A stretch of 64,000 bases of DNA from Nocardia farcinica (GTDB lineage Bacteria; Actinomycetota; Actinomycetes; Mycobacteriales; Mycobacteriaceae): contig NZ_LN868938.1 of NCBI RefSeq assembly GCF_001182745.1, positions 1,364,001 to 1,428,000 of the forward strand, given 5' to 3'. This document shows positions 1-64,000 of this stretch, piece by piece. A program made the position numbers and the translations under genes. The notes beneath the pieces were generated by a model, which saw only the letters and a list, made by a program, of their open reading frames with translations, searched no databases and was not told the origin of the DNA. Numbering within the stretch: the first letter of the stretch is position 1; every line of letters begins with the position of its first letter.

Positions 1-48
1 GGGTTCCCGTCTCTATCCACACCCGATCCCCGAACCCGAGGAGTCATC

Positions 49-627
49 ATGACCGTCACCTACACCTTCGACGTCTTCTCCAGTCTCGACGGCTTCGGCG
101 GGGTGAGCGGTGGGGATTGGGGTGGCTACTGGGGGAAGCAAGGTCACGAGTTGCTCGATCACCGCCTGGGTCTGTACGCGGCGCCGCAGCGGATGGTGTT
201 CGGGGCCAACACGTATCGGGTGTTCACGCAGTTGCTCGCGGCGGGCACCGAGGAGACGGTGCGTGATCCGTGGGTCGAGCGGATGCGCAATCTTCCGGCG
301 ACAGTCGTCTCGACCACGCTGGACGGTCCACTCGACTGGCCGGACGCCACCGTCGCCGCCGGTGACGCCGTCGACGTGGTGGCCCGGTTGAAGGAGGAAT
401 CCGAGGTACCGCTGCGGTCGCACGGCAGCCTGTCGATGAACCGGGCGCTGATGGCCGCCGGGTTGGTCGACCGGGTGCAGATCACGATCTTCCCGGTCGT
501 CACGGGCCGGACCGGCGACGACCCGATCTTCCGGGGTGCCGCCGACTTCGACCTCGAACTGCTCGAGAGCCGGACCCTCGACGGCAACATCCAGGAACTC
601 GTCTACCGGCCCACCCTGCACCCCTGA
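49..627 (+). CDS. Dihydrofolate reductase-like protein (RibD C-terminal domain)
   Basis: This 192-residue protein is a single RibD_C/DHFR-like domain. Family members use NADPH to reduce pterin- or pyrimidine-like substrates, but the substrate here cannot be read from sequence. The N-terminal strand ends in VFSSLDG, a G-x-N-T-Y segment follows near residue 62, and the C-terminal block has the family pattern SHGSL...L...GLVD...FPVV.G. The ATG follows a good GAGGAG ribosome site six bases upstream. It converges on the WYL regulator. The family is clear; the physiological role is unknown. Confidence 0.85.
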   Translation: MTVTYTFDVFSSLDGFGGVSGGDWGGYWGKQGHELLDHRLGLYAAPQRMVFGANTYRVFTQLLAAGTEETVRDPWVERMRNLPATVVSTTLDGPLDWPDATVAAGDAVDVVARLKEESEVPLRSHGSLSMNRALMAAGLVDRVQITIFPVVTGRTGDDPIFRGAADFDLELLESRTLDGNIQELVYRPTLHP

Positions 628-638
628 CCCGCTGGGAT

Positions 639-1613
639 TCACGCGGTGGATGCCCCGCCTGCCGCCCGCCGGAATCTCGCGGCGAGGCGATCGAACGCCA
701 CCGCGAGTTCGTCTCCTTCGATCACCTCGATGTCGACGCCGAGCTGTGCCATCGACAGCGCGAGCCCGTCCGGGTCGTCGGAACCCAGCTCGATGTGGCA
801 TGTGGACTCGTCGATCACCTCGATGTCGACCGGGATGGGGATCTTCGCGGTGACCGTGGCGGCGGGAGCATGCACGCGCACCCGGGCGCGGTACTTCCAG
901 GTTCCCTTGCTGACACGTCCGACGACGTACTCGACGACATCGTCCGCCGGGTTGGCGCGCGGCTGGAACCGGGCACCGGTCGGGGTGGGCGGAGCCATGC
1001 GGTCGACGCGAAAGACCCGCCAGTCGCACCGGTCGAGATCCCACGCGAGCAGATACCACAGCGGCCCCCAGGTCACCAGCCGTTGCGGTTCGATGTGGCG
1101 GGCAGCTTCGGCGCCCCCGGGCTTCGTGTATCGGAACCGGAGCCGTTCGTGGCGTCGGGTCGCGGCGGCGACCGCGCCGAGAACCGAGGGATCGAGCGGC
1201 GGCACAGCTCCGGGAACGACGCTCGTCGACTCGCGTACCGCCTGGACGCGTCGCCGCAGGCGCGCGGGCAGCACCTGCTCCAGCTTCGCGAGCGCGGTGA
1301 GCGATGTCTCCTCGAGTCCGAGCCGTTGGGTCGCGACCGCGCCCAGTCCGACCGCGACGGCGACGGCCTCGTCGTCGTCGAGCAGCAGCGGGGGCATCGC
1401 CGTTCCGGCAGCCAGCCGGTACCCGCCCGCCACGCCGGGGCGCGCGTCCACGGGATAGCCGAGCGACCGCAGCTTGCCGATGTCGGCGCGCACAGTTCTC
1501 GTGCTCACCGCGAGCCGGTCGGCGAGTTCGGAACTGGTCCAGTCCCGCCCGAGCTGGAGCAACGACAGCAGTTCGAGCAGGCGGGCCGAGGTCTCCAACA
1601 TCTTTTCGATCAT
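639..1613 (-). CDS. WYL-domain helix-turn-helix transcriptional regulator
   Basis: This 324-residue regulator has an N-terminal DeoR/HTH_11-type winged helix (about residues 8-62, with SELADRLAVSTRTVRADI) and a central WYL domain with the literal tryptophan-tyrosine-leucine in LWYLLAWD. WYL domains are thought to sense ligands or nucleic acids, and such regulators often control a neighbouring gene. It diverges from the epoxide hydrolase with only 42 bases between them, so that gene is the likeliest target. A second ATG four codons in (position 1601, MLETSARLL) fits the family N-terminus equally well. Neither start has a strong ribosome site. Confidence 0.85.
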   Translation of the reverse strand: MIEKMLETSARLLELLSLLQLGRDWTSSELADRLAVSTRTVRADIGKLRSLGYPVDARPGVAGGYRLAAGTAMPPLLLDDDEAVAVAVGLGAVATQRLGLEETSLTALAKLEQVLPARLRRRVQAVRESTSVVPGAVPPLDPSVLGAVAAATRRHERLRFRYTKPGGAEAARHIEPQRLVTWGPLWYLLAWDLDRCDWRVFRVDRMAPPTPTGARFQPRANPADDVVEYVVGRVSKGTWKYRARVRVHAPAATVTAKIPIPVDIEVIDESTCHIELGSDDPDGLALSMAQLGVDIEVIEGDELAVAFDRLAARFRRAAGGASTA

Positions 1614-1655
1614 TCCAGCAAACGCGGAAGCTGATCTGCCGCATTACCTGCGAGC

Positions 1656-2801
1656 GTGAGCGTCATGGACAACGCACTCACCCCCTTCCGCATCGACATC
1701 CCGCAGGCCGACCTCGACGACCTGCGCAACCGGCTCGCGCACACCCGCTGGCCGAGCCCCGTGCCGGGCCGAGACGATCGCACCGACTTCAGCCGCGGCA
1801 TCCCGCCGGCATATCTGAAGGAGCTCGCCGAGTACTGGCGCGACGAGTTCGACTGGCGAGCGCAGGAGGCGAAGCTCAACGAGTACGAACAGGTCACGAC
1901 CGTCGTGGACGGCCAGACGTTTCACCTCGTCCACGCGCGTTCGGCGAACCCCGCGGCCACTCCGCTGCTGCTGAACCACGGCTGGCCCGGCTCGTTCGTC
2001 GAGTACCAGCGCCTCGTCCCGCTCCTGACCGAGGAGTTCCACGTGGTCATCCCGTCGCCGCCCGGTTTCGGGTTCTCCACGCCGCTGTCGGGAACCGGCT
2101 GGGAGTTGGCGCGGACGACGGACGCCTGCGCCGAGATCATGACGCGTCTGGGTTACCCGAGATTCGCGGCCCACGGCACCGACATGGGTTCCGGTATCAC
2201 CGGCCGGCTGGCGGCGATCTACCCCGAGCGTGTCATCGGCACGCACATCGGTGCCGACCCTCGGTGGCTCGGGCTGGTGGGTGACGAATTTCCGCTTCCG
2301 GACAGTCTTTCCGACGACGAGATCGCCCAGCTCGCGGCAGTGCGCGCCGAGGCCGCGGCCGATCGCGGGTACCTCGAGATGCAGAATCACCGCCCCGACA
2401 CGATCGGCGCGGCGCTCACCGACTCACCGGTCGGGCAGCTCGCGTGGATCGCCGAACAGTTCAAGACCAGGCCGGTCGGCGACCACCGGACGCCGGACCA
2501 ATCGGTCGACCGCGACCAGCTCCTCACGAACATCAGCCTGTACTGGTTCACCCGCAGCGGCGCGTCGAGCGCGCAGTTCTACTACGAGTGCAAGCACTCC
2601 GACCTCGACTTGCTCATGGCCTCCGGGGTGCCGTCCGGGTGGGCCGTGTTCGACACCCACCCGCTCATCCGCCGCGTGCTGGACCCGGGGCAGGCGATCG
2701 GCCAGTGGAGCGAATTCACCGAGGGCGGACACTTCCCGGCGATGGAGGAGCCGGAACTGCTCGCCGACGACATCCGCGCCTTCTTCCGCAGTATTCCCTG
2801 A
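1656..2801 (+). CDS. Epoxide hydrolase family protein (EHN + alpha/beta hydrolase)
   Basis: This 381-residue protein has the epoxide-hydrolase N-terminal domain followed by an alpha/beta hydrolase fold. Visible catalytic features are the oxyanion-hole HGWPG at residue 108, the nucleophile Asp176 in HGTDMGSG, and the general base His359 in EGGHFPAMEEPE. The family opens epoxides to diols, and actinomycete members often detoxify xenobiotic or lipid epoxides. The start is GTG 1656 or ATG 1665. A TTACCT -10-like element ends seven bases before the GTG, which would fit a leaderless message. The divergent WYL regulator probably controls it. Confidence 0.88.
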   Translation: MSVMDNALTPFRIDIPQADLDDLRNRLAHTRWPSPVPGRDDRTDFSRGIPPAYLKELAEYWRDEFDWRAQEAKLNEYEQVTTVVDGQTFHLVHARSANPAATPLLLNHGWPGSFVEYQRLVPLLTEEFHVVIPSPPGFGFSTPLSGTGWELARTTDACAEIMTRLGYPRFAAHGTDMGSGITGRLAAIYPERVIGTHIGADPRWLGLVGDEFPLPDSLSDDEIAQLAAVRAEAAADRGYLEMQNHRPDTIGAALTDSPVGQLAWIAEQFKTRPVGDHRTPDQSVDRDQLLTNISLYWFTRSGASSAQFYYECKHSDLDLLMASGVPSGWAVFDTHPLIRRVLDPGQAIGQWSEFTEGGHFPAMEEPELLADDIRAFFRSIP

Positions 2802-2823
2802 CCCCGCGTCGACGACCTTGGAC

Positions 2824-2860
2824 CCGCCGAGGTCGGCCGAGGCGAAGTCGGCCTCGGCGG
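2824..2860. terminator. Hairpin between convergent genes
   Basis: CCGCCGAGG (2824-2832) pairs with CCTCGGCGG (2852-2860), and the loop can fold further. It sits between the convergent epoxide hydrolase and SnoaL genes, so it could serve both directions. There is no U tract, which is usual in this kind of genome. Confidence 0.5.
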
Positions 2861-2883
2861 TGCGCCCCGCACATGCGCCGCGG

Positions 2884-3339
2884 TCAGGGCTCCAGGTCGA
2901 CGACGCCGCGGCCGGTGCGGATGTCCAGGGGTACCGAGACCTGGTCGTGGGCGATCAGCCAAGCGCCGTTTATCCGACGCAGGCCGTAGCTGACCCGGAC
3001 CCAGATGCCGCTGGTGGCGGTCCCGTCGGCGCGGGTGCCGCCGAGCCGGGCGAACGCGTGGCCGAACGCCACGTCCGCGCCCGCGGTGAACGTCAGGTCG
3101 CGGACCTCGTAGGTGACCGTGTCGAATACCTCGAAGACCCTGGCCCAGTTGGCGAGTTTGGCGGCGACACCGACATGCTGGAGGGGCGGTTCGATGTCGA
3201 AGGACACCACATCCGGCGTGTAGAGCCGTTCGAGGGCGGCGAGATCCTTGGTGCGGAGCGCGTCGACGGCTTCATCGATCCGGCGGCGGAGTTCGGCGTG
3301 CGCTGCCGCGGAATGTTCGGTCGGGTGTGCGTGGTTCAC
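2884..3339 (-). CDS. SnoaL-like / NTF2-fold protein
   Basis: This is a 151-residue cone-shaped NTF2/SnoaL-type protein with the patterns EAVDALRTKDLAALERLYTPDVV and W.RVF...VTYEVRDL near the middle. I chose GTG 3339 because GAGGAG lies six bases upstream, inside the 3' end of the FMN reductase gene, leaving a 10-base gap. The two genes are therefore probably one operon. ECF41 loci often carry small oxidoreductase or SnoaL-type partners, so this pair is probably the output of the divergent sigma factor. The ligand or reaction is unknown. Confidence 0.82.
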   Translation of the reverse strand: MNHAHPTEHSAAAHAELRRRIDEAVDALRTKDLAALERLYTPDVVSFDIEPPLQHVGVAAKLANWARVFEVFDTVTYEVRDLTFTAGADVAFGHAFARLGGTRADGTATSGIWVRVSYGLRRINGAWLIAHDQVSVPLDIRTGRGVVDLEP

Positions 3340-3349
3340 GGCATGCTCC

Positions 3350-3934
3350 TCAGGATCGGGTGAGCGCGGGGTCGGTGGCGGCGCGCAGTGGCGCGAGCGC
3401 GGCGCTCCAGGCGAGCAGCTGGTCGAGGGTCTTGTGCAACGCCGCGGTGTGGTGGTCGCGCGGGGTGAACGTGGTCTGGTCCGCGAAGTCGGTGAGTACC
3501 GAGATCGCGACCTGGTACCCCACATCGGCCATGCCGAGGGTGCCGCAGACCGTCCGCAGTTGCACGACGGCACGGGCCCCGCCGTGCACGCCGTAGGAGA
3601 CGAAGCCGACGGCCTTGTCGCGCCACTGTGCCGACACGTGGTCGAGGGCGTTCTTCAGCACGCCGGGCATGCCGCCGTTGTATTCCGGCGTCACCACCAC
3701 GAAACCGTCGAACGGGGCGATCCGCGCCGCCCAGGAACGGGTGTGTTCGTGGACGGAAGGGCCGAACATCGGCGGCACCGCTTCGTCCAGGTGCGGCAGC
3801 GGGTGGTCGCGCAGGTCGATCACGTCGTATCGGGCGTCGCCGCGCTGCGACGCGGTGTCGAGGACCCACTGCGCGACCTGCGGGCCCTTACGGTTGGGAC
3901 GGGTACTGCCGAGGATGATGCCGATGCTGGTCAT
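3350..3934 (-). CDS. NADPH-dependent FMN reductase family protein
   Basis: This 194-residue flavodoxin-fold protein has the FMN phosphate loop GSTRPNRKG at the N-terminus and the characteristic PEYNGGMPGVLKNALD near residue 83. Family members reduce FMN or quinones with NAD(P)H in the cytoplasm. It is the first gene of the operon divergent from the ECF41 sigma factor and is followed 10 bases later by the SnoaL-like gene. GGAGG lies only three bases before the ATG, and the proposed promoter -10 box ends eight bases before it, so the transcript may have almost no leader. Confidence 0.88.
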   Translation of the reverse strand: MTSIGIILGSTRPNRKGPQVAQWVLDTASQRGDARYDVIDLRDHPLPHLDEAVPPMFGPSVHEHTRSWAARIAPFDGFVVVTPEYNGGMPGVLKNALDHVSAQWRDKAVGFVSYGVHGGARAVVQLRTVCGTLGMADVGYQVAISVLTDFADQTTFTPRDHHTAALHKTLDQLLAWSAALAPLRAATDPALTRS

Positions 3935-3940
3935 GCCCCT

Positions 3941-4001
3941 CCGACGACACAGCCGCCCGGAATGTCAGGCGGCCTCACACATCGGGTCGCTGTGTCGTCG
4001 G
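3941..4001. promoter_or_regulatory. Divergent ECF41-type promoters inside a 13-bp inverted repeat
   Basis: CCGACGACACAGC (3941-3953) is repeated exactly inverted at 3989-4001. Each arm carries a CGTC box read outward: 3943-3946 on the minus strand and 3996-3999 on the plus strand. Exactly 16 bases upstream of each CGTC is a -35-like heptamer, CCTGACA (minus, 3963-3969) and CCTCACA (plus, 3973-3979). The published ECF41 promoter, as I recall it, is TGTCACA-N16-CGTC. Both the FMN reductase operon and the sigma gene would then be driven by the ECF41 factor. Confidence 0.65.
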
Positions 4002-4035
4002 TTCGGTGACGCCCGCACCGACCGAAGGAGCAGAC

Positions 4036-4929
4036 ATGACCGACCCGCACCTGGCCGCGGTGATCGGCGAACGCCGCCAGCTGATCAATCTCGCCTATCG
4101 GTTGCTGGGTTCTCTCGCCGAGGCCGAGGACGTGGTGCAGGAGACCTACGCCCGCTGGTACGCGCTGTCCGAGCGGCAGCGGCGGGAGGTGACCGCACCC
4201 GGCGCCTGGATGACGACGGTGGCCGGCCGGATCTGCCTGGATCTGCTCGGTTCCGCGCGTGCCAGGCGGGAACGCTACGTGGGCGAGTGGATTCCGGAGC
4301 CGGTGCCGGGACGGCCGGAATGGCTCGGCGGTTCCGGTCCCGGCGATCCCGCCGATCGGGTCACCCTCGACGAGTCGATCGGCATGGCCTTCCTCGTGGT
4401 GCTGGATGCGATGACGCCGGCCGAGCGGGTGGCGTTCGTCCTGCACGACGTTTTCCGCTACTCCTTCCCGGAGGTCGCCGAGATCGTCGGACGCTCCCCC
4501 GCCGCGTGCCGCCAGCTCGCCTCCTTCGCGCGCCGACGCCTTCGCACCGCCCGCGGGCCCTCGGCCGCCGAACGCGCCGACGTGGTCCGCGACTTCAAAC
4601 GTGCCTGGGAGGCGGGCGATGTCCGGGCGCTGATCCGCGTGCTCGACCCGCAGGCGATCGCGACCGCCGACAGCGGCGGCCTGGTGCCCGCCTTCCTCGA
4701 TCCGATCCACGGCGGCGCGCAGATCGCCCGCGCCTGGATCGAGATCGCCGCCCGCAACCCCGCCGTCACGCTGGCCGAACACCCGGTCAACGGACAGCCC
4801 GGCCTGGTCGGGCACCTCGACGGCCGCATCGTCACCGTCTACGCCTTCGACATCGCCGACCACCGGATCACCCGCATCTGGGCGGTCCGCAACCCGGAGA
4901 AGCTGCGACATTGGCACACCGTGCGCTGA
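4036..4929 (+). CDS. sigJ: ECF41-group RNA polymerase sigma factor (SigJ-like)
   Basis: This 297-residue factor has region 2 (LINLAYRLLGSLAEAEDVVQETY), a linker holding WIPEP at residue 85, region 4 (EVAEIVGRSPAACRQLASFARRRL) and a fused C-terminal SnoaL-like domain. The last domain shows NGQPG at 252 and NPEKL at 286, both ECF41 hallmarks. In this group the fused domain replaces a separate anti-sigma factor and modulates activity. ATG 4036 has AAGGAG upstream, so I preferred it to GTG 4006. It diverges from the FMN reductase/SnoaL operon across a symmetric promoter region and probably autoregulates. The usual DGGGR motif of the regulatory domain reads DSGGL here. Confidence 0.9.
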   Translation: MTDPHLAAVIGERRQLINLAYRLLGSLAEAEDVVQETYARWYALSERQRREVTAPGAWMTTVAGRICLDLLGSARARRERYVGEWIPEPVPGRPEWLGGSGPGDPADRVTLDESIGMAFLVVLDAMTPAERVAFVLHDVFRYSFPEVAEIVGRSPAACRQLASFARRRLRTARGPSAAERADVVRDFKRAWEAGDVRALIRVLDPQAIATADSGGLVPAFLDPIHGGAQIARAWIEIAARNPAVTLAEHPVNGQPGLVGHLDGRIVTVYAFDIADHRITRIWAVRNPEKLRHWHTVR

Positions 4930-5097
4930 ACGGTATTCAGCCTCAGAGGTTGTGCGACGGGCGGTTTCGGCACAGGGGACAGCGGTACGGGGTGACCGGT
5001 TCGGCGTCCGGCGGCGCTGCCGCGCGGGCGGCCGTGATATTGGCGGCGCCGAGCCGGTCGCTGTCGTTCGCCGCGGCCGGCGTGGGATGCTGCCGGG

Positions 5098-6510
5098 GTG
5101 TATCGGGTGGCGGGCCTGTTCGCGGTGGTGTTGGTGGCGTGCGCGGGCCGCTACGGGTACCACCGGGACGAGTTGTACTTTCTCGCGGCGGGGCGGCGGC
5201 TGGACTGGGGGTACCCGGATCAGCCGCCGCTGGTGCCGTCGATCGCCAGGAGCATGTCCGCGATCGACCCCGATTCGCTTGTGCTGCTGCGTCTTCCCGC
5301 GATCGCGGCCGCGACGGCGGTGGTGGTGTGCGCGGGGCTGATGGCCAGGGAACTGGGTGGCGGGCGCGGTGCGCAGGCACTCTCCGCCGGGTGCACTGCC
5401 GCGGCGGCCGTGGTGGTGGCCGCGGGGCATCAGCTGGGGACGGCGGTGTTCGACCTGGCGGCGTGGTCCGGCGTCGTCGTCCTGGTGCTGCGGTTGCTGC
5501 GGCCCGAGACGGACCGGCGCTGGTGGCTGCTCGTCGGCGTGCTCGTCGGGGTCGGGCTGCTGAACAAGACACTGCTCGCGGTGCCGGTGCTGGTTCTCGT
5601 GGTGGCGTTGCTGGTCGTCGGTCCCCGCGGGGTTCTGCGCACCCGGTACCTTCCGGTCGCGGTCGTGGCCGGGCTGCTGATCGCGGCGCCGAATCTGTGG
5701 TGGCAGGCGCGCAGCGGGTGGCCGCAACTGGAGATGAGCCGGGCGATCGCGGGCGGGTCCTCGGGGACGTCGGATGGTCGGCTGGCGTTCGTGCTCACCC
5801 AGTTCGGGCTGGTGGGTCCGCTGCTGGCGCCGGTGTGGCTGCTCGGCCTGTGGTGGTTGTGGCGGCAGGTGCGGTATCGCGCGTTCGCCCTCGTCTACCC
5901 GGCGTTGTTCTTATTGTTCCTGGTCACCGGCGGCAAGGCGTACTACCTGGGCGGCATGTATCCGGTGTTGCTGGCCGCGGGCGCGGTCGCGCTGGCCGAA
6001 CGACGGCGGCTGCTCGTCGCCGCGGCGGCGGGACTGACGGCGGTGGGTTCGGCGGCGGTGTTCCTTCCGATCCTGCCGGTCGACGCGCTCCGGGACTCGC
6101 CGATCCTCGCCATCAACTACGACGCGGGCGAGACCGTGGGCTGGCCGCGTCACGTCGAGCAGATCGGCGCCGTCCGCGCCCGGCTGGCCCCGGACGCGGA
6201 GGTCCTCACCGCCAACTACGGGGAAGCCGCCGCCATCGAACACTTCGGTGATCGGTACGGGCTGCCGACCCCGCACAGCGGGCACAACGCCTACTGGTGG
6301 TGGGGACCACCCGCCGACGACCGCCCGCTGCTGACCGTCGGCCTGCCCGAGGCACAGGTCCGCCGGTTCTGCCCCACGCCAGAACACGTGGGCGCGCTCG
6401 ACAACGGCCTCGGTATCGACAACGACGAACAGGGCGCCCCGCTGTTCCTCTGCCGGTCCGTGCGCGCACCGTGGGCGCAGCTGTGGCCTTCGATGCGGCA
6501 TCTGGGCTGA
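5098..6510 (+). CDS. Glycosyltransferase family 39 / ArnT-like membrane protein
   Basis: This 470-residue polytopic membrane protein has about ten hydrophobic segments. The N-terminal RYGYHRDELYFLAAGRRLDWGYPDQPPLVP block is typical of GT39/PMT-like (C-type) glycosyltransferases, whose first extracytoplasmic loop carries an acidic pair such as the Asp-Glu seen here. These enzymes move sugars from polyprenyl-phosphate donors onto lipids, glycans or proteins outside the membrane. GTG 5098 lacks a ribosome site and may be leaderless. The preceding 168 bases show no convincing gene. The acceptor is unknown. Confidence 0.82.
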   Translation: MYRVAGLFAVVLVACAGRYGYHRDELYFLAAGRRLDWGYPDQPPLVPSIARSMSAIDPDSLVLLRLPAIAAATAVVVCAGLMARELGGGRGAQALSAGCTAAAAVVVAAGHQLGTAVFDLAAWSGVVVLVLRLLRPETDRRWWLLVGVLVGVGLLNKTLLAVPVLVLVVALLVVGPRGVLRTRYLPVAVVAGLLIAAPNLWWQARSGWPQLEMSRAIAGGSSGTSDGRLAFVLTQFGLVGPLLAPVWLLGLWWLWRQVRYRAFALVYPALFLLFLVTGGKAYYLGGMYPVLLAAGAVALAERRRLLVAAAAGLTAVGSAAVFLPILPVDALRDSPILAINYDAGETVGWPRHVEQIGAVRARLAPDAEVLTANYGEAAAIEHFGDRYGLPTPHSGHNAYWWWGPPADDRPLLTVGLPEAQVRRFCPTPEHVGALDNGLGIDNDEQGAPLFLCRSVRAPWAQLWPSMRHLG

Positions 6511-6567
6511 CGGACACGCCCGCTGCCTGCGCGTTCCGGCACCGAACCGGGATTAGGCTGCGGAGTT

Positions 6568-7092
6568 GTGGGAGTGGTGAATGTCCGGCTGCGCGCGCTC
6601 GAGCGGGAGGACCTGCCGTTCGTCCATCAGTTGTCCAATGACGCCCAGATCATGTCGTACTGGTTCGACGAGCCGTTCGAGGCGCTGGTGGAGTTGCGCG
6701 ACATCTACGACCGCCACATCCACGACGAGCGGGAGCGGCGGTTCATCGTCGACGCCGACGGGGCCGCGGCCGGCTTGGTCGAACTGGTGGAAATCGCGCC
6801 GGTGCACCGCAAGGCCGAGTTCCAGATCATCATCGCGCCCGGTCATCAGGGCCGCGGGCTGGCGACCCTCGCCACTCGCAAGGCGCTCGACTACGCCTTC
6901 GCGGTACTGAATCTGCACAAGGTGTATCTGATCGTCGACGTCGCCAACACCAAGGCGATCCACATCTACCGCAAGCTCGGCTTCCAGGACGAGGGCACCC
7001 TGCGCGACGAGTACTTCGCGGCCGGCCGCTACCGGGACGCGCTGCGGATGAGCATTTTGCAGCACGAGCATCTCGACGGATCCGCCGACTGA
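6568..7092 (+). CDS. speG: SpeG-like spermidine N-acetyltransferase (GNAT)
   Basis: This 174-residue GNAT protein follows E. coli SpeG closely along its length: LR.LEREDL..VHQL, YWF.EP.EA.VEL.D.YD.HIHD, FQIII.P..QG.GLA and AIHIYRKLGF are all present. SpeG acetylates spermidine and spermine with acetyl-CoA and so limits polyamine toxicity. GTG 6568 has no ribosome site, but TAGGCT (6554-6559) ends eight bases before it, so the message is probably leaderless. It stands alone between the GT39 gene and a convergent phosphatase. Confidence 0.88.
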   Translation: MGVVNVRLRALEREDLPFVHQLSNDAQIMSYWFDEPFEALVELRDIYDRHIHDERERRFIVDADGAAAGLVELVEIAPVHRKAEFQIIIAPGHQGRGLATLATRKALDYAFAVLNLHKVYLIVDVANTKAIHIYRKLGFQDEGTLRDEYFAAGRYRDALRMSILQHEHLDGSAD

Positions 7093-7126
7093 GCGGCCGC
7101 GGCGGAGGGTGGCTTGCCGCCCCGGC

Positions 7127-7831
7127 CTAACCGAGGTGGCGGGTGTCCGCCCAGCGGGCGAGCACGAAACGTCCACCATCGCACCGCCATTCGGATACCG
7201 ACGCGTTGGGGACCGGGTCGAGCGAGTCCGTCCCACCCGCGCCGTCGAAGATGTCGCGCAGGACGGCGATGACGGCGTCATGGGTGACGATCAGCACCCG
7301 GGCCCCCGCCGCCGCGCGATCGAGGTCGGCGACCAGGGCGCGCAGCCGCAGCGCCACATCCGCGAGGGATTCGCCGCCGGGCGCGCGGTAGGCCCACTCG
7401 CCCTGCCGGATTCGCCGGTGCGCCTCCTGCGGGGCCAGTCGCCGGATCGCGGCGGGCGGGTGGAGTTCGAGCACGCCCATCTCCCGGTCGCGCAGTCGCT
7501 CGTCGAGCACCGCGCGCGGCGGTGACCAGCCCGGGACGAGCGCGCGCGCCGCGCGCACCATCGCGGCCCAGGTCTGGCGGGTGCGCCGGTAGGGCGAGCA
7601 GATCACCAGGTCGGGCGGTTGCGCCGCGAGCAGCCCGCCCAGTGTCTCGGCTTGGCGCACACCGAGATCGGAGAGCGGGACGTCGGCGTCGCGGCCGGGG
7701 ACCGGGGTGTCGGCGTCGGCCGCGAACGCGTCGTTGGCGGTGCTGCGGCCGTGCCGGATGGCGAGGATCCCGGCGGGGCCCGGCGCGGCGAGCGGGCCGG
7801 GATCGAACGTCTCGTGCGCGAGATCCGCCAC
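7127..7831 (-). CDS. Histidine phosphatase superfamily protein
   Basis: This 234-residue protein of the phosphoglycerate mutase-like branch has the catalytic RHGRSTAN with His27, a second Arg in SPYRRTRQTW, and the distal catalytic His in IVTHDAVIAVL. Such enzymes form a phosphohistidine and hydrolyse small phosphoesters. The C-terminal segment PNASVSEWRCDGGRF is common in the actinobacterial subgroup. It may be co-transcribed with the upstream UDG-like gene, 60 bases away on the same strand. The substrate is not predictable. Confidence 0.85.
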   Translation of the reverse strand: MADLAHETFDPGPLAAPGPAGILAIRHGRSTANDAFAADADTPVPGRDADVPLSDLGVRQAETLGGLLAAQPPDLVICSPYRRTRQTWAAMVRAARALVPGWSPPRAVLDERLRDREMGVLELHPPAAIRRLAPQEAHRRIRQGEWAYRAPGGESLADVALRLRALVADLDRAAAGARVLIVTHDAVIAVLRDIFDGAGGTDSLDPVPNASVSEWRCDGGRFVLARWADTRHLG

Positions 7832-7891
7832 ACCACGAGCTTAGGCCGCCTCGTCCCGGCTCGGCGGGACCACGACGGTTCGGGCGGAGGG

Positions 7892-8569
7892 CTAGCCACC
7901 GTCCGGCTCGAGCAGCTGGGCGGCGCGCTCGTAGGCCTCCCGCAGGTGCGCCTCCCGCCCGACGCGTTCGGCCGCGTCGGGCGTCCACAGCTCCCGGCGG
8001 TCGGGATCGTAGGTCTCGATCAGCGTCGGCAACGAGCGCGGCCGCAGCCGGGTGACGTCCTGCCAGGCATTGCGGACGTCACGTCCGTGGGCGACCACGG
8101 CCCGGAGTTCGGGCAGCAGGGCGAGCAGCCGGTCCAGCGCGGCGAGGCCGCCGTCGAGGTCGGCCGGGTCGGTGGAGCGCTCCAGGTACCAGGGGTGGAT
8201 GTTCCAGGGCACCAGGTCGAGCACGGTGAGCCCGGATCGCCCGACGATCGCGTGCAGGCGTTCGGCGGCCGGGTCGTCGTTCTCGAGCGAGAGCATCCCG
8301 CTGCCCGTCACCTGACGGGCCGGCGGACCCGGATCGTGGCACAGGACGAGAACACGCGCGCGCACGCCACCGCAGGCGGGCGCGACATGGGGCAGCGGAC
8401 GGCCCGACTCCTCGCGCAGGTCGTCGACCAGCCGGTTGATCGGTGCGACGTGCGGGTCGTAGCGGTGGGCGAGCTGGCTTTCCCGGTGCACCGGGTCGCG
8501 CATCCGGCCCGCGATGGTGATCGGGGTGGGTGGGCGGCCCGCGGCAACGATTCTGCGTCGTGTCGTCAC
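7892..8569 (-). CDS. Uracil-DNA glycosylase-like superfamily protein
   Basis: This 225-residue protein has the UDG-fold signature of an actinobacterial branch: VLVLCHDPGPP, the segment GSGMLSLENDDPAAE, LVPWNIHPWY and a late VVAHGRDV block. The last position normally carries the DNA-contacting loop. I am sure of the superfamily but not that it excises uracil. GTG 8569 is the longest start; ATG 8506 (MRDPVHRESQLA) lies nearer the conserved region. It is distinct from the UdgX-type gene at 11962. Confidence 0.75.
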   Translation of the reverse strand: MTTRRRIVAAGRPPTPITIAGRMRDPVHRESQLAHRYDPHVAPINRLVDDLREESGRPLPHVAPACGGVRARVLVLCHDPGPPARQVTGSGMLSLENDDPAAERLHAIVGRSGLTVLDLVPWNIHPWYLERSTDPADLDGGLAALDRLLALLPELRAVVAHGRDVRNAWQDVTRLRPRSLPTLIETYDPDRRELWTPDAAERVGREAHLREAYERAAQLLEPDGG

Positions 8570-8718
8570 GTCTCTCCGATCGCCGTGGTGCCGTGCGGGC
8601 CTCGGAACACCGTCGATCCGATTATGGGCCGCGATCGCCGGGCCGCCGCACGCACTCGTTGATGACGATTAGGTCAAGACGCTGTGCGCGGAGCCGGATC
8701 ACGTTGTAGGGTCGGCAA

Positions 8719-8822
8719 TGAGCCAGCTACTCCCCCCCCATAGCTGGCCCCGCGATCCGTCCCCCTGCGGGTCGCGACCCGAATCAGGTGCCGCCGGATC
8801 TCCCCCCATCCGGCGGCACCGT
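8719..8822 (+). ncRNA. 6C small RNA (two C-rich-loop hairpins)
   Basis: Two hairpins have loops made of cytosine runs, the defining trait of the actinobacterial 6C RNA motif (the mycobacterial B11 sRNA). Stem 1 pairs GCCAGCTA (8722-8729) with TAGCTGGC (8741-8748) around a loop holding eight C. Stem 2 pairs a 13-base arm at 8787-8799 perfectly with 8808-8820 around a loop holding six C. A third short hairpin, CGGGT/ACCCG (8768-8781), lies between. TAGGGT at 8707-8712 is a likely -10 box, giving a start near 8719. The unpaired C loops base-pair with G-rich ribosome sites of target mRNAs in studied species. Confidence 0.8.
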
Positions 8823-8940
8823 CGTGTCGGGGGCGGTTCGTGCCGTCCCGAACATCTCGCCACTCGCCGGTACCGCTCCCGGTCCGGCACCGCGGCTCCG
8901 GCGAACCACCCGCGAATCCCGTGGTCGGCGCCGGATTGCG

Positions 8941-8958
8941 GTGCACGTGCATGTGCAC
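8941..8958 (-). terminator. Hairpin downstream of the lipase gene
   Basis: GTGCAC (8941-8946) and GTGCAC (8953-8958) are self-complementary arms around a six-base loop, ten bases beyond the lipase stop codon. It is a plausible but weak terminator. The rest of 8826-8968 shows no gene. Confidence 0.35.
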
Positions 8959-8968
8959 GGCGCACCGG

Positions 8969-10213
8969 TCAGCCGACCGGCACCAATTGGTCGAACCACG
9001 CGAGGGTCTGCACCAACCCGGCCCGACCGGTGGCACCGTGATCCATCGGGCTCAGATCCACCCGTTCGACCCGCGGGCCGCGCAGCGATCGCAGACAGTG
9101 ATCCGTGTTGGCCGCCGCGACACTGCGATCGGCGGTCGAGACGTACAGGCGGACCGGTGCGTCGGTGGTCCACTCGCAGGTGCCGTCGCTCTCGGTCACC
9201 GCGCGCAGCGCCGGGCCGGTGGGTTGGCGCGCCCACGCGAGGAAGCGGTCGGTGAGCAGTTCGGCCGGAGTCGCGGGCAGGCCGGTGCCGACGCTCAGCA
9301 CGTCGTGGTAGCCGTCGAAGAGGCTCTCCACGCGATCGGCGTAGGGCTGGCGGAACGCCTCGGTGGGATGGTCGTAGAGCCCGTAGATCGGGTTCATCGC
9401 GGTGAGCCAGTAGGCGAGGTAGACCACGGCACTGCGCGGGCTGACACCACCGTCCAGCGCGGCCGGGGTCTGGGCTTCGCGGATGGCGTAGGGTCCGCTG
9501 ATCGCCGACAGCGCCGCGACCCGGAAACCCGTGCCGGGGTTGTCGTGCAGTTCCCGCCCCAGCGCGGTCGCGGCCTGCCCGCCCTGGGAGAAACCCACGA
9601 TGTAGACGTCGGATTCGAGAGTGCGGCCGCGCTCAGCGGCCGCATCGCGGGCGGCCCGCAGCAGATCCAGCGACGCGCTCGCCTCGGTGGGGGCGTGCGC
9701 GTAGGGGTGGCGGCCGGGGCCTTCGCCGAGCCCGAGATAGTCCGGCGCCACCGCGGCGTTGCCGACCGCCGCGAACATGATCGCGCGGGCCCGGTCGGTC
9801 TCACCGTCGGCGGAGGGCGCTTCGTCCTTGCGCACGACCGTGCCGTGCGCGTAGCTGACGACCCGCAGGCGTTCGGTCTCGGTGCGCGGCAACACCATCA
9901 GCCCGCTGGCGGTGGTCTCCTCCCCCAGCGGACCGACGGTGCGGTAGACGATGCGGTAGGTCTCCACACCGTTGCGGACCGGCGTCTCGAGCTGTCGCTC
10001 CCCGAGGTAGGCCGCGGTCTCGGCATCGGTCATGGTGCTCAGCGCCGTCACCGAGACGACCTCACCGCGGCGCGCGGCCGGATCCCCGTCGTCGCGGGAC
10101 GTTCCGCAGGCCGACGCCAGCACGATCAGGAGTACGGCGAGCACATTCCCGACCATCCGACGGGTACCGGCCGCCGTCGTGGCGGGCGGGGTGCCGGGCG
10201 CGACGCCGCTCAT
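8969..10213 (-). CDS. Secreted LIP-family triacylglycerol lipase
   Basis: This is a 414-residue secretory lipase of the alpha/beta hydrolase fold. After a short basic N-terminus there is a hydrophobic signal segment (MVGNVLAVLLIVLASAC). The Cys suggests lipid anchoring, but the -3 residue is Ala rather than Leu, so this is a near-lipobox only. The nucleophile is in GFSQGG, the acid/His part lies in DHGATGRAG, and the N-terminal lid block RIVYRTVGPLGEETTASGLMVLP is typical. ATG 10213 is favoured because TATGGT (minus, 10225-10220) ends six bases upstream, giving a leaderless message. It probably releases fatty acids from host or environmental lipids. Confidence 0.82.
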   Translation of the reverse strand: MSGVAPGTPPATTAAGTRRMVGNVLAVLLIVLASACGTSRDDGDPAARRGEVVSVTALSTMTDAETAAYLGERQLETPVRNGVETYRIVYRTVGPLGEETTASGLMVLPRTETERLRVVSYAHGTVVRKDEAPSADGETDRARAIMFAAVGNAAVAPDYLGLGEGPGRHPYAHAPTEASASLDLLRAARDAAAERGRTLESDVYIVGFSQGGQAATALGRELHDNPGTGFRVAALSAISGPYAIREAQTPAALDGGVSPRSAVVYLAYWLTAMNPIYGLYDHPTEAFRQPYADRVESLFDGYHDVLSVGTGLPATPAELLTDRFLAWARQPTGPALRAVTESDGTCEWTTDAPVRLYVSTADRSVAAANTDHCLRSLRGPRVERVDLSPMDHGATGRAGLVQTLAWFDQLVPVG

Positions 10214-10317
10214 CAGACCACCATAGTCCCGGCGCGATTCGCCCACCCCGCCCACGCCGATCGGGGACAATCACGCCGACTCGCGCACCCGCGAGCCGCT
10301 GGACCCAGGAGGCCACG

Positions 10318-10761
10318 ATGCTGTCGCTACAGGAGATCTCGGACCGGATGGAGATCGAGGACCTGATGGTCCGCTACGCCCACGCCATCGACACCCACCA
10401 GTGGGACCTGCTCGACGACCTCTTCACCGCCGACGCCCACATCGACTACACCGCGATGGGCGGCCCGGCCGGCGACCTGGCCGCCACCAAACAGTTCCTC
10501 GCCACGGCGCTGCCGAACTTCCCCGCCTTCCAGCATCTGATCTCGAACTCCGCGCTCACCATCGACGGCGACACCGCCACCGGCCGCACCATGTGCCAGA
10601 ACCCGATGCTCGTCGGCGGCCCGGACGGCCCACAGCAACTGATGCTGTGCGGGCTGTGGTACCTCGACACCTTCGCCCGGATCGACGGGCGCTGGCGCAT
10701 CCGCAGCCGGGTCGAGGAGAAGAGCTACATGTTCCTGGCCGGATCCGCCGTCACCTCGTGA
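10318..10761 (+). CDS. SnoaL-like / NTF2-fold protein
   Basis: This 147-residue protein opens with the SnoaL_4 pattern EISDRMEIEDLMVRYAHAIDTHQWDLLDDLFTADAHIDY, and the C-terminal strands (GLWYLDTFARIDGRWRIRSRVEEKSY) complete the cone fold. Related proteins include dehydratases and hydroxylases with Asp/His pairs, and ligand-binding proteins. The ATG has AGGAGG five bases upstream. It lies 49 bases before the YbdK-type ligase and could share its transcript. The substrate is unknown. Confidence 0.82.
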   Translation: MLSLQEISDRMEIEDLMVRYAHAIDTHQWDLLDDLFTADAHIDYTAMGGPAGDLAATKQFLATALPNFPAFQHLISNSALTIDGDTATGRTMCQNPMLVGGPDGPQQLMLCGLWYLDTFARIDGRWRIRSRVEEKSYMFLAGSAVTS

Positions 10762-10810
10762 CTCGTCCGCACCCGCGCATAACCTGACCGGCGCGCGGTA
10801 ACCCCCCGGC

Positions 10811-11962
10811 ATGGACGCACCGACTGTCGGCGTGGAAGAGGAATTCCTGCTCGTCGACCCGCGCACCGGCGCGCCGACCGCCCGCAACGAGGCCGTCGCG
10901 CACACCGCAGGCGAACTCGGCATCGATCTGCAACTCGAGCTCACCCGCTGCCAGGTGGAGACGAGTACCGCCGTGCACTCCGACATCGGCGCGTTGTTCG
11001 GGCAGCTCCGCGACCTGCGCTGCGGGGTCGCACGGTGCGCGCAGGCCAACGAGAGCCGGTTGCTCGCGGTCGCCATCCCCCCGACCGTGCCGCACGAATT
11101 CCCGGTCACCGACACCCCGCGCTATCGGCGCATCGCCGAAAGTTTCGGGATGATCGCGCACGAACAGGGCCTGTGCGGCTGCCACGTGCACGTCGCGGTG
11201 CCCGACCGGGAGACCGCGGTGCAGGTGAGCAACTACCTGCGGCCGTGGCTGCCGATGCTGCTCGCGCTCACCGCGAATTCGGCGATCTACCGCGGCTCCG
11301 ACACCGGCTATGCCAGCTGGCGCAGCATTCTGTGGCGGCGGTGGCCCAGCGCCGGACCCCCGCCCTATTTCCGCACCGCCGCCGACTACGACGCGATGGT
11401 GACGATGATGCTCTCCAGCGGCATCGTGCTGGACGAGAAGATGGTCTACTGGGACGCCCGCCCCTCGATCAACTACCCCACCATCGAGGTCCGGGTCAGC
11501 GACGTGCCCGCCACCGTCGGCGAGACGGTGCTGCTGGCCGCGCTGGTGCGGGCGACCGTGCACACCGCCCGGCGCTTCCTCGCCGAGGGCAACATCGCGC
11601 CCGCGGTGCCCGCGGAGGTGCTGCGGGCGGCGTACTGGAAGGCGGCACGCAGCGGGATCGGCGGCGACGCGGTGGCGCCGCTGGACGGGCGCGTGCTGCC
11701 CGCCCGCGATCTGCTCGACGAACTGCTCGAGACGGTGGACCCGGCGCTGGAGGAACTGGGTGATCGCGGGTTCGTCTCCGACGCGCTCACCGCGCTGTTC
11801 GCGCGCGGCAACGGTGCCCAGCGCCAGGTGCGCGCGTTCGGCGCGGACCACGACGTCGCCGCGGTGATCGCGGAGCTGGGTGAGGCGACCCTGGAGGGCT
11901 GTGCTCCCGAGCCCGCCAATTCCGGTGGAGGCGAACACGTTCCGGTGGAAGGACGACACTGA
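10811..11962 (+). CDS. Glutamate-cysteine ligase-like carboxylate-amine ligase (YbdK family)
   Basis: This 383-residue GCS2-family enzyme has the N-terminal TVGVEEEFLLVDP, the ELTRCQVETSTAV strand and the C.CHVHVAVPD segment, which carry the metal- and ATP-binding residues of this family. YbdK-type proteins join glutamate to an amine such as cysteine with weak activity. Nocardia-type actinomycetes use mycothiol, so the true product is uncertain. Its TGA overlaps the ATG of the udgX gene by one base, so translation is coupled. No strong ribosome site precedes the ATG. Confidence 0.83.
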   Translation: MDAPTVGVEEEFLLVDPRTGAPTARNEAVAHTAGELGIDLQLELTRCQVETSTAVHSDIGALFGQLRDLRCGVARCAQANESRLLAVAIPPTVPHEFPVTDTPRYRRIAESFGMIAHEQGLCGCHVHVAVPDRETAVQVSNYLRPWLPMLLALTANSAIYRGSDTGYASWRSILWRRWPSAGPPPYFRTAADYDAMVTMMLSSGIVLDEKMVYWDARPSINYPTIEVRVSDVPATVGETVLLAALVRATVHTARRFLAEGNIAPAVPAEVLRAAYWKAARSGIGGDAVAPLDGRVLPARDLLDELLETVDPALEELGDRGFVSDALTALFARGNGAQRQVRAFGADHDVAAVIAELGEATLEGCAPEPANSGGGEHVPVEGRH

Positions 11963-12597
11963 TGGCTGCTGGGAAGGCACCGGGAGCCGCGGAGTTCGTG
12001 CCCGCGGACGCCGATCTGGAGACGCTGCGCACGGCGGTGCAGGGCTGCCGCGGGTGCGAGTTGTATCGCGGGGCGACCCAGGCGGTGTTCGGCGAGGGGC
12101 CCGCGCACGCGCCGGTGTTCGTCGTCGGCGAGCAGCCCGGCGACCGCGAGGACGTCGCCGGGCACCCGTTCGTCGGGCCGGCGGGCAGGCTGCTGGACAA
12201 GGCGCTGACCGAGGCGGACATCGACCGGGAGGCGGTGTATCTGACCAACGCGGTCAAGCATTTCAAGTTCGAGGAGCGCGGCAAGCGGCGCATCCACAAG
12301 CAGCCGGGCCGCACCGAGGTGGTGGCGTGCTCGCCGTGGCTGACCGCCGAGCTGGACGCGGTGCGGCCGCAACTGGTGGTGTGCCTGGGCGCGGTCGCGG
12401 CCAAGGCGGTACTCGGCCCGTCGTTCAAGGTGAGCGAGCGCCGCGGTGAGGTGGTCGAGGCGGGCGAGCACCGGGTGATCGCGACCGTGCATCCCTCCTC
12501 GGTGCTGCGCGCGCCCGACCGCGCGGCCGCCTACGCGGACTTCCTGGCGGACCTACGCAAGGTCCGCACGGCGGCAGGAGAGCTGCACCGCGCGTGA
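11962..12597 (+). CDS. udgX: UdgX-type uracil-DNA-binding protein
   Basis: This 211-residue family-4-like uracil-DNA glycosylase has the UdgX signature: GEQPGDRED in the first motif and the R-loop KRRIHKQPGR near residue 110, whose His forms a covalent bond with the abasic sugar in studied mycobacterial UdgX. VHPSSVLR is the terminal motif. Four N-terminal Cys-type ligands of the Fe-S class are represented by CRGCELY and later cysteines. UdgX binds uracil DNA tightly instead of simply releasing uracil. Start and stop overlap the YbdK gene (TGATG), an unexpected partner. Confidence 0.88.
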   Translation: MAAGKAPGAAEFVPADADLETLRTAVQGCRGCELYRGATQAVFGEGPAHAPVFVVGEQPGDREDVAGHPFVGPAGRLLDKALTEADIDREAVYLTNAVKHFKFEERGKRRIHKQPGRTEVVACSPWLTAELDAVRPQLVVCLGAVAAKAVLGPSFKVSERRGEVVEAGEHRVIATVHPSSVLRAPDRAAAYADFLADLRKVRTAAGELHRA

Positions 12598-12700
12598 GCG
12601 GGTCAGCGGCCGGAGGAGGCAGCGCAGCGTCACCACGCAGGCCGCCCCGCGCACGCGAATCCGACGAATCCGACACAGCGTGAGCGGTCAGCGGCCGGAG
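12594..12700. repeat. Dispersed intergenic repeat, copy 1
   Basis: GAGCGGGTCAGCGGCCGGAG near 12596-12615 recurs, one base shorter, at 12682-12700. The block 12608-12650 matches 31441-31483 without gaps at 37 of 43 positions by eye. It lies between udgX and the Cys-rich gene. No open frame explains both copies. Confidence 0.6.
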
Positions 12701-12713
12701 ACGGTCGTCCCCC

Positions 12714-12956
12714 TCAGGCGTGGTCGACCAGTTGTGGGTGCCCGGCTTCGTGGGCGCAGTGCGCGCAGCAGAAGATCTGCTCGCCCGCCTCCACGCCGTG
12801 GCCGAGGATTCGGCAGCTGCAGTGCGCGCACACCGGCGCGATCGCGGCGGCGGCGCATTCGATGCTGTCGAACGTGGCCGTGTGCCCGTCCCGGGTGACC
12901 GTGAACGCCTTGTCGTAGTCGTTGCCGCAGGTGTCGCATACCGCCATCCGGCTCAC
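12714..12956 (-). CDS. Small Cys-rich zinc-binding protein, metallothionein-like C-terminus
   Basis: This 80-residue protein has two parts. The first has CDTCGNDY...DSIECAAAA, a zinc-ribbon-like pattern. The second has CAHCSCRILGHGV...QIFCCAHCAHEAG, close to the prokaryotic metallothionein pattern C-x-x-C-x-C...CC-x-x-C-A. Nine or so cysteines plus several histidines would hold one or two metal ions. It may buffer or sense zinc or other soft metals. The start carries a GAGGTGAG-type ribosome site. It lies upstream of, and on the same strand as, nothing obviously metal-related. Confidence 0.72.
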   Translation of the reverse strand: MSRMAVCDTCGNDYDKAFTVTRDGHTATFDSIECAAAAIAPVCAHCSCRILGHGVEAGEQIFCCAHCAHEAGHPQLVDHA

Positions 12957-13032
12957 CTCCCGATCGTCGATGGGTCCGTTCGAGGGTCGCGGTACCCGCG
13001 GTACGGCGCGCGAAACGCCCGGTGGTGGCGCC

Positions 13033-14406
13033 TCAGCCGCGCTGTTGGACGGCCAGGCTCGCCTTGCGCGCGGCGACCAGCACCGGATCCCAGACCGGGG
13101 AGAACGGCGGGGCGTAGCCGAGGTCGAGGGCGGTCATCTGCTCGACGGTCATCCGCGCGGTCAACGCCACCGCGGCGATGTCGACCCGCTTGCCCGCCCC
13201 CTCCCGGCCCACGATCTGCACCCCGAGCAGCCGCCCGGTGCGGCGCTCGGCGAGCATCTTCACCGTCATCGGCGCCGCCTCGGGGTAGTACCCGGAGCGG
13301 CTGGTCGACTCGATGGTGACGGTCACGAACTGGAGGCCCGCGGCGTGGGCTTCCTTCTCGCGCAGGCCGGTTCGCGCCACCTCCAGATCGCAGACCTTGC
13401 TGACGGCGGTGCCGACCACGCCGGGGAAGGTGGCGTAGCCGCCGCCGATCACCTGGCCGATGACCTGGCCGTGCTTGTTGGCGTGGGTGCCGAGGGCGAC
13501 GTGGCGTTCCCGCCCCGAGACCAGGTCGAGCACTTCCACACAGTCGCCGCCCGCCCAGATGTCGGTGTGCCCGCGCACCCGCATGGACAGGTCGGTGAGC
13601 AGCCCGTCGTGCTCACCGAGCGGCAGGCCCGCCGCCCTGGCCAGCGTGGTCTCCGGGCGTACGCCGAGGCCGAGCACCACCACGTCGGCCGGGTACTCCT
13701 CGTCGGCGGTGGCCACCGCGCGGACGCGGCCGTGCGCGTCGGTGCGCACCCCGGTCACCTCCGCGCCGCCCACGACCTCGATACCCATGCCGTCCATCGC
13801 CTTGCGCACCAGCGCGCCCATGTCGGGGTCGAGGGTGGACATGGGTTCGGCGCTGCGGTTGAGCACGGTGACCCGGAAGCCGCGCTGGATCAGCGCCTCG
13901 GCCATCTCCACGCCGATGTAGCCCGCCCCGACGACCACCGCGCGCCTGCCCTCGGTGCGGTCGAGGGTGTCGATGAGGGCTTGGCCGTCGTCGAGGGTCT
14001 GCACGCCGTGCACGCCGGCGGCGTCGATGCCGGGCAGGGCGGGACGCAGTGGTCGCGCACCGGTGGCGAGGACGAGTTTGTCGTACTCGGTCCATGATTC
14101 GACGCCGCTGTCGAGGTCGCGCGTGCGCACGCGCCGCCCGGTGACGTCGAGCTCGATCGCCTCGGTGCGCATGCGCAGATCGATGTCGCGGGCACGGTGT
14201 TCCTCGGCGGTGCGCGCGATCAGCGCGTCACGCTCGGTGACGACCCCGCCGACCCAGTACGGGATGCCGCAGGCCGAGTACGAGGTGAACCCGCCCCGCT
14301 CGAACACCACGATCTCCAATTCGCGCGGCCCGAGCATGCGCCGCGCCTGGGAGGCCGCCGCCATGCCGGTCGCGTCGGCCCCGATGACGACCAGACGTTC
14401 GCTCAT
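13033..14406 (-). CDS. FAD-dependent pyridine nucleotide-disulfide oxidoreductase (CoA-disulfide reductase-like)
   Basis: This 457-residue flavoprotein has the FAD Rossmann motif GADATGMAAASQARR, a single active-site Cys46 in SYSACGIPYWVGG as in CoA-disulfide reductases and NADH oxidases, a NAD(P) motif VVVGAGYIGVEMAEAL, the GD motif WAGGDCVE and a C-terminal dimerisation domain. A single Cys rather than a CxxxxC pair indicates a sulfenic or mixed-disulfide mechanism. ATG 14406 is chosen over far upstream in-frame starts because the Rossmann fold begins immediately after it. It could reduce CoA disulfide, oxygen, persulfide or another small thiol. Confidence 0.87.
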   Translation of the reverse strand: MSERLVVIGADATGMAAASQARRMLGPRELEIVVFERGGFTSYSACGIPYWVGGVVTERDALIARTAEEHRARDIDLRMRTEAIELDVTGRRVRTRDLDSGVESWTEYDKLVLATGARPLRPALPGIDAAGVHGVQTLDDGQALIDTLDRTEGRRAVVVGAGYIGVEMAEALIQRGFRVTVLNRSAEPMSTLDPDMGALVRKAMDGMGIEVVGGAEVTGVRTDAHGRVRAVATADEEYPADVVVLGLGVRPETTLARAAGLPLGEHDGLLTDLSMRVRGHTDIWAGGDCVEVLDLVSGRERHVALGTHANKHGQVIGQVIGGGYATFPGVVGTAVSKVCDLEVARTGLREKEAHAAGLQFVTVTIESTSRSGYYPEAAPMTVKMLAERRTGRLLGVQIVGREGAGKRVDIAAVALTARMTVEQMTALDLGYAPPFSPVWDPVLVAARKASLAVQQRG

Positions 14407-14558
14407 GATCGCCACGCTACGTGGTCGCGCGACCGGGGACCGGCGCTGTTGCGGACAACCGTGCCGGTGGGTTAGTTTCGCCGGCGCCGGGGCCTGGTCC
14501 GCTCCCGGGTCCGCGTGGTGCGGGCCGCGGACCGGCGTGGCGCGGGAGGGAGTTCGGG

Positions 14559-14876
14559 GTGGGCGGCGCGGTGCGTGAGGTGCTGGCCGGTGTGGGGGTG
14601 TGCCTGCTGGTCGCGGCGGTGCTGGCGTTCGTGTTCGCGGGCACCTGGTATGCCACTCGCCCGCCCGGCCCACGCGGCACGGCCGGGCGGCGGATGATCG
14701 ATGGTGGGCTGGCGTTGGCCGCGCTCGGCGTGTGCGTGGCGGTGGCGGGTCTGCTGCCGGTCCGCTCCCCCGGATCGCCGGAGACACTGCCGACGGCCAC
14801 GACGGTCGCACCCACCGCACCCGCAGCTAACCGCCCCGGTGACATGGCCTCCGGTGCACAACCTTCACCGCGCTGA
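14559..14876 (+). CDS. Small two-helix membrane protein
   Basis: This predicted 105-residue protein has two hydrophobic helices (about residues 7-30 and 49-68) and a Ser/Thr/Pro-rich tail. GTG 14559 is chosen because GGGAGG lies about eight bases upstream; a longer reading from 14421 adds only Gly/Pro/Arg-rich sequence. I do not recognise a family. It diverges from the flavin oxidoreductase gene. It could be spurious, given how easily this base composition opens frames. Confidence 0.45.
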   Translation: MGGAVREVLAGVGVCLLVAAVLAFVFAGTWYATRPPGPRGTAGRRMIDGGLALAALGVCVAVAGLLPVRSPGSPETLPTATTVAPTAPAANRPGDMASGAQPSPR

Positions 14877-15008
14877 ATCCGCGCGCCGGGCCGGAACCCG
14901 GCGCGAACGCCGGGCAATTCCGAACGACCGCCGGGCAGGCATTTCCCGGACCGGATTTCCCCCGGCGGGAACCTCCCGCGCACGCGATTCGGAAGTTACC
15001 TTGTCACG

Positions 15009-15695
15009 GTGAGTTTCGAGTATGTGGTCGTGCCGGTCGGCGCGGTCCGGACGCCCGGTGAAATTCCGGACTATCTCCGGTCGCAGGCCGGCAGGCCCCT
15101 CGACGACGACCTGCGCCTGGTGGTCGTCGCCGGATTGCGGGCGTGGAATTCCGCGGTCTCGGGGTCGCGCCCGCACGCCGGTGTTCGCATCGAGGCGGCG
15201 GGCTACGCGGTGCGGGTCACCGCCGCCGACCGCGGGGGTCCGCGGGTGCCCGGCGCGCTCGACAACGCTGCCGCGCCGGTGCGGCAGCTGCTGGAAGACC
15301 TGATCACGGGCTTCGACTACGAGCTCTACGACGCCCGTTCCTATACCGTCAGCCGCGCGCCGGAGCACCGGGTGGTCGAGGTCGACATCGGCGGTGAACA
15401 GCGGTTCTCCTCGATGACCGAGCGTCAGATCCACGGCTGGATCCCGAACCTGGACACCCTGGCCGCCACGCCGTTCCTCATCGCGGGCAAACCGCACGAC
15501 GACCAGACCTTCATCCAGACGTACCGCAATTCCGCGGTCGACTACACCCTCGAGGTGCACCACAGCGGGCGGCCCGACCACTATTTCGCGACCACCCTGT
15601 CCGATCCGGCGCTGGTGGCCCGGCTCATCTGGGAATGGGCGGGTGACGATTGGTCCACCCTGGAACGGGTGGACTGGCTGCGCGAATCGAAATGA
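15009..15695 (+). CDS. Conserved-looking protein of unknown function
   Basis: This 228-residue soluble protein has normal codon bias and no membrane segment. Visible stretches include WIPNLDTLAATPFLIAGKPHDDQTFIQTYRN and a C-terminal EWAGDDWSTLERVDW. I do not recognise the family. GTG 15009 lacks a ribosome site; TTACCT-like bases just upstream (14997-15002) could be a -10 box of a leaderless message. It converges with the CMD-family gene only eight bases away. Confidence 0.7.
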   Translation: MSFEYVVVPVGAVRTPGEIPDYLRSQAGRPLDDDLRLVVVAGLRAWNSAVSGSRPHAGVRIEAAGYAVRVTAADRGGPRVPGALDNAAAPVRQLLEDLITGFDYELYDARSYTVSRAPEHRVVEVDIGGEQRFSSMTERQIHGWIPNLDTLAATPFLIAGKPHDDQTFIQTYRNSAVDYTLEVHHSGRPDHYFATTLSDPALVARLIWEWAGDDWSTLERVDWLRESK

Positions 15696-15702
15696 GGGCC
15701 GG

Positions 15703-16185
15703 TCAGGAATGGCCGGGCAGCACGCAGGCCGTGTCGAGCCCGAGCACCCGGTTGAGCCTGCCGAAGGCGAGCCACGAGCCGAGGCACATGCTCAATTCCA
15801 CGATCTCGGCCTGGCTGTAGTGGGCGGCCATCCGCGCCCAGAACTCCTCGTCGATGCCGTGATGGTCGGTGGCGTAGCGGTCGGCGTATTCGGCGGCCAG
15901 CCGGGTGCGCTCGTCGAACGCCTCGGTGGTGCGCCAATTCGTGACCGCGTCGGCGAATTCCGGTTCCACCTTCGCGCCGTCGCGTTCGGTGCGCCAGTCC
16001 TGGCAGAACAGGCACCCGTTGATCTGGGCGATACGCAGCCGGGCGGCCTCGAATTCGCGCAGCCCCAGCGTGCTGTGTTCGTAGACGGCCAGCGCCAGGG
16101 CCGCGGCGGCCGGGCCGATCCCGGGCACCATCTCCCCCCACACGTAGCCGATGGGGTCCTTGCCCGCGGGGACATCGACGATCAT
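15703..16185 (-). CDS. Carboxymuconolactone decarboxylase family protein
   Basis: This 160-residue CMD-fold protein has the redox motif RIAQINGCLFCQDWR (CxxC, preceded by the usual Ala/Ile run), as in AhpD-like peroxidase partners. It may act as a thiol-disulfide or alkylhydroperoxidase-type enzyme. Its ATG overlaps the TGA of the upstream dehydrogenase by one base, so the two form a translationally coupled pair. That suggests a shared catabolic or detoxifying step. Confidence 0.86.
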   Translation of the reverse strand: MIVDVPAGKDPIGYVWGEMVPGIGPAAAALALAVYEHSTLGLREFEAARLRIAQINGCLFCQDWRTERDGAKVEPEFADAVTNWRTTEAFDERTRLAAEYADRYATDHHGIDEEFWARMAAHYSQAEIVELSMCLGSWLAFGRLNRVLGLDTACVLPGHS

Positions 16186-17285
16186 CACTGTTTCCTTCCC
16201 TGTTCGCCCGGCGTCCGTCCGAGTTTCCCCAGCGCCGGACGCAGGGGCACCGTGAGCGCGTCGTAAAGGCCGGGGCCCGCCTCGACCAGCCAGTCGATGG
16301 CGTTGACCAGGCGGCCCGCCGCGGTGGCGTTGCCGCCCGCCGAGCGATTCCCGTGCTCGTCGTCGGCGGCCACGGTCACTTCGATGCGGGGCACGCCGGT
16401 CACGATCACCCGGTGGGCGCCCGCGCCGCCGTCGGGTGGACTCGGCCAGTCCGGCGCGCAGTCCGGGTGGATGCGGGTGACGTGTTCGATCACCAGGCGT
16501 GGCTCGCCGTCGACGATGCCCTGCACCTCGAACCGCACCGCGCCCTGGGTGCCCGCCGCGAACTCCCCCATCAGCTCGGTCCGCACGGTGTGTTCGAGGG
16601 GGCGGCGCTCGAGCGTCTCGCGCAGGTCGTCCAGTTCGACGCCGAGCGCACGGGCCAGCAGCCGGACCTGCCCACCCCACACCATGGTCGGCACGCCGGC
16701 GGCGAGCATGGGCGGCGCGTAGTCCATGGGCTGGCCCATGCCGACCAGGTAGCGCACCGAGTCCGGCTGGTCGTAGGTGGTGTAGTCGAAGATCTCCTGG
16801 CAGCGCACGGTCTCGACGGTGCCGGCCAGACCGCTGACCAGCAGGGGCAGCACGTCGTTGCCCCAGCCCGGGTCCACCCCGGACACGAACAGCGCGCCGC
16901 CGCCCTCCTCGATCGCGGCCAGCACCGGGTCGCGGATCTCGGCGGGGGCCCCGACCGGGTCGTAGAGGGCGTAGAGCGAGGGGGTCACGACGACGGCGCC
17001 CGCGCGCAGCAGCCGCAGCACGTCGGCGAGCGCGTCGTCGGGGCGTAGATCGCCGGAGGCGGCGTAGACGACGGCGCGCGGCCGGGCCGCCAGCGCGGCG
17101 TCCACGTCGTCGGTGGCGGTGACGCCGAGGGTGCGGTCCAGTCCGGCCAGCTGCCCCGCGTCTCGGCCGGATTTGGCCGGGTCACGCACGAGCACCGCGG
17201 CGAGTTCGAGGTCGGGATGGGCGTCGACGGCACGGATCGACGCGCGGCCGACGTTGCCGGTGCCCCAGACGAGCGTGGGGATCAT
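16185..17285 (-). CDS. NAD(P)H-dependent amine dehydrogenase-like protein (DapB N-terminal fold)
   Basis: This 366-residue protein starts directly with the nucleotide-binding WGTGNVGRASIRAV. Its architecture matches the actinobacterial family related to dihydrodipicolinate reductase and 2,4-diaminopentanoate dehydrogenase, with GVDPGWGNDVLPLLVSGL and EIFDYTTYDQPDSV as landmarks. The substrate is probably an amino or keto acid. ATG 17285 puts the Rossmann glycine loop at residue 8. It is the first gene of the coupled pair with the CMD protein. Confidence 0.8.
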   Translation of the reverse strand: MIPTLVWGTGNVGRASIRAVDAHPDLELAAVLVRDPAKSGRDAGQLAGLDRTLGVTATDDVDAALAARPRAVVYAASGDLRPDDALADVLRLLRAGAVVVTPSLYALYDPVGAPAEIRDPVLAAIEEGGGALFVSGVDPGWGNDVLPLLVSGLAGTVETVRCQEIFDYTTYDQPDSVRYLVGMGQPMDYAPPMLAAGVPTMVWGGQVRLLARALGVELDDLRETLERRPLEHTVRTELMGEFAAGTQGAVRFEVQGIVDGEPRLVIEHVTRIHPDCAPDWPSPPDGGAGAHRVIVTGVPRIEVTVAADDEHGNRSAGGNATAAGRLVNAIDWLVEAGPGLYDALTVPLRPALGKLGRTPGEQGRKQ

Positions 17286-17432
17286 CGCGCGAGCGTAGCA
17301 AGTGCTTGGTAGATTCGCGGGCGGATGGCACCGGATCGTCGCGACGCGTTCTCGTGCGACGAGTACGCTCGAGCCGCCGCGCCCGCGCGGGAGGCGGTCA
17401 GCAGCATCGGGCGGGAAGCGGAAGGCCAGCAG

Positions 17433-18602
17433 ATGAACGAGCCGTATTCGCAATGGCATCAGCGCAATTCGCCGACCGACCAACCGCTGGCCGCCCGCTA
17501 CACCGGGGCCGAGCCGATCCTCTGGAACGGCAGCATGGTCTACCCGATGTACAGCGACCGACTACCGCAGGAACCGACGCTGTTGTTCATGAGCCTGCTC
17601 TCCCAGGCGCCACCCGCCGGGCTGCGCGGGCACGGACTCGGACTGGCGGTGCAGGACGCCTACATCGAACTCGACGGCCACCGGCTGACCGGGGTGGACA
17701 TCTGGAGCGACGCGCTCGCCCGCGGGGTCACCGTCGAACTGGTGCCCACCGGCGCCGCGCCGCTGTTCACGCTGACCCCGGTCTGGGTCGATCAGACCGG
17801 CGCGCACCGCTGTTGGACGGGCAACTACGGCATGCTGGTCGAGGACATCCCCAACGACATCGTCGCGCTGTGGTGCAGTCTCGGTGAGGGGCCACCCAAT
17901 TTCGCCAATCTCGTCGTCGGCGTCGCGACGGTGCCCGCCAAGCGCACCGGCGACGCGGGCCGGGACCCCGACGCCGACGCCCCTGCCGCCGAGGAGATCC
18001 GAGCCGCCGAAGAGACCGGAGGCGGCGAAGAGATCGGAGGCGGCGAAGAGATCGGAGGCGGCGAAGAGATCGGAGGCGGCAAGGAGGAGACCCGTCCCGG
18101 CGCCCACGCCGTCGCCGCCGATCCGCCCCCGGCCGCGCCATCGCCGGCGCACGACGACCTGTCCACCGTCGACACCGACCCGAGCCTCCCGACGGTCGAC
18201 GAAAACGCCACCATGACAATGCACTACGTGCGCATGGCGTCGGCGGCGGGTGCCGAGCCGCCGGCGACCGGCCCCGGCCACGGCTACCGCAACGCCCTCT
18301 ACGAACTGGGCACCGCGATGTACGACCGTGGCGAGGAGGCCGAAGCGTGCGGCCTGTGGGCTCAGGCCGCCGAGGCCGGCCATGCCGGGGCCGCCTACGA
18401 CCTCGCGGTGCTGCTGTTCCGCCGCGGCGACCACGGGGGCGCCGAACGGTGGTGGCGGCGGGCCGCCGAGTACGGCGAGTTCCGGGCCATGTCGCTGCTG
18501 GCCGAACTACTCGACCGCCGCGGCGATCACGCCGAGGCGCGGCAATGGCGGGCCCGCGCGGCCGAGTACGCCGCCCGCGCGGGACAGACGCTGTACTCCT
18601 GA
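17433..18602 (+). CDS. Sel1/TPR-repeat protein with a tandem-repeat linker
   Basis: This 389-residue protein has a beta-rich N-terminal half, a low-complexity linker with four copies of EEIGGG-like hexapeptides, and a C-terminal Sel1-like helical repeat region (YELGTAMYDRGEEAEACGLWAQAAEAGHAGAAYDLAVLL...). Sel1 repeats usually mediate protein contacts. ATG 17433 has GGAAGG seven bases upstream; an ATG at 17325 would add 36 residues without a ribosome site. The N-terminal domain is not one I recognise. It lies divergent from the dehydrogenase pair. Confidence 0.75.
   Translation: MNEPYSQWHQRNSPTDQPLAARYTGAEPILWNGSMVYPMYSDRLPQEPTLLFMSLLSQAPPAGLRGHGLGLAVQDAYIELDGHRLTGVDIWSDALARGVTVELVPTGAAPLFTLTPVWVDQTGAHRCWTGNYGMLVEDIPNDIVALWCSLGEGPPNFANLVVGVATVPAKRTGDAGRDPDADAPAAEEIRAAEETGGGEEIGGGEEIGGGEEIGGGKEETRPGAHAVAADPPPAAPSPAHDDLSTVDTDPSLPTVDENATMTMHYVRMASAAGAEPPATGPGHGYRNALYELGTAMYDRGEEAEACGLWAQAAEAGHAGAAYDLAVLLFRRGDHGGAERWWRRAAEYGEFRAMSLLAELLDRRGDHAEARQWRARAAEYAARAGQTLYS
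18009..18080 (+). repeat. 18-bp tandem repeat, four units, inside a coding region
   Basis: GAAGAGATCGGAGGCGGC occurs four times head to tail (18009-18026, 18027-18044, 18045-18062, 18063-18080); the first unit has one C-for-T change. It encodes Glu/Ile/Gly hexapeptides in the linker of the Sel1 protein. Length variation between strains is likely. Confidence 0.9.
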
Positions 18603-18642
18603 GCGGTACTCGCGTCGACAACTGTCCGCCGCCGACCGTGGG

Positions 18643-18680
18643 AAATTCGGTGGCGCCCGCGGCGCGTGCCTCGCTACGGT
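18643..18680 (+). promoter_or_regulatory. Promoter of the erm leader transcript, WhiB7-like
   Basis: TACGGT (18675-18680) is a -10 box ending seven bases before the leader ATG. TGGCGC (18651-18656) is a weak -35 at 18-base spacing. AAATT (18643-18647), an AT tract unusual in this region, lies three bases upstream of the -35, the position where WhiB7 contacts DNA with its AT-hook. WhiB7 control is inference. Confidence 0.5.
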
Positions 18681-18687
18681 GTCGCGC

Positions 18688-18795
18688 ATGTGTGCAGCAG
18701 TGAACGGAGCGTGCGCGGTGGGCGCGTACTTCATCCGGCTTCGCCGGCGGGCCCGGGCTCTGCCGCGCACCGCTGCGTCTCCCCGACAGCGCTGA
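18688..18795 (+). CDS. Erm leader peptide (35 codons) with an RLR arrest motif
   Basis: An ATG-initiated 35-codon frame ends 113 bases before erm. It begins seven bases after a -10 box, so it is probably leaderless. Residues 17-19 are Arg-Leu-Arg, followed by more arginines. R-L-R is the +X+ motif at which macrolides stall ribosomes on ErmD-type leaders. The expected role is antibiotic-dependent translational or transcriptional attenuation of erm. No homology was checked, and the frame could in principle be fortuitous. Confidence 0.6.
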   Translation: MCAAVNGACAVGAYFIRLRRRARALPRTAASPRQR

Positions 18796-18818
18796 TCGGG
18801 GTCCGCTACCGCTGATCG

Positions 18819-18837
18819 CACCCGCCCCGAGCGGGTG
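18819..18837 (+). promoter_or_regulatory. Hairpin in the erm leader region
   Basis: CACCCGC (18819-18825) pairs with GCGGGTG (18831-18837). It follows the leader stop codon. A second small pairing, CTCC with GGAG just before the erm ATG, could mask the GGAGG ribosome site. Together they could be the switching structures of an attenuator. Only the first stem is strong. Confidence 0.45.
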
Positions 18838-18908
18838 GTTCGTGGTGCTCCGGTACGGGTCCGGGCGAATCACCTTTCCTGATTCCCCACTCCGTTCGGA
18901 GGACAGCC

Positions 18909-19718
18909 ATGTCCCGCGCCTCGTCGCGCGCCGCCCGGGCCGGCGCGCGCAAACGCTTCTCCCAGAACTTTCTCGCCGACCCGGACATCGCGCGGCGCAT
19001 CGTCCGGTCCGCCGGTGTCGGCGCCGGCGATCTCGTACTCGAGATCGGCCCCGGTGACGGCATGCTCACCGCGCAACTGCTCGGTGTCGCCGGCCGGGTG
19101 CTGGCCTACGAGATCGATGCCCGCTACGCCGCGCGACTGCAGGCCCGCTACGCCGCCGACCCTCGAATCCACTGCTATCACAAGGATTTCCGGGACGCCC
19201 CGCTGCCCGACGAGCCCTTCGGCGTGGTCGCGAACGTGCCGTTCGGGAGCACCACCGACATCGTGCGCTGGTGTCTGGCGGCGCGGCAGCTCACCTCGGC
19301 GACCCTGCTGACCCAGCGCGAATTCGCCCGCAAGCACACCGGCGACTACGGCCGGTGGAGCAAGCTCACGGTGACGCACTGGCCGACGACGACCATGCAC
19401 CTGGGCGCGCGCATCGACCGGCGGCACTTCCGCCCGGTGCCGCGCGTCGACGGCGCGCTACTGCACCTGCGCCGCCGCCCGGACCCGCTGCTCGCCGGGG
19501 CCGCGGCGCGCGACTATCGCCGCCTGGTGGAACTCGGGTTCACCGGGATCGGTGGTTCCCTGGCCGCCACACTCGCCACCGCCTTCCCGCCACGCCGGGT
19601 GCGGGCGGCGTGTGCGGCCGCGGGCATTCCGGCCGGCACCCCGGTGGGTCTCGTGGCCCCGGAGCGATGGTTCGCCCTGTTCCGGGCACTGCGACCCGGC
19701 GCCGCGACGGGCCGATGA
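18909..19718 (+). CDS. erm: 23S rRNA (adenine-N6) methyltransferase, Erm family
   Basis: This 269-residue Erm-type enzyme methylates A2058 of 23S rRNA, giving macrolide-lincosamide-streptogramin B resistance. FSQNFL opens the domain, LEIGPGDGMLT is SAM motif I, and ANVPFGSTTDI is the catalytic N-(I/V)-P-(F/Y) motif IV. The length fits the family. It could be KsgA-like, but the motif IV Phe, the compact C-terminus and the leader peptide favour Erm. GGAGG lies six bases before the ATG. Base composition matches the neighbours, suggesting an intrinsic gene rather than a recent arrival. Confidence 0.88.
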   Translation: MSRASSRAARAGARKRFSQNFLADPDIARRIVRSAGVGAGDLVLEIGPGDGMLTAQLLGVAGRVLAYEIDARYAARLQARYAADPRIHCYHKDFRDAPLPDEPFGVVANVPFGSTTDIVRWCLAARQLTSATLLTQREFARKHTGDYGRWSKLTVTHWPTTTMHLGARIDRRHFRPVPRVDGALLHLRRRPDPLLAGAAARDYRRLVELGFTGIGGSLAATLATAFPPRRVRAACAAAGIPAGTPVGLVAPERWFALFRALRPGAATGR

Positions 19719-19755
19719 CCGGTGCGGTGCGTCGCCGCGGCGTTACGATGCGCAG

Positions 19756-22014
19756 ATGGCGCACCCCGCAGCGCGGGTCTCCCGCGCGACGGCCGCAGCG
19801 AGCCCGCCGCAGTCGGCGGGCCGCGGGTCGCCGGTGGCCGACGTGGTGACCCGCTTCGCCGAAGCCTGGCGGGACGCCCGCACCCCGCCGGACCTGACCG
19901 CGTTCCTGCCCGACTCCCCCGCGCTGCGCCGGGTCTCGCTGATCGAGTTGATCAAGGTGGACCTGGCGCAGCGCTGGCGCCGCCACGTCGAGCCCAAACG
20001 GCTCGCCCAGTACGTCGCCGAGCTACCCGAGCTGCGCACCTGGCCGCTGCCGCCGGACCTGATCTACGAGGAATTCCACCTGCGCAGGCAGGCCGGGCAA
20101 CCGGTCGACGTCGCCGAGTACACCGCCACCTATCCGGCGCAGGCGCAGGTGCTCTCCGAACTGCTCACCACCGACGACTACCACAGCACCCTGCTCGCGG
20201 GCCCGGTGGAACCGGCCGGGCTCGACGAGCTCGAACCGGGCACCAGCGTCGACGATTTCGACCTGATGACCAGCCTGGGCCGCGGTGCGTTCGCGCGGGT
20301 GTTCCTGGCCAGGCAGCGGTCGATGCAGCGGCTGGTGGCGGTGAAGATCTCCCGCGACAAGAGCACCGAGCCGCAGACCCTCGCCCAGCTCGACCATCGC
20401 CACATCGTGCGGGTCTTCGACCAACGGGTGCTGCCGTCGAGCGGGTTGCGGCTGCTGTACATGCAGTACGTGCCCGGCGGCACGCTGTTCTCGGTGCTGG
20501 AACGGCTGCGCGCGCACCCCGCGCAGGCCAGGGCGCGCGGCGGGGCGCTACTGCTCGACGTCATCGACGAGGTGCTCACCGGCAAGGGCGAGATCCGGCC
20601 CGGCGAATCGGCCACCCGCGCGGAACTGGCCGGTCTCACCTGGCCGGAGACCATCGCCTGGCTGGGCAGGCGGCTGGCCGACGCCCTGGACTACGCCGAC
20701 CGGTGCGGTGTGCTGCACCGCGACATCAAACCGGCCAACGTACTCCTCACCGCCGAGGGCGAGCCGCAGCTGGCCGACTTCAACATCAGCTTCGGCAGCA
20801 CCGTCACCGGCGCCAGCCCGGTCGCCTACTTCGGCGGCTCGCTGGCCTACATGTCGCCCGAGCAGCTCGCCGCCGTGCACCCGGATCTGCCCGGCACCGC
20901 CGCCGATCTGGACGTGCGCAGCGACCTGTACGCGCTCGCGGTGATGCTGTGGGAACTGCTCACCGGCCACAAGCCCTTCGGCGACGACCACGTGACCGGC
21001 GGCGACCGCACCACCCTGGACGGGATGCTCGAGCGCCGCCGCCGCGGTCCCGGCGCGCTGCCGTACGCCGATCTGCCGCCGGACTGTCCCGCCGCGCTGC
21101 GCCGCACCCTGGCCCGCGCGCTCGACCCCGACCCCGATCGCCGCTGGCCCACCGGCGCGGACATGGCCCAGCAGTTCGACGTGTGCCTGGATGCGCGCGC
21201 CCGCGATCTGGTCGACCCGCCGCCGCGGAGCGCGCGGGTGCGGGCCAGGGCGTGGCTGCATCCGATCATGGCCTGCGCCATCGCGATTCCCAACGCGCTG
21301 GCCATCCTCTACAGCTACCAGCACAACCGCACCCTCATCATCGACAAGCTCGACGCGCAGACCCAGCAGCGCTTCGATCAGGTCGCTCTCACCACCTACG
21401 GGTTGTGCTTCCTGCTGGGCGTGGTCGCCACCAACGTGCTCATCGCGCACCTGTGGTCGGTCTCGCGTGGGCTGCGGCACGGCCGGCACTACGACGCCGC
21501 GACGCTGGCGAAGGCGCGCAGCGACACCCTGCGGCTGGCGCAGCGCAACGTGCTCACCTGTTTCGTGCTGTGGGCGCTGGCCGGGATCGTGGTGCCGTTG
21601 ACCGTGCAGGTCTCCGGCAGCAGCCTGCCCGCGCAGTCCTACCTGCACTTCTTCGCCACCCAGATCGTCTGTGGCGGGATCGCGATGGCCTATCCGTACT
21701 TCCTGGTGAGCTTCTATTCGGTGCGGTGCCTGTATCCGATGTTCGTGCCGCACGGCTGGCTCGGTCCGGCCGACGCGGCCGAACTGGACCGGCTCGACCG
21801 CCGCGGCACCGCCTTTCTCGCCGTCGCCGCCGCCGTCCCGCTGCTGGGTGTCGCGGGCGCGACCTTCATCCCACCCGCCGATCTGCCCGCGGTGATCGTG
21901 CCGCTGCGGGTACTCGGCGTCGGCAGCGCGCTGGCCTTCGTCGGGGTGTACTGGCTGTTCCGGATGTCCGAGCGGGATCTCACCGCGCTGGCCCGGGTGG
22001 TCGGACAACGCTGA
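19756..22014 (+). CDS. Membrane-anchored serine/threonine protein kinase
   Basis: This 752-residue protein has an N-terminal helical region of about 160 residues, a kinase domain (glycine loop SLGRGAFARVF near 173, Lys in VAVK near 197, catalytic HRDIKPAN near 320, SPEQL activation end) and six predicted membrane helices from about 503 to 736. The Mg-binding motif reads D-F-N rather than D-F-G near residue 341. There is no PASTA or other extracytoplasmic sensor domain, so the membrane part itself may sense. ATG 19756 is 37 bases after erm; an out-of-frame ATG lies at 19748. Confidence 0.85.
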   Translation: MAHPAARVSRATAAASPPQSAGRGSPVADVVTRFAEAWRDARTPPDLTAFLPDSPALRRVSLIELIKVDLAQRWRRHVEPKRLAQYVAELPELRTWPLPPDLIYEEFHLRRQAGQPVDVAEYTATYPAQAQVLSELLTTDDYHSTLLAGPVEPAGLDELEPGTSVDDFDLMTSLGRGAFARVFLARQRSMQRLVAVKISRDKSTEPQTLAQLDHRHIVRVFDQRVLPSSGLRLLYMQYVPGGTLFSVLERLRAHPAQARARGGALLLDVIDEVLTGKGEIRPGESATRAELAGLTWPETIAWLGRRLADALDYADRCGVLHRDIKPANVLLTAEGEPQLADFNISFGSTVTGASPVAYFGGSLAYMSPEQLAAVHPDLPGTAADLDVRSDLYALAVMLWELLTGHKPFGDDHVTGGDRTTLDGMLERRRRGPGALPYADLPPDCPAALRRTLARALDPDPDRRWPTGADMAQQFDVCLDARARDLVDPPPRSARVRARAWLHPIMACAIAIPNALAILYSYQHNRTLIIDKLDAQTQQRFDQVALTTYGLCFLLGVVATNVLIAHLWSVSRGLRHGRHYDAATLAKARSDTLRLAQRNVLTCFVLWALAGIVVPLTVQVSGSSLPAQSYLHFFATQIVCGGIAMAYPYFLVSFYSVRCLYPMFVPHGWLGPADAAELDRLDRRGTAFLAVAAAVPLLGVAGATFIPPADLPAVIVPLRVLGVGSALAFVGVYWLFRMSERDLTALARVVGQR

Positions 22015-22018
22015 GACG

Positions 22019-22059
22019 CCGGCGCGCCGGACGACTCTGACGGTCGTCCGGCGCGCCGG
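22019..22059. terminator. Strong bidirectional terminator hairpin
   Basis: A perfect 17-base stem (22019-22035 with 22043-22059, arms GC-rich) closes a seven-base loop between the convergent kinase and ectD genes. There is no U tract. Confidence 0.75.
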
Positions 22060-22075
22060 GCGGGTGATCCGCGGT

Positions 22076-22972
22076 CTACAGCGGGGTGAAGTCGCGGCTG
22101 CCGATGTAGGTGGGCCGCGGCGCCGGGGCGGCGAACGGCTCCACCAGCGTGTTCTCCACGCTGTTGAACACCAGGAAGATGTTCGAGCGCGGGAACGGGG
22201 TGATGTTGTTCGCCGAGCCGTGCATGATGTTCGAATCGAACAGCAGGGCCGAACCCGCCCGGCCGGTGAACTGCGCGATGCCGTAGCGCTGGGCGAGCAC
22301 GGTGATGTCCTCGGTGCTGGGCACCCCGATCTCCTGCTCGCGCAACGACTCCCGGTAGTGGTCGGCCGGGGTGGCGCCCACGCACGGCACGAAGGTGCGG
22401 TGCGAGCCGGGCATCACCATCAGGCTGCCGTTGAACGGGTAGTTGTCGGTCAGGGCGATCGACAGGCTCACCGCGCGCGGGGCGGGCATACCGTCCTCGG
22501 CGTGCCAGGTCTCGAAGTCCGAGTGCCAGTAGAACCCCGTGCCGCGGAAGCCCGGCATGTAGTTGATCCGGGTCTGGTGCAGGTAGACATCGGAGCCGAG
22601 CACCTGCCTGGCCAGCCCGACGATGCGGGTCTGGCGCACCAGATCGGCCACCGCGGCGCTGAGCTTGTGCACCTCGAACACCGAGCGCACCCGGTTCGAG
22701 GTCTTCTCCCGGATCACCCGCTCGTCGTCGAGCAGGGACTTGTCGGCCGCCAGCCGCTCGACCTCGGCGCGGAACTCCGACACCTCCTCCGGGCTCAGCA
22801 GATTCTCCATGATCGAGAAACCGTCGCGGTCGAAGGTCGACAGCTGTTCGCTGTGGACCTCACCCCACACCGTCGGGTCCAGCCGCTCGATGTGCGGTGC
22901 CGGCTCGGCGGTGCGGGTCGGATACCGATCGATGCGGTCGACGGGATCGCGATCGATGGCCTGCTGCAACAC
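22076..22972 (-). CDS. ectD: Ectoine hydroxylase
   Basis: This 298-residue Fe(II)/2-oxoglutarate dioxygenase converts ectoine to 5-hydroxyectoine. The iron ligands lie in FYWHSDFETWHAEDGMP (His and Asp) and the distal His in MHGSANNITPFPRSN. The ectoine-binding and 2-oxoglutarate Arg regions of the family are intact. The GTG start has GAGGAG nine bases upstream. It is the last gene of ectABCD, 15 bases after ectC, so hydroxyectoine is probably made whenever ectoine is. Confidence 0.96.
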   Translation of the reverse strand: MLQQAIDRDPVDRIDRYPTRTAEPAPHIERLDPTVWGEVHSEQLSTFDRDGFSIMENLLSPEEVSEFRAEVERLAADKSLLDDERVIREKTSNRVRSVFEVHKLSAAVADLVRQTRIVGLARQVLGSDVYLHQTRINYMPGFRGTGFYWHSDFETWHAEDGMPAPRAVSLSIALTDNYPFNGSLMVMPGSHRTFVPCVGATPADHYRESLREQEIGVPSTEDITVLAQRYGIAQFTGRAGSALLFDSNIMHGSANNITPFPRSNIFLVFNSVENTLVEPFAAPAPRPTYIGSRDFTPL

Positions 22973-22987
22973 TTCTCGTCGCTCCTC

Positions 22988-23383
22988 TCAGCTGGCGGGA
23001 ACCGCTACCAGCGGATACACCCCGTTCTCGTCGTGGACCTCCTGCCCGGTCACCGGCGGGTTGAACACGCACATCATCCGCATGGTGGTGCGCGCCTGCA
23101 CCCGGTGCTTCTCGTGGCCGTTCAGCAGGTACATGGTGCCGGGGCGCAGGTCGTAGACCTGATCGTTGTCCAGATCGGTCAGCGTGCCCTCGCCCTCGAC
23201 CAACCACACCGCCTCGATGTGGTGGACGTAGTGGAACTCGTGGGTGGTTCCGGCGTCGATGGTGGTCTCGTGGAAGGAGAAGCCGACCCCGTCGCCGCCG
23301 AGCACGATGCGCTTGCTGCGCCAGCCCGGGCCCGCCACGTCCCGCTCGGTGCCGGTGATCTCGTCGGTGGTGCGCACGATCAT
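22988..23383 (-). CDS. ectC: L-ectoine synthase
   Basis: This 131-residue cupin cyclises N-gamma-acetyl-2,4-diaminobutyrate to ectoine. HEFHYVHHIEAVWLVEGEG and the late LNGHEKHRV are the metal- and substrate-binding strands of the barrel. Its ATG overlaps the ectB stop by four bases (ATGA) and GGAGGAG precedes it. Confidence 0.97.
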   Translation of the reverse strand: MIVRTTDEITGTERDVAGPGWRSKRIVLGGDGVGFSFHETTIDAGTTHEFHYVHHIEAVWLVEGEGTLTDLDNDQVYDLRPGTMYLLNGHEKHRVQARTTMRMMCVFNPPVTGQEVHDENGVYPLVAVPAS

Positions 23384-24690
23384 CGGCGCTCTCCTCCCTC
23401 GGCCGGGGCGCGGTGGTGCAGGCGGCCCCAGCCGGTGCAGACGGTGTCGATGGCGCCGGTCAGGATCTGCAGGCCCCGATCCAGCTCGTCGTCGGTGATG
23501 GTCAGCGGCGGCAGCAGCTTGACGACCTCGTCGCTGGAGCCCGAGGTCTCCACCAGCAGCCCGCGCTCGAAGGCGACCTGGCAGACCTTGCCCGCCTGCG
23601 AGGGATCCTCGAAGGCGATGCCGTGCACCAGCCCGCGACCGCGGGTGGACAGGCCGGGGAAGTGCCCGGCGACGGTGGCCAGCTCGGTGGCGACCTTCTC
23701 GCCCTTGGCCTTGGTCGCGGCCTCCAGCGCGCCGTCGGACCAGAACGTCTCCAGCGCCACCTGCGCGGTGACGAAGGCGGGGTTGTTGCCGCGGAAGGTG
23801 CCGTTGTGCTCGCCCGGAGCCCACTGGTCGAGTTCGGGCTTGAACAGCACCAGCGCCAGCGGCAGGCCGTAGCCGCCGATGGACTTCGACAGCGTCACGA
23901 TGTCGGGGGTGATGCCCGCGACCTCGAAGGAGAAGAACGGGCCGGTGCGCCCGCACCCCATCTGCACGTCGTCGACGATGAGCAGGATCTCCCGCTCCGC
24001 GCATAGCTGCGCCAGGTGCTGCAGCCACTCCACCCGGGCGACGTTGATGCCGCCCTCGCCCTGCACGGTCTCCACGATCACCGCGGCGGGCCGGTCGAAA
24101 CCGGAGGAGGTGTCGTCGAGCACCCGCTCCATCCACTGGAAGTCGGCGGTGGTGTTGTCGAAGTAGCCGTCGTAGGGCATGTGCGCGGCGTGCACCAGCG
24201 GCACGCCCGCACCGGCGCGCTTGGCGGCGTTACCGGTGACCGACAGCGCGCCCAGCGTCATGCCGTGGAAGGCGTTGGTGAAGCTCAGCACGGTTTCGCG
24301 GCCGGTGACCTTGCGCGCCAGCTTCAGCGCCGCCTCCACGGCGTTGGCGCCGGTCGGGCCGGGGAACTGCACCTTGTAGTCCAGGCCGCGGGGGGCGAAC
24401 ACGGTGTCGCGCAGCGTCTCGAGCAGCTTGCGCTTGGCCGCGGTGGACATGTCCAGGCCGTGCGTGATGCCGTCGGAGGCGATGTAGTCGATCAGCGGCT
24501 GCTTGAGCACCGGGTTGTTGTGGCCGTAGTTCAGCGCACCGGCACCGGCGAAGAAGTCCAGGTAGTCCTTGCCGTCCTCGTCCTGGAGCCAGGCGCCCTT
24601 GGCGGTGGTGAACACCGTGGGCCAGTTGCGGCAGTAGCCGCGCACATTGGACTCCAGCGACTCGAAGACGTTCGTTTCAGCGGTGATCAT
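23380..24690 (-). CDS. ectB: Diaminobutyrate-2-oxoglutarate transaminase
   Basis: This 436-residue class III PLP aminotransferase makes 2,4-diaminobutyrate from aspartate semialdehyde and glutamate, the first committed ectoine step. VQMGCGRTG and the PLP-Lys region TLSKSIGGYGLP are intact, as is PGPTGANAVEAALKLARK. ATG 24690 overlaps the ectA TGA (ATGA). Length is normal for the family. Confidence 0.97.
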   Translation of the reverse strand: MITAETNVFESLESNVRGYCRNWPTVFTTAKGAWLQDEDGKDYLDFFAGAGALNYGHNNPVLKQPLIDYIASDGITHGLDMSTAAKRKLLETLRDTVFAPRGLDYKVQFPGPTGANAVEAALKLARKVTGRETVLSFTNAFHGMTLGALSVTGNAAKRAGAGVPLVHAAHMPYDGYFDNTTADFQWMERVLDDTSSGFDRPAAVIVETVQGEGGINVARVEWLQHLAQLCAEREILLIVDDVQMGCGRTGPFFSFEVAGITPDIVTLSKSIGGYGLPLALVLFKPELDQWAPGEHNGTFRGNNPAFVTAQVALETFWSDGALEAATKAKGEKVATELATVAGHFPGLSTRGRGLVHGIAFEDPSQAGKVCQVAFERGLLVETSGSSDEVVKLLPPLTITDDELDRGLQILTGAIDTVCTGWGRLHHRAPAEGGERR

Positions 24691-25268
24691 CGAATCTCCT
24701 GTGCAATAGGGGCGATGCGGTAGAGGTCCTCGGGGGCGTGTTCGTCGGGGAACACACCGGCGTCGAAGAGGGGCTGCTTGGTGAGCTGCGCGCCGCGGCG
24801 CCGCGCGACCGCGGCGAACATCGCGATCGAGGCCGGGTTGTCCGGGGAGATGGTGGTCTCCAGCGCGGTCACGCCGTGCGGCGCCACCCGGTCGAGCAGC
24901 TTCTGGATCAGGGCCGTGCCGGTGCCGCGGCCGCGCTCGGTGGGCGAGACGGCCACCTGCCAGACGAACACGGTGTCGGGAGACTCGGGCCGTAGATAGC
25001 CGATCACGAAGCCGACGACCCTGCCGTCCACCTCCGCGACCACCGTCGTTCCCGGGAAATCCCGGCACCACAGCAGGTAGGCGTAGCTCGAGTTGGTGTC
25101 GAGGACGCGCGAATCCTTCGCGATCCGCCAGATCTCCGCGGCATCACCCAGCTGGGGAGCCCGCAGGAGCGCGGTGCCGATGCGGTCGGACACCTGCCAC
25201 GGCGCCTCGACGGGCCGTGGTTCCTCGACGGGTTCTGCGGTAGGCGTGGACAACGTTTGCAGTGACAT
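24687..25268 (-). CDS. ectA: L-2,4-diaminobutyrate N-acetyltransferase
   Basis: This 193-residue GNAT enzyme acetylates diaminobutyrate. DTNSSYAYLLWCRDF, VWQVAVSPTERGRGTGTALI and ETTISPDNPAS are conserved EctA blocks. The first 30 residues are a Pro/Glu-rich extension. It leads the tightly coupled ectABCD operon; GGGAG precedes the ATG and a likely promoter starts about 13 bases upstream. Confidence 0.96.
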   Translation of the reverse strand: MSLQTLSTPTAEPVEEPRPVEAPWQVSDRIGTALLRAPQLGDAAEIWRIAKDSRVLDTNSSYAYLLWCRDFPGTTVVAEVDGRVVGFVIGYLRPESPDTVFVWQVAVSPTERGRGTGTALIQKLLDRVAPHGVTALETTISPDNPASIAMFAAVARRRGAQLTKQPLFDAGVFPDEHAPEDLYRIAPIAQEIR

Positions 25269-25286
25269 ACAACTCCCAGGTCGGTC

Positions 25287-25314
25287 TGTCTACGCGTCCA
25301 GGTTTGCCAACCAA
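25287..25314 (-). promoter_or_regulatory. Candidate ectA promoter
   Basis: On the minus strand TTGGTT (25314-25309) and TAGACA (25292-25287) are 16 bases apart, giving a start near 25281, about 13 bases before the ectA ATG. The region is markedly AT-richer than its surroundings. Confidence 0.5.
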
Positions 25315-25346
25315 CTTTGCGGTGAATTGGTCGATCTCTTTGCGGT
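25315..25346 (-). promoter_or_regulatory. 9-bp direct repeat upstream of the ectA -35 box
   Basis: CTTTGCGGT occurs at 25315-25323 and again at 25338-25346 (23-base period, about two helical turns). It abuts the proposed -35 box. Direct repeats at this phase suit an OmpR-family dimer, and such a regulator is the next gene. Confidence 0.45.
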
Positions 25347-25465
25347 TGTGTTACGAATGTGTTTCACGAACCGGCTTGGGCGCAGCACGGGATCGCGGCG
25401 CACGCGGGCGTCGCTGCGGACCGGCGCGGTGTCCGTTCCCGGTGTGGAAACGGACCCGCCGCGGG

Positions 25466-26185
25466 TCACTTCGGCAGATCGAGGCGGTAGCCCAGGCCAC
25501 GCACGGTGACCACGATCTGCGGGTCGGACGGGTCGAGTTCGATCTTGGTGCGCAACCGGCGCATGTGGACGTCGACGATCCGCTCGTCCCCGAAAAAGTT
25601 CTCGTCCCAGACCTTTTCGAGCAACTGCGCACGACTGAGCACCCGGCCGGGGACGTCGGCGAGTTCACACAACAGGCGGAATTCGGTGAGGGTCAGCTTG
25701 ATCTCCTCGTCGCCGCGCCGCACGGCGCCGCCCTCGCGATCGAGCATCAGCGGGGCTTCCTCGTGCGCGTCGAGCGCCACCTCCCGCGGGGCGTCACGCT
25801 CGGCGGCCAGCTTGGCCCGCCTGCGCAGGGCCCGCATCCGGGCGGAGATCTCCTTGATCTCGAAGGGCTTGGTGACGAAGTCGTCGGCGCCGGCCTCGAG
25901 CGCGGCCACCACGTCGTGGGTGTCGTCGCGGGAACTGATGACGATGATGGGGACGTCGTGGTCGCGACGGATCTCGCGGATGCACTCGAAGCCGTCCATG
26001 TCGCCGAGCATCAGCTCGACGATCATCACGTCCGGGGCGCCGTTGCTGCGCAGGTAGGTGAGCGCGTCCTCGGCCTCGTTGGCCTCGGAGACGTCGTAGC
26101 CTTCGTCCTCCAGAGCCTCGCGCAGTTCGCGGCGGATCCGGTCGTCGTCGTCCACGATCATCAGGTTCGCGCTCAAGACCCTCAT
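25466..26185 (-). CDS. OmpR-family response regulator with Glu at the phospho-acceptor site
   Basis: This 239-residue protein has a receiver domain (acidic DDDD at 12-15, ISS, Lys in VTKPFE) and a C-terminal winged helix (LTLTEFRLLCELADVPGRVLSRAQLLEKVW...VDVHMRRLRTKIE). The acceptor position, normally Asp in LLDLMLP, is Glu57 in MIVELMLGDMDG. Glu can mimic phosphate, so the protein may be constitutively active or controlled otherwise. No sensor kinase is adjacent. It lies 197 bases upstream of ectA on the same strand, and a SigF-type promoter precedes it. Control of ectoine synthesis is the natural hypothesis. Confidence 0.88.
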   Translation of the reverse strand: MRVLSANLMIVDDDDRIRRELREALEDEGYDVSEANEAEDALTYLRSNGAPDVMIVELMLGDMDGFECIREIRRDHDVPIIVISSRDDTHDVVAALEAGADDFVTKPFEIKEISARMRALRRRAKLAAERDAPREVALDAHEEAPLMLDREGGAVRRGDEEIKLTLTEFRLLCELADVPGRVLSRAQLLEKVWDENFFGDERIVDVHMRRLRTKIELDPSDPQIVVTVRGLGYRLDLPK

Positions 26186-26251
26186 CCCTTGCCGATGTGC
26201 GGAAGCGGGCTCGGAGGCGGTCCACTTCCGGCAAACTTGCCGATCTATCGG

Positions 26252-26277
26252 TTACCCATACCGACCGATCGGTAAAC
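26252..26277 (-). promoter_or_regulatory. SigF-type promoter upstream of the response regulator
   Basis: On the minus strand GTTT (26277-26274), 16 bases, then GGGTAA (26257-26252). The start would be near 26245, about 60 bases before the gene. The site overlaps an imperfect palindrome ACCGA/TCGGT (26260-26273), which may be a second operator. Confidence 0.55.
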
Positions 26278-26480
26278 GCGGGTTTGCTGGAATGTGGCGC
26301 GGATCGCTCGAACGGACGCGCGAAAAGCTCTCGATCAACCATCCCCCACGGCGCGCGCCCGCGCAAGGGCGCTATGGTACCGGTCACATCCCGCCGCCGC
26401 TGCCCGGCAACTCTCCCAGGGCGGCCGCACGGGCGTGCCGGGGACGCCGAACATGGCCGCTGCCACCGTGATCGGCGCCT

Positions 26481-26506
26481 GGTTTGCGGCCTCTGACCGG
26501 GGGTAG
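26481..26506 (+). promoter_or_regulatory. SigF-type promoter of ctpI
   Basis: GGTTT (26481-26485), 15 bases, GGGTAG (26501-26506). This matches the mycobacterial SigF consensus GGTTT-N15/17-GGGTA exactly. The ctpI ATG is only nine bases beyond, so the mRNA is nearly leaderless. Confidence 0.75.
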
Positions 26507-26515
26507 CTGCCGGTT

Positions 26516-29500
26516 ATGGGCTTTTCTGTGCGGAGAGATCTTCTCGGACCGTTGGTCACCACACCGATGTCGCTGGCGGGTACGGTCGCCCGCGCGGGCG
26601 CCGGGCTGGCGCTGGACGCCGGCGGCAAAGTGGCCACCGTTCCTCTGCGCGCGGTCGAGTCCGGTGTGCAGTGGGCGGCGGCGGGCACCGAGGCGTTGTT
26701 ACCGGAGACCACCGTGCGGCTGCGGGAGGAGACGGTGCGGTGGCGCGACGACCTGATCGATCTGATCGACCCGCGGCCGGATCGCACGCATCGCCGCGTC
26801 GACCTGCACGAGCAGCGGGCCACCGTGGAGGTGCGGGGACTGGACGGCGACCGGGCCCCCGACATCGCCGAGGCGCTGGGCAAGCGCCTCGATCGGTTGC
26901 GCGCGGTGCGCTGGTGGGAGATCAACTCGGTGACCGGCCGGGTGGTGGCGGCGCTGGCCGACGGCGCCGCCGACCTGCCCGCGTTTCTGGCCGAGGTGGA
27001 ACGCACCGAACGCGACACCGACGTCGCCGACCGTGACTGGAGCCGCCGCGCCGAATTTCCCGCCGACCGGGAACCGCTGCTGGCCACCACGATTCAGGTC
27101 GCGGGCGATCTGGCCGCGCTCGGCGTCGCGGCCGCCGGGCTGCTTATCCCCGGCAAACCGCCGACCCGGGTGCTGCGCGCCGCGGCCACCCTCACCGACA
27201 CCCAGCCGCGCCTGCGCAAGGTGCTGGAGGAGCGCCTGGGCCGCCCCCGCACCGACCTGCTGCTCAGCATCACCAACGCCGTCGGCAACGCGCTGAACGA
27301 GGGCGCCGCCGAGGGGGTGGTGAACCTGGTGGTCGACACGGTGCAGCGGTCGATCATGATGACCGAGGCGATCACCCGCCACCAGCAGTGGCGCGCCTGG
27401 GAACACACGTTGACCTCGCACGACGCCTTGGCCGTCGATCAGCCGCTGCCCGCACACGAACGCCCGGCCGAGATGCCGAAGGGTCCGGTCGAGCGGGTCG
27501 CCGACGAAACCGCGGCGGGCGCGCTGGCCGGCGCCGGAGCGTTCGGCATCGCCGGGCGGCTCGGTCCCGCGGCCTCGGCGCTGGAACTCGGCGCGCCCAA
27601 GGCGGCCAGGGCGACCAGGGAAGCGTATGCGGCGGCGGCATCGACGACGCTCGCCCGCGCGGGCGTGCTCACGCTGCACCCGGGCGCGTGGCGCCGGTTC
27701 GACCGGCTGTCGGTCCTGGTCGTCGACGGCGAATCGCTGCTCACCCGCCGCCGCATGGTGCTCGATGCCGAAGCCGTCGACCCGCACTGGCGCGATCCGG
27801 GCACGACCCGGCGCGCCGACCCCGCGTTCTCCCGCGACGGCAGCGCGGACCGCACCGAGCGCGCCACCGCGATGATCCCCGCCGACGAACACCCCGCCGA
27901 CGCTCCCACCGGCGCGGCGACGCCCGGCCAGGACACCGCGCCTGCCGATTCCGCGCACTCCCCCGCCGACGAGGCCCGCGCGGCCGCGCACGTCTGGACC
28001 GCCGCGCAGCGGCTGCTGCACGAACAGGAGAAGGGCGGGGCGGCCGCGGGCGGCCTGCGGCTGGTGCATCCCGACACCGGCTCCCCGGATCGCGGCGCGA
28101 CCTTGCGACCGGCCTGGCGGGAACTCCGCGACGGCGACCGCGTGGTGGGACGGGTGCTGGTCGGGCGGGAGCTGGACCGGCGTGCCCACGCCGTGCTCAC
28201 CGCGGCCCGCAACGCCGGGCTGCGGGTGGTGCTGGTCGGCGGCGACGACGTGGCCGAATTGCGCACGCTCGCCGACGAGTTCCGCACCTCGGCGGGGTCG
28301 ATGAGCGCGGTGGTGCACCGCGCGCAGGAGGACGGGCACGTCGTCGCGGTGCTCAGCCCGCGCGCCTACAAGGCGTTGGCGTGGGCGGATGTGGCGATCG
28401 GGCTGAGCCCGGTCGAACACGGCTGCCCGCGGCCACCGTGGAGTTCCGACATCGTCTGCCGCGACCTGGTCCAGGTGCAGCGGGTGCTCGCGGCGGTCGG
28501 CCCGGCCCGGCAGGCCAGCGAACGTGGCCGCGCGCTCGCCCTGTCCGGCGCGGCACTGGCCGCGCTGCTGCTGGCCATCGGCCCCGAGCAGCGTGGCCGC
28601 ACCTCCCCGATCGTCACCGCCCACGTGCTCGGCCTGCTCAACGGCGCCGTCGGCGGCTGGCAGGCGGTGCGCAGACAGCCGCGTGACGACCTGGCCCCGC
28701 TGCTGCCCTGGCACGCCCTGGGCCCCGGCGAGGTCGTGGCCCGGCTACCGGAGCCGCCGGGTCTCGACGAGCGCGCCGAGGCGCAGCGGTCGAAGCTGGG
28801 CGCCGCACTGGCCCCGCTCGCCCCGGCGGTGTCCTTCGGCAGGCAGCTGCGGCGGGAACTGGCCGACCCGCTGACGCCGATCCTCGGCGTGGGTGCCGTG
28901 GCCACCGCGATTCTCGGCTCCCCCTCCGATGCCATCCTGCTGTCCTCGGTGCTCACCGTGAACGCGGTGGTCTCGGCGCGCCAGCGCCAGCGCGCCGAGC
29001 ACGCGTTGCAGGATCTGATGGCCGACGAGGAACTGACCGCGCGGCTGGTCGGCCGTTCCGGGGACGCCGAGCAGGTGATCCCGGCCCACCGGCTGCGGGT
29101 CGGCGATCTCATCCGGCTGCGCGCGGGCGATGTGGTGCCCGCCGACGCCCGGCTGATCGAACTGGACGATCTCGAACTGGACGAATCCGGACTCACCGGT
29201 GAGTCGGTCACCGTGGAGAAGCAGCTGGCCGCCACGCCGGGCGCGGCGCTGGGCGACCGGGCCTGCATGGTCTTCGAGGGCAGCACGGTGGTCAGCGGCG
29301 CGGGCACCGCGGTCGTGGTCGCCGTCGGCGCCGACACCCAGGCCGGGCGGGCGGCCGCGGGGGCGATGCCGCCGGAGAAGGGCGGCGTGCAGGCGCAGCT
29401 GCGCAGGCTCACCGACCGCGCGCTTCCGCTCACCCTCGCCGGCGGCACCGCCGTGACGGCACTGGGCGGCCTGCGCCGCCAGCCGCTGCGCACCGCGATC

Positions 29501-31309
29501 GCCGACGGTGTCGGTGTCGCGGTGGCGGCGGTACCGGAGGGTCTGCCGCTGGTGGCTACGGTGGCGCAGCTGGCGGCGGCCCGCCGGTTGTCCCGGTTCG
29601 GTGTGCTGGTGCGCGCCAGCCGCACCGTCGAGGCGCTGGGCCGCGTCGACACCCTGTGCTTCGACAAGACGGGTACCCTCACCGAGGGCAAGCTGCGGCT
29701 GACCACGCTGGCCGACCTGGACGAGCAGTGGGAGCCCGACACCGACAGCGACCGGGCCCGCCGGTTGCTGCGCGCGGCCGCCCGCGCCTGCCCCGACCCC
29801 GCCGACGGCCCGGTGCTGCACGCCACCGACCGCGCGGTGCTCGACGCCGCCGAGGTGCTGGGCGACGAAGCGCACCGCTGGGATCCGATCGAGGAGATCC
29901 CCTTCGAATCCAACCGCGGTTACGCCGCCGCCATCGGCCAGACCACCCGGCGGCTGCGCCTGGTCGTCAAGGGCGCGCCGGAGGTGGTGCTGCCCCGGTG
30001 CAGCAAGGTGCGCACCGGCGACCAGCCCAAGCAGGCACTCACCGAGGAACTGCGCGAGCGGGCCGTCCGGCGGGTGGCCGAGCTGGCCGAACAGGGCCTG
30101 CGGGTGCTCGTGGTGGCCCGCCGCGACCTGGCCGACCGCCCCGAGGACATGGAGGACGCGGTCGGCGAACTCACCCTGCTCGGTTTCCTCGGCCTGGCCG
30201 ACACCCCGCGGCCGCAGACCGTGCCGCTGGTGAAGTCGTTGCAGGACAACGGCATCGGTGTGCGGATGATCACCGGCGACCACCCCGTCACCGCGGCCGC
30301 GGTGGCGAAGCAACTCGGCATCGAGGTCGGCGAGGTCACCACCGGCGCCGACCTCGACCGGCTCGACGAGACCGCCCAGATCGAGCGCATCGAGCGGAGC
30401 ACCGTGTTCGCGCGGGTGAGCCCGGAGCACAAGGTGCGCATCGTCGCGGCACTGCGCAAGGCCGGCCACGTGGTGGGGATGACCGGCGACGGCAGCAACG
30501 ACGCCGCCGCCATCCGCACCGCCGACGTCGGCATCGGCCTGGCCGCGCACGGCTCGGCCGCCGCCCGCAACGCCGCCGACATGGTGCTCACCGACGCCGA
30601 CCCGACCGCGCTGCTGCACGCGCTGGTGGAGGGCCGCGGCATGTGGCAGCGCATCAGTGCCGCGGTGGGCGTGCTGGTGGGCGGCAACGCGGGTGAGGTG
30701 GCCTTCACTCTCTACGGGACCGCGGTGAGTGGTCACGCGCCGCTGGGCACCCGGCAGTTCCTGCTGGTCAACATGCTCACCGACATGTTCCCGGCGCTGG
30801 CACTGGCGCTGGCCCAGGACCGGGAGACGGCGGCGGGGGTGGACACCGCCCAGCGCGCGGCGCAGCTGTCGGAGATCCCGCCCGCCCATCTGGGCGCCGA
30901 GCTGGCGCACACCATCGCCGTGCGCGGGCTCGCGACCGCGGCCGGTGCCGCAGGCGCCTGGACGGTCGGCCGGTTCGTCGCCACCCCGCGCCGCGCCGCC
31001 ACCATCGGCCTGGTCGCGCTGATCGGCACCCAGCTGGGGCAGACGCTCGTCTCGGGGCATCGCAGCCCCGGCGTGTGGCTCACCACCGCCGTCAGTGGCG
31101 CGGTGCTGTGCGGTGTGGTGATGACACCGGGCGTGTGCCACTACTTCGGCTGCACCCCGCTGGGACCGCTCGGCTGGACCATCGCGACCACCTCCGCGGT
31201 GGCGGCGACCGCGGGCTCGATCGTGCTGCCGCGCGTGCTCCCGAACGGCCTGCTGCCCAACGGCGCGCTGCCCGCGGCACCGGCCTCGTCCGACGCGGAT
31301 CCGCAGTGA
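26516..31309 (+). CDS. ctpI: Giant P-type cation-transporting ATPase (CtpI-like)
   Basis: This 1597-residue protein matches the size and layout of mycobacterial CtpI. The C-terminal half is a complete P-type ATPase: TGES near 895, PEGLP in the M4 helix, DKTGTLT with the phosphorylated Asp near 1050, and GDGSNDAAAIRTADVGIG near 1323. PEGLP resembles P2 (calcium-type) pumps, but the ion is unknown. The N-terminal half has a small HMA-like alpha/beta segment and a degenerate HAD-like region (around residues 560-640, ending WADVAIGLSP) that looks like a second, inactive ATPase-type domain. It is preceded by a SigF consensus promoter and has no ribosome site, consistent with a leaderless message. 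Confidence 0.88.
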   Translation: MGFSVRRDLLGPLVTTPMSLAGTVARAGAGLALDAGGKVATVPLRAVESGVQWAAAGTEALLPETTVRLREETVRWRDDLIDLIDPRPDRTHRRVDLHEQRATVEVRGLDGDRAPDIAEALGKRLDRLRAVRWWEINSVTGRVVAALADGAADLPAFLAEVERTERDTDVADRDWSRRAEFPADREPLLATTIQVAGDLAALGVAAAGLLIPGKPPTRVLRAAATLTDTQPRLRKVLEERLGRPRTDLLLSITNAVGNALNEGAAEGVVNLVVDTVQRSIMMTEAITRHQQWRAWEHTLTSHDALAVDQPLPAHERPAEMPKGPVERVADETAAGALAGAGAFGIAGRLGPAASALELGAPKAARATREAYAAAASTTLARAGVLTLHPGAWRRFDRLSVLVVDGESLLTRRRMVLDAEAVDPHWRDPGTTRRADPAFSRDGSADRTERATAMIPADEHPADAPTGAATPGQDTAPADSAHSPADEARAAAHVWTAAQRLLHEQEKGGAAAGGLRLVHPDTGSPDRGATLRPAWRELRDGDRVVGRVLVGRELDRRAHAVLTAARNAGLRVVLVGGDDVAELRTLADEFRTSAGSMSAVVHRAQEDGHVVAVLSPRAYKALAWADVAIGLSPVEHGCPRPPWSSDIVCRDLVQVQRVLAAVGPARQASERGRALALSGAALAALLLAIGPEQRGRTSPIVTAHVLGLLNGAVGGWQAVRRQPRDDLAPLLPWHALGPGEVVARLPEPPGLDERAEAQRSKLGAALAPLAPAVSFGRQLRRELADPLTPILGVGAVATAILGSPSDAILLSSVLTVNAVVSARQRQRAEHALQDLMADEELTARLVGRSGDAEQVIPAHRLRVGDLIRLRAGDVVPADARLIELDDLELDESGLTGESVTVEKQLAATPGAALGDRACMVFEGSTVVSGAGTAVVVAVGADTQAGRAAAGAMPPEKGGVQAQLRRLTDRALPLTLAGGTAVTALGGLRRQPLRTAIADGVGVAVAAVPEGLPLVATVAQLAAARRLSRFGVLVRASRTVEALGRVDTLCFDKTGTLTEGKLRLTTLADLDEQWEPDTDSDRARRLLRAAARACPDPADGPVLHATDRAVLDAAEVLGDEAHRWDPIEEIPFESNRGYAAAIGQTTRRLRLVVKGAPEVVLPRCSKVRTGDQPKQALTEELRERAVRRVAELAEQGLRVLVVARRDLADRPEDMEDAVGELTLLGFLGLADTPRPQTVPLVKSLQDNGIGVRMITGDHPVTAAAVAKQLGIEVGEVTTGADLDRLDETAQIERIERSTVFARVSPEHKVRIVAALRKAGHVVGMTGDGSNDAAAIRTADVGIGLAAHGSAAARNAADMVLTDADPTALLHALVEGRGMWQRISAAVGVLVGGNAGEVAFTLYGTAVSGHAPLGTRQFLLVNMLTDMFPALALALAQDRETAAGVDTAQRAAQLSEIPPAHLGAELAHTIAVRGLATAAGAAGAWTVGRFVATPRRAATIGLVALIGTQLGQTLVSGHRSPGVWLTTAVSGAVLCGVVMTPGVCHYFGCTPLGPLGWTIATTSAVAATAGSIVLPRVLPNGLLPNGALPAAPASSDADPQ

Positions 31310-31340
31310 ATTCCGGCCCGGCCGCGATCGCCCCACCGGT

Positions 31341-31365
31341 GATTCGCGGCCGGGTCGCTGGGTAA
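31341..31365 (+). promoter_or_regulatory. SigF-type promoter of the Pro-rich/Balon-like operon
   Basis: GATT (31341-31344), 15 bases, GGGTAA (31360-31365). The start would be near 31372, giving a leader of about 190 bases that contains the dispersed repeat. Confidence 0.55.
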
Positions 31366-31440
31366 CCGCCCACTGATCCGCCCGCACCGCCGGAAACACG
31401 TCCGAGGCAACCGAGGCGCGAGACGACAACCTGCTCCGGG

Positions 31441-31545
31441 GGCCGGCGGCGGCAGCGGAGCGCGACCACGAAGGCCGCCCCGCTCGGACCGATCGGACAC
31501 CGCCCGAGCGGGTCGGCGGCCGGAGGCGGCTGCGGAACGCGAGCG
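31441..31545. repeat. Dispersed intergenic repeat, copy 2
   Basis: Positions 31441-31483 align without gaps to 12608-12650 (37 of 43 identical by eye). A second, partial unit starts at 31518 and matches 22 of 25 bases of 31441-31465. GAGCGGGTCGGCGGCCGGAG at 31505 parallels the unit start in copy 1. It lies in the leader of the proline-rich gene. Confidence 0.6.
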
Positions 31546-31559
31546 AGGAGGACGGCGCC

Positions 31560-31952
31560 ATGAACGACCGCACACCACCGGACCCGACACCGGACCCCGT
31601 CCCGCCGGTACCGGAGCCGGACCCGGTGCCCGGTCACCCGATCCCACCCGAGCCTGACCCGGTCCCCTTCCCACCCGAACCCGACCCGGTGCCCTTCCCA
31701 CCCGAACCCGAACCCGGCCATCCCTTCCCGCCCGAGCCCGGCAGGCCAGAGCCCCCCGAGCCGGGTCATCCGTTCCCGCCGGAACCCCACCGCCCCGTCC
31801 CGCCCGGCGACCCGGGTACGCCCGGCGAGCCGCACCCACCGGGCGAGCCGGGCAGACCGGTGCCGCCGGTCCCTGGACCCGATCCGCGCGATCCCACCCC
31901 ACCGCCCGCGCCGGGCCCCGGACCGGACCCGATACCGCCGAACCCGCAGTGA
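31560..31952 (+). CDS. Proline-rich low-complexity protein
   Basis: This 130-residue protein is almost entirely Pro with Glu, Asp, Gly and Val, in repeats like PEPDPVPFPP. There is no signal peptide or membrane segment. The ATG follows GAGGAGGAC. It is the first gene of an operon with the Rv2629-like gene 14 bases on. It may be a disordered scaffold or spacer. Composition alone could sustain such a frame, but the ribosome site, promoter and spacing support it as a gene. Confidence 0.65.
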   Translation: MNDRTPPDPTPDPVPPVPEPDPVPGHPIPPEPDPVPFPPEPDPVPFPPEPEPGHPFPPEPGRPEPPEPGHPFPPEPHRPVPPGDPGTPGEPHPPGEPGRPVPPVPGPDPRDPTPPPAPGPGPDPIPPNPQ

Positions 31953-31966
31953 GCAAGGAGGTCACC

Positions 31967-33034
31967 GTGCTCGACGACATGTCCGCGATCGACCTGCGCG
32001 CGCTCGCGACCCGTCCCGGCCCGTTCGCCTCGGCGTACTACGACAGTTCGCACAACACCGAGGACGCCGCACGGCAGCTGGCGTTGCGGTGGCGCTCGAT
32101 CGCCGAGAAGCTGCGCGCGGCAGGCGCTTCGGAGTCCATGCTCGACGTGCTCGCCGAGGCCGCGGTGCGCGGCAGGCCCGATCGCGGCCGTGCCGGGCAC
32201 CTGCTGATCGCCGACGAGAACGAGGTCCTCGTCGACGTGGAGTTGCCGCAGCCACCGGCCCGTGAGGTCGTGCGCGTCTCGGAACTGCCCTATGTCCTGC
32301 CGTTGCTGGAGGCACGCGCGCATCGGGTGCCGCATGTGGTCGCGGTGGTCGACAAGGTGGGTGCCGACCTCTACGCCGTCGACGAGAACGGCGGCGAACG
32401 CAGGCGCACCGTGCGCGGCGAAGACCACCCGGTGCACAAGGTGCCCGGCGGGGGCTGGTCGCACCGCACGATGCAGACCCGGGTCGAGGAGACCACCCGC
32501 CGCAACCTCGGCGAAGTCGCCCACGACGTCGAAGAACTGGCCGAGGCCGCACACGCCGAGGTCATCGTGCTCGCCGGTGAGGTCGAATCCCGCGCGAAGC
32601 TGCACGCCGAGCTCGGCAAGCAGCATCACCGCGTGATCGAGGTGGAGACCGGCGGCCGGGCCGCGGGCGTCGACCCGGCCGCCTTGGACGCCCGCGTGCA
32701 CGAGGTGGTCGACGAGTGCGCCGACCACCACCGGGCCGACGCGCTGGACAGTTTCCGCGCCGCGCTCGGCCGCGCCGACGGCCTGGCCGTGCAGGGCCTG
32801 CACGAAACCGCCCGCGCGCTGGCCGAAGGCAACGTCGCCACACTGCTCATCGACACCGACGCGGTACCCGAGACGACCATCCACCTCGACCCGCGCCATC
32901 CCGAACAGCCGCGGGAGCGGCGGGCCGACGAGGCGCTACCGGTCGCGGCGATCGCCTCGGGCGCGGAGATCACCCCGGTACACGGCGCGCAGGCCCCCGC
33001 CGACGGCGTCGGCGCCCTGCTGCGCCACCGCTGA
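31967..33034 (+). CDS. Rv2629/Balon-like eRF1-fold protein (baeRF family)
   Basis: This 355-residue protein matches the mycobacterial Rv2629 family, bacterial relatives of archaeal release factor aeRF1/Pelota. The central PGGGWSHRTMQTRVEETTRRNLGE is the hallmark, followed by an eRF1-type alpha/beta domain (VIVLAGEVESRAKLHAEL) and a C-terminal ATLLIDTDA block. Balon, of the same group, binds the ribosomal A site during dormancy. Rv2629 itself belongs to the dormancy regulon. GTG 31967 is chosen because AAGGAGGT lies four bases upstream; a GTG at 31949 overlaps the previous stop. Expression from a SigF-type promoter fits a ribosome-protecting role. Confidence 0.85.
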   Translation: MLDDMSAIDLRALATRPGPFASAYYDSSHNTEDAARQLALRWRSIAEKLRAAGASESMLDVLAEAAVRGRPDRGRAGHLLIADENEVLVDVELPQPPAREVVRVSELPYVLPLLEARAHRVPHVVAVVDKVGADLYAVDENGGERRRTVRGEDHPVHKVPGGGWSHRTMQTRVEETTRRNLGEVAHDVEELAEAAHAEVIVLAGEVESRAKLHAELGKQHHRVIEVETGGRAAGVDPAALDARVHEVVDECADHHRADALDSFRAALGRADGLAVQGLHETARALAEGNVATLLIDTDAVPETTIHLDPRHPEQPRERRADEALPVAAIASGAEITPVHGAQAPADGVGALLRHR

Positions 33035-33057
33035 CCACCGCGCCACCGCTGACCACC
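33022..33057 (+). repeat. 18-bp tandem duplication across a stop codon
   Basis: GCGCCACCGCTGACCACC is present twice in tandem (33022-33039 and 33040-33057). The first unit holds the stop codon of the Balon-like gene; the second is intergenic. A recent duplication is likely. Confidence 0.9.
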
Positions 33058-33077
33058 CACCCCCGAAGGAGGACATC

Positions 33078-33260
33078 ATGGAACGCGGAAACACCAAGCA
33101 CGGACCTGTCGCCGACGAGGAGCTGGCCCACGAACTGGAGGGCACCCTGCGGGGCAACCGGTCCAGCCGGGCCGAGGAATGGCGCGACCCGGAACCGCCC
33201 GCCGACGACGACAATCCCGCCGCCGACCGGGTGGAACGCACCGAACTCGATACCGAATAG
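33078..33260 (+). CDS. Small acidic hydrophilic protein
   Basis: This 60-residue, very charged protein (MERGNTKHGPVADEELAHELEGTLRGNRSSRAEEWRDPE...) looks intrinsically disordered. AAGGAGG lies five bases before the ATG, an excellent ribosome site. It is the third gene of the SigF-type operon. I know of similar short acidic proteins near stress genes in actinomycetes, but no function. Confidence 0.78.
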   Translation: MERGNTKHGPVADEELAHELEGTLRGNRSSRAEEWRDPEPPADDDNPAADRVERTELDTE

Positions 33261-33277
33261 GCCGGACGGACGACCGG

Positions 33278-33310
33278 GCAGGCGCTGCGCGTCAATCGCG
33301 CAGCGCCTGC
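33278..33310. terminator. Bidirectional hairpin overlapping the sigF stop
   Basis: A perfect 13-base stem, GCAGGCGCTGCGC (33278-33290) with its complement at 33298-33310, encloses a seven-base loop. It terminates the Balon-like operon and sigF from opposite sides. It includes the last codons of sigF. Confidence 0.75.
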
Positions 33311-34077
33311 TCGCGTAAGGCGTGCAGCGTCTTGGACAGGATGCGCGAGACGTGCATCTGCGAGACACCGAGCACATCCGCGATCTGGGTCTGGGTCTTG
33401 CCCTCGAAGAACCGCATCACCAGCACCTGCCGCTCACGCTCGGGCAGTTCGGCGATGAGCGGGCGCACCGCCAGGTAGTCGTCGACGAACTCGAAGGACG
33501 GCTCCTCCGCGCCCAGGCTCTCCGACAGCGGCAACGGGGTGTTCTCGCCGTCGTCGCCCGCGGTCGAATCCAGCGACGAGGACTGGTAGGCATTGCCCGC
33601 GATGAGCGCCTGGGTGACCTCCACGACGTCGATGCCGAGCTCGGCGGCGATCTCACGGGCGCGCGGCATCCGCCCCAGCCGCTGCGAGAGCTCCTCGACG
33701 GTGGCGCCGATGCTGCCCTGGATCTCCTTGGTGCGGCGCGGAACCCGCACCGCCCAGGTGTTGTCGCGGAAGTGCCTGCGCACCTCGCCCATGATCGTCG
33801 GCACCGCGAAGGCCAGGAACGAGGAGCCGCGGCCGACGTCGAAGCGGTCGGCGGCCTGCACCAGGCCCAGGCGCGCCACCTGCAGCAGATCCTCGAACGA
33901 CTCCCCGCGGCCGGAGAAGCGGCGCGCGATGTGCTCGGCCAGCGGCAGCGCCCGGTCGATCACCTCGGCGCGCAGCGCGGTCCGGCGCGGGTCGCCGGGA
34001 TCGAGCGCCGCGATCTTCTCGAACAGCGGCTCGATGTTGTCGTAGCTGTCGCCCGCCGACCGGGACTCAGCTGCCAT
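33292..34077 (-). CDS. sigF: Alternative sigma factor SigF (SigB/SigF/SigG family)
   Basis: This 261-residue sigma factor has region 2 (DLLQVARLGLVQAADRFDVGRGSSFLAFAVPTIMGEVRRHFRD), region 3 (EELSQRLGRMPRAREIAAEL) and region 4 (RQVLVMRFFEGKTQTQIADVLGVSQMHVSRIL). Lacking region 1, it belongs to the general-stress group. ATG 34077 overlaps rsbW by 11 bases. A GGTTT-N15-GGGTAC promoter precedes rsbW, so sigF is probably autoregulated. Sites of the same type occur before nearly every unit from 26.2 to 43.6 kb. Confidence 0.93.
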   Translation of the reverse strand: MAAESRSAGDSYDNIEPLFEKIAALDPGDPRRTALRAEVIDRALPLAEHIARRFSGRGESFEDLLQVARLGLVQAADRFDVGRGSSFLAFAVPTIMGEVRRHFRDNTWAVRVPRRTKEIQGSIGATVEELSQRLGRMPRAREIAAELGIDVVEVTQALIAGNAYQSSSLDSTAGDDGENTPLPLSESLGAEEPSFEFVDDYLAVRPLIAELPERERQVLVMRFFEGKTQTQIADVLGVSQMHVSRILSKTLHALREQALRD

Positions 34078-34504
34078 CGACCAGCTCCCTGGTCCACCGG
34101 AAGTCGATCGTGGTCCGATACCCGCCGATGCGGCCGTCGTACGGTTCCTGCACCGCCGCAATGGATTCGGTGAGAGTGCGCACGATGTGCCAGCCGAAAC
34201 CGGCCTGGCTGACCACCGCGTCCGACAGCGCGACACCGCGCACCCGCACGTGCATGCAGTCGGCCGCGTAGGAGAACTCGCATTCGAGGATGGATTCCGG
34301 CGCCGCGTCGAGCACCAGGGCCGTCGCCACCTCGTCGAGGGCCAGGCGGATGTCGGTCACCTCGTCGATCGCGAAATCCGCGATCAATGCGACGGTTTCG
34401 GCGAGTGCCCGCAGCATCGTCAGCTGGTCGGGCCGGGCGGGCACCCGGATACCGATGCTCGTCGTGCCGGTCGAGGACCGTCCGATCCGCTCCCCCATAC
34501 CCAT
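34067..34504 (-). CDS. rsbW: Anti-sigma factor RsbW (UsfX-like kinase fold)
   Basis: This 145-residue GHKL-fold protein of the SpoIIAB/RsbW type should bind and silence SigF and phosphorylate an anti-anti-sigma partner. The helix DIRLALDEVATALVLDA is the N-box region, but the usual Asn is not evident; FGWHIVRTLTESI is the later ATP-lid side. That could mean weak kinase activity. ATG 34504 has GAGGTGG upstream. It overlaps sigF by 11 bases, which should couple their levels. Confidence 0.85.
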   Translation of the reverse strand: MGMGERIGRSSTGTTSIGIRVPARPDQLTMLRALAETVALIADFAIDEVTDIRLALDEVATALVLDAAPESILECEFSYAADCMHVRVRGVALSDAVVSQAGFGWHIVRTLTESIAAVQEPYDGRIGGYRTTIDFRWTRELVDGS

Positions 34505-34574
34505 CACCACCTCACTCCACACGCTGCCGGTTCGCCACGAGCGGCCACCGGACCGTCGCGGGCTCGGGGAGCGC

Positions 34575-34600
34575 GTACCCGTGGTGGGGGTGACCAAACC
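34575..34600 (-). promoter_or_regulatory. SigF-type autoregulatory promoter of rsbW-sigF
   Basis: On the minus strand GGTTT (34600-34596), 15 bases, GGGTAC (34580-34575). It lies between the ANTAR gene and rsbW, with a start near 34568 and a leader of about 64 bases. An exact consensus site in front of sigF anchors the interpretation of the other sites. Confidence 0.8.
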
Positions 34601-34616
34601 CGAATCGGACACCGCC

Positions 34617-35387
34617 TCAGCGTTTCCCGATCCGCTCGTGCGCGGTGAGCAGCAGGTGATCGAAGTGGCTGCGCACGCCGACGGGCACCGGCACGGCGCC
34701 GATGTCGGCCAGCAGTTGGGCGGCCAGCGCCCGCAACTTGGTGTTGGTCTCCTGCGATCGCCAGCTCAGCACCCGGAACGCCTGTTCGGCGCCGATGCCG
34801 TAGACGAACATCAGCACACCTTTGGCCTGCTCGATCACCGCGCGCGCGGCGTACAGCTCGGGCAGGGTGTCGTCCAGGGTCTCCCGGCGGTGCGCGGCCA
34901 GCGTTCCGGTGACATCGATGTAGTAGCCCGCGGTACCGATCGGCCTGCCGCTCGCGTCGGTCATCCGGTCCGCGACCACGATCACGTGGCGCACCCGGCC
35001 CGCGGTGTCGACGATGCGATGCCTGCTGGAGAACGGCGCGGCATCCCGGATCGCCCTGGCCAGCGTGGCGGCGACCTGCTCGCGGTCCTCGGGATGCTTG
35101 TGTGACAGCAGCAGCTCGGTGGTCGGCACCACCGAGCCGGGCGGATAACCGTGCATGGCGGCCACCTCGTCGGACCATTCCCACCGCTGATCGGCGAACC
35201 GGAAGCGGAAGCTCCCGACGTCGCGTGGCGCGCCGGCGCCGACCACCCGGTCCCGCGCCCCCGATTCCCCGGGCGAGACCGACCCACTCTCCGTCACCGT
35301 CCCAGTATCGGAAGAACGGGAGGCGACAGCGAGCGGATCGGACCTTCCGAGGACCAAGGTCACGGAAGAAGAGGCCGAAGTCCTCAC
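34617..35387 (-). CDS. PAS-ANTAR RNA-binding regulator
   Basis: This 256-residue protein has a PAS-like domain (RFADQRWEWSDEVAAMHGYPPGSVVPTTELLL...GYYIDVT) followed by an ANTAR domain (AARAVIEQAKGVLMFVYGIGAEQAFRVLSWRSQETNTKLRALAAQLL). ANTAR proteins bind paired hairpins in mRNA and prevent termination. GTG 35387 overlaps the STAS stop (GTGA), so I prefer it; GTG 35297 is an alternative that removes 30 weakly conserved residues. With the STAS, RsbW and SigF genes it forms a stress-signalling cluster. The RNA targets are unknown. Confidence 0.85.
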   Translation of the reverse strand: MRTSASSSVTLVLGRSDPLAVASRSSDTGTVTESGSVSPGESGARDRVVGAGAPRDVGSFRFRFADQRWEWSDEVAAMHGYPPGSVVPTTELLLSHKHPEDREQVAATLARAIRDAAPFSSRHRIVDTAGRVRHVIVVADRMTDASGRPIGTAGYYIDVTGTLAAHRRETLDDTLPELYAARAVIEQAKGVLMFVYGIGAEQAFRVLSWRSQETNTKLRALAAQLLADIGAVPVPVGVRSHFDHLLLTAHERIGKR

Positions 35388-35779
35388 GCCTCCATGGCGG
35401 CACGCATGGACGGGTAGCGCGGGAACTGGGAGCGGACGCCGGTGATCTCCAGCGATCGCTCGATCTCCCGCCGCCCGGTGACGACGCGCAGGTCGACACC
35501 GTGTCGGGCGGCCTCGCCGCGGACCGTGCCGAGCATGGCGGCGGCCCGGATACTCAGGAACCGGGCGGCCCGCAGGTCCACCACGACGGCATGGCAGTCC
35601 GAGTGGGTGGCCCGATCCAGTGTCTCGTGGAATCGGTGCTGGGCGAGCGCGTCGAGTTCGCCTTCGATGCGGATCACCACGCACCGGTGGCGATGCTCGA
35701 CCCGCTGGGCGCAGACCCGTCCGCCGGGCGAGCGCGGATCGGCGTCGTGGTTGCTCGAGATCGTGGCGTCTACTGACAT
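35384..35779 (-). CDS. STAS-domain protein (anti-anti-sigma factor-like)
   Basis: This 131-residue STAS protein has VVIRIEGELDALAQHRFHETL and VVVDLRAARFLSIRAAAML. In phosphorylatable anti-anti-sigma factors the last segment reads like F-x-D-S-S-G; here it is FLSIRA, so the usual acceptor Ser is displaced or missing. It may act unregulated by phosphorylation, or bind another partner. AGGGAGG lies five bases before the ATG. It begins the operon leading to the ANTAR gene and possibly to rsbW-sigF. Confidence 0.83.
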   Translation of the reverse strand: MSVDATISSNHDADPRSPGGRVCAQRVEHRHRCVVIRIEGELDALAQHRFHETLDRATHSDCHAVVVDLRAARFLSIRAAAMLGTVRGEAARHGVDLRVVTGRREIERSLEITGVRSQFPRYPSMRAAMEA

Positions 35780-36073
35780 GGAGGACCTCCCTGGAAGCGG
35801 TTCCAGATCGGTGCTGCGGGTTTGTGGCGAGTGACGATCCTGGTGGATCGTCAGGCATGGTGCGGACGGCTGATGCTCGTGCTGTGCTGCGTATCAGCCG
35901 CGCCCTGCGCGTGGTGTCGTGCAAAGCAAAAGCCCTCGTCGACCGGGCCGGGCGGACCGCCGAGACGGAACCGCGCCGGTGGGGGTAACCCACTGCGTCG
36001 AACCGGGGTCGGCTGGAGTCTCAACCTGCCTACAGTCTTGCACGCCGAGCGCGCAATGTCATGCCGTCGGCCG
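35780..36073. other. Intergenic region, katE 3' end to STAS 5' end
   Basis: No gene is convincing here. GACGATCC (35833-35840) and GGATCGTC (35845-35852) form a clean eight-base stem with a four-base loop, possibly a katE terminator or part of the STAS leader. I found no GTTT-N15-GGGTA site for the STAS gene; the nearest GGGTTA has no matching -35. Confidence 0.4.
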
Positions 36074-38233
36074 TTATGCCGGAATCGCCGAGGTCGCCCG
36101 CTGCCACGTCCGATGGTTCGCCAGTGCCCGCGCCAGATCGGCCACGAATCGCTCGTCAAGACCGTCACCGTGGGTGTCGGTGGTTATCACGCCGGTGGTC
36201 GGGTCGGCCTCGTGCACCCGCGCCGCGTCGAGGATGCCCGCGATCCGCAACAGCGAGACACCCGCACCGAACGCCGCGACCGGTTTGGCGTGCTTGAACG
36301 CCTCGAGGACGAAATGCACCGCCTCGCCGTTGCGGGTCAGCGTCTCCACTCCGGTCTGCCCGCCGGCGACCACGACGCCGTCATAGAGCACCGAGGCCAC
36401 CGTCATCAGCGTGCGATCGACCGGCAGGGTGTCGCCGTCGCCGCCGTCGGCGTGCACCATGCCGCCGTGCGAGGCGATCACCTCCACGATCGCGCCGCGT
36501 TCGGTGAGCGCCGAGCGCAGCGCCCGCACCCCCGCCGCGTCCACTCCGTCGGCGGCCAGCACCGCGACCTGCCGGGTGGCGATGCCGTCCTTGGCGGTGT
36601 GGGCTTGCGAGAGGGCCGGGGAGACGAAGGCATCGGTGCCGGCCTCGGGGTCCGGCGGCGGCGCGGGCAGACCGAGCCGGCCCGCCACCCGCACGGCCAG
36701 GTCGGGGTCGATGCGCACCAGCTGGCCGAGCGTGCGCTCGCGGATCTCCACCCGCTGCACCTTGCCGAGTTCGAAGGCGAAGGCCTCCACGATGTGTTCG
36801 GCCTCCGGTGCGGACATGCTGCGCCAGAACATCCGCGGCTGCCGGTAGTACTCCCGGAAGCTCTCGGCGCGCCGGCGCTGCGCCCGGCCGTCCACCTGCC
36901 GCGGGTAGTGCTCGTAGGAGCCGTCGCCGCCCACGACGGGGCAGCCGCCGCCGATGCTGTTGACGGTGTAGCTCGCCTGCCCGCGCGGGATGGCGTGCTG
37001 GCCGTAGCCGTCCTGCTGGTGGTTGCGCACGTCGGCGACCGGGCGGTTGATCGGGATCTGGGCGAAGTTGGGGCCGCCGAGCCGGATCAGCTGGGTGTCC
37101 AGATAGGAGAAGTTGCGCAGTTGCAGCAGCGGGTCGTCGGTGAAGTCGATGCCCGGCACCAGGTTGGCGGTGTGGAAGGCGACCTGCTCGGTCTCGGCGA
37201 AGAAGTTGTCCGGGTTGCGGTCGAGCACCATCCGGCCCACCGGCAGCACGGGCACCTGTTCCTCGGGGACCAGCTTGGTGGCGTCGAGCAGGTCGAAGTC
37301 GAAGTCGAACTCCTTCTCCACCGGGATGAGCTGCACGCCCAGCTCCCACTCCGGATAGTGCCCGGCCTCGATGCAGTCCCACAGATCGCGGCGGTTGTAG
37401 TCGGGGTCGCGCCCGGCGATCTGCTGGCATTCGTCCCACACCAGCGAGTGCACCCCGAGCTTGGGCGTCCAGTGGAACTTCACGAAGGTCGGCGTGCCCG
37501 CGGCGTCGAGGAACCGGAAGGTGTGCACGCCGAAGCCCTGCATCATCCGGTAGCTGCGCGGCAGCGCCCGGTCCGACATCAGCCACATGATCGCGTGCAG
37601 GGTCTCCGGCTGCAGCGACACGAAGTCCCACAGGGTGTCGTGCGCCGAGGCGGCCTGCGGTATCTCGTTGTGCGGCTCGGGTTTCACCGCGTGCACGAAG
37701 TCGGGGAACTTGATGCCGTCCTGGATGAAGAACACCGGGAAGTTGTTGCCGACCAGGTCGTAGTTGCCCTGCGAGGTGTAGAACTTGGTCGCGAAACCGC
37801 GCACGTCGCGCACGGTGTCGGCCGAACCACGGGAACCGGCGACGGTGGAGAAGCGCACGAACACCGGGGTGCGTTCGGCGGGATCGGTCAGGAACTTCGC
37901 GACGGTGTATTCGGCCAGCCGGTCGTCGTAGGGCTGGAAGTAGCCGTAGGCACCGGCGCCGCGCGCGTGCACCACGCGTTCGGGGATGCGCTCGTGATCG
38001 AAGTGGGTGATCTTCTCCCTGGCATGGAAGTCGTCGAGCAGCGTGGGGCCGCGGGCGCCGGCCGAGAGCGCGTCGTCGGTGTGGCGCACTCGCACGCCCT
38101 GCTGGGTGGTGAGGTGGCCCTGCTCCCGGTCGACCCGGTGGGCGTCGAGCTGACGCTGCTTGCGATCCGCTCCGCCGGCGGCGTGGTCGGCGTCGGCGGC
38201 ATTGTCGGGGGTGTCGGGGGTGTGCCCAGTCAT
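36074..38233 (-). CDS. katE: Large-subunit catalase HPII with C-terminal flavodoxin-like domain
   Basis: This 719-residue clade-2 catalase degrades H2O2. The distal His lies in [14 protein letters not shown], Asn in [14 protein letters not shown], and the heme Tyr in [17 protein letters not shown]. The catalase core is followed by a class I glutaminase/DJ-1-like domain (about 560-719, [17 protein letters not shown]...) typical of HPII. The C-terminal domain carries [11 protein letters not shown] and no clear catalytic Cys. ATG 38233 has a GAGGTGAGG leader. A SigF-type promoter lies upstream. Confidence 0.95.
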
Positions 38234-38303
38234 CCTCACCTCTCGCGTTCTCGCAGTCCGTGCGCGTGTGTGCGGCGGCCCGGGGCGGGCCTCACTGGCG
38301 GCC

Positions 38304-38329
38304 TTACCCCACCGGGTCGGGCTCACACC
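38304..38329 (-). promoter_or_regulatory. SigF-type promoter of katE
   Basis: On the minus strand GGTGT (38329-38325), 15 bases, GGGTAA (38309-38304). One mismatch to GGTTT. The start would be near 38297, 64 bases before the ATG. Confidence 0.6.
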
Positions 38330-38330
38330 C

Positions 38331-38356
38331 GTTTGGCGGCGCCCGTCGGCGGGCAT
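38331..38356 (+). promoter_or_regulatory. Possible SigF-type promoter of the GT4 gene
   Basis: GTTT (38331-38334), 16 bases, GGGCAT (38351-38356). It abuts the katE -35 box on the other strand, so the two promoters would be back to back. The -10 has C where T is expected; this is the weakest site of the set. Confidence 0.4.
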
Positions 38357-38464
38357 ATCCGCGACGAGACCGCGGATGCCTCGCTCGGTCCCCGGGCCGC
38401 GGCGGATGTGTCTGCGCGCCACTCAGTCGGCCCGATCCGTCCTTCTCGCCCGAACGGAGCATCC

Positions 38465-39730
38465 GTGAAGATCGCCCTGGTATCCGAGCACGCCAGCCCC
38501 CTCGCCGAACCGGGCGGACCCGAAGGCGGTCAACAGCTGCACGTCGCCGAGCTGGCGGCGGCGCTGGCGCGGCGCGGGCACTCGGTCACCGTCTACACCC
38601 GCCGCGTCGATCCGCACACCAGGACCGAGGTGCTCACCCGTCCCGGCTACCGGGTGGTGCACGTACCCGCGGGCCCGCCCGAGCCGTTGCCGCGCGACCG
38701 CACCCTGCCGCACCTGGGTGAGTTCGGCACCTTCCTGCGCAGGCACTGGCTCACCGACCGACCGCAGCTGGTGCACGCGCACTTCTGGATGTCGGCGCTG
38801 GCGGCCGAGCTGGCCGCGCGAGCCTTCGACATCCCCGTGGTGGTCACCTTCCACGCCTTGGGCACCGTCAAGCGCAGGCACCAGGGCCTCGCCGACACCA
38901 GCCCGCCCTCACGCATCCGGTTCGAGCGGCTGATCGCCACCCGCGCCCGGCACATCCTGGCCACCAGCGTGGACGAGGCGGTGGAGCTGGTGCGCATGGG
39001 CGTGCCGCGCTTCCGCATCTCGGTGGTGCCCTCGGGTGTCGATGTCACGGCGTTCACCCCGGGCGGCGCGGCCGCCGACCGCAAGGCGCGGCACCGGCTG
39101 TTGTGCGCGGGAAAGTTGCTGCCGCGCAAGGGATTCGACGTCGCGGTGCGCGCCATGCCCGAACTGCCCGGCACCGAGCTGGTGATCGCGGGCGGCGCGG
39201 TCGGCGACGACGTGGCCGACGACGCGGAAACCAAACGGTTGCGCAGGCTGGCCGCCGAATGCGGTGTGGGCGACCGGGTCCGGCTGCTCGGCCGGGTCTC
39301 GCACAGCGCCATGCCCCGGCTGTACCGCTCCGCCGACGCGGTGCTGGCCATCCCGCGCTACGAGCCGTTCGGGCTGGTGGCGCTCGAGGCGATGGCCTGC
39401 GGCAGGCCGGTCGTCGCCACCGCCGTGGGCGGCATGCTCGATGCGGTGGTCGACGGCGTGACCGGACGTTTCGTCGCCCCGGCCGCCCCCGAGACCGTCG
39501 CGCGCGCGGTACGCCCGCTGCTCGACGACGACGTGCTGCGCCGCACCTGGGGCGCGGCGGGGTGCGAGCGGGTGCGCGAGCGCTACTCCTGGGACCGGGT
39601 GGCGGAGCGGACGCTGGCGGTCTACCACCGGGCCGCACCGACCCGGGACAGCGCGCTGGCGCGCGAGCTGGTCGATCCGGCGCTCAGCCGGCGCGCCGCC
39701 CCGGCCCGCGCCACCGCCACGGCGAGATGA
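38465..39730 (+). CDS. Glycosyltransferase family 4 protein
   Basis: This 421-residue GT-B enzyme has an N-terminal ALVSEHASPLAEPGGPEGGQQLHVAEL loop that binds the acceptor and a C-terminal nucleotide-sugar site with YEPFGLVALEAMACGRPVVAT, where Glu contacts the donor. Retaining GT4 enzymes build envelope glycans, trehalose-like sugars or phosphoinositides. GTG 38465 has GGAG five bases upstream. Divergence from katE suggests stress-linked envelope or compatible-solute chemistry. Its tail overlaps the DUF6328 gene by 47 bases. Confidence 0.88.
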   Translation: MKIALVSEHASPLAEPGGPEGGQQLHVAELAAALARRGHSVTVYTRRVDPHTRTEVLTRPGYRVVHVPAGPPEPLPRDRTLPHLGEFGTFLRRHWLTDRPQLVHAHFWMSALAAELAARAFDIPVVVTFHALGTVKRRHQGLADTSPPSRIRFERLIATRARHILATSVDEAVELVRMGVPRFRISVVPSGVDVTAFTPGGAAADRKARHRLLCAGKLLPRKGFDVAVRAMPELPGTELVIAGGAVGDDVADDAETKRLRRLAAECGVGDRVRLLGRVSHSAMPRLYRSADAVLAIPRYEPFGLVALEAMACGRPVVATAVGGMLDAVVDGVTGRFVAPAAPETVARAVRPLLDDDVLRRTWGAAGCERVRERYSWDRVAERTLAVYHRAAPTRDSALARELVDPALSRRAAPARATATAR

Positions 39731-40181
39731 GCCAGGCGATCAGGAACGACACCGCCACCAGCGCGCCCGCCGCGGACCCCGCCGCCGGGTGGACGACGAT
39801 GTCCACCACCAGGACCAGCGACCCGACCAGCGCGACACCCAGCAGCGCCAGGCCCGCGATCGCGCAGCGGTGGGCGGCCGCCACCACGTTGGCCAGCCGG
39901 TGCCGGCGGAACAGGATCCGATGCCACGACACCGGCGCGACCAACAGCACCGTCGCACCGAAGGCCGCGGCAACGGTGGCCAGGTAGACCGCGCGCTCAC
40001 GGTCGGACAGTTCGGCGAACCCGGCTTGGAACGGCACGATCAGCAGGGCGCCGACCAGGAACTGCACCCCGGTCTGCACCACGCGCAGTTCCTGGACCAG
40101 GCTGTTCCAGTTGCGGTCCAGCCGTTCGGTTTCGGTCTCGCCCCTGGCCACCCGGTTCCAGGCGTCGTCAGGAACGCGCAC
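39684..40181 (-). CDS. DUF6328-type four-helix membrane protein
   Basis: This 165-residue protein opens with ETETERLDRNWNSLVQELRVVQTGVQFLVGALLIVPFQ and has about four membrane helices, as in the DUF6328 family. No function is established. Its ATG lies inside the 3' end of the ChaB-Rho_N gene (14-base overlap), so the two are co-translated from the SigF-type promoter at 40.65 kb. Confidence 0.82.
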   Translation of the reverse strand: MRVPDDAWNRVARGETETERLDRNWNSLVQELRVVQTGVQFLVGALLIVPFQAGFAELSDRERAVYLATVAAAFGATVLLVAPVSWHRILFRRHRLANVVAAAHRCAIAGLALLGVALVGSLVLVVDIVVHPAAGSAAGALVAVSFLIAWLISPWRWRGPGRRAG

Positions 40182-40590
40182 GGGCGGTCTCCCGGCGATT
40201 CTCCTTCTCGATCGCCGAGATCAGCTGGTGCTTGGTCATCTTCCACCGCCCCGTGATGCCCAGCCGCCCGGCGACATCGAGCAGGTGTTTCTTGGAGGCG
40301 TTGGCGTTCACCCCGCCCGCGGTCTCGCCTTCGGCATCGGGCCCGCCGTGTTCGGCGCGCTCGTCGGAGGGCCCGCGCTGCTCCTTGGCCTCCCAGTGGT
40401 CGCCGACCTTCTCGTAGCTGTGCTTGAGCGCGCTGTAGCCGACACGGTACGCGCGCTCCTCGCTGCCGTACTCGGCCAGGGCGGCATCGTGGGCTTTGGC
40501 GAAGGTGCGCTGCGCCTTCTCCTCCGAACGCCGCAGCGTGCTGGGCAGCTCGGACTTCTTCGCCTCCCCCGTGCGGGTGGTCTTCGGCAT
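40168..40590 (-). CDS. ChaB-Rho_N fusion protein
   Basis: This 140-residue protein joins two small domains: an N-terminal ChaB domain (LPSTLRRSEEKAQRTFAKAHDAALAEYG...ALKHSYEKVGDHWEAK) and a C-terminal Rho_N/SAP-like helix pair (SKKHLLDVAGRLGITGRWKMTKHQLISAIEKE), linked by an acidic stretch. Rho_N motifs bind nucleic acid. ATG 40590 has AGGGGG upstream; GTG 40596 is possible. It may be a nucleoid- or RNA-associated stress protein. Confidence 0.85.
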   Translation of the reverse strand: MPKTTRTGEAKKSELPSTLRRSEEKAQRTFAKAHDAALAEYGSEERAYRVGYSALKHSYEKVGDHWEAKEQRGPSDERAEHGGPDAEGETAGGVNANASKKHLLDVAGRLGITGRWKMTKHQLISAIEKENRRETARARS

Positions 40591-40650
40591 CTCCACTGCC
40601 CCCTTTCGGATCGGGTTCACCGGCGGTTTCCCGGCACTGGCACGGCTCGC

Positions 40651-40676
40651 ATACCCGTGCTCACCACTGATTAACC
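40651..40676 (-). promoter_or_regulatory. SigF-type promoter of the ChaB-Rho_N operon
   Basis: On the minus strand GGTTA (40676-40672), 15 bases, GGGTAT (40656-40651). The start would be near 40644. Its -35 overlaps that of the divergent promoter. Confidence 0.65.
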
Positions 40677-40693
40677 GACCTGGCGCCGGGTAT
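40669..40693 (+). promoter_or_regulatory. SigF-type promoter of the nucleotidyltransferase operon
   Basis: GATT (40669-40672), 15 bases, GGGTAT (40688-40693). The ATG at 40703 is nine bases beyond, as for ctpI. Its -35 shares base 40672 with the minus-strand -35, so only one polymerase can bind at a time. Confidence 0.6.
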
Positions 40694-40702
40694 CACGCCG
40701 GC

Positions 40703-41278
40703 ATGGTCGCCACGATGGACGAATTGCTGCACGCCCTCACGCGTGCCGTGAACGCCCTGTCCGAATCCGACGTGCGGTTCGCGGTGGCGGGCGGCTGCGC
40801 GGTCTACGCCCGCGGCGGTCCCGCCTCCGACCACGACGTCGATCTGTTCGTCAAACCCGAGGACGCCTCCCGCGCCGTCCAGGTGCTCACCCGCGCCGGG
40901 CTGCGCGGCTGCGACCCCGCCGAGGACTGGCTCAAGAAGGTCTACGACCGCGACACCCTCATCGACATCATCTACCGCCCCAACTGCCGCGACGTCACCG
41001 ACGAGCTGCTCGACCGGGCCGAGACGATGCGGATCGGTCCCGCGGTCGCGCCGGTGGTCAGCGCCACCGACCTGATGGTGGACAAGCTGCTGGTCTTCGA
41101 CGCCCATCGGCTGGATCTGAGCCCGCTGCTGCACATCGCCCGCGATCTGCGCGAGCAGGTCGACTGGCCGCAGGTGCGCGCGGAGACGATCCACTCCCCC
41201 TACGCGAAGGCCTTCCTCGGGCTGATCGACGATCTCGGCATCGCCGACACGCGCGCCGACATGAAGAAAGCCGGGTGA
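40703..41278 (+). CDS. Nucleotidyltransferase-fold protein
   Basis: This 191-residue protein has a minimal nucleotidyltransferase core: VAGGCAVYARGG, then SDHDVDLFV with the two metal-binding acids, and a later acidic IDIIYRP. It resembles MNT/AbiEii-like or aminoglycoside-type transferases, but no toxin partner is adjacent. No ribosome site precedes the ATG, fitting a nearly leaderless mRNA from the promoter at 40.69 kb. The BON gene follows after six bases. The substrate is unknown. Confidence 0.82.
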   Translation: MVATMDELLHALTRAVNALSESDVRFAVAGGCAVYARGGPASDHDVDLFVKPEDASRAVQVLTRAGLRGCDPAEDWLKKVYDRDTLIDIIYRPNCRDVTDELLDRAETMRIGPAVAPVVSATDLMVDKLLVFDAHRLDLSPLLHIARDLREQVDWPQVRAETIHSPYAKAFLGLIDDLGIADTRADMKKAG

Positions 41279-41284
41279 GAACCG

Positions 41285-41548
41285 ATGGACAAGCCGCAGT
41301 ACCAGGTCGCCCACCTGCGCCGGGCCCTCGCCGAGGATCCGCGCACCGCGGAACTGGGTGTGCAGGTCACCATCCGCGGCGATGTCGTCGTCCTGGACGG
41401 CGAGGTGGCCAGCGAGGCGCTCAAGGAACAGATGACGGCGGTGGTGCGCGAACAGCTGCCGCAGCTGCGCGTCCACAACGACGTGCGGGTGGTGCATCCC
41501 GCCGCACCGGCGGGCGCCGAACACCTGTCGACCCCCGAAAGGAGTTGA
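41285..41548 (+). CDS. BON-domain protein
   Basis: This 87-residue protein is essentially one BON domain (LGVQVTIRGDVVVLDGEVASEALKEQMTAVVREQLPQLRVHNDVRV). BON domains bind lipid head groups or membranes and often protect envelopes during osmotic stress, as OsmY does. There is no signal peptide, so it is cytoplasmic or attached to the inner face. It sits between the nucleotidyltransferase and phosphoesterase genes with gaps of six and five bases. Confidence 0.87.
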   Translation: MDKPQYQVAHLRRALAEDPRTAELGVQVTIRGDVVVLDGEVASEALKEQMTAVVREQLPQLRVHNDVRVVHPAAPAGAEHLSTPERS

Positions 41549-41553
41549 GCCGC

Positions 41554-42285
41554 ATGCGCATCGCCGCGGTTGGAGACGTCCATCTCGGCACCGATTCCGG
41601 CGGGCAGTTGCGCCCGGTGCTGCGCGAACTGCCGTTGCGGGCCGACGTCCTGCTGCTCGCCGGCGACCTCACCCGGCACGGCACCGTCGCCGAGGCCAGG
41701 GTGGTGGCCGAGGAGTTCGCCGATCTCGGAGTGCCCGTGCTGGCGGTGCTGGGCAACCACGACCACCACAGCGACGCGCAGGACGAGATCGCCGCGCTGC
41801 TCACCGACCACGGCATCACGGTGCTCGAGGGAACGGCCGCCACCGTCGAGATCGAGGGGCGCACCCTCGGTGTCGCGGGCACCAAGGGCTTCGGCGGCGG
41901 GTTCGCCGGCAAGTGCGCCAGCGTCTTCGGTGAGCGGATCATGCGCGAATTCGCCCAGCACACCTGCGATCTGGCGGAATCGCTGCGGGCGGTGCTGCGC
42001 GAGCTGCGCACCGATGTCACCGTCGTCCTCACCCACTACTCCCCCGTCAGCGACACCCTGCACGGCGAGCCGCGCGAGATCTATCCGTTCCTCGGCTCCT
42101 ATCTGCTCGGTGAGGTGATCGACGAGTTCGATGTCGACCTCGCGCTGCACGGGCACGCCCATGCCGGGACCGAGCGCGGCACCACCCCCGGCGGCATCCG
42201 CGTCCGCAACGTGGCCGAGCCGGTGATCCGGTCCGCCTACGCCATCTACGAACTCGAGCCCGCCCGCACCCGCGTGGGGCTGTGA
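41554..42285 (+). CDS. Calcineurin-like metallophosphoesterase
   Basis: This 243-residue enzyme has all five metal motifs: GDVHLG, AGDLTRHG, GNHDHH, LTHYSP and LHGHAHAG. The family hydrolyses phosphodiesters or phosphomonoesters with two metal ions. AAAGGAG lies nine bases before the ATG. Being third in the nucleotidyltransferase-BON operon suggests that a nucleotide or phospholipid-linked signal is made and removed by the same unit, but that is inference. Confidence 0.88.
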   Translation: MRIAAVGDVHLGTDSGGQLRPVLRELPLRADVLLLAGDLTRHGTVAEARVVAEEFADLGVPVLAVLGNHDHHSDAQDEIAALLTDHGITVLEGTAATVEIEGRTLGVAGTKGFGGGFAGKCASVFGERIMREFAQHTCDLAESLRAVLRELRTDVTVVLTHYSPVSDTLHGEPREIYPFLGSYLLGEVIDEFDVDLALHGHAHAGTERGTTPGGIRVRNVAEPVIRSAYAIYELEPARTRVGL

Positions 42286-42305
42286 GCCACGCCGCCGTCC
42301 CGGTC

Positions 42306-42330
42306 GATTGGCCGGAAGAGCCACGGGTAT
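42306..42330 (+). promoter_or_regulatory. SigF-type promoter of the UsfY-like operon
   Basis: GATT (42306-42309), 15 bases, GGGTAT (42325-42330). The start would be near 42337, about 37 bases before the ATG, which has its own AAAGGAG. Confidence 0.6.
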
Positions 42331-42373
42331 CCCCGAAGCGGCACCCGTGACGAGGTGGACTCGAAAGGAGACC

Positions 42374-42685
42374 ATGATGAGTGCCCAGAGCCATTCCCCC
42401 CAGCACGGGGACTTCCCCGACCACGCCAGGACGATGCGATCGCACGCGGGCGAAGCCATCGAGGACACCCGCAACTGGCCGGGCATGATCCTGGTCGGAC
42501 TCGGCATCGTGACCGTCGGCCTGACGCTGGTCGCGGCCGGTTACGGCTTCGAGGGCTGGGCGATCATCGGCGGCATCGCCGCAGCCCTGTTCCTGATCAT
42601 CGGGGCGGTGCTGATCCTCGCCGAGCACCGCAGGCTCCAGAAGCTCTCCGACCGGAATTCGGGTTTCGACGACCGGGGTCACTGA
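42374..42685 (+). CDS. usfY: UsfY-like small membrane protein
   Basis: This 103-residue protein has a hydrophilic N-terminus with DHARTMRSHAGEAIEDTRNWPG, two membrane helices, and a basic LAEHRRLQKLSDR tail, the arrangement of mycobacterial UsfY, whose gene lies just upstream of sigF in M. tuberculosis. Function is unknown. AAAGGAG is three bases before the first of two adjacent ATGs; the second (42377) has better spacing. It opens an operon with two lipoprotein genes behind a SigF-type promoter. Confidence 0.75.
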   Translation: MMSAQSHSPQHGDFPDHARTMRSHAGEAIEDTRNWPGMILVGLGIVTVGLTLVAAGYGFEGWAIIGGIAAALFLIIGAVLILAEHRRLQKLSDRNSGFDDRGH

Positions 42686-42731
42686 CCCCGCCGCACACCG
42701 GCCGCGCCGGTGCCGAGAGGAAGAACTGAAC

Positions 42732-43193
42732 ATGACAGCCCCGAGCCCGCGCAGGCGGGCCTTCTCGGCGTTGCCCCTCGCCGCGGCGTGTGCGCTGCTG
42801 GCCGCCTGCGGCAACGCCCTAGAGACCGACCAGCCCGCGGTGCCCGCGACGCCGACCGATCCCGGTTTCGAAATGACCATCGCCCCGCCGTCGAGCTCGG
42901 TCACCGACGTTCCCGACCCCGACCGGATCTCTCCGGAAGCCGCCACCGCGCTGTGCGACACGATCCGCGCCGACCTGGACAGCTGGCGCGATCAGGGCTC
43001 GATCATCGCGCGGGTGAGCTTCAACGGCGCCGTGCACAACTGGGCGGTCCGCAACGGCGGACTCAACGACGCGGTGGTGCGCGACCGCTCCGTGGTCGAC
43101 ACCGCCACGACCACCCAGTGTCCGGATGTCCGCGACCGCGCACTCGAGGTGCTCGACGTCCCCGACCTGGCCGCCGCGCTGGCCGGGTTCTGA
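42732..43193 (+). CDS. Predicted lipoprotein, unknown function
   Basis: This 153-residue protein has a signal peptide ending in a clear lipobox (LLAAC, Cys26) followed by a Pro/Thr-rich spacer. The mature domain (SPEAATALCDTIRADLDSWRDQGSIIARVSFNGAVHNWAVRNGGL...) has two more cysteines that may form a disulfide. I do not recognise the family. It follows the UsfY-like gene by 46 bases with a GAGGAAG ribosome site. Confidence 0.8.
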   Translation: MTAPSPRRRAFSALPLAAACALLAACGNALETDQPAVPATPTDPGFEMTIAPPSSSVTDVPDPDRISPEAATALCDTIRADLDSWRDQGSIIARVSFNGAVHNWAVRNGGLNDAVVRDRSVVDTATTTQCPDVRDRALEVLDVPDLAAALAGF

Positions 43194-43223
43194 AGCCATG
43201 ACACACAGGAAGCGAGAGATCCG

Positions 43224-43541
43224 ATGAGAGCACCGCGGAACACCGTCGCGGCACTGCTGGCCGCCGCCGCCCTCGCCGCCTTCGGCACGGCGTGCGACGA
43301 GGCCGAGAAGGCGGTCAACAAGGGCGGAGACACTCCGTGCAGCGAGTTCACCGCCCAGGACGCCGACAAGAAGCGCACCACGGTGACGAAGTTCCTCGAG
43401 GAGGAACGCGGCGAAGCGCCCGCCGATCAGAACACCCTGGATCTGGCCATCGCCGCCATCGACCTGATGTGCAGCGCCCAGGCCGACCCGGACACCCCGA
43501 TCCACCAGGCGGACCTGACCGGCGTGCTGGTGCCCAAGTAG
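43224..43541 (+). CDS. Secreted HdeA-like small protein, paralogue of the 59.4-kb gene
   Basis: This 105-residue exported protein has a signal segment ending FGTAC, an imperfect lipobox. The mature part, NKGGDTPCSEFTAQDADKKRTTVTKFLEEERG...DLMCSAQ, has two cysteines spaced as in HdeA-type acid chaperones. It shares NKGGDTPC, KRTT-x-TKF and the distal Cys with the gene at 59406. It is third in the UsfY-like operon. A periplasmic chaperone or binding role under stress is plausible, not shown. Confidence 0.78.
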   Translation: MRAPRNTVAALLAAAALAAFGTACDEAEKAVNKGGDTPCSEFTAQDADKKRTTVTKFLEEERGEAPADQNTLDLAIAAIDLMCSAQADPDTPIHQADLTGVLVPK

Positions 43542-43564
43542 CCGCCCGTGATTGCGTCGGCCGC

Positions 43565-43589
43565 GTTTCGCGGCCACCGCAACGGATAT
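43565..43589 (+). promoter_or_regulatory. SigF-type promoter of the Rieske oxidoreductase
   Basis: GTTT (43565-43568), 15 bases, GGATAT (43584-43589), one mismatch to GGGTAT. The ATG is nine bases beyond the -10, the same geometry as ctpI and the nucleotidyltransferase gene. Confidence 0.55.
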
Positions 43590-43598
43590 GCCCCCTGC

Positions 43599-45125
43599 AT
43601 GACGTCACTGTGGTTGAACGACGCGGAGGTTCCCGCGCGGTTGCGCCTCACCGCCGGTGCCCGATACGACACCCTCGTCGTCGGCGCCGGACTGGTGGGG
43701 CTGACGACGGCGCTGCTGCTGGCGCAGAGCGGACGCGAGGTCGCCGTCCTCGAGGCCAGGCGGGTGGGCGCGGGCACCACCGGCGCCTCGACCGCGAAAG
43801 TCTCGCTCCTGCAAGGCACCAGGGGCAGCACCATCGCCCAGCGCCACGGCACGGCGACGCTGTCCCGGTACGTCGCCGCCAACCGCGACGGCCTGGACTG
43901 GCTGCTGCACTTCTGCGCCGACCACGACATCGACGTCCAACGGGTGCCCGCATACACCTACGCGCAGGACGAATCCGAATTGTCCTCGGTGCGAGCGGAG
44001 TTCGAGGCGACCCGCGCGGTCGGCCTGCCCACCGAGCTGGTGGACGAGCTGGACGTGCCCTTTCCCGCGCACGGCGCCGTCCGGCTGGCCGAGCAGGCAC
44101 AGCTGGACCCCATGGCCGTGCTGGCGGCGCTCGCGGCCGAGGTCGAGGCGCACGGCGCGCCCATCTACGAGTCCACGCGCGCGCAGGCATTGCGCCACGA
44201 CGGCGGGCAGATCGTGGTGCGCACCGAGCACGGCGACGTCTCGGCCACGAACGTGGTGGTGGCCACCGGCACCCCGATCTTCGACCGCGGCGGGTTCTTC
44301 GCCCGGCTCACCGCGCAGCGCTCCTATCTGGCGGCGTTCCGCGTGCCGGGGCCGGTGCCGCACGAGATGTACATCAGCGCCGGTCAGCCCAGCCGCTCGC
44401 TGCGCTACCACCCCACCGCCGACGGTGATCTGCTGCTCGTGGGCGGCAGCGGCCACGAGGTCGGCCGCACCCGCTCCGAGGCCGCGCATGTCGAGCAGGT
44501 GCTGGACTGGACGCGGCGGTGGTTCCCCGGCGCCGAACCGCTGTACCGCTGGTCGGCGCAGGACTATCACCCGGTCAGCGAACTCCCGTACGTCGGGCCG
44601 TTGCTGCCCGGCCAGGACGGCGTGCTGGTGGCCAGCGGCTTCGCCAAGTGGGGCATGACCAACGGGGCGGCCGCGGCGCTGGCGCTGGCCGGGCGGCTGA
44701 CCGGCAAGACACCGGCCTGGGCGGGGACGCTGGCCACCTGGCAGCCTGGTGAGCTGAAGTCGCTCGGCTCCGGCGTGCAGGTCAATGCCGCCGTCGCGCA
44801 ACACATGTCGACCGGCTGGCTGCGATTGCTCGGCAACTCGGGCACGACCGTGCCGCCGGAGGGCTGCGGCCGGGTCGAACGGCACGGCCTGCACCCCACC
44901 GCGGTGTCGACGGTCGACGGGGTCACCCACGAGGTGTCGGCGGTGTGCTCGCACCTCTACGGCATCGTGCACTGGAACGACGCGGAACGCAGCTGGGACT
45001 GCCCGCTGCACGGTTCGCGGTTCGCCCCCGACGGCAGCGTGCTGGAGGGCCCGGCCACCAAACCGCTGCCGACCCGCCGCAGCCCGCTGCCGGCGAGCCC
45101 GGCCACCGAGAACCTCGGCTCCTGA
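43599..45125 (+). CDS. FAD-dependent DAO-type oxidoreductase with C-terminal Rieske domain
   Basis: This 508-residue protein has an N-terminal D-amino-acid-oxidase-like FAD domain (VVGAGLVGLTTALLLAQSG; C-terminal VASGFAKWGMTNGAAAALALAGRL) and a C-terminal Rieske [2Fe-2S] domain with C-S-H and C-P-L-H ligands (CSHLYGIVHWNDAERSWDCPLHGSRF). Such fusions resemble glycine-oxidase-type proteins linked to an electron acceptor, so electrons may leave by the cluster rather than to oxygen. ATG 43599 is close behind a SigF-type -10. The substrate is unknown. Confidence 0.9.
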   Translation: MTSLWLNDAEVPARLRLTAGARYDTLVVGAGLVGLTTALLLAQSGREVAVLEARRVGAGTTGASTAKVSLLQGTRGSTIAQRHGTATLSRYVAANRDGLDWLLHFCADHDIDVQRVPAYTYAQDESELSSVRAEFEATRAVGLPTELVDELDVPFPAHGAVRLAEQAQLDPMAVLAALAAEVEAHGAPIYESTRAQALRHDGGQIVVRTEHGDVSATNVVVATGTPIFDRGGFFARLTAQRSYLAAFRVPGPVPHEMYISAGQPSRSLRYHPTADGDLLLVGGSGHEVGRTRSEAAHVEQVLDWTRRWFPGAEPLYRWSAQDYHPVSELPYVGPLLPGQDGVLVASGFAKWGMTNGAAAALALAGRLTGKTPAWAGTLATWQPGELKSLGSGVQVNAAVAQHMSTGWLRLLGNSGTTVPPEGCGRVERHGLHPTAVSTVDGVTHEVSAVCSHLYGIVHWNDAERSWDCPLHGSRFAPDGSVLEGPATKPLPTRRSPLPASPATENLGS

Positions 45126-45134
45126 CCCCGGCCG

Positions 45135-46223
45135 CTAGGAGACCGGCGCGAGCGCGATGGTGATGTTGTCGTTGCCGCCGCTGCGCACCGCGAAATCGGC
45201 GAGATCGCGCGCGGCGGCCATGGGATCGGGCGCGGCGGCCAGCGCGGCCAGCCCGTCCGGCTCGGGGCGGTAGTTCCACAGCCCGTCGCTGCACAGCAGC
45301 AACCGGCCCGGCCCCACCGCACGGAAAGTCCGCACCGCGTTCTCCGACCACGGGTTCTCGTCGGAATCCGCCCCGAGCCAGCGCAGCAGGGTGTGCGCGC
45401 GCGGGTCGTTCATCGCGGCCTGCTCGTCCATCGCGCCCGCGTCGACCAGGGCCTGCGCCCAGGAGTCGTCGACGGTGAGCCGCTGGGACGGCATGAAGCC
45501 GGGATCGTCGCGGAACGGCTCGGCGGCAAGCCAATACGCCCGGCTGTCACCCACGTTGGCGACGGTGACGTCCACGGCGCCGCCTCCGGCGCCGCGCACG
45601 ACGGCCGAGACGTAGGTGCACGACGGTGCGTGCAGATCGTCGGTGGCGATGGCGCGCACCGCGTCGGCGGCCGCGGCGAGTCCGGCCTGTGCCGCGTCCG
45701 GCGCCGTCGCCCCCTGGCGCAGTGCCGCCAGGCAGGCCTGTACCCCGGCCCGCACCGCGGTGCCGGAGGCGGCCTGCGGATTGGCCGAGGTGGACACCCC
45801 GTCACAGACCACGATCACGGTGGTGTGCGGGCCGTGCTCGCCCTCGAGCACGGCCGCCGCGACCGCGTCCTCGTTGCGCGCGTGCGCGATTCCGCGATCG
45901 GTCACCACGCACACCGCCCCCAGATCGGCCTCGAACCGGTCGGCGGCGGCGCCCGGCACCGGCAGCGCGACGTACTTGCCGTCGAGGTCGGCGCCGCAGC
46001 CAGGACACCGGGGTCCGCTCACCTCGGCGTCGCAGTCGGGGCAGCGCGGGCCGCTGTGCCGGACCGGCCGGGTGGCCGGGTCGTGTCCCGCGGGCAGGCC
46101 GGAACTCTCGGCGGTGATCTCGACGGTCGGGGCCTCGGCGGGCCGTGGCGTCGCGCCGGGCGCGCGGTGTTCGACGGGCTCGGTGGGCACGTCGGCGGGA
46201 TCCTTGGGCAGATCGGGATTCAC
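45135..46223 (-). CDS. PP2C-type Ser/Thr phosphatase with N-terminal zinc ribbon
   Basis: This 362-residue protein has a disordered N-terminus, a four-cysteine zinc ribbon (CPDCDAEVSGPRCPGCGADLDGKYV, near residue 60) and a complete PP2C domain: GIAHARNEDA, VVCDGVSTSANPQAAS, NVGDSRAYW, LLLCSDGLW and GGNDNIT. It dephosphorylates Ser/Thr proteins with Mn/Mg. The ribbon-PP2C design is common beside FHA and kinase genes in actinomycetes, but none is adjacent. GTG 46223 has GAGGA upstream. The C-terminus converges on the Rieske oxidoreductase with nine bases between. Confidence 0.87.
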   Translation of the reverse strand: MNPDLPKDPADVPTEPVEHRAPGATPRPAEAPTVEITAESSGLPAGHDPATRPVRHSGPRCPDCDAEVSGPRCPGCGADLDGKYVALPVPGAAADRFEADLGAVCVVTDRGIAHARNEDAVAAAVLEGEHGPHTTVIVVCDGVSTSANPQAASGTAVRAGVQACLAALRQGATAPDAAQAGLAAAADAVRAIATDDLHAPSCTYVSAVVRGAGGGAVDVTVANVGDSRAYWLAAEPFRDDPGFMPSQRLTVDDSWAQALVDAGAMDEQAAMNDPRAHTLLRWLGADSDENPWSENAVRTFRAVGPGRLLLCSDGLWNYRPEPDGLAALAAAPDPMAAARDLADFAVRSGGNDNITIALAPVS

Positions 46224-46396
46224 AGGGTGGTCCTCGAACGGATGTCGGTGGCACGGCCGACCGGCAGGTCGGGCCTCCAGCGTTCCAGACCGGCGGCCCC
46301 GTCGCCCCACTTCGCCCCCTGACCGCATCGCGGCGTGTCGCCCCGCACCCAGTCCCCCTTCGTCGTCGGCCGGCGCAGTTCTCGCCTGGATGCTAC

Positions 46397-47284
46397 CTAC
46401 GGCAGCGGGGCATCGCGCTCGCGGCCGGACTCGCGCAGCACGCCCGGCTTGTCCACGTAATGCTGCATGGCCCAGTTCAGCCCGCGCATGGCCAGGGTGT
46501 AGGCGGGCGGGAAGTACCGTTGCGCCCAGTGGCCGACGCGGATGTCGTGGGAGGTGTAGACGAGGTAGCGGTTGCGCTCCACCCCGCGCACGATCGATGC
46601 CGCCGCCGCCTCGGGCGTCACCGCGTGGCGCAGGAACAGCTTCATCCCCTTCTGCACGGCCTCGGCCTCCCGGTCGACCCCGGCGATCTCCACCCGGTTC
46701 ACCATCGGGGTGCGCATCGCCCCCGGGCACACCAGGCTGACCCCGATCCGGTGCCGGCGCAGGTCGAAGCGCAGCACCTCCGAGACACCGCGCAGACCGA
46801 ACTTGCCCGCACTGTAGGGCGCGTGCCACGGCAGCCCGAACAGGCCGGCCGCCGAGGCGACGTTCACCAGGTGCCCGCCGCGGCCCGCGGCGATCATCGG
46901 CGGCAGGAACTCCTCGATGACGTGGATCGGCCCCATCAGGTCGATGTCGACGGTGCGGCGCCACTGCCGGTGGGTGAGCCGGTCGACCGTGCCCCAGGTG
47001 GCGATGCCCGCGACGTTCATGACGATGTCGACGCTGCCGAGCCGGGCGTGGGTCTGCTCGGCCAGCGCGACGACGGCGTCGTGGTCGCTCACGTCGAGCG
47101 CTTCGGCCAGATGCACGGTGGCGCCGCCGTCGCGCAGCTCCGCGGCGGTACGCTCGAGTCCTGGGCCGTCGATGTCGGTGAGTACCAGCGAGGCGCCCTT
47201 GGCCGCGACCGCCTGCGCGGTACTGCGGCCGAGCCCGCTGGCGGCGCCGGTGATCAGGCAGCTCTTGCCGTCGAACTTGGTCAT
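46397..47284 (-). CDS. Short-chain dehydrogenase/reductase
   Basis: This 295-residue classical SDR has TGAASGLGR cofactor loop, NVAG, catalytic Ser in VNVASAAG, and YSAGK. The C-terminus (WAQRYFPPAYTLAMRGLNWAMQHYVDKPG) is longer than minimal and resembles mycobacterial SDRs acting on lipids or retinol-like substrates. It lies just upstream (antisense direction) of, and may be transcribed with, the carboxylase gene: nine bases separate its start from the carboxylase stop. Confidence 0.87.
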   Translation of the reverse strand: MTKFDGKSCLITGAASGLGRSTAQAVAAKGASLVLTDIDGPGLERTAAELRDGGATVHLAEALDVSDHDAVVALAEQTHARLGSVDIVMNVAGIATWGTVDRLTHRQWRRTVDIDLMGPIHVIEEFLPPMIAAGRGGHLVNVASAAGLFGLPWHAPYSAGKFGLRGVSEVLRFDLRRHRIGVSLVCPGAMRTPMVNRVEIAGVDREAEAVQKGMKLFLRHAVTPEAAAASIVRGVERNRYLVYTSHDIRVGHWAQRYFPPAYTLAMRGLNWAMQHYVDKPGVLRESGRERDAPLP

Positions 47285-47293
47285 GCCACGACC

Positions 47294-50200
47294 CTAGTGT
47301 TCACGAACATTGTTGTCTATGAATCGTTGTCCCCGAGCTCTTTCCGGGCCGGTCAGCAGCCCGATCCAGCGTCGGGTGTCGGCCGGGTCGATGACGTCGT
47401 CGAGTTCGAGCACGGTGGCCGCCGTGAGCGCCTTACCGTTGGCGTAGGCCGCCGCGACGAGGGCGTCGAACGCCTCGGCTCGCTCGTCCGGGTCGGCGAT
47501 GGCGGCCAGTTCCTTAGCGAACCCGAGCCGCACCGCCCCCTCGAGGCCCATCCCGCCGATCTCGCCGGTCGGCCACGCCACCACGAACCGCGGCGCGCGG
47601 AACGAACCCGCCGCCATCGCCTGCGCGCCCAGCCCGTAGCCCTTGCGCAGGATGATCGTGCCCCACGGCACCCGCATGTTCGCCGCGTCGACGAACAGCC
47701 TGCTGAACTTGGTCACCGTCGCGTGCTTCTCCGCGTCCGGGCCGACCATGAACCCCGGTGTGTCGCAGAGTGCCACGATCGGTAGCCCGTGCGCGTCGCA
47801 GAGCCGCAGGAACGCACTGAGCTTGTCTGCGGCCGGCGCGTCGATCGCCCCGCCGAGATGGTGGCAGTCGTTGGCCACGAGACCGTAGGGCTTCCCCTCC
47901 ACCCGCACCAGCGCGGTCACCACGCCCACACCCCAGTCGCGGCGCAGTTCCAGCACCGAGCCCACGTCGACGACCGCCTCGATCGCGGCGCGGATGTCGA
48001 AGGCGCGCAAGCGGTTCTCCGGGACGACGTGCCGGGCCAGCCGCGGATCGGGCGCCTGCCACTGCTTGTCGGCGCCCTGGAAGTAGGCCAGGTAGCGGCG
48101 GGCGATGTCGACCGCCTCGGCCTCGTCGGCGGCGACCACGTGGACCACGCCGTTGCGCCGCTGGACCTCGATCGGCCCGATGTCCTCGGGGCGGAACACG
48201 CCGAGTCCGCCGCCCTCGATCATCGCGGGCCCGCCCATGCCGATGTTGGCGTCGGGGGTGGCGATCACGACGTCGCACATGCCGAGCAGCGCGGCGTTGC
48301 CCGCGAAGCAGCGCCCGGAGACGATGCCGATCAACGGCACCCGCCCCGACAGCGCACCCATCGCGCGGAAGGTGGTGACGTCCAGGCCGGAGATCCCCGG
48401 GTAGTCGGTGTCACCGGGCCGCCCGCCGCCACCCTCGGTGAAGAACACCACGGGCAGCCGCTGCTCGTGCGCCAGCTCCAGCATCCGGTCGGTCTTGGCG
48501 TGATTGCGCATGCCCTGGGTGCCCGCGAGCACGGTGTAGTCGTAGGACAGCACCACCGTGCGCGTCGCGTCGGGGCCGAAACGATCGGCGTTGACGGTGG
48601 CGACGCCGCCGATCAAGCCGTCGGCGGGGGTGTTGGCGATCAGGTCCTCCTGGCTGCGGCGCAGCCGTTGCGCGGCGACCGCGAGCGCACCGTATTCGAC
48701 GAAGCTGCCCGCGTCGACGAGGTCGTCGATGTTCCGGCGGGCGGTGCGCCTGCCCAGCCGGTGCCGTTTGGCGACCGCGTCCGGCCGCGCCTCGTCCAGG
48801 ACGCCGCGGTGACGCTCCAGGACCTCGGCCAGGTCGGGCCGGATGGCGTCGAGGTCGACGGTGGCGCGCTCGGTGTCCTCGCCGTCGTGCTCGGCGGGCG
48901 CCCACACCAGCAGCGCGGTGTGCGGGTCCACCACGTCGCCGGGCGCGACCAGGTGACGCAGCACCCGCAGCGGCCGCTCGGCGCGCAACACGTGCTGCAT
49001 CTTCATCGCCTCCAGCACCGCCACCTCGGCACCGGCCGCCACGACGGCGCCGGTGTCGGCGAGGGCGACGACGGTGGCGCCCATCGGCGTGGCCAACGCC
49101 TGCTCGTCGGGCCCGAGCTCCGGCCCGGTGCGATCGGGCCCGGACCCGTCGGGCACGGACTCCGGTGGGACCACCGGCGCGAGTTCGGCCGCGGCGGCGA
49201 GGATGCCGTCGACGTGCCGCTCGAACCAGCCGGTGTCGACCGGACCGGCCTCGGCGAGGGCGTCGAGGATCGCGCGCAACACCGCGACGTTGGTGTCCAC
49301 TCCGACGACGACGGTCTCGGCGAGCGCGTCGGCGCACCGGCGCACGGCCGCGGCGTGGGTGTCGGCGCGGGCGATCACCTTGGCCAGCAGCGAATCGAAC
49401 TGCACCGTGTGCCGCAGGCCCGCGAACACCGCGGTGTCGACCCGGACGCCCGCGCCCGTCGGCGCGTCGAAGCGGGTGACGATGCCCGACCCGGGCAGCA
49501 CGTCCCCGCCCGCGGTCATGGTCTCGGCGTTCACCCGCGCCTGCACGGCGTGCCCGCGCGGGGTGGTGTCGGGCAGCGCCAGTTCGGCCAGCGTCCGGCC
49601 GCGGGCCAGCGCGAACTGGATGCCCACCAGGTCGAGTCCGGTGACCTCCTCGGTGACGGTGTGCTCGACCTGCAGGCGCGGATTCACCTCGAGGAACCAC
49701 GCTTCGGCCCCGCGGACCAGGAACTCCACCGTGATCACCCCGCGGCAGCCCACCGATTCGGCGAGCGCGGCCGCCGCGCGGTGCAACCGTTCGCGCACGG
49801 TCTCGGCCAGCTCCGGCGCGGGCGCGATCTCCACCAGCTTCTGGCGGCGCCGCTGCACGCTGCAATCGCGGTCGCCCACCGCCCGCGCGTGCACGCCGTC
49901 GGCGACGACCTGGATCTCGATGTGCCGGGCCCCGTCGACCAGCGCCTCGGCGAACACCCGGTCGTCGCCGAAGGCGGCGTTCGCCTCGGCCCGGCACTGG
50001 GCGTAGGCGTCGGCGAGTTCGTCCGGGTCCCGGACCGCGCGCATCCCGCGGCCACCGCCTCCGGCGGCCGCCTTGATCATCACACCGTCGGGATGCTCGG
50101 AAAGCAGCGCGGCCACGGCCGTCGCGTCCGCGCCCACCGGGGTGCCCGGCGGCACCGGCACCCCGGCACGTTCGGCGGCGGCGCGGGCGGCGACCTTGTC

Positions 50201-50536
50201 GCCGAAGGTGGCCAGCACCCGCGGATCCGGGCCGACGAAGACGAGCCCGGCCGCGGCGCAGGCCCTGGCGAACTCGGCGTTCTCGCTGAGGAATCCGTAG
50301 CCCGGGTGCACCAGCGCGCCCGCACCGGCGGTGCGGGCCGCGGCCACGACCGCGGGGATGTCCAGGTAGGCCGCCGCCCCCTCCCCCGGCAGTTCGACCG
50401 CGTCGTCGGCCAGTCGCACCGGCAGGGTCGCGGCTTCGGCGGGGGTGTGCACCACCAGCGTTCGATACCCGTGGGCCCGGGCGGCCCGCACGATCCGGAC
50501 CGCGATCTCGCCTCTGTTCACCACGACCACACGCAT
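47294..50536 (-). CDS. Single-chain acyl-CoA carboxylase (BC-BCCP-CT)
   Basis: This 1080-residue multidomain biotin enzyme has biotin carboxylase (1 to about 445, with GGGGRGM and EVNPRLQVEHTVTEE), a BCCP segment with the biotinylated Lys512 in EAMKM, and a carboxyltransferase of the AccD/PccB type (from about 600, GGVATV, GGGGRPGD, WPTGEIGGMG). Domains are normally on separate alpha and beta chains in actinomycetes, but single-chain forms occur in some. The acyl substrate may be acetyl-, propionyl- or another CoA. ATG 50536 starts directly at MRVVVVNRGEIA. Confidence 0.9.
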   Translation of the reverse strand: MRVVVVNRGEIAVRIVRAARAHGYRTLVVHTPAEAATLPVRLADDAVELPGEGAAAYLDIPAVVAAARTAGAGALVHPGYGFLSENAEFARACAAAGLVFVGPDPRVLATFGDKVAARAAAERAGVPVPPGTPVGADATAVAALLSEHPDGVMIKAAAGGGGRGMRAVRDPDELADAYAQCRAEANAAFGDDRVFAEALVDGARHIEIQVVADGVHARAVGDRDCSVQRRRQKLVEIAPAPELAETVRERLHRAAAALAESVGCRGVITVEFLVRGAEAWFLEVNPRLQVEHTVTEEVTGLDLVGIQFALARGRTLAELALPDTTPRGHAVQARVNAETMTAGGDVLPGSGIVTRFDAPTGAGVRVDTAVFAGLRHTVQFDSLLAKVIARADTHAAAVRRCADALAETVVVGVDTNVAVLRAILDALAEAGPVDTGWFERHVDGILAAAAELAPVVPPESVPDGSGPDRTGPELGPDEQALATPMGATVVALADTGAVVAAGAEVAVLEAMKMQHVLRAERPLRVLRHLVAPGDVVDPHTALLVWAPAEHDGEDTERATVDLDAIRPDLAEVLERHRGVLDEARPDAVAKRHRLGRRTARRNIDDLVDAGSFVEYGALAVAAQRLRRSQEDLIANTPADGLIGGVATVNADRFGPDATRTVVLSYDYTVLAGTQGMRNHAKTDRMLELAHEQRLPVVFFTEGGGGRPGDTDYPGISGLDVTTFRAMGALSGRVPLIGIVSGRCFAGNAALLGMCDVVIATPDANIGMGGPAMIEGGGLGVFRPEDIGPIEVQRRNGVVHVVAADEAEAVDIARRYLAYFQGADKQWQAPDPRLARHVVPENRLRAFDIRAAIEAVVDVGSVLELRRDWGVGVVTALVRVEGKPYGLVANDCHHLGGAIDAPAADKLSAFLRLCDAHGLPIVALCDTPGFMVGPDAEKHATVTKFSRLFVDAANMRVPWGTIILRKGYGLGAQAMAAGSFRAPRFVVAWPTGEIGGMGLEGAVRLGFAKELAAIADPDERAEAFDALVAAAYANGKALTAATVLELDDVIDPADTRRWIGLLTGPERARGQRFIDNNVREH

Positions 50537-50612
50537 GGGGCCAGTCTCGCCGACGATCATGGTCGGGGGCCACGCGGGGCGAGCACGGCCCGTCCCGCGT
50601 GGCCCCGGCGGC

Positions 50613-52148
<1,536 letters not shown>

Positions 52149-52290
52149 TCGGGCTCCCTTGTCCGAGCGTTGCCGCGAGGTTACATGTTATCGCAAGTTA
52201 CGTCTAGATCAGGGCGTCCCGGATGCTACATTCGCGACCGAATTGAAACGCGTTGCAGTCCGCCGTGGCGGTCGGAGGAGTGGTGGTCCG

Positions 52291-53307
52291 ATGCGGGTGT
52301 ACACGGCGATCTACGGCCTCACCGACAGCGCCGAGCGGGCGCGGGCACTCCGTGCGTCGGGGGTGGCGGGGGTGTTCACCTTCGAAGGTCCGCACGACGT
52401 GTTCGCCCCGCTGACGCTGGCCGCGACCGTCGGCGGACTCGATCTGCTCACCAACGTGGCCATCGCCTTCCCCCGCAACCCGATCCATCTGGCCCACCAG
52501 GCCAACGATCTCCAGCTGCTGTCCGGTGGCCGATTCACCCTCGGCCTGGGCACCCAGATCCGCACCCAGATCGAACGGCGATTCGGTGCCACGTTCGACG
52601 ATCCGGTCGAGCGCATGGCCGAGCTGGTCGCGGCCCTGCGCGCGATCTTCGACTGCTGGCAGACCGGTGAACGACTGGATTTCCGCGGCCGCTACTACCG
52701 CCACACCCTGATGACCCCCACCTTCAGCCCCGGCCCCAACCCCTTCGGCCCGCCGCCGATCCACCTCGGCGCGCTGGGGCCCCGCATGACCGCGATGGCG
52801 GCCCGGGTCGCCGACGGCCTGCTCGTCATGCCCTTCACCTCCCGGCGGTACCTGCGGGAACGGACCATGCCCGCGGTGGACGAGGGCTTGGCCGCCGCCG
52901 GGCGCGAGCGCGCCGATTTCACCGTGGTACCCGAGGTCATCGTCGCCGTCGGCCGCTCCGCGGCCGAGCAGGCCGCCGCCGACGCCGCCACCCGCCGCCT
53001 GCTCGCCTTCTACGGCTCCACCCCCGCCTACCGTCCCGTGCTCGACCTGCACGGCTGGGGCGAGCTGCAACCGGAACTCAACGCTTTGTCCAAGCAGGGT
53101 CGCTGGCAGGAGATGGCCCACCTCGTCGACGACGACATGCTCGCCACCATCACCGCCCGCGGCACCCCGGCCGAGGTGGCCGCCGACATCCGCGCCCGGG
53201 TGAGCGGACTGTCGGACCGGGTGTGCTTCTACCAGCCCTACGCACCGGACGACGCGACGCTGGCGGAGCTGGTCGATCACCTGGTCGGTGCGGATCAGGC
53301 GGTCTGA
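52291..53307 (+). CDS. F420-dependent LLM-class oxidoreductase
   Basis: This 338-residue TIM-barrel protein of the luciferase-like family probably uses F420H2. Landmarks are FEGPHDVFAPLTLAATVGGLDLLTNVAIAFPRNPIHLAHQANDLQLLSGGRFTLGLGTQ. It resembles the TIGR03617-type group. ATG 52291 has GGAGGAG ten bases upstream. It shares a divergent promoter region with the EthA-like gene, so the two may act on related xenobiotics or lipids. Confidence 0.87.
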   Translation: MRVYTAIYGLTDSAERARALRASGVAGVFTFEGPHDVFAPLTLAATVGGLDLLTNVAIAFPRNPIHLAHQANDLQLLSGGRFTLGLGTQIRTQIERRFGATFDDPVERMAELVAALRAIFDCWQTGERLDFRGRYYRHTLMTPTFSPGPNPFGPPPIHLGALGPRMTAMAARVADGLLVMPFTSRRYLRERTMPAVDEGLAAAGRERADFTVVPEVIVAVGRSAAEQAAADAATRRLLAFYGSTPAYRPVLDLHGWGELQPELNALSKQGRWQEMAHLVDDDMLATITARGTPAEVAADIRARVSGLSDRVCFYQPYAPDDATLAELVDHLVGADQAV

Positions 53308-53748
53308 CCTGCGAATTCCGCGTATGACGAGCGAACCGGTCACGCGTGCACACACTGCAAACACGCACGGCTTGCACCGCGTCCCGCCCCCGCTTCGGGC
53401 TGCGGCCCGTGCCGACCGGCACGCGGTGCACGCCCGGTTCCACGTGAATCAGGCGAGACCGCAACACAATTCGGCATCGGACGCGTCGTGCCTCGGCGGA
53501 ATTCCCTCGGCGGCAGACTTTTCCGGCTATCCGCGCTGTCGCCGACGGACAGGTCCGGCTCGGCGTCGCCCGTGATCCCCGTCTCCGGCACGGCCACCGG
53601 CAGCCCGACCGCGCCAGGGCCGCGATCGCGCGGCGGACCGGAACCGGAACGCAGGGGCGCAGCCACGGCCCGCCCCGCCCACCCGCGGTGACCGGAACGC
53701 CGACCGCACCCGGACGGCCGCTCGGGCCGCTCGTCTAGGGTCGGACGG
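53308..53748. other. Intergenic region, no convincing gene
   Basis: Only a small hairpin (CGTGCC 53408-53413 with GGCACG 53418-53423), a possible terminator of the LLM gene, and TAGGGT (53736-53741), the likely -10 of the HAD gene, stand out. A 67-codon frame at 53488 has no ribosome site and an Arg/Pro/Ser composition typical of chance. Confidence 0.5.
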
Positions 53749-54357
53749 GTGAGCTGGACCGTCGGATTCGACCTGGACATGACGTTGATCGACTCGCGCC
53801 CCGGGGTGGCCAGGGCGGTCGACATCGCCGCCGCCGAGTTCGGGGTGGGCGTGCGCGGGGCCGACATCGTCGACAAGCTCGGGCCGCCGATGCCGATGCT
53901 GCTGGCCGACGCGGGCATGGACGAAAGCCTCATCCCGGCGTTCGTGTCCCGCTACCGGGAGCTCTACCCCTCGGTGGTCGCCCGGATCCCCGCGATGCCG
54001 GGCGCGGACGCCGCGCTGGCGGCGGTGCTCGACCGGGGCGGCCGGGTGGTGGTGGTCACCGGCAAGCACACGCCGCTGGCCCAGCTGCACCTCGACGCGC
54101 TGGGCTGGCGGGTCGACGCCCTGGTCGGTGACCTCTGGTCGGCGGCCAAGGCCGGTGCGCTGCGCGAGCACCGCGCGCGGGTGTTCGTCGGTGACCACGC
54201 GGGCGACATGCGGGGCGCGAAGGCGGCGCAGGCGCTGGCCGTCGGCGTCACGACCGGACCGTGCGACGCCGACGAGTTGCGGGCGGCCGGGGCGGATGTG
54301 ATTCTGGCGGGCCTCACCGATTTCCCGGCCTGGCTGGACGAGCAGGCCGTCGCCTGA
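53749..54357 (+). CDS. HAD-superfamily hydrolase
   Basis: This 202-residue phosphatase-like HAD protein has motif I DLDMTLIDS (Met in place of the common Gly), motif II VVVTGK, and motif III/IV VFVGDHAGDMRGAK. It is of the PGP/GPH type with a small helical cap. GTG 53749 follows a TAGGGT -10 box by seven bases, so it is probably leaderless. It overlaps the next gene tail to tail by 44 bases. Confidence 0.85.
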   Translation: MSWTVGFDLDMTLIDSRPGVARAVDIAAAEFGVGVRGADIVDKLGPPMPMLLADAGMDESLIPAFVSRYRELYPSVVARIPAMPGADAALAAVLDRGGRVVVVTGKHTPLAQLHLDALGWRVDALVGDLWSAAKAGALREHRARVFVGDHAGDMRGAKAAQALAVGVTTGPCDADELRAAGADVILAGLTDFPAWLDEQAVA

Positions 54358-54982
54358 TCGCCCCGCGCAGCCCGGCGCGGCGGCGCGGTCCGTCCAGCAC
54401 CGCCGACCCCGCGCGCGCCGGCGCACCGCCCGCGGCGCCGAGCACCGGCACGTCCTCGCGGTCCACCGGCGCGGACTGACCGCCGCGGGCCACGGTGCGG
54501 CCGAGCACCGGCACGCCCTGTTGCACCACCCGCTCGCCACCGATCAGCACGTCGGGACGGTGCGCCCGGATCGCACCGAGCACCGCGTCCACCCGCACCG
54601 GCAACGCGCTGACCGGGACACACGGGCACGCCCGCATCGACCCGCCGCGCAGCACGATCTCGAGCACCCGGCCGCGCCCGTCCCGCCGCACCCGCACGTG
54701 ATCGACACTGCTCCAGGCGATGTGGCCGAGCGCGGGATGCGCGATCGCCTCGTCCCCGATCACCAGCTCGGGCCTGCGCCGCAGCGCCGCCCACCCCATC
54801 TCGCAGGCGATCGGCCCGAACAACAGTGCGCCGACCAGGCCCGCCAGCACCGCCACCCCACTCACGGCCGCGGCCAAGCCGAGCACCGCGACGACACCGC
54901 AACACACCAGCGCCCCTGGTGCCGCGCCGGTCGACCGATACACCGTGTCCGGCCGCCGGGGGCTCCCCTTCTCCGAATCCAT
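54314..54982 (-). CDS. Membrane protein with PH-like cytoplasmic domain
   Basis: This 222-residue protein has two N-terminal membrane helices (about 25-62), then a beta-rich segment (PELVIGDEAIAHPALGHIAWSSVDHVRVRRDGRGRVLEIVLR) like STM3941/YcxB PH-type domains, and an Arg/Gly-rich tail that overlaps the HAD gene. The tail may be partly decorative. No function is known. Confidence 0.68.
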   Translation of the reverse strand: MDSEKGSPRRPDTVYRSTGAAPGALVCCGVVAVLGLAAAVSGVAVLAGLVGALLFGPIACEMGWAALRRRPELVIGDEAIAHPALGHIAWSSVDHVRVRRDGRGRVLEIVLRGGSMRACPCVPVSALPVRVDAVLGAIRAHRPDVLIGGERVVQQGVPVLGRTVARGGQSAPVDREDVPVLGAAGGAPARAGSAVLDGPRRRAGLRGAIRRRPARPARPGNR

Positions 54983-55077
54983 TCGAGCGATCCTAGCCAC
55001 GCCGCCACGGTTGGCAAGGCCGACGGTGGCCCCAAACCCGCCCCGCCGCAAACAGTTTGAGGCCGTACCCGGCGAGA

Positions 55078-55965
55078 TCAGCGGGCGCGGGCCAGGATCG
55101 GGGCGAAGGCCTCCATGCTGTCCTCGAGGACGGTGAAGTAGCTGATGCCGAAACGTTCCCTCAGTTCGTGCAGGCGCTCGGCCGCCGCCTCCGGCGAGCC
55201 GGCGAGCAACGTGGGCACCGAACGCGGGTCGACGGCGGCCTCGGCAACCATCGCGGGACGATAGGTCTCGAACAGCTCCGTGGCGGCCGCACCGTCCCCG
55301 GCCACCCGCTGGATCAACAGGTTCAGCTCCACCTCGGACGCGCGCTCACCCAACGCCCCGCGCACGAAATCGACCCGCTCCCCCAGCTGCCGCTCACCGG
55401 CCAGCAGCAGCGGTCCGCCGTCGCGGGCGGCCGCGGCACCGGTGAAGCCGATGATCCGGGCGTGCGCGGCGGCGACTCGCAGCAGCCGGTCTCCCCAGCC
55501 CGCGATCAGCAGCGGCGGTCCCGCGGGCTGGGCGGGCCGCGGGCGGTGGTCGGGATCGGCGAACAACCGCCGCAGGGTGGTGGCGGTGCGTTCCAGGTGC
55601 GCGACCCGGCGCCCGCCGCTCTCGAACGGAATCCCCGCCTGCTCGAATTCCGCTTTCACGTAGCCCGCGCCCAATCCGAGTTCCACGCGGCCGTCGGTCA
55701 GTTGGTCCAGCCCCGCGACCTCACGGGCGAGCAGCACCGGGTTGTAGAACGGGGTGTTGAGCACGAAGGTGGTGAGCCGGACGCGCTCGGTGGCCTCGGC
55801 CGCGACCGCCATCGCGGGGAACGGGGCGGGCATCCCGAGATGATCGGCGACACCGAGGACGTCGAAGCCGAGTTCCTCGACCCGGCGGCACTTGCGCACC
55901 CAGTCCCGCCGCGACTCCGCGAGCACCATGTTGACACCGAACCTGAACGGACGCTGTGTGTTCAC
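55078..55965 (-). CDS. F420-dependent LLM-class oxidoreductase (TIGR03621-like)
   Basis: This 295-residue protein begins FRFGVNMVLAESRRDWVRKCRRVEELGFDVLGVADHLGMPAPFPAMAVAAEATERVRLTTFVLNTPFYNP, the typical opening of this F420-binding family. It is shorter than the enzyme at 52291. The substrate is unknown. The preceding 95 bases hold no gene. Confidence 0.88.
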   Translation of the reverse strand: MNTQRPFRFGVNMVLAESRRDWVRKCRRVEELGFDVLGVADHLGMPAPFPAMAVAAEATERVRLTTFVLNTPFYNPVLLAREVAGLDQLTDGRVELGLGAGYVKAEFEQAGIPFESGGRRVAHLERTATTLRRLFADPDHRPRPAQPAGPPLLIAGWGDRLLRVAAAHARIIGFTGAAAARDGGPLLLAGERQLGERVDFVRGALGERASEVELNLLIQRVAGDGAAATELFETYRPAMVAEAAVDPRSVPTLLAGSPEAAAERLHELRERFGISYFTVLEDSMEAFAPILARAR

Positions 55966-56022
55966 CGCTTCTGTCTAACGGCTCGGCCCCCGGCGCGCCA
56001 CCGGTATCGCCGAGCGAACGGC

Positions 56023-56232
56023 TCAGCACCAGGCCAGGGTGCCCACGGCGACCGAGCCGCCGGCGAGCGCGACCGCGGCGGAGACGGCGGGCACGGGGCG
56101 GCGTGCCACCTGCCGGACCGACCGCCATCCGGTGGCGGCGCGGGCGGGCCGGTCAGGCCGGTCGGTCGCGGATCGGTTGCGCAGCTTGCGGATCAGGCCG
56201 ATGGTGGCGACGACGAGGGTGGTGACGAGCAC
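56023..56232 (-). CDS. Small membrane protein, second gene of the reductase operon
   Basis: This 69-residue protein has an N-terminal helix (LVTTLVVATIGLI), a basic middle and a C-terminal helix (AVSAAVALAGGSVAVGTLAW). GTG 56232 has GGAGG five bases upstream, overlapping the stop region of the reductase gene 11 bases away. No family is recognised. It probably shares the TetR-controlled promoter. Confidence 0.62.
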   Translation of the reverse strand: MLVTTLVVATIGLIRKLRNRSATDRPDRPARAATGWRSVRQVARRPVPAVSAAVALAGGSVAVGTLAWC

Positions 56233-56242
56233 GGCGGCCTCC

Positions 56243-57319
56243 TCAGGCGCTCGCGGGGGCGGGGCGGGTGCGGCGCGGCGACGCGGGCGCCGCCGCCGGG
56301 GTCGGGACGAGGCCGTGCGCGATGAGGCTCTCGGCGGTGTCGAGCACCGTGTCGCGCACCGGACGCATGCGCCAGCCGAGATCGGCTTCGGCCTTGGCGG
56401 CGCTGACGTTCTCGGTGCGGCCGAGCACCGGCACGGTGAGCCGCACGGTGCCGTCGACCAGGGCGAGGGCGCGGATCAACCAGTTCGGCAGCACCCGGGT
56501 GGGCACCCGGTACCCGCGCGGGTTGTACTCGTCGGCGAGCATGCGGGCCAGCTCGCCCATCCACAGCGGCGGTGCGGCGCAGATGTAGCGGTTGCCCGCG
56601 GCGGCGGGCGTTTCCAGGGCGAGCCGGTGGGCGACGGCGAGATCGCGCACGTCGACGGGGGTCCACCCGGTGCGCACCGAGCCGGGCACCTCGCGGGCCA
56701 GCAGCTTGCGCACCGGCTCGTGCGAGGTGCTGGTGGCCGCGGTCAGCAGCGGGCCGAGGATCATGCCGGGGTTGAGGGCCACCAGTTCCAGCCCGCGCTC
56801 GTCGGGCAACGCGGCCACGAAGTCCCAGGCGGCACGCTCGGCCAGGGTCTTGCTCTTCTGGTAGGCCGGCACCCGGTCGACCACCGACCAGTCCGCCTCC
56901 GTGCGCACCGCGTCGTTGCCGTGGCCGTAGGCGATGGCGGCGACCGAGGACGTGAGCACCACGCGGCGCACGTCGGCGTCGACCGCGGCCCGCAGCACCC
57001 GCAGCGTGCCCTGGACGGCGGGCTCGATGAGCTCTCGTTCGTCCTTCGGTGGCGTGGCGGGAAACGGGGAGGCCACGTGCAGCACGGCCGCGCAGCCCGC
57101 CACGGCGGCGGCCCAGCCGGTGTCGGCGCCGAGATCGGCGGAGGCGAATTCGAGATCGCCGTCGAGACGGCGGGCCAGCTCGACCAGATGGGCGCGTTTG
57201 CCGGTGTCGGCGAGATCGCGCACGGTGGCGCGCACGGGATGGCCGTGGGCGAGCAGTTCGGCGATGACGTGGCCTGCGACGAAACCGGTGGCACCGGTGA
57301 CGAGTACGCGTGTGTTCAT
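56243..57319 (-). CDS. Extended SDR, NAD-dependent epimerase/dehydratase-like
   Basis: This 358-residue protein has the extended-SDR cofactor loop VLVTGATGFVAGHV, a Ser/Tyr active site (LTSSVAAI; YQKSKTLAE, with Tyr and Lys) and an Asp-rich strand for NAD. It resembles dihydroflavonol-4-reductase-type ketoreductases. ATG 57319 has AGGTGGA upstream, so I preferred it to GTG 57328. It is divergent from a TetR regulator and lies directly beside two tandem operators. Confidence 0.88.
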   Translation of the reverse strand: MNTRVLVTGATGFVAGHVIAELLAHGHPVRATVRDLADTGKRAHLVELARRLDGDLEFASADLGADTGWAAAVAGCAAVLHVASPFPATPPKDERELIEPAVQGTLRVLRAAVDADVRRVVLTSSVAAIAYGHGNDAVRTEADWSVVDRVPAYQKSKTLAERAAWDFVAALPDERGLELVALNPGMILGPLLTAATSTSHEPVRKLLAREVPGSVRTGWTPVDVRDLAVAHRLALETPAAAGNRYICAAPPLWMGELARMLADEYNPRGYRVPTRVLPNWLIRALALVDGTVRLTVPVLGRTENVSAAKAEADLGWRMRPVRDTVLDTAESLIAHGLVPTPAAAPASPRRTRPAPASA

Positions 57320-57357
57320 GAAGTCCACCTGTCCGGGAGGGATGCGGCGCGGCGGGA

Positions 57358-57396
57358 ATCTGAGCGCCGCTCAGATAATCTAAGCACCGCATAGAT
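57358..57396. promoter_or_regulatory. Two tandem 19-bp operators between the reductase and tetR
   Basis: ATCTGAGCGCCGCTCAGAT (57358-57376) is a perfect palindrome around a central C. ATCTAAGCACCGCATAGAT (57378-57396) is a close variant. They are one base apart, a 20-base period that puts both dimers on the same face of the helix. TetR proteins bind such sites. Confidence 0.8.
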
Positions 57397-57445
57397 TGGT
57401 TGTCCAGGGAAATCCGCGCCGGCACCGGTCGCATACGCTCGGAGG

Positions 57446-58063
57446 GTGAAGCGGACCAGTTACCACCACGGCGCGCTCCGTGCCGAGTTGATGGCCGCCT
57501 GCCTGCGCCTGATCGAGACCGAAGGACTCGCGGCGGTGAGCCTGCGCCGCGTCGCGCGGGAGGCGGGCGTCAGCTCGGGCGCGCCCTACCACCACTTCCC
57601 CGACCGCGCCGCACTGCTGGCCGCCCTGTCCATCGAGGGTTTCCGCCTGCTCGCCGAGGAGCTGCGGGCCGCGCGCGCGGCGGCCGAGGGCACGCCACTG
57701 GACGCGCTGGGCGCGCTCGCCGCCGCCTACGTCCGGTTCTCCCGTACCCGGCCCGCGTACTTCCGGTTGATGTTCCGGCCCGAGTTGTCCCAGCCGGACA
57801 AGCATCCCGAGGCAGCCGCGGCGGGCGACGCCGCCTTCGGCGTCCTGGCCGAGGCCATCGGCGACTGTGTCGCGGCCGGGCAGCTGCCCGCCGACAAGGC
57901 CGACACGCTCGGCATCACGTGGTGGGCGGTGGGGCACGGCCTCGCCTCGCTGTGGCTGGACGGTCAGCTCGGCAAGCGCAGCGCCCAATTGGGCACCACC
58001 GCCCCCGAGCTCACCGACGACGTGCTCGCCACCCTCGTCCGGCTGCTGCGCCCGCACCCCTGA
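57446..58063 (+). CDS. TetR-family transcriptional regulator
   Basis: This 205-residue repressor has an N-terminal helix-turn-helix (GLAAVSLRRVAREAGVSSGAPYHHFPDRAALLAAL) and a C-terminal ligand domain with Trp-containing helices. GTG 57446 lies 49 bases from the second operator. It probably represses the divergent reductase operon and itself. The inducer is unknown; substrates of the reductase are good candidates. Confidence 0.88.
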   Translation: MKRTSYHHGALRAELMAACLRLIETEGLAAVSLRRVAREAGVSSGAPYHHFPDRAALLAALSIEGFRLLAEELRAARAAAEGTPLDALGALAAAYVRFSRTRPAYFRLMFRPELSQPDKHPEAAAAGDAAFGVLAEAIGDCVAAGQLPADKADTLGITWWAVGHGLASLWLDGQLGKRSAQLGTTAPELTDDVLATLVRLLRPHP

Positions 58064-58087
58064 ACGGGCCGGCACTCCCGAATACGC

Positions 58088-58116
58088 TTGCCACCGCGTC
58101 CCGGGGTTGCCATCCT
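58088..58116 (+). promoter_or_regulatory. Housekeeping-type promoter of the phosphodiesterase
   Basis: TTGCCA (58088-58093), 17 bases, CATCCT (58111-58116). The gene's GTG is six bases beyond the -10, so the mRNA is probably leaderless. Confidence 0.6.
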
Positions 58117-58122
58117 GGCCAG

Positions 58123-59265
58123 GTGTTCGCCGCGCCCCGATACGGATCGGGTTCCCTCGCCGATGTCCTGCCCTCGGTCCTGGCCTGCCTTGGCGTGCCG
58201 GGCGAAGAGGATCGCCTCGGCCTCGACCTCACGGCCCGCCGCGTCTGCGTCCTGCTGATCGACGGACTCGGCGCCGAGCTGCTCGCCGAACACGCCGAGG
58301 CCGCGCCGTTCCTGTCCGGCCTGGCGTCGATGCCGCTGACCACGGGCTTCCCCAGCACCACCGCCACCAGCCTGAGCTCGCTCGGTGTCGGTGCCCCGCC
58401 CGGCGAACACGGCATCGTCGGCTACCAGATGACCGTGCCCGGCTACGACCGGCTGGTGAATCCGCTGCGCTGGCGGTTGCAGGGCGGCGGCCCCGAGGTC
58501 GATCTGCTGCGCGAACTGGTACCCGAACAGTTCCAGCCCCGGCCGACGACCTTCGAGCGCGCGGCCGCCGCCGGAGTGCGGGTGACCCAGGTGGCGCCCA
58601 TGTACCAGGCGAACTCCGGGCTCACCCGGGCGGTGCTGCGCGGCAACGAGTTCCGGCCCGGCCTGTCGTTCGGCGATCTCGTCGACGGCACGATCACCGC
58701 GCTGCGGGCGGGTGAGCGCTCCCTGGTCTACGCCTACCACGGCGATCTGGACACCACCGGTCACGTGCGCGGCCCCTCCTCGGAGGCGTGGCTGCTCGAA
58801 CTCGGGCACATCGACCGGATCGCGGCCGCCATCGCCGCCCGCCTGCCCGCCGACGCCGCCCTGGTGGTCACCGCCGACCACGGCATGGTGGAACTCGACG
58901 GCACCGTCGATTTCGACACCGTCGAGCCGTTGCGCGACGGGGTGCACCGGCTCGGCGGCGAGCCGCGAGCACGCCACGTCTACACCGTCGACGGCGCCAC
59001 CGCCGACGTCGCCGCGGCCTGGCAGGAGACCCTCGGGCCGGATTTCGCGGTGCTGCCGCGCCAGGAGGTGATCGCCCGCGGCTGGTTCGGACCACTCGTC
59101 ACGCCCGAGATCGCCGCCCGCATCGGCGATCTGGTGGTGGCCGCCGCGGGCACCCGCGGGGTGATCCGCAGCGCGGCCGAACCGCTCGAGTCGGCGATGA
59201 TCGGTCACCACGGTTCGCTCACCACCGCGGAACTGGATGTGCCGCTGCGCATCGCCACCGCCTGA
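58123..59265 (+). CDS. Alkaline phosphatase-superfamily phosphodiesterase
   Basis: This 380-residue protein of the nucleotide pyrophosphatase/phosphodiesterase family has LLIDGLGAELL for the first metal, the nucleophile Thr in GFPSTTATSLSSLG, DLDTTGHVRG and VTADHGMVEL for metal ligands, and a late GHHGSLT. It has no signal peptide, so it may act inside the cell. GTG 58123 lies just behind a good promoter and has no ribosome site. Confidence 0.86.
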   Translation: MFAAPRYGSGSLADVLPSVLACLGVPGEEDRLGLDLTARRVCVLLIDGLGAELLAEHAEAAPFLSGLASMPLTTGFPSTTATSLSSLGVGAPPGEHGIVGYQMTVPGYDRLVNPLRWRLQGGGPEVDLLRELVPEQFQPRPTTFERAAAAGVRVTQVAPMYQANSGLTRAVLRGNEFRPGLSFGDLVDGTITALRAGERSLVYAYHGDLDTTGHVRGPSSEAWLLELGHIDRIAAAIAARLPADAALVVTADHGMVELDGTVDFDTVEPLRDGVHRLGGEPRARHVYTVDGATADVAAAWQETLGPDFAVLPRQEVIARGWFGPLVTPEIAARIGDLVVAAAGTRGVIRSAAEPLESAMIGHHGSLTTAELDVPLRIATA

Positions 59266-59405
59266 CACGCCGCGATCCGATTGCTCACACTCGGCGCGTC
59301 GCGCGCGGGTCGGCGCCCGCCTCGGCGCGCAGCGCCTCTAGGCTCACCGTCGGGGGAGGTGGATCGCGCGGCTCATCCGCTCGACCGAGGCACCAGGAGG
59401 AGCGG

Positions 59406-59726
59406 ATGAACGGCACGGCGGGCAGGACCGCACTGATGATGGCGGCGGCGGCCGCGGTGGCGGTGCTCGGCGGCTGCACCGATATCGAGCGGGCCCTCAA
59501 CAAGGGCGGTGACACCCCGTGCCGCGAATACGTGGCGCAGGACCCCGACACCAAGCGGACCACGATCACCAAGTTCGTCAAGGAACGCGATCACCTGGAG
59601 AACGAGCCGCCGGGCACCTCCGTCGACGTCACCATGGTCGCCGTCGACGTGCTGTGCGGCGCCCAGCGCAATGCCGAGACGCCGATCAAGAACGCCGACG
59701 TCGCGGGCATCTTCTTCAACAAGTAG
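59406..59726 (+). CDS. Small lipoprotein, paralogue of the 43.2-kb gene
   Basis: This 106-residue protein has a signal peptide ending in a proper lipobox (LGGC). The mature sequence NKGGDTPCREYVAQDPDTKRTTITKFVKERDHLENEPPGTSVDVTMVAVDVLCGAQ matches the 43.2-kb protein in order and spacing of both cysteines. HdeA-like acid-stress chaperones are the nearest family I recall. AGGAGG lies five bases before the ATG. It converges with gabD2 only six bases away. Confidence 0.82.
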   Translation: MNGTAGRTALMMAAAAAVAVLGGCTDIERALNKGGDTPCREYVAQDPDTKRTTITKFVKERDHLENEPPGTSVDVTMVAVDVLCGAQRNAETPIKNADVAGIFFNK

Positions 59727-59732
59727 CGCCGG

Positions 59733-61286
59733 TCAGCGGCCGGGCAGGAACCGCAGCGACCGGGCCACGGTCATCAGGAACTTCTGCCACATCTCCTGCG
59801 GGACCAGCGGCGGGGTGTCCAGATTGAGGAACCGCGTCACCACCACGGTCTGCGGTTCGGTGAACTTGAGCAGGCCGTCGGGGCCGTGCCTGCGCCCGAC
59901 ACCCGAGATGCCCATGCCGCCCATCGGCGCGCCGGTGGTCCCCCAGGCGGGCGCGTAGCCCTCGTCCACGCACACCGTGCCCGCGCGCAGTTGCCGGGCG
60001 ATCTCCTCGCCCGCCGCCTTGCTCTGCGCCCACACGCTGGCGTTGAGGCCGTACTCGGTGTCGTTGGCGCGCCGGATCGCCTCGGCCGCGTCCTCGACCG
60101 GGTAGATCGAGACCAGCGGGCCGAAGGTCTCCTCGCGCCCGCACTCCATCTCGTCGGTCACCTCGGTGAGCACGGTCGGCTCGAAGAACAGCGGCCCGAG
60201 ATCCGGCCTGGCCTTGCCACCGACGAGCACCTGGGCGCCCTTGGAGGTGGCGTCGGCGACGTGCTTGGACACCGTCTCCAGCTGGGATTCGGAGATCAGG
60301 CTGCCGATGTCGGCCGAATAGTCGTAGGCGGCGCCTAGTTTCGCCGCGCGCACCGCCTCGACGAACTTCTCGGTGAACTGCGCGGCCACCGCCTTCTCCA
60401 CATACAGCCGCTCGATGGAGATGCAGAGCTGACCGGCGTTGGAGAAGCAGGCGCGCACGGCCGCCTTGGCCGCGCGATCGAGGTTCGCGCCCGCGGTGAC
60501 GATCATCGGGTTCTTGCCGCCGAGCTCGGCGGAGAAGCCGATGAGCCTGCGCCCGCACTGCTCGGCCAGCGTGCGGCCGGTGGCCGAGGAGCCGGTGAAC
60601 ATCAGGTAGTCGCAGGAGTCCACGATGGCGGTGCCGACGACCGTGCCCGGGCCGGGGACGACGGCGAGCAGGTCGCGCGGCAGGCCCGCGCGGTAGAGCA
60701 GTTCGGCGGCCGCGAGGGCGGAATAGGGGGTCTGGCTGTCGGGCTTGACCACGACGGCGTTCCCGGCCAGCAGCGCGGGCACCGAATCGCCGATCGAGAG
60801 CAGCATCGGGTAGTTCCACGGCGCGATCACCCCGACCACGCCCTTGGGCTGGCTGTACACCGCGGCCCGGTTCAGCACCGGGAAGGCGCCGGGCACCTTG
60901 TGCGGGGCCAGCAGGGCGGGCGCGACCCTGGCGAAGTAGCGGGCCGCGAACATCAGGCCCATGACCTCTTCCTGCGCCGCCCACCGCGCCTTGCCGGTCT
61001 CGGCCTGGATGACGTCCATCAGCTGCTCGCGATGCTCGACGAGCAGGGCGCGGAACCGGTCGAACACGGTCGCCCGCTCGCGTGGGGCGCGTGCGGCCCA
61101 GCGGGCCTGCGCGGTCGCGGCCTTGCCGAAGGCGACGCGCACGTCCTCGGCGGTGCCGACGGGCACCTCGCCCAGGACCGCGCCGGTGAAGGTCTCGGTG
61201 ATCGTGCGGCGGGCGCGGTCGCCCGGGTCGTCGATCGCGGCGAGCGCGCTCAGACGGGCGAACACTGCGGCTTCGGGCGCCGGCAT
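59733..61286 (-). CDS. gabD2: Succinate-semialdehyde dehydrogenase (GabD2-like)
   Basis: This 517-residue aldehyde dehydrogenase resembles mycobacterial GabD2. NYPMLLSIGDSVPALLAGNAVVVKPD, the Glu in FSAELGGKNPMIV and the catalytic Cys in NAGQLCISIERLYV are present. Mtb GabD2 prefers NADP and converts succinate semialdehyde to succinate in a GABA or 2-oxoglutarate-bypass pathway, but the exact substrate cannot be read here. An imperfect palindrome 15 bases upstream suggests a local regulator. Confidence 0.9.
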   Translation of the reverse strand: MPAPEAAVFARLSALAAIDDPGDRARRTITETFTGAVLGEVPVGTAEDVRVAFGKAATAQARWAARAPRERATVFDRFRALLVEHREQLMDVIQAETGKARWAAQEEVMGLMFAARYFARVAPALLAPHKVPGAFPVLNRAAVYSQPKGVVGVIAPWNYPMLLSIGDSVPALLAGNAVVVKPDSQTPYSALAAAELLYRAGLPRDLLAVVPGPGTVVGTAIVDSCDYLMFTGSSATGRTLAEQCGRRLIGFSAELGGKNPMIVTAGANLDRAAKAAVRACFSNAGQLCISIERLYVEKAVAAQFTEKFVEAVRAAKLGAAYDYSADIGSLISESQLETVSKHVADATSKGAQVLVGGKARPDLGPLFFEPTVLTEVTDEMECGREETFGPLVSIYPVEDAAEAIRRANDTEYGLNASVWAQSKAAGEEIARQLRAGTVCVDEGYAPAWGTTGAPMGGMGISGVGRRHGPDGLLKFTEPQTVVVTRFLNLDTPPLVPQEMWQKFLMTVARSLRFLPGR

Positions 61287-61300
61287 CTTTGCCTCCTACT

Positions 61301-61325
61301 TGTGAGTAACCCGCGGGTACACACA
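61301..61325. promoter_or_regulatory. Imperfect palindrome upstream of gabD2
   Basis: TGTGAGTAACCCG (61301-61313) is nearly the reverse complement of CGGGTACACACA (61314-61325), which reads TGTGTGTACCCG. It lies 15 bases before the gabD2 ATG. A repressor site is likely; the regulator is not identified. Confidence 0.5.
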
Positions 61326-61425
61326 ATCTACGCCGCCGTCCACCGCCACCGCATCCTCCCGGCGGCGCGCCGACAGCACATCCACCGTGCGATTGTCAAT
61401 TGCAGTCTCGCTCAACGAGACCGGA

Positions 61426-61456
61426 ATGACAGGGGTGTAGTCCGCTGAACTACGTT
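61426..61456 (+). promoter_or_regulatory. Candidate promoter of the conservon
   Basis: TACGTT (61451-61456) ends six bases before ATG 61463, implying a leaderless mRNA. ATGACA (61426-61431), 19 bases upstream, is a possible but widely spaced -35. Confidence 0.45.
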
Positions 61457-61462
61457 GTGCGG

Positions 61463-63700
61463 ATGTTCAGAGCGAGGCTCGGTGTCCGGGGCCGGATCCT
61501 GGCGATCGCGCTGGTGCCGAGCCTGGTCCTGCTGGTGATCGGCGTCGGCGCCGCGGGATACCTGGTCGACGAGGGCAGACAGGCCAGGGACTGGGCGGTG
61601 CAACTACAGGCGGCCATGCCCAGCGCACGCGAACTCATCGAGGCCGTCCAGCAGGAGCGCCGCTACACCCTCGCCCATCTCGCGGGCGACCCCACCACCG
61701 GCCCGGCGCTCACCGCCGCCCGGGTCCGCCTCGACGGCGCCTTCCGGCAGCTGATCGAGGTGTCCGGCGACGTGCGCGCCGCCAGCGACGACCGCTACGG
61801 CGACGACCTCGCCGGTTTCGCCACCCTGGGCCAGCACCTGAGCGGGCTGCGCGCCGGCGTCGACGTCCGCCAGGTACCCGCCGCCGACGCCTACGCGTTC
61901 TACAACCGCCTGCTCGACGTCGTCACCGTCGGCACCCAGGTGACCCGGCAGTCCGCGCCCAGCGCCGAGGTCGGCGTCGAACTCACCGAGGGCATGCGGA
62001 TGCTCTACGCGGCGGAGGCCATGTCCAAGGCCAACGCGCTGGCCGCCACGCTCGCCGACGGCGGCCCGCCCGCGGTGCCGGTCGAGGAGTTGCTGTATCA
62101 GATCGGCTTCTACCACACCGAGATCGGACTGCTGGCCGCCGACATCGACAACGAGCAGCGCGAGGCCGCGGCCGCCCTCACCCGCTCCCCCGCCTGGCAG
62201 CAGGTCACCGCCATGGAGAACGCGGTGCTGCGCCGGGTCGCCGGTGCCGACACCGCCGACCCGCCGATGGACACCGAGCAGTGGCAGAGCGCCGCCGCCG
62301 AGGTCAATCGCGGGCTGCTCGACCTGTGGATCGCGCAGAACAAGCGCACCCAGCGCTTGGCCGAGGAGACCTCCGGCGACTCGGCCCTCGGCTCGCTCTA
62401 CGGCGGCATGGGCGTCATGCTGGTCAGCGTCGCCGCGTTCCTCATCGCCGTGGTGCTGGCCAACCGGATCATCCGCAGGCTCAAGCGGTTGCGCGGGGAG
62501 ACGCTGGCCCTGGCCGACGAACGGCTGCCCGCCATGCTGCGCCGGCTCCGCGCCGGCGAGTCCGTCGACCCCGCCGCCGAGACACCGCGGCTGGACTACG
62601 GCCGCGACGAGATCGGCCAGGTGGCGCGCGCCTTCGAGCACGCCCACGCCGCCGCCGTCACCGCCGCCGTCGACGAGGCACGCACCCGCGAAGGGGTCAA
62701 GGCGGTGTTCCTCAACATCGCCCACCGCAGCCAGATCGTGGTGCACCGCCAGCTGGAGATCCTCGACGAAGCCGAATCCCGCCAGGAAGACCCGCAACTG
62801 CTCGAGACGCTGTTCCGGCTCGACCACCTCGCCACCCGGGAACGCCGCAACGCCGAGAACCTCATCGTGCTCGGCGGCGGCATGCCCGGCAGGCAGTGGC
62901 GCCACCCCATCCCGCTGCTCGACCTCGTGCGCGCCGCCGTCGGCGAAACACTCGACTACGCGCGGGTACACGTGCACCGCATCCCCGACACCCACGTGCT
63001 CGGCTCGGTGGTGGCCGACCTCGGGCACCTGCTGGCCGAGCTGGTGGACAACGCGATCGCCTTCTCCCCACCGCAGTCACGGGTGGAGCTGTCCGGCGCC
63101 GTCGTCGGCCGCGGCGTCGTGGTCGAGGTCAGCGACCAGGGCATGGGCATGTCCGAGGAGGAGCTGGCGCGGGTCAACGAGATGTTGCGTGAGCCGCCCG
63201 ACTTCGGTGTGGCCCGGCTGTCCGCCGATTCGCGCCTCGGGCTGTTCGTCGTCGCGCAGCTGGCCGTGCGGCACGGTGTCTCGGTGCGCCTGTCGGAATC
63301 GCCCTACGGTGGCGTCCGGGCGGTCGTGCTGATCCCCAGCGCGTTGCTCGCCGCCGAGCCGCCCGCCCCGCGGCCCGCCGAATATCCACTGCGTCAACGG
63401 TATTCGGCCGTCCCCGACGAGCCTGCCGGGGACCGCGCCGACACCGCGGTGGCGACCCTGGCCCCGCCCGCCCCGGTGCGGGCGCCCGCGGCCGCGTTCA
63501 CCCCCGACGGCCGCCCCCAGCTGCCCCGGCGCAGGCGCCAGGCCCCGCGAGCCGCCGAGTCGCCGGCCACACCCGCCCCGGCCGCGCCCGACCGCGAACG
63601 TTCCCCCGAACAGGCCCGCGATCTGATGTCGGCCATAGAGAATGGAACCCGGCAGGGCCGCCGCGAGCGGCTCGCCGATGGACAGGAAGGCGAACAGTGA
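61463..63700 (+). CDS. cvnA: Conservon membrane sensor kinase-like protein CvnA
   Basis: This 745-residue protein has two membrane helices (about 12-35 and 308-340) around a nitrate/sulfite-sensor-like extracytoplasmic helix bundle, then a HAMP-like segment, a DHp-like helix with HRSQIVVHRQLEILDEAE, a GHKL ATPase domain (ELVDNAIAFSPP, DQGMGMSEEEL) and a Pro/Ala-rich tail. Conservon CvnA proteins sit upstream of a roadblock protein, DUF742 and a small GTPase and mimic G-protein signalling. ATG 61463 is favoured over GTG 61457 because TACGTT ends six bases before it. Confidence 0.87.
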   Translation: MFRARLGVRGRILAIALVPSLVLLVIGVGAAGYLVDEGRQARDWAVQLQAAMPSARELIEAVQQERRYTLAHLAGDPTTGPALTAARVRLDGAFRQLIEVSGDVRAASDDRYGDDLAGFATLGQHLSGLRAGVDVRQVPAADAYAFYNRLLDVVTVGTQVTRQSAPSAEVGVELTEGMRMLYAAEAMSKANALAATLADGGPPAVPVEELLYQIGFYHTEIGLLAADIDNEQREAAAALTRSPAWQQVTAMENAVLRRVAGADTADPPMDTEQWQSAAAEVNRGLLDLWIAQNKRTQRLAEETSGDSALGSLYGGMGVMLVSVAAFLIAVVLANRIIRRLKRLRGETLALADERLPAMLRRLRAGESVDPAAETPRLDYGRDEIGQVARAFEHAHAAAVTAAVDEARTREGVKAVFLNIAHRSQIVVHRQLEILDEAESRQEDPQLLETLFRLDHLATRERRNAENLIVLGGGMPGRQWRHPIPLLDLVRAAVGETLDYARVHVHRIPDTHVLGSVVADLGHLLAELVDNAIAFSPPQSRVELSGAVVGRGVVVEVSDQGMGMSEEELARVNEMLREPPDFGVARLSADSRLGLFVVAQLAVRHGVSVRLSESPYGGVRAVVLIPSALLAAEPPAPRPAEYPLRQRYSAVPDEPAGDRADTAVATLAPPAPVRAPAAAFTPDGRPQLPRRRRQAPRAAESPATPAPAAPDRERSPEQARDLMSAIENGTRQGRRERLADGQEGEQ

Positions 63701-64000
63701 GCACTGCCAAATCCGGTGATCTCGACTGGCTGCTCGATGACCTGGTCGACCGGCTGGCCGGTGTGCGCCACGCGGTGGTGTTGTCCACCGACGGATTGCT
63801 GCTCGGCCGATCGAAGGCGATCGAGCGCGACGACGCCGAGCATTTCGCCGCGATGTCGTCGACCCTGTACGGGCTGGCGCGCAGCGCGGGCAGCCGATTC
63901 GACGGCGGCGGGGTGCGCCAGGCGGTGATCGAACTGGACCGCGCGGTGCTGTTCGTCACCTCGGCGGGCGACAACGCGTGCCTGGCGTTGCAGGCCGCCG
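63697..64000 (+). CDS. cvnB: Roadblock/LC7 protein CvnB (partial)
   Basis: Only about the first 101 residues lie in the window; the frame is open to the last base. LDWLLDDLVDRLAGVRHAVVLSTDGLLLGRSKAIERDDAEHFAAMSSTLYGLARSAGSRFDGGGVRQAVIELDRAVLFVTSAGDNACLAL is a roadblock/LC7 domain, the expected second conservon gene, which regulates the small GTPase. GTG 63697 overlaps the cvnA stop (GTGA) and has GGAAGG six bases upstream. Confidence 0.9.
   Translation, partial: MSTAKSGDLDWLLDDLVDRLAGVRHAVVLSTDGLLLGRSKAIERDDAEHFAAMSSTLYGLARSAGSRFDGGGVRQAVIELDRAVLFVTSAGDNACLALQAA

Follow-up and report, generated by a model that had tools for sequence, protein, structure and literature searches.

Conserved SigF-type promoters around the rsbW-sigF operon of Nocardia farcinica

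In Mycobacterium smegmatis, a published SigF-dependent cluster extends over MSMEG_1758-1804 and reaches sigF (PMC4694148, PMC5445863), and in the part of the report available here, by our own tally, 28 genes numbered MSMEG_1758 to MSMEG_1804 stand in Table 1 before the phase-specific lists (PMC4694148). For Streptomyces coelicolor, several SigB/SigF-type sigma factors with GTTT/GGGTA-type promoters and partner-switch control are described, and the SigB homologues cross-recognise promoters (PMC8346170). Genes for ribosome hibernation factors of the Balon/Rv2629 type are described as lying typically within stress-response operons (PMC10901736). Among the titles listed by searches of the Nocardia literature, none pointed to a paper on a SigF regulon.

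The window analysed here is a 64,000-nt stretch of Nocardia farcinica contig NZ_LN868938.1, all positions being counted from the first letter of the window, and it holds a block of SigF-type promoters around rsbW-sigF. As far as the available parts of the sources go, the M. smegmatis cluster likewise has SigF-dependent genes beside rsbW-sigF, with ChaB and UsfY, and many GTTT-N15/16-GGGTA or GGGCA/GGGAA promoters, and also carries an extra RsbW. A contiguous, sigma-containing block had been called unusual in a sequence-only reading of this DNA; the block is real, but with the M. smegmatis cluster known it is unusual only in part, and not out of keeping with SigF regulons. In the same sources, M. 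smegmatis sigF sits on the margin of the numbered cluster or close to it, with its canonical promoter more than 1 kb upstream (PMC4694148), whereas in N. farcinica sigF lies inside the block and the promoter directly upstream of rsbW. GATT is a main -35 class in the Nocardia block, whereas none was seen in the part of the M. smegmatis table at hand (PMC4694148), and the Nocardia block, unlike that cluster as far as it is documented there, contains katE, a GT4 glycosyltransferase gene, a ctpI-like ATPase gene and a nucleotidyltransferase operon. The S. coelicolor spacers, counted from a six-base -35, overlap those of the block, and clustering of targets at the sigma gene, as found here, is not described in the part of that paper used (PMC8346170). 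For Nocardia, the block supplies a list, at the level of promoters, of genes that SigF likely controls, those for a ribosome hibernation factor and a long catalase among them.

Promoters and genes of the block

A pattern scan of the window recovered ten SigF-type sites with 15- or 16-nt spacers, each on the strand first assigned to it and correct for its gene. The block had been put at 19 kb; its coordinates (26,252 to 43,589) give 17.3 kb, and about 19.7 kb is reached when the end genes are included. Upstream of the putative targets, GTTT-N14-19-GGGTA, the form of SigF promoters given in PMC4694148, occurs exactly at three of the ten sites (response regulator, ctpI, rsbW), and six other conserved sites carry one changed base in one element (GATT, GGTT, GTGT or GGGCA), all with spacers of 15 or 16. 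Read from GNTT (GTGT at katE), seven spacers are N15 and three N16; the near-fixed spacing first noticed is thus upheld, with a count one lower than the eight reported. The count rises to eight N15 spacers only when GTTA is taken as the -35 of ChaB.

Nine of the ten sites are conserved before orthologous genes in other Nocardia. At the left end, an OmpR-type response regulator gene (25466–26185, minus strand; Pfam Response_reg, Trans_reg_C) is preceded by GTTT-N16-GGGTAA (26253–26277, minus), with the palindrome ACCGATCGGT in its spacer, and GTTT-N15/N16-GGGTA lies before 25/25 orthologues (11 N15, 14 N16). The ctpI-like P-type ATPase gene (26516–31309, plus; about 1,590 aa; Pfam E1-E2_ATPase, Hydrolase, Cation_ATPase_C; start placed at 26567 by the automatic caller) follows GTTT-N15-GGGTAG (26482–26505, plus), found before 2/3 orthologues. 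The next unit, behind GATT-N15-GGGTAA (31341–31364, plus), comprises a Pro-rich ORF of 130 aa (31560–31952, plus; no Pfam match), for which no orthologue was found in the sigF loci with baeRF2 orthologues, a baeRF2 gene (31967–33034, plus), and a 60-aa ORF (33078–33260, plus) kept near sigF in some Nocardia. The baeRF2 product is assigned to the Rv2629 family of ribosome hibernation factors, relatives of Balon, by Pfam baeRF_family2 and NCBIfam NF052289 (359 bits, cut-off 320). GATT-N15-GGGTA precedes the gene in 10/10 baeRF2 orthologues of sigF loci; in a wider set of 16, all 15 genes with enough upstream sequence (split hits counted once per gene) have the motif, and 12 of these lie in a short locus without sigF or rsbW. 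Rv2629 and Msmeg1130 are described as hypoxia-activated in the available text (PMC10901736), whereas the block gene has a conserved SigF-type promoter and lies beside sigF.

The sigF gene (33292–34077, minus; Pfam r2, r3 and r4) belongs to the SigB/SigF/SigG family (TIGR02980, 291 bits, cut-off 234) and scores 343 against the narrower SigF model PRK07122, under its cut-off of 372. The 3' end of rsbW (34067–34510, minus) overlaps the sigF start, and its product matches the solved anti-sigma-F RsbW chains 8ih8_C (E 2.4e-12) and 8jzt_B (E 3e-12), with Pfam and NCBIfam scores under cut-off; the frame overlap and the chain matches mark it as the predicted cognate anti-sigma factor. GTTT-N15-GGGTAC upstream of the pair (34576–34599, minus) is present at 47/48 orthologues. 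Beyond it lie a PAS-ANTAR gene (34617–35246, minus) and a STAS gene for a candidate anti-anti-sigma factor (35384–35779, minus), which, as had been noted, carry no such site: the GGGTA type occurs in 0/45 STAS and 0/44 PAS-ANTAR orthologous upstream regions, and the relaxed form GGG[TCA]A in 2/45 and 0/44. The STAS protein matches RsfB weakly (8ih8_A, E 0.008), its serine being displaced by one position from the RsfB serine when the two are aligned, and its orthologues have an F[LM]S motif in 37/45.

The long catalase gene katE (36074–38233, minus; DJ-1-like C-terminal domain, by family profile match) follows GTGT-N15-GGGTAA (38305–38328, minus); katE orthologues of the block have GTTT-N15-GGGCA or GGGAA in 4/5 and GGGTA in 0/5. 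Divergently, the GT4 gene (38465–39730, plus; MshA-like, at 239 bits not reaching the TIGR03449 cut-off of 462) follows GTTT-N16-GGGCAT (38331–38355, plus), a site first listed as a weak tenth; the GGGCAT is there, but it is not merely a weak match, GTTT-N15/16-GGGCA being kept before 25/27 orthologues. The ChaB-Rho_N (40168–40620, minus; Pfam ChaB) and DUF6328 genes (39684–40181, minus; Pfam) share GGTT-N16-GGGTAT (40652–40676, minus; 15/17 orthologues, mostly N15), and nucleotidyltransferase, BON and metallophosphoesterase genes (40703–42285, plus; Pfam) follow GATT-N15-GGGTAT (40669–40692, plus; 31/31 orthologues). The last unit (42377–43541, plus), behind GATT-N15-GGGTAT (42306–42329, plus), contains a gene that is UsfY-like only (NCBIfam UsfY 75.9 bits, cut-off 100) and two lipoprotein-like genes, labelled so in the sequence-only reading and without a family match in Pfam or NCBIfam; UsfY-like orthologues have GGGTA in 14/29 and GGG[TCA]A in 27/29. 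The number of orthologues is small for ctpI (three) and katE (five). Short catalases had a motif in 1/14, one 24% match included, but did not serve as a control, since their starts had been extrapolated too far upstream and the site of this genome's own copy was thereby cut off; in the same wider comparison a repeated katE locus was counted once.

A further site, GTTT-N15-GGATAT (43565–43588, plus), lies upstream of a DAO-Rieske gene that had been counted into the island. With GGGTA in 0/28 orthologues and the relaxed form in 1/28, it was placed outside.

Wrong spacers are nearly absent at the same orthologous genes: in the Nocardia loci, GTTT precedes GGGTA 77 times at N15, 31 times at N16, and 0–3 times at each other spacer from 10 to 22. 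A consensus-free dyad enumeration on 17 genes from other Nocardia ranked GTTT-N15-GGGTA first and GTTT-N15-GGGCA second, after correction for composition, raw counts being swamped by GC-rich words.

Proposed regulation and the sigma factors that may read the sites

The nine conserved promoters around rsbW-sigF likely belong to one stress regulon transcribed by the encoded sigma factor (probability about 0.8), and the sites, their spacing, conservation and clustering bear out the proposed island of SigF-type promoters that encloses rsbW-sigF. By analogy with relatives, RsbW would keep SigF inactive, and under stress a STAS anti-anti-sigma protein, perhaps the block's own, would release it. RNA polymerase carrying SigF would then transcribe from the rsbW-sigF promoter, closing a positive loop that brings its own brake, and also from the promoters of the response regulator, P-type ATPase, ribosome hibernation factor, catalase, glycosyltransferase, ChaB/DUF6328, nucleotidyltransferase-BON-phosphoesterase and UsfY/lipoprotein units. 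The STAS and PAS-ANTAR genes, without such promoters, would be input expressed outside the loop.

Since five SigF-type sigma genes (60–100% identity) are present in this genome, recognition by the block's SigF in particular is a prediction. The DNA-recognition regions 2.4 and 4.2, within boundaries that we take to be the usual ones, are near-identical in the five proteins, and two of the paralogues have SigF-type sites adjoining. The sites may instead serve chiefly one or more of the four paralogous sigma factors, the block being a shared stress hub and not a private regulon, as the cross-recognition in S. coelicolor, so far as that source was available (PMC8346170), would also allow. This alternative is judged possible but unlikely, as the motif is enriched at the block's sigF and much less at the others: among neighbour genes without a detected window orthologue, it was found in 49/337 upstream regions near this sigF (49 Nocardia loci), compared with 9/405 near other SigF-type genes and 4/453 in the own-genome background, and the rsbW-sigF promoter is itself kept (47/48 loci). 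The tie to SigF, as first drawn, is retained for the promoter type, and not for this SigF as sole reader.

Clustering in the genome and the family

The genome scan that had been suggested was run with fixed patterns, each set against its reversed form. Genome-wide, GWTT-N15-GGGTA matches 64 times and its reversed form 5 times; for the looser GKTT-N15/16-GGGTA the counts are 111 and 35. After removal of two contig-end duplicates from the 64, the highest density of sites in any 16-kb stretch of the genome falls in the block, with 5/62 sites (P 0.0016; length picked after the block was seen), and a length of 20 kb gives P 0.0028. Three of the 62 are identical copies, kept in the scan, of which the one examined lies inside 23S rRNA. 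The other 57/62 strict sites lie outside the block, so that the regulon is also scattered; genes with scattered sites of this motif in front include Mn-catalase, heme catalase, hemerythrin, CsbD-like and STAS genes. In upstream regions, G[TAG]TT-N15/16-GGGTA was found in 4/14 of the block and 4/453 of the background (Fisher P 3e-5), with gene calls from one simple automatic caller trained on the window; since it misplaced some block gene starts, the block is undercounted. The same caller, with some starts misplaced, also supplied the genes for the upstream-region counts near SigF-type genes in Nocardia and in the other genera, for the spacer counts, for the density scan and for the stretches chosen for their sites.

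The cluster may be inherited synteny only, an old SigF locus held by descent without selection for target clustering; many close Nocardia loci have a common gene order, and M. smegmatis has a comparable cluster in the part of the report at hand (PMC4694148). Descent alone is considered improbable, though worth keeping in view, as the enrichment near sigF extends to the neighbours without a detected window orthologue (49/337, above). For all genes together the motif was found in 189/696 upstream regions near this sigF vs 18/461, declining with distance. In 26 genomes of the family, the 10 kb to either side of the best SigF gene contain 58 GTTT-N15/16-GGGTA sites where 2.7 would be expected, an enrichment of about 22-fold; a GTTT-type site is absent near SigF in 6/26, and in several genomes the whole-genome count of this pattern equals or scarcely exceeds its reversed control, e.g. 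11 vs 11 (G072) and 28 vs 25 (G082). In 24 genomes from 18 other genera (drawn from the 30 non-Nocardia genomes of the family whose SigF-type match was better than 1e-40), where few block genes were detected, the motif was present in 54/294 upstream regions near SigF vs 1/167 in control stretches (14 of those genomes). If this enrichment reflects selection, it can be tested whether sitting beside their own sigma gene matters to stress genes.

That the matches arise from chance or composition is hardly credible: the consensus is short, was partly fitted by eye, and also matches within rRNA genes, but chance as a cause is ruled out by the reversed-pattern control and the near-absent wrong spacers, and in 20 stretches selected because they contain sites, 30 of 32 sites fall outside called protein genes and two in rRNA genes.

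Interlocked divergent promoters

The ChaB and nucleotidyltransferase promoters are divergent, with their -35 elements interlocked in GATTAACC (40669–40676, no strand assigned; pattern match), and the -35 elements of the katE and GT4 promoters lie 2 bp apart. When divergent pairs were sought in this genome with N15 in both promoters and -35 elements 0–30 bp apart, none was found, because the true pair interlocks. At both pairs, binding of one polymerase would probably shut out the other, and the interlocked promoters lend themselves to testing how two polymerases compete for one shared -35 site.

A broader proposal, put forward as doubtful, is that the sigF neighbourhood acts family-wide as a landing place, in which genes turn over while a SigF-promoter density some 20-fold above the genome is kept and nearness is selected, and in which promoters with the GATTAACC core would be either-or switches splitting the SigF polymerase pool between two operons. 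The interlocked pair occurs once per genome in 25/118 Nocardia genomes.

SigF-type sites in the block and in the genome

All ten SigF-type sites (GTTT-like -35, N15/16 spacer, GGGTA-like -10) listed by the sequence-only reading were in place in the approximately 20-kb block around rsbW-sigF, and enumeration of dyads (4-mer/5-mer) in other Nocardia, performed without the consensus, ranked GTTT-N15-GGGTA first. Across the genome (6.46 Mb, five contigs; window at C1:1364001–1428000), GWTT-N15-GGGTA gave 64 matches versus 5 for the reversed pattern, and the looser GKTT-N15/16-GGGTA gave 111 versus 35. Two contig-end duplicates were removed from the 64 GWTT-N15-GGGTA sites, and the genome-wide density check on the resulting 62 (three of them identical copies of a sequence that falls in 23S rRNA in the single copy inspected) came out in favor of the block as the densest 16-kb window, with 5/62 sites (P 0.0016, simulation; window size picked after the block was seen). 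Using a 20-kb window, P was 0.0028 (simulation, 62 sites). Clustering at sigF is not total, with 57/62 strict sites located elsewhere in the genome. A further GTTT-N15-GGGTA was present at 12993–13016 (-), ~45 bp before a 77-aa ORF and 13 kb outside the block.

Twenty stretches of the genome, chosen for having such sites, contained 32 sites, two within rRNA genes and 30 outside called protein genes, with 18 of these 30 positioned 31–68 bp ahead of where a called gene starts. Among the 25 genes listed at these scattered sites, the products of 20 include Mn-catalase (SigF-dependent in M. smegmatis too, according to PMC4694148), heme catalase, hemerythrin, CsbD-like, STAS, COX1, and P450. Two of the four paralogous SigF genes (L134, C1:87506; L130, C2:602016) adjoin SigF-type sites, in one case ahead of the sigma gene itself and in the other ahead of a STAS gene next to it.

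Most of the earlier gene names were upheld by Pfam and NCBIfam matches. The hibernation-factor gene scored above the Rv2629-family cutoff and the UsfY-like gene under the UsfY family cutoff (both NCBIfam), and RsbW fell under Pfam/NCBIfam cutoffs, yet matches solved anti-sigma-F factors (E about 2e-12). A tRNA-Gly reported by ARAGORN at 27789–27872 (-), within and antisense to the ctpI-like gene, is probably a false positive.

Conservation, spacers, and -35 elements

All 80 SigF loci kept in a search of named genomes were from Nocardia (best SigF identity 85%, N. lijiangensis and N. ninae), and the gene order of the block was common to many of them. Upstream of orthologs in 49 Nocardia sigF loci (L001–L049), G[TGA]TT-N15/16-GGGTA was found for the response regulator (25/25), rsbW (47/48), the nucleotidyltransferase (31/31), baeRF2 (10/10), ChaB (15/17), and ctpI (2/3). 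With the -10 relaxed to GGG[TCA]A, counts rose from 14/29 to 27/29 for the UsfY-like gene and from 0/5 to 4/5 for katE, and GT4 carried GTTT-N15/16-GGGCA in 25/27 orthologs. The block is a real, conserved SigF-type promoter island. The DAO-Rieske site, also claimed as part of it, was not retained in these loci (GGGTA-type 0/28, relaxed form 1/28), and the reported lack of a site at the STAS and PAS-ANTAR genes held across orthologs (0/45 and 0/44). BON upstream regions had no SigF-type site in 30 orthologs from the same loci. At 23380–25193, adjoining the block, an aminotransferase (presumably ectB) and a gene we take to be GNAT had none in 25 orthologs each, which places the island edge there. 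Among long catalases like katE elsewhere in Nocardia, a related N15 site (GGG[TCA]A counted) was found in 5/6 at ≥72% identity and in 7/8 near 50% identity.

The proposed near-fixed 15-base spacer stood in part: N15 leads in Nocardia, but N16 is also frequent, with GTTT...GGGTA counted 77 times at N15, 31 at N16, and no more than three at each remaining spacer length between 10 and 22, and GATT...GGGTA 56 times at N15, six at N16, and zero or one at others. At the nine promoters, matches with wrong spacers numbered 0–0.25 for each spacer pair. At GTTT sites in the rest of the family N16 was commoner than N15 (25 vs 15), and the response-regulator site in Nocardia had N15 in 11/25 and N16 in 14/25. 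Some promoters retain their own -35, namely the nucleotidyltransferase (GATT in 31/31), baeRF2 (GATT in 10/10), and rsbW (GTTTC in 47/47 other loci with a site, GTTTG in the window), but the UsfY-like gene does not (13 GTTT...GGGCA, 11 GATT, 3 GGTT, 2 without a site).

The spacer of the response-regulator promoter (26253–26277) contains ACCGATCGGT, which some of the Nocardia loci retain as ACCG-N2-CGGT or a similar sequence and which is possibly an operator between -35 and -10. In both the nucleotidyltransferase (40688–40705) and the ctpI-like ORF (26501–26518), the first ATG follows the -10 by 10 bp, so near-leaderless transcripts are likely for both if those ATGs are the starts.

Clustering at sigF and sigma assignment

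Near orthologous sigF, genes without a detected window ortholog (some possibly unrecognized orthologs or miscalled) had the motif in 49/337 upstream regions, versus 9/405 around other SigF-type genes and 4/453 in own-genome background. For all genes, the share by 2.5-kb bins away from sigF was 100/221, 52/175, 32/170, and 5/129. In 24 genomes from 18 other genera of the family, 54/294 upstream regions near the best SigF had the motif (39/254 after leaving out same-strand regions ≤1.5 kb from sigF), versus 1/167 in 14 control stretches. Across 26 family loci, 58 GTTT-type sites were found versus 2.7 expected (from each genome's own count, genome sizes rounded), with at least one in 20 loci, none in six, and uncorrected P < 0.01 in 17; several of these genomes had a whole-genome count no higher, or barely higher, than the reversed control, so single sites there are uncertain. 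Of the claim that a contiguous block with the sigma gene inside is unusual, the clustering therefore stands and the peculiarity does not: across the family, SigF-type promoters are frequently clustered at sigF.

The genome encodes five SigF-type sigma factors with near-identical recognition segments, and S. coelicolor homologs cross-recognize promoters (PMC8346170). The block sites were assigned to the SigF encoded in the block, their probable reader, because of position, the autoregulatory site, and the much weaker enrichment around other SigF-type genes. In M. smegmatis, whose published SigF-dependent cluster is a known counterpart of the Nocardia island, SigF is described as bound by RsbW and freed by STAS antagonists (PMC7693655, PMC10950880). 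By analogy, RsbW would bind SigF and STAS antagonists would release it, the conserved promoter would let rsbW-sigF drive its own synthesis, and the STAS and PAS-ANTAR genes would remain outside this loop. No description of the Nocardia block, the family-wide enrichment, or the interlocked promoters described below was found among the papers listed by searches on a Nocardia SigF regulon, on target clustering at sigma genes, and on divergent promoters of this type, most subscription papers being out of reach.

Interlocked divergent promoters

Between ChaB (-) and the nucleotidyltransferase (+), the two promoters overlap, with GATT (+) and GGTT (-) making up GATTAACC, a core flanked by one -10 per side. 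Core and facing site were kept in 16/31 nucleotidyltransferase upstream regions, and the remaining 15 kept GATT without a facing site there. A pattern search found this arrangement in 25/118 Nocardia genomes (own genome counted), one copy each, and the reversed control gave 0 matches in the 118. All 25 were at the ChaB-nucleotidyltransferase locus. In 23 of them the arrangement was flanked by the nucleotidyltransferase and, opposite it, DUF6328; in the other two the 3-kb locus showed DUF6328 but no detected nucleotidyltransferase. In the window, 2 bp separate the -35 elements of katE and GT4. Judging from the geometry, two polymerases could hardly occupy both sites of such a divergent pair simultaneously. 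Elsewhere in the genome, two more divergent pairs with GTTT or GATT (C1:1710580/1710639 and C1:1775887/1775946) share the same -35 to -35 distance of 35 bp, and one of them is located between two glycosyltransferase genes.
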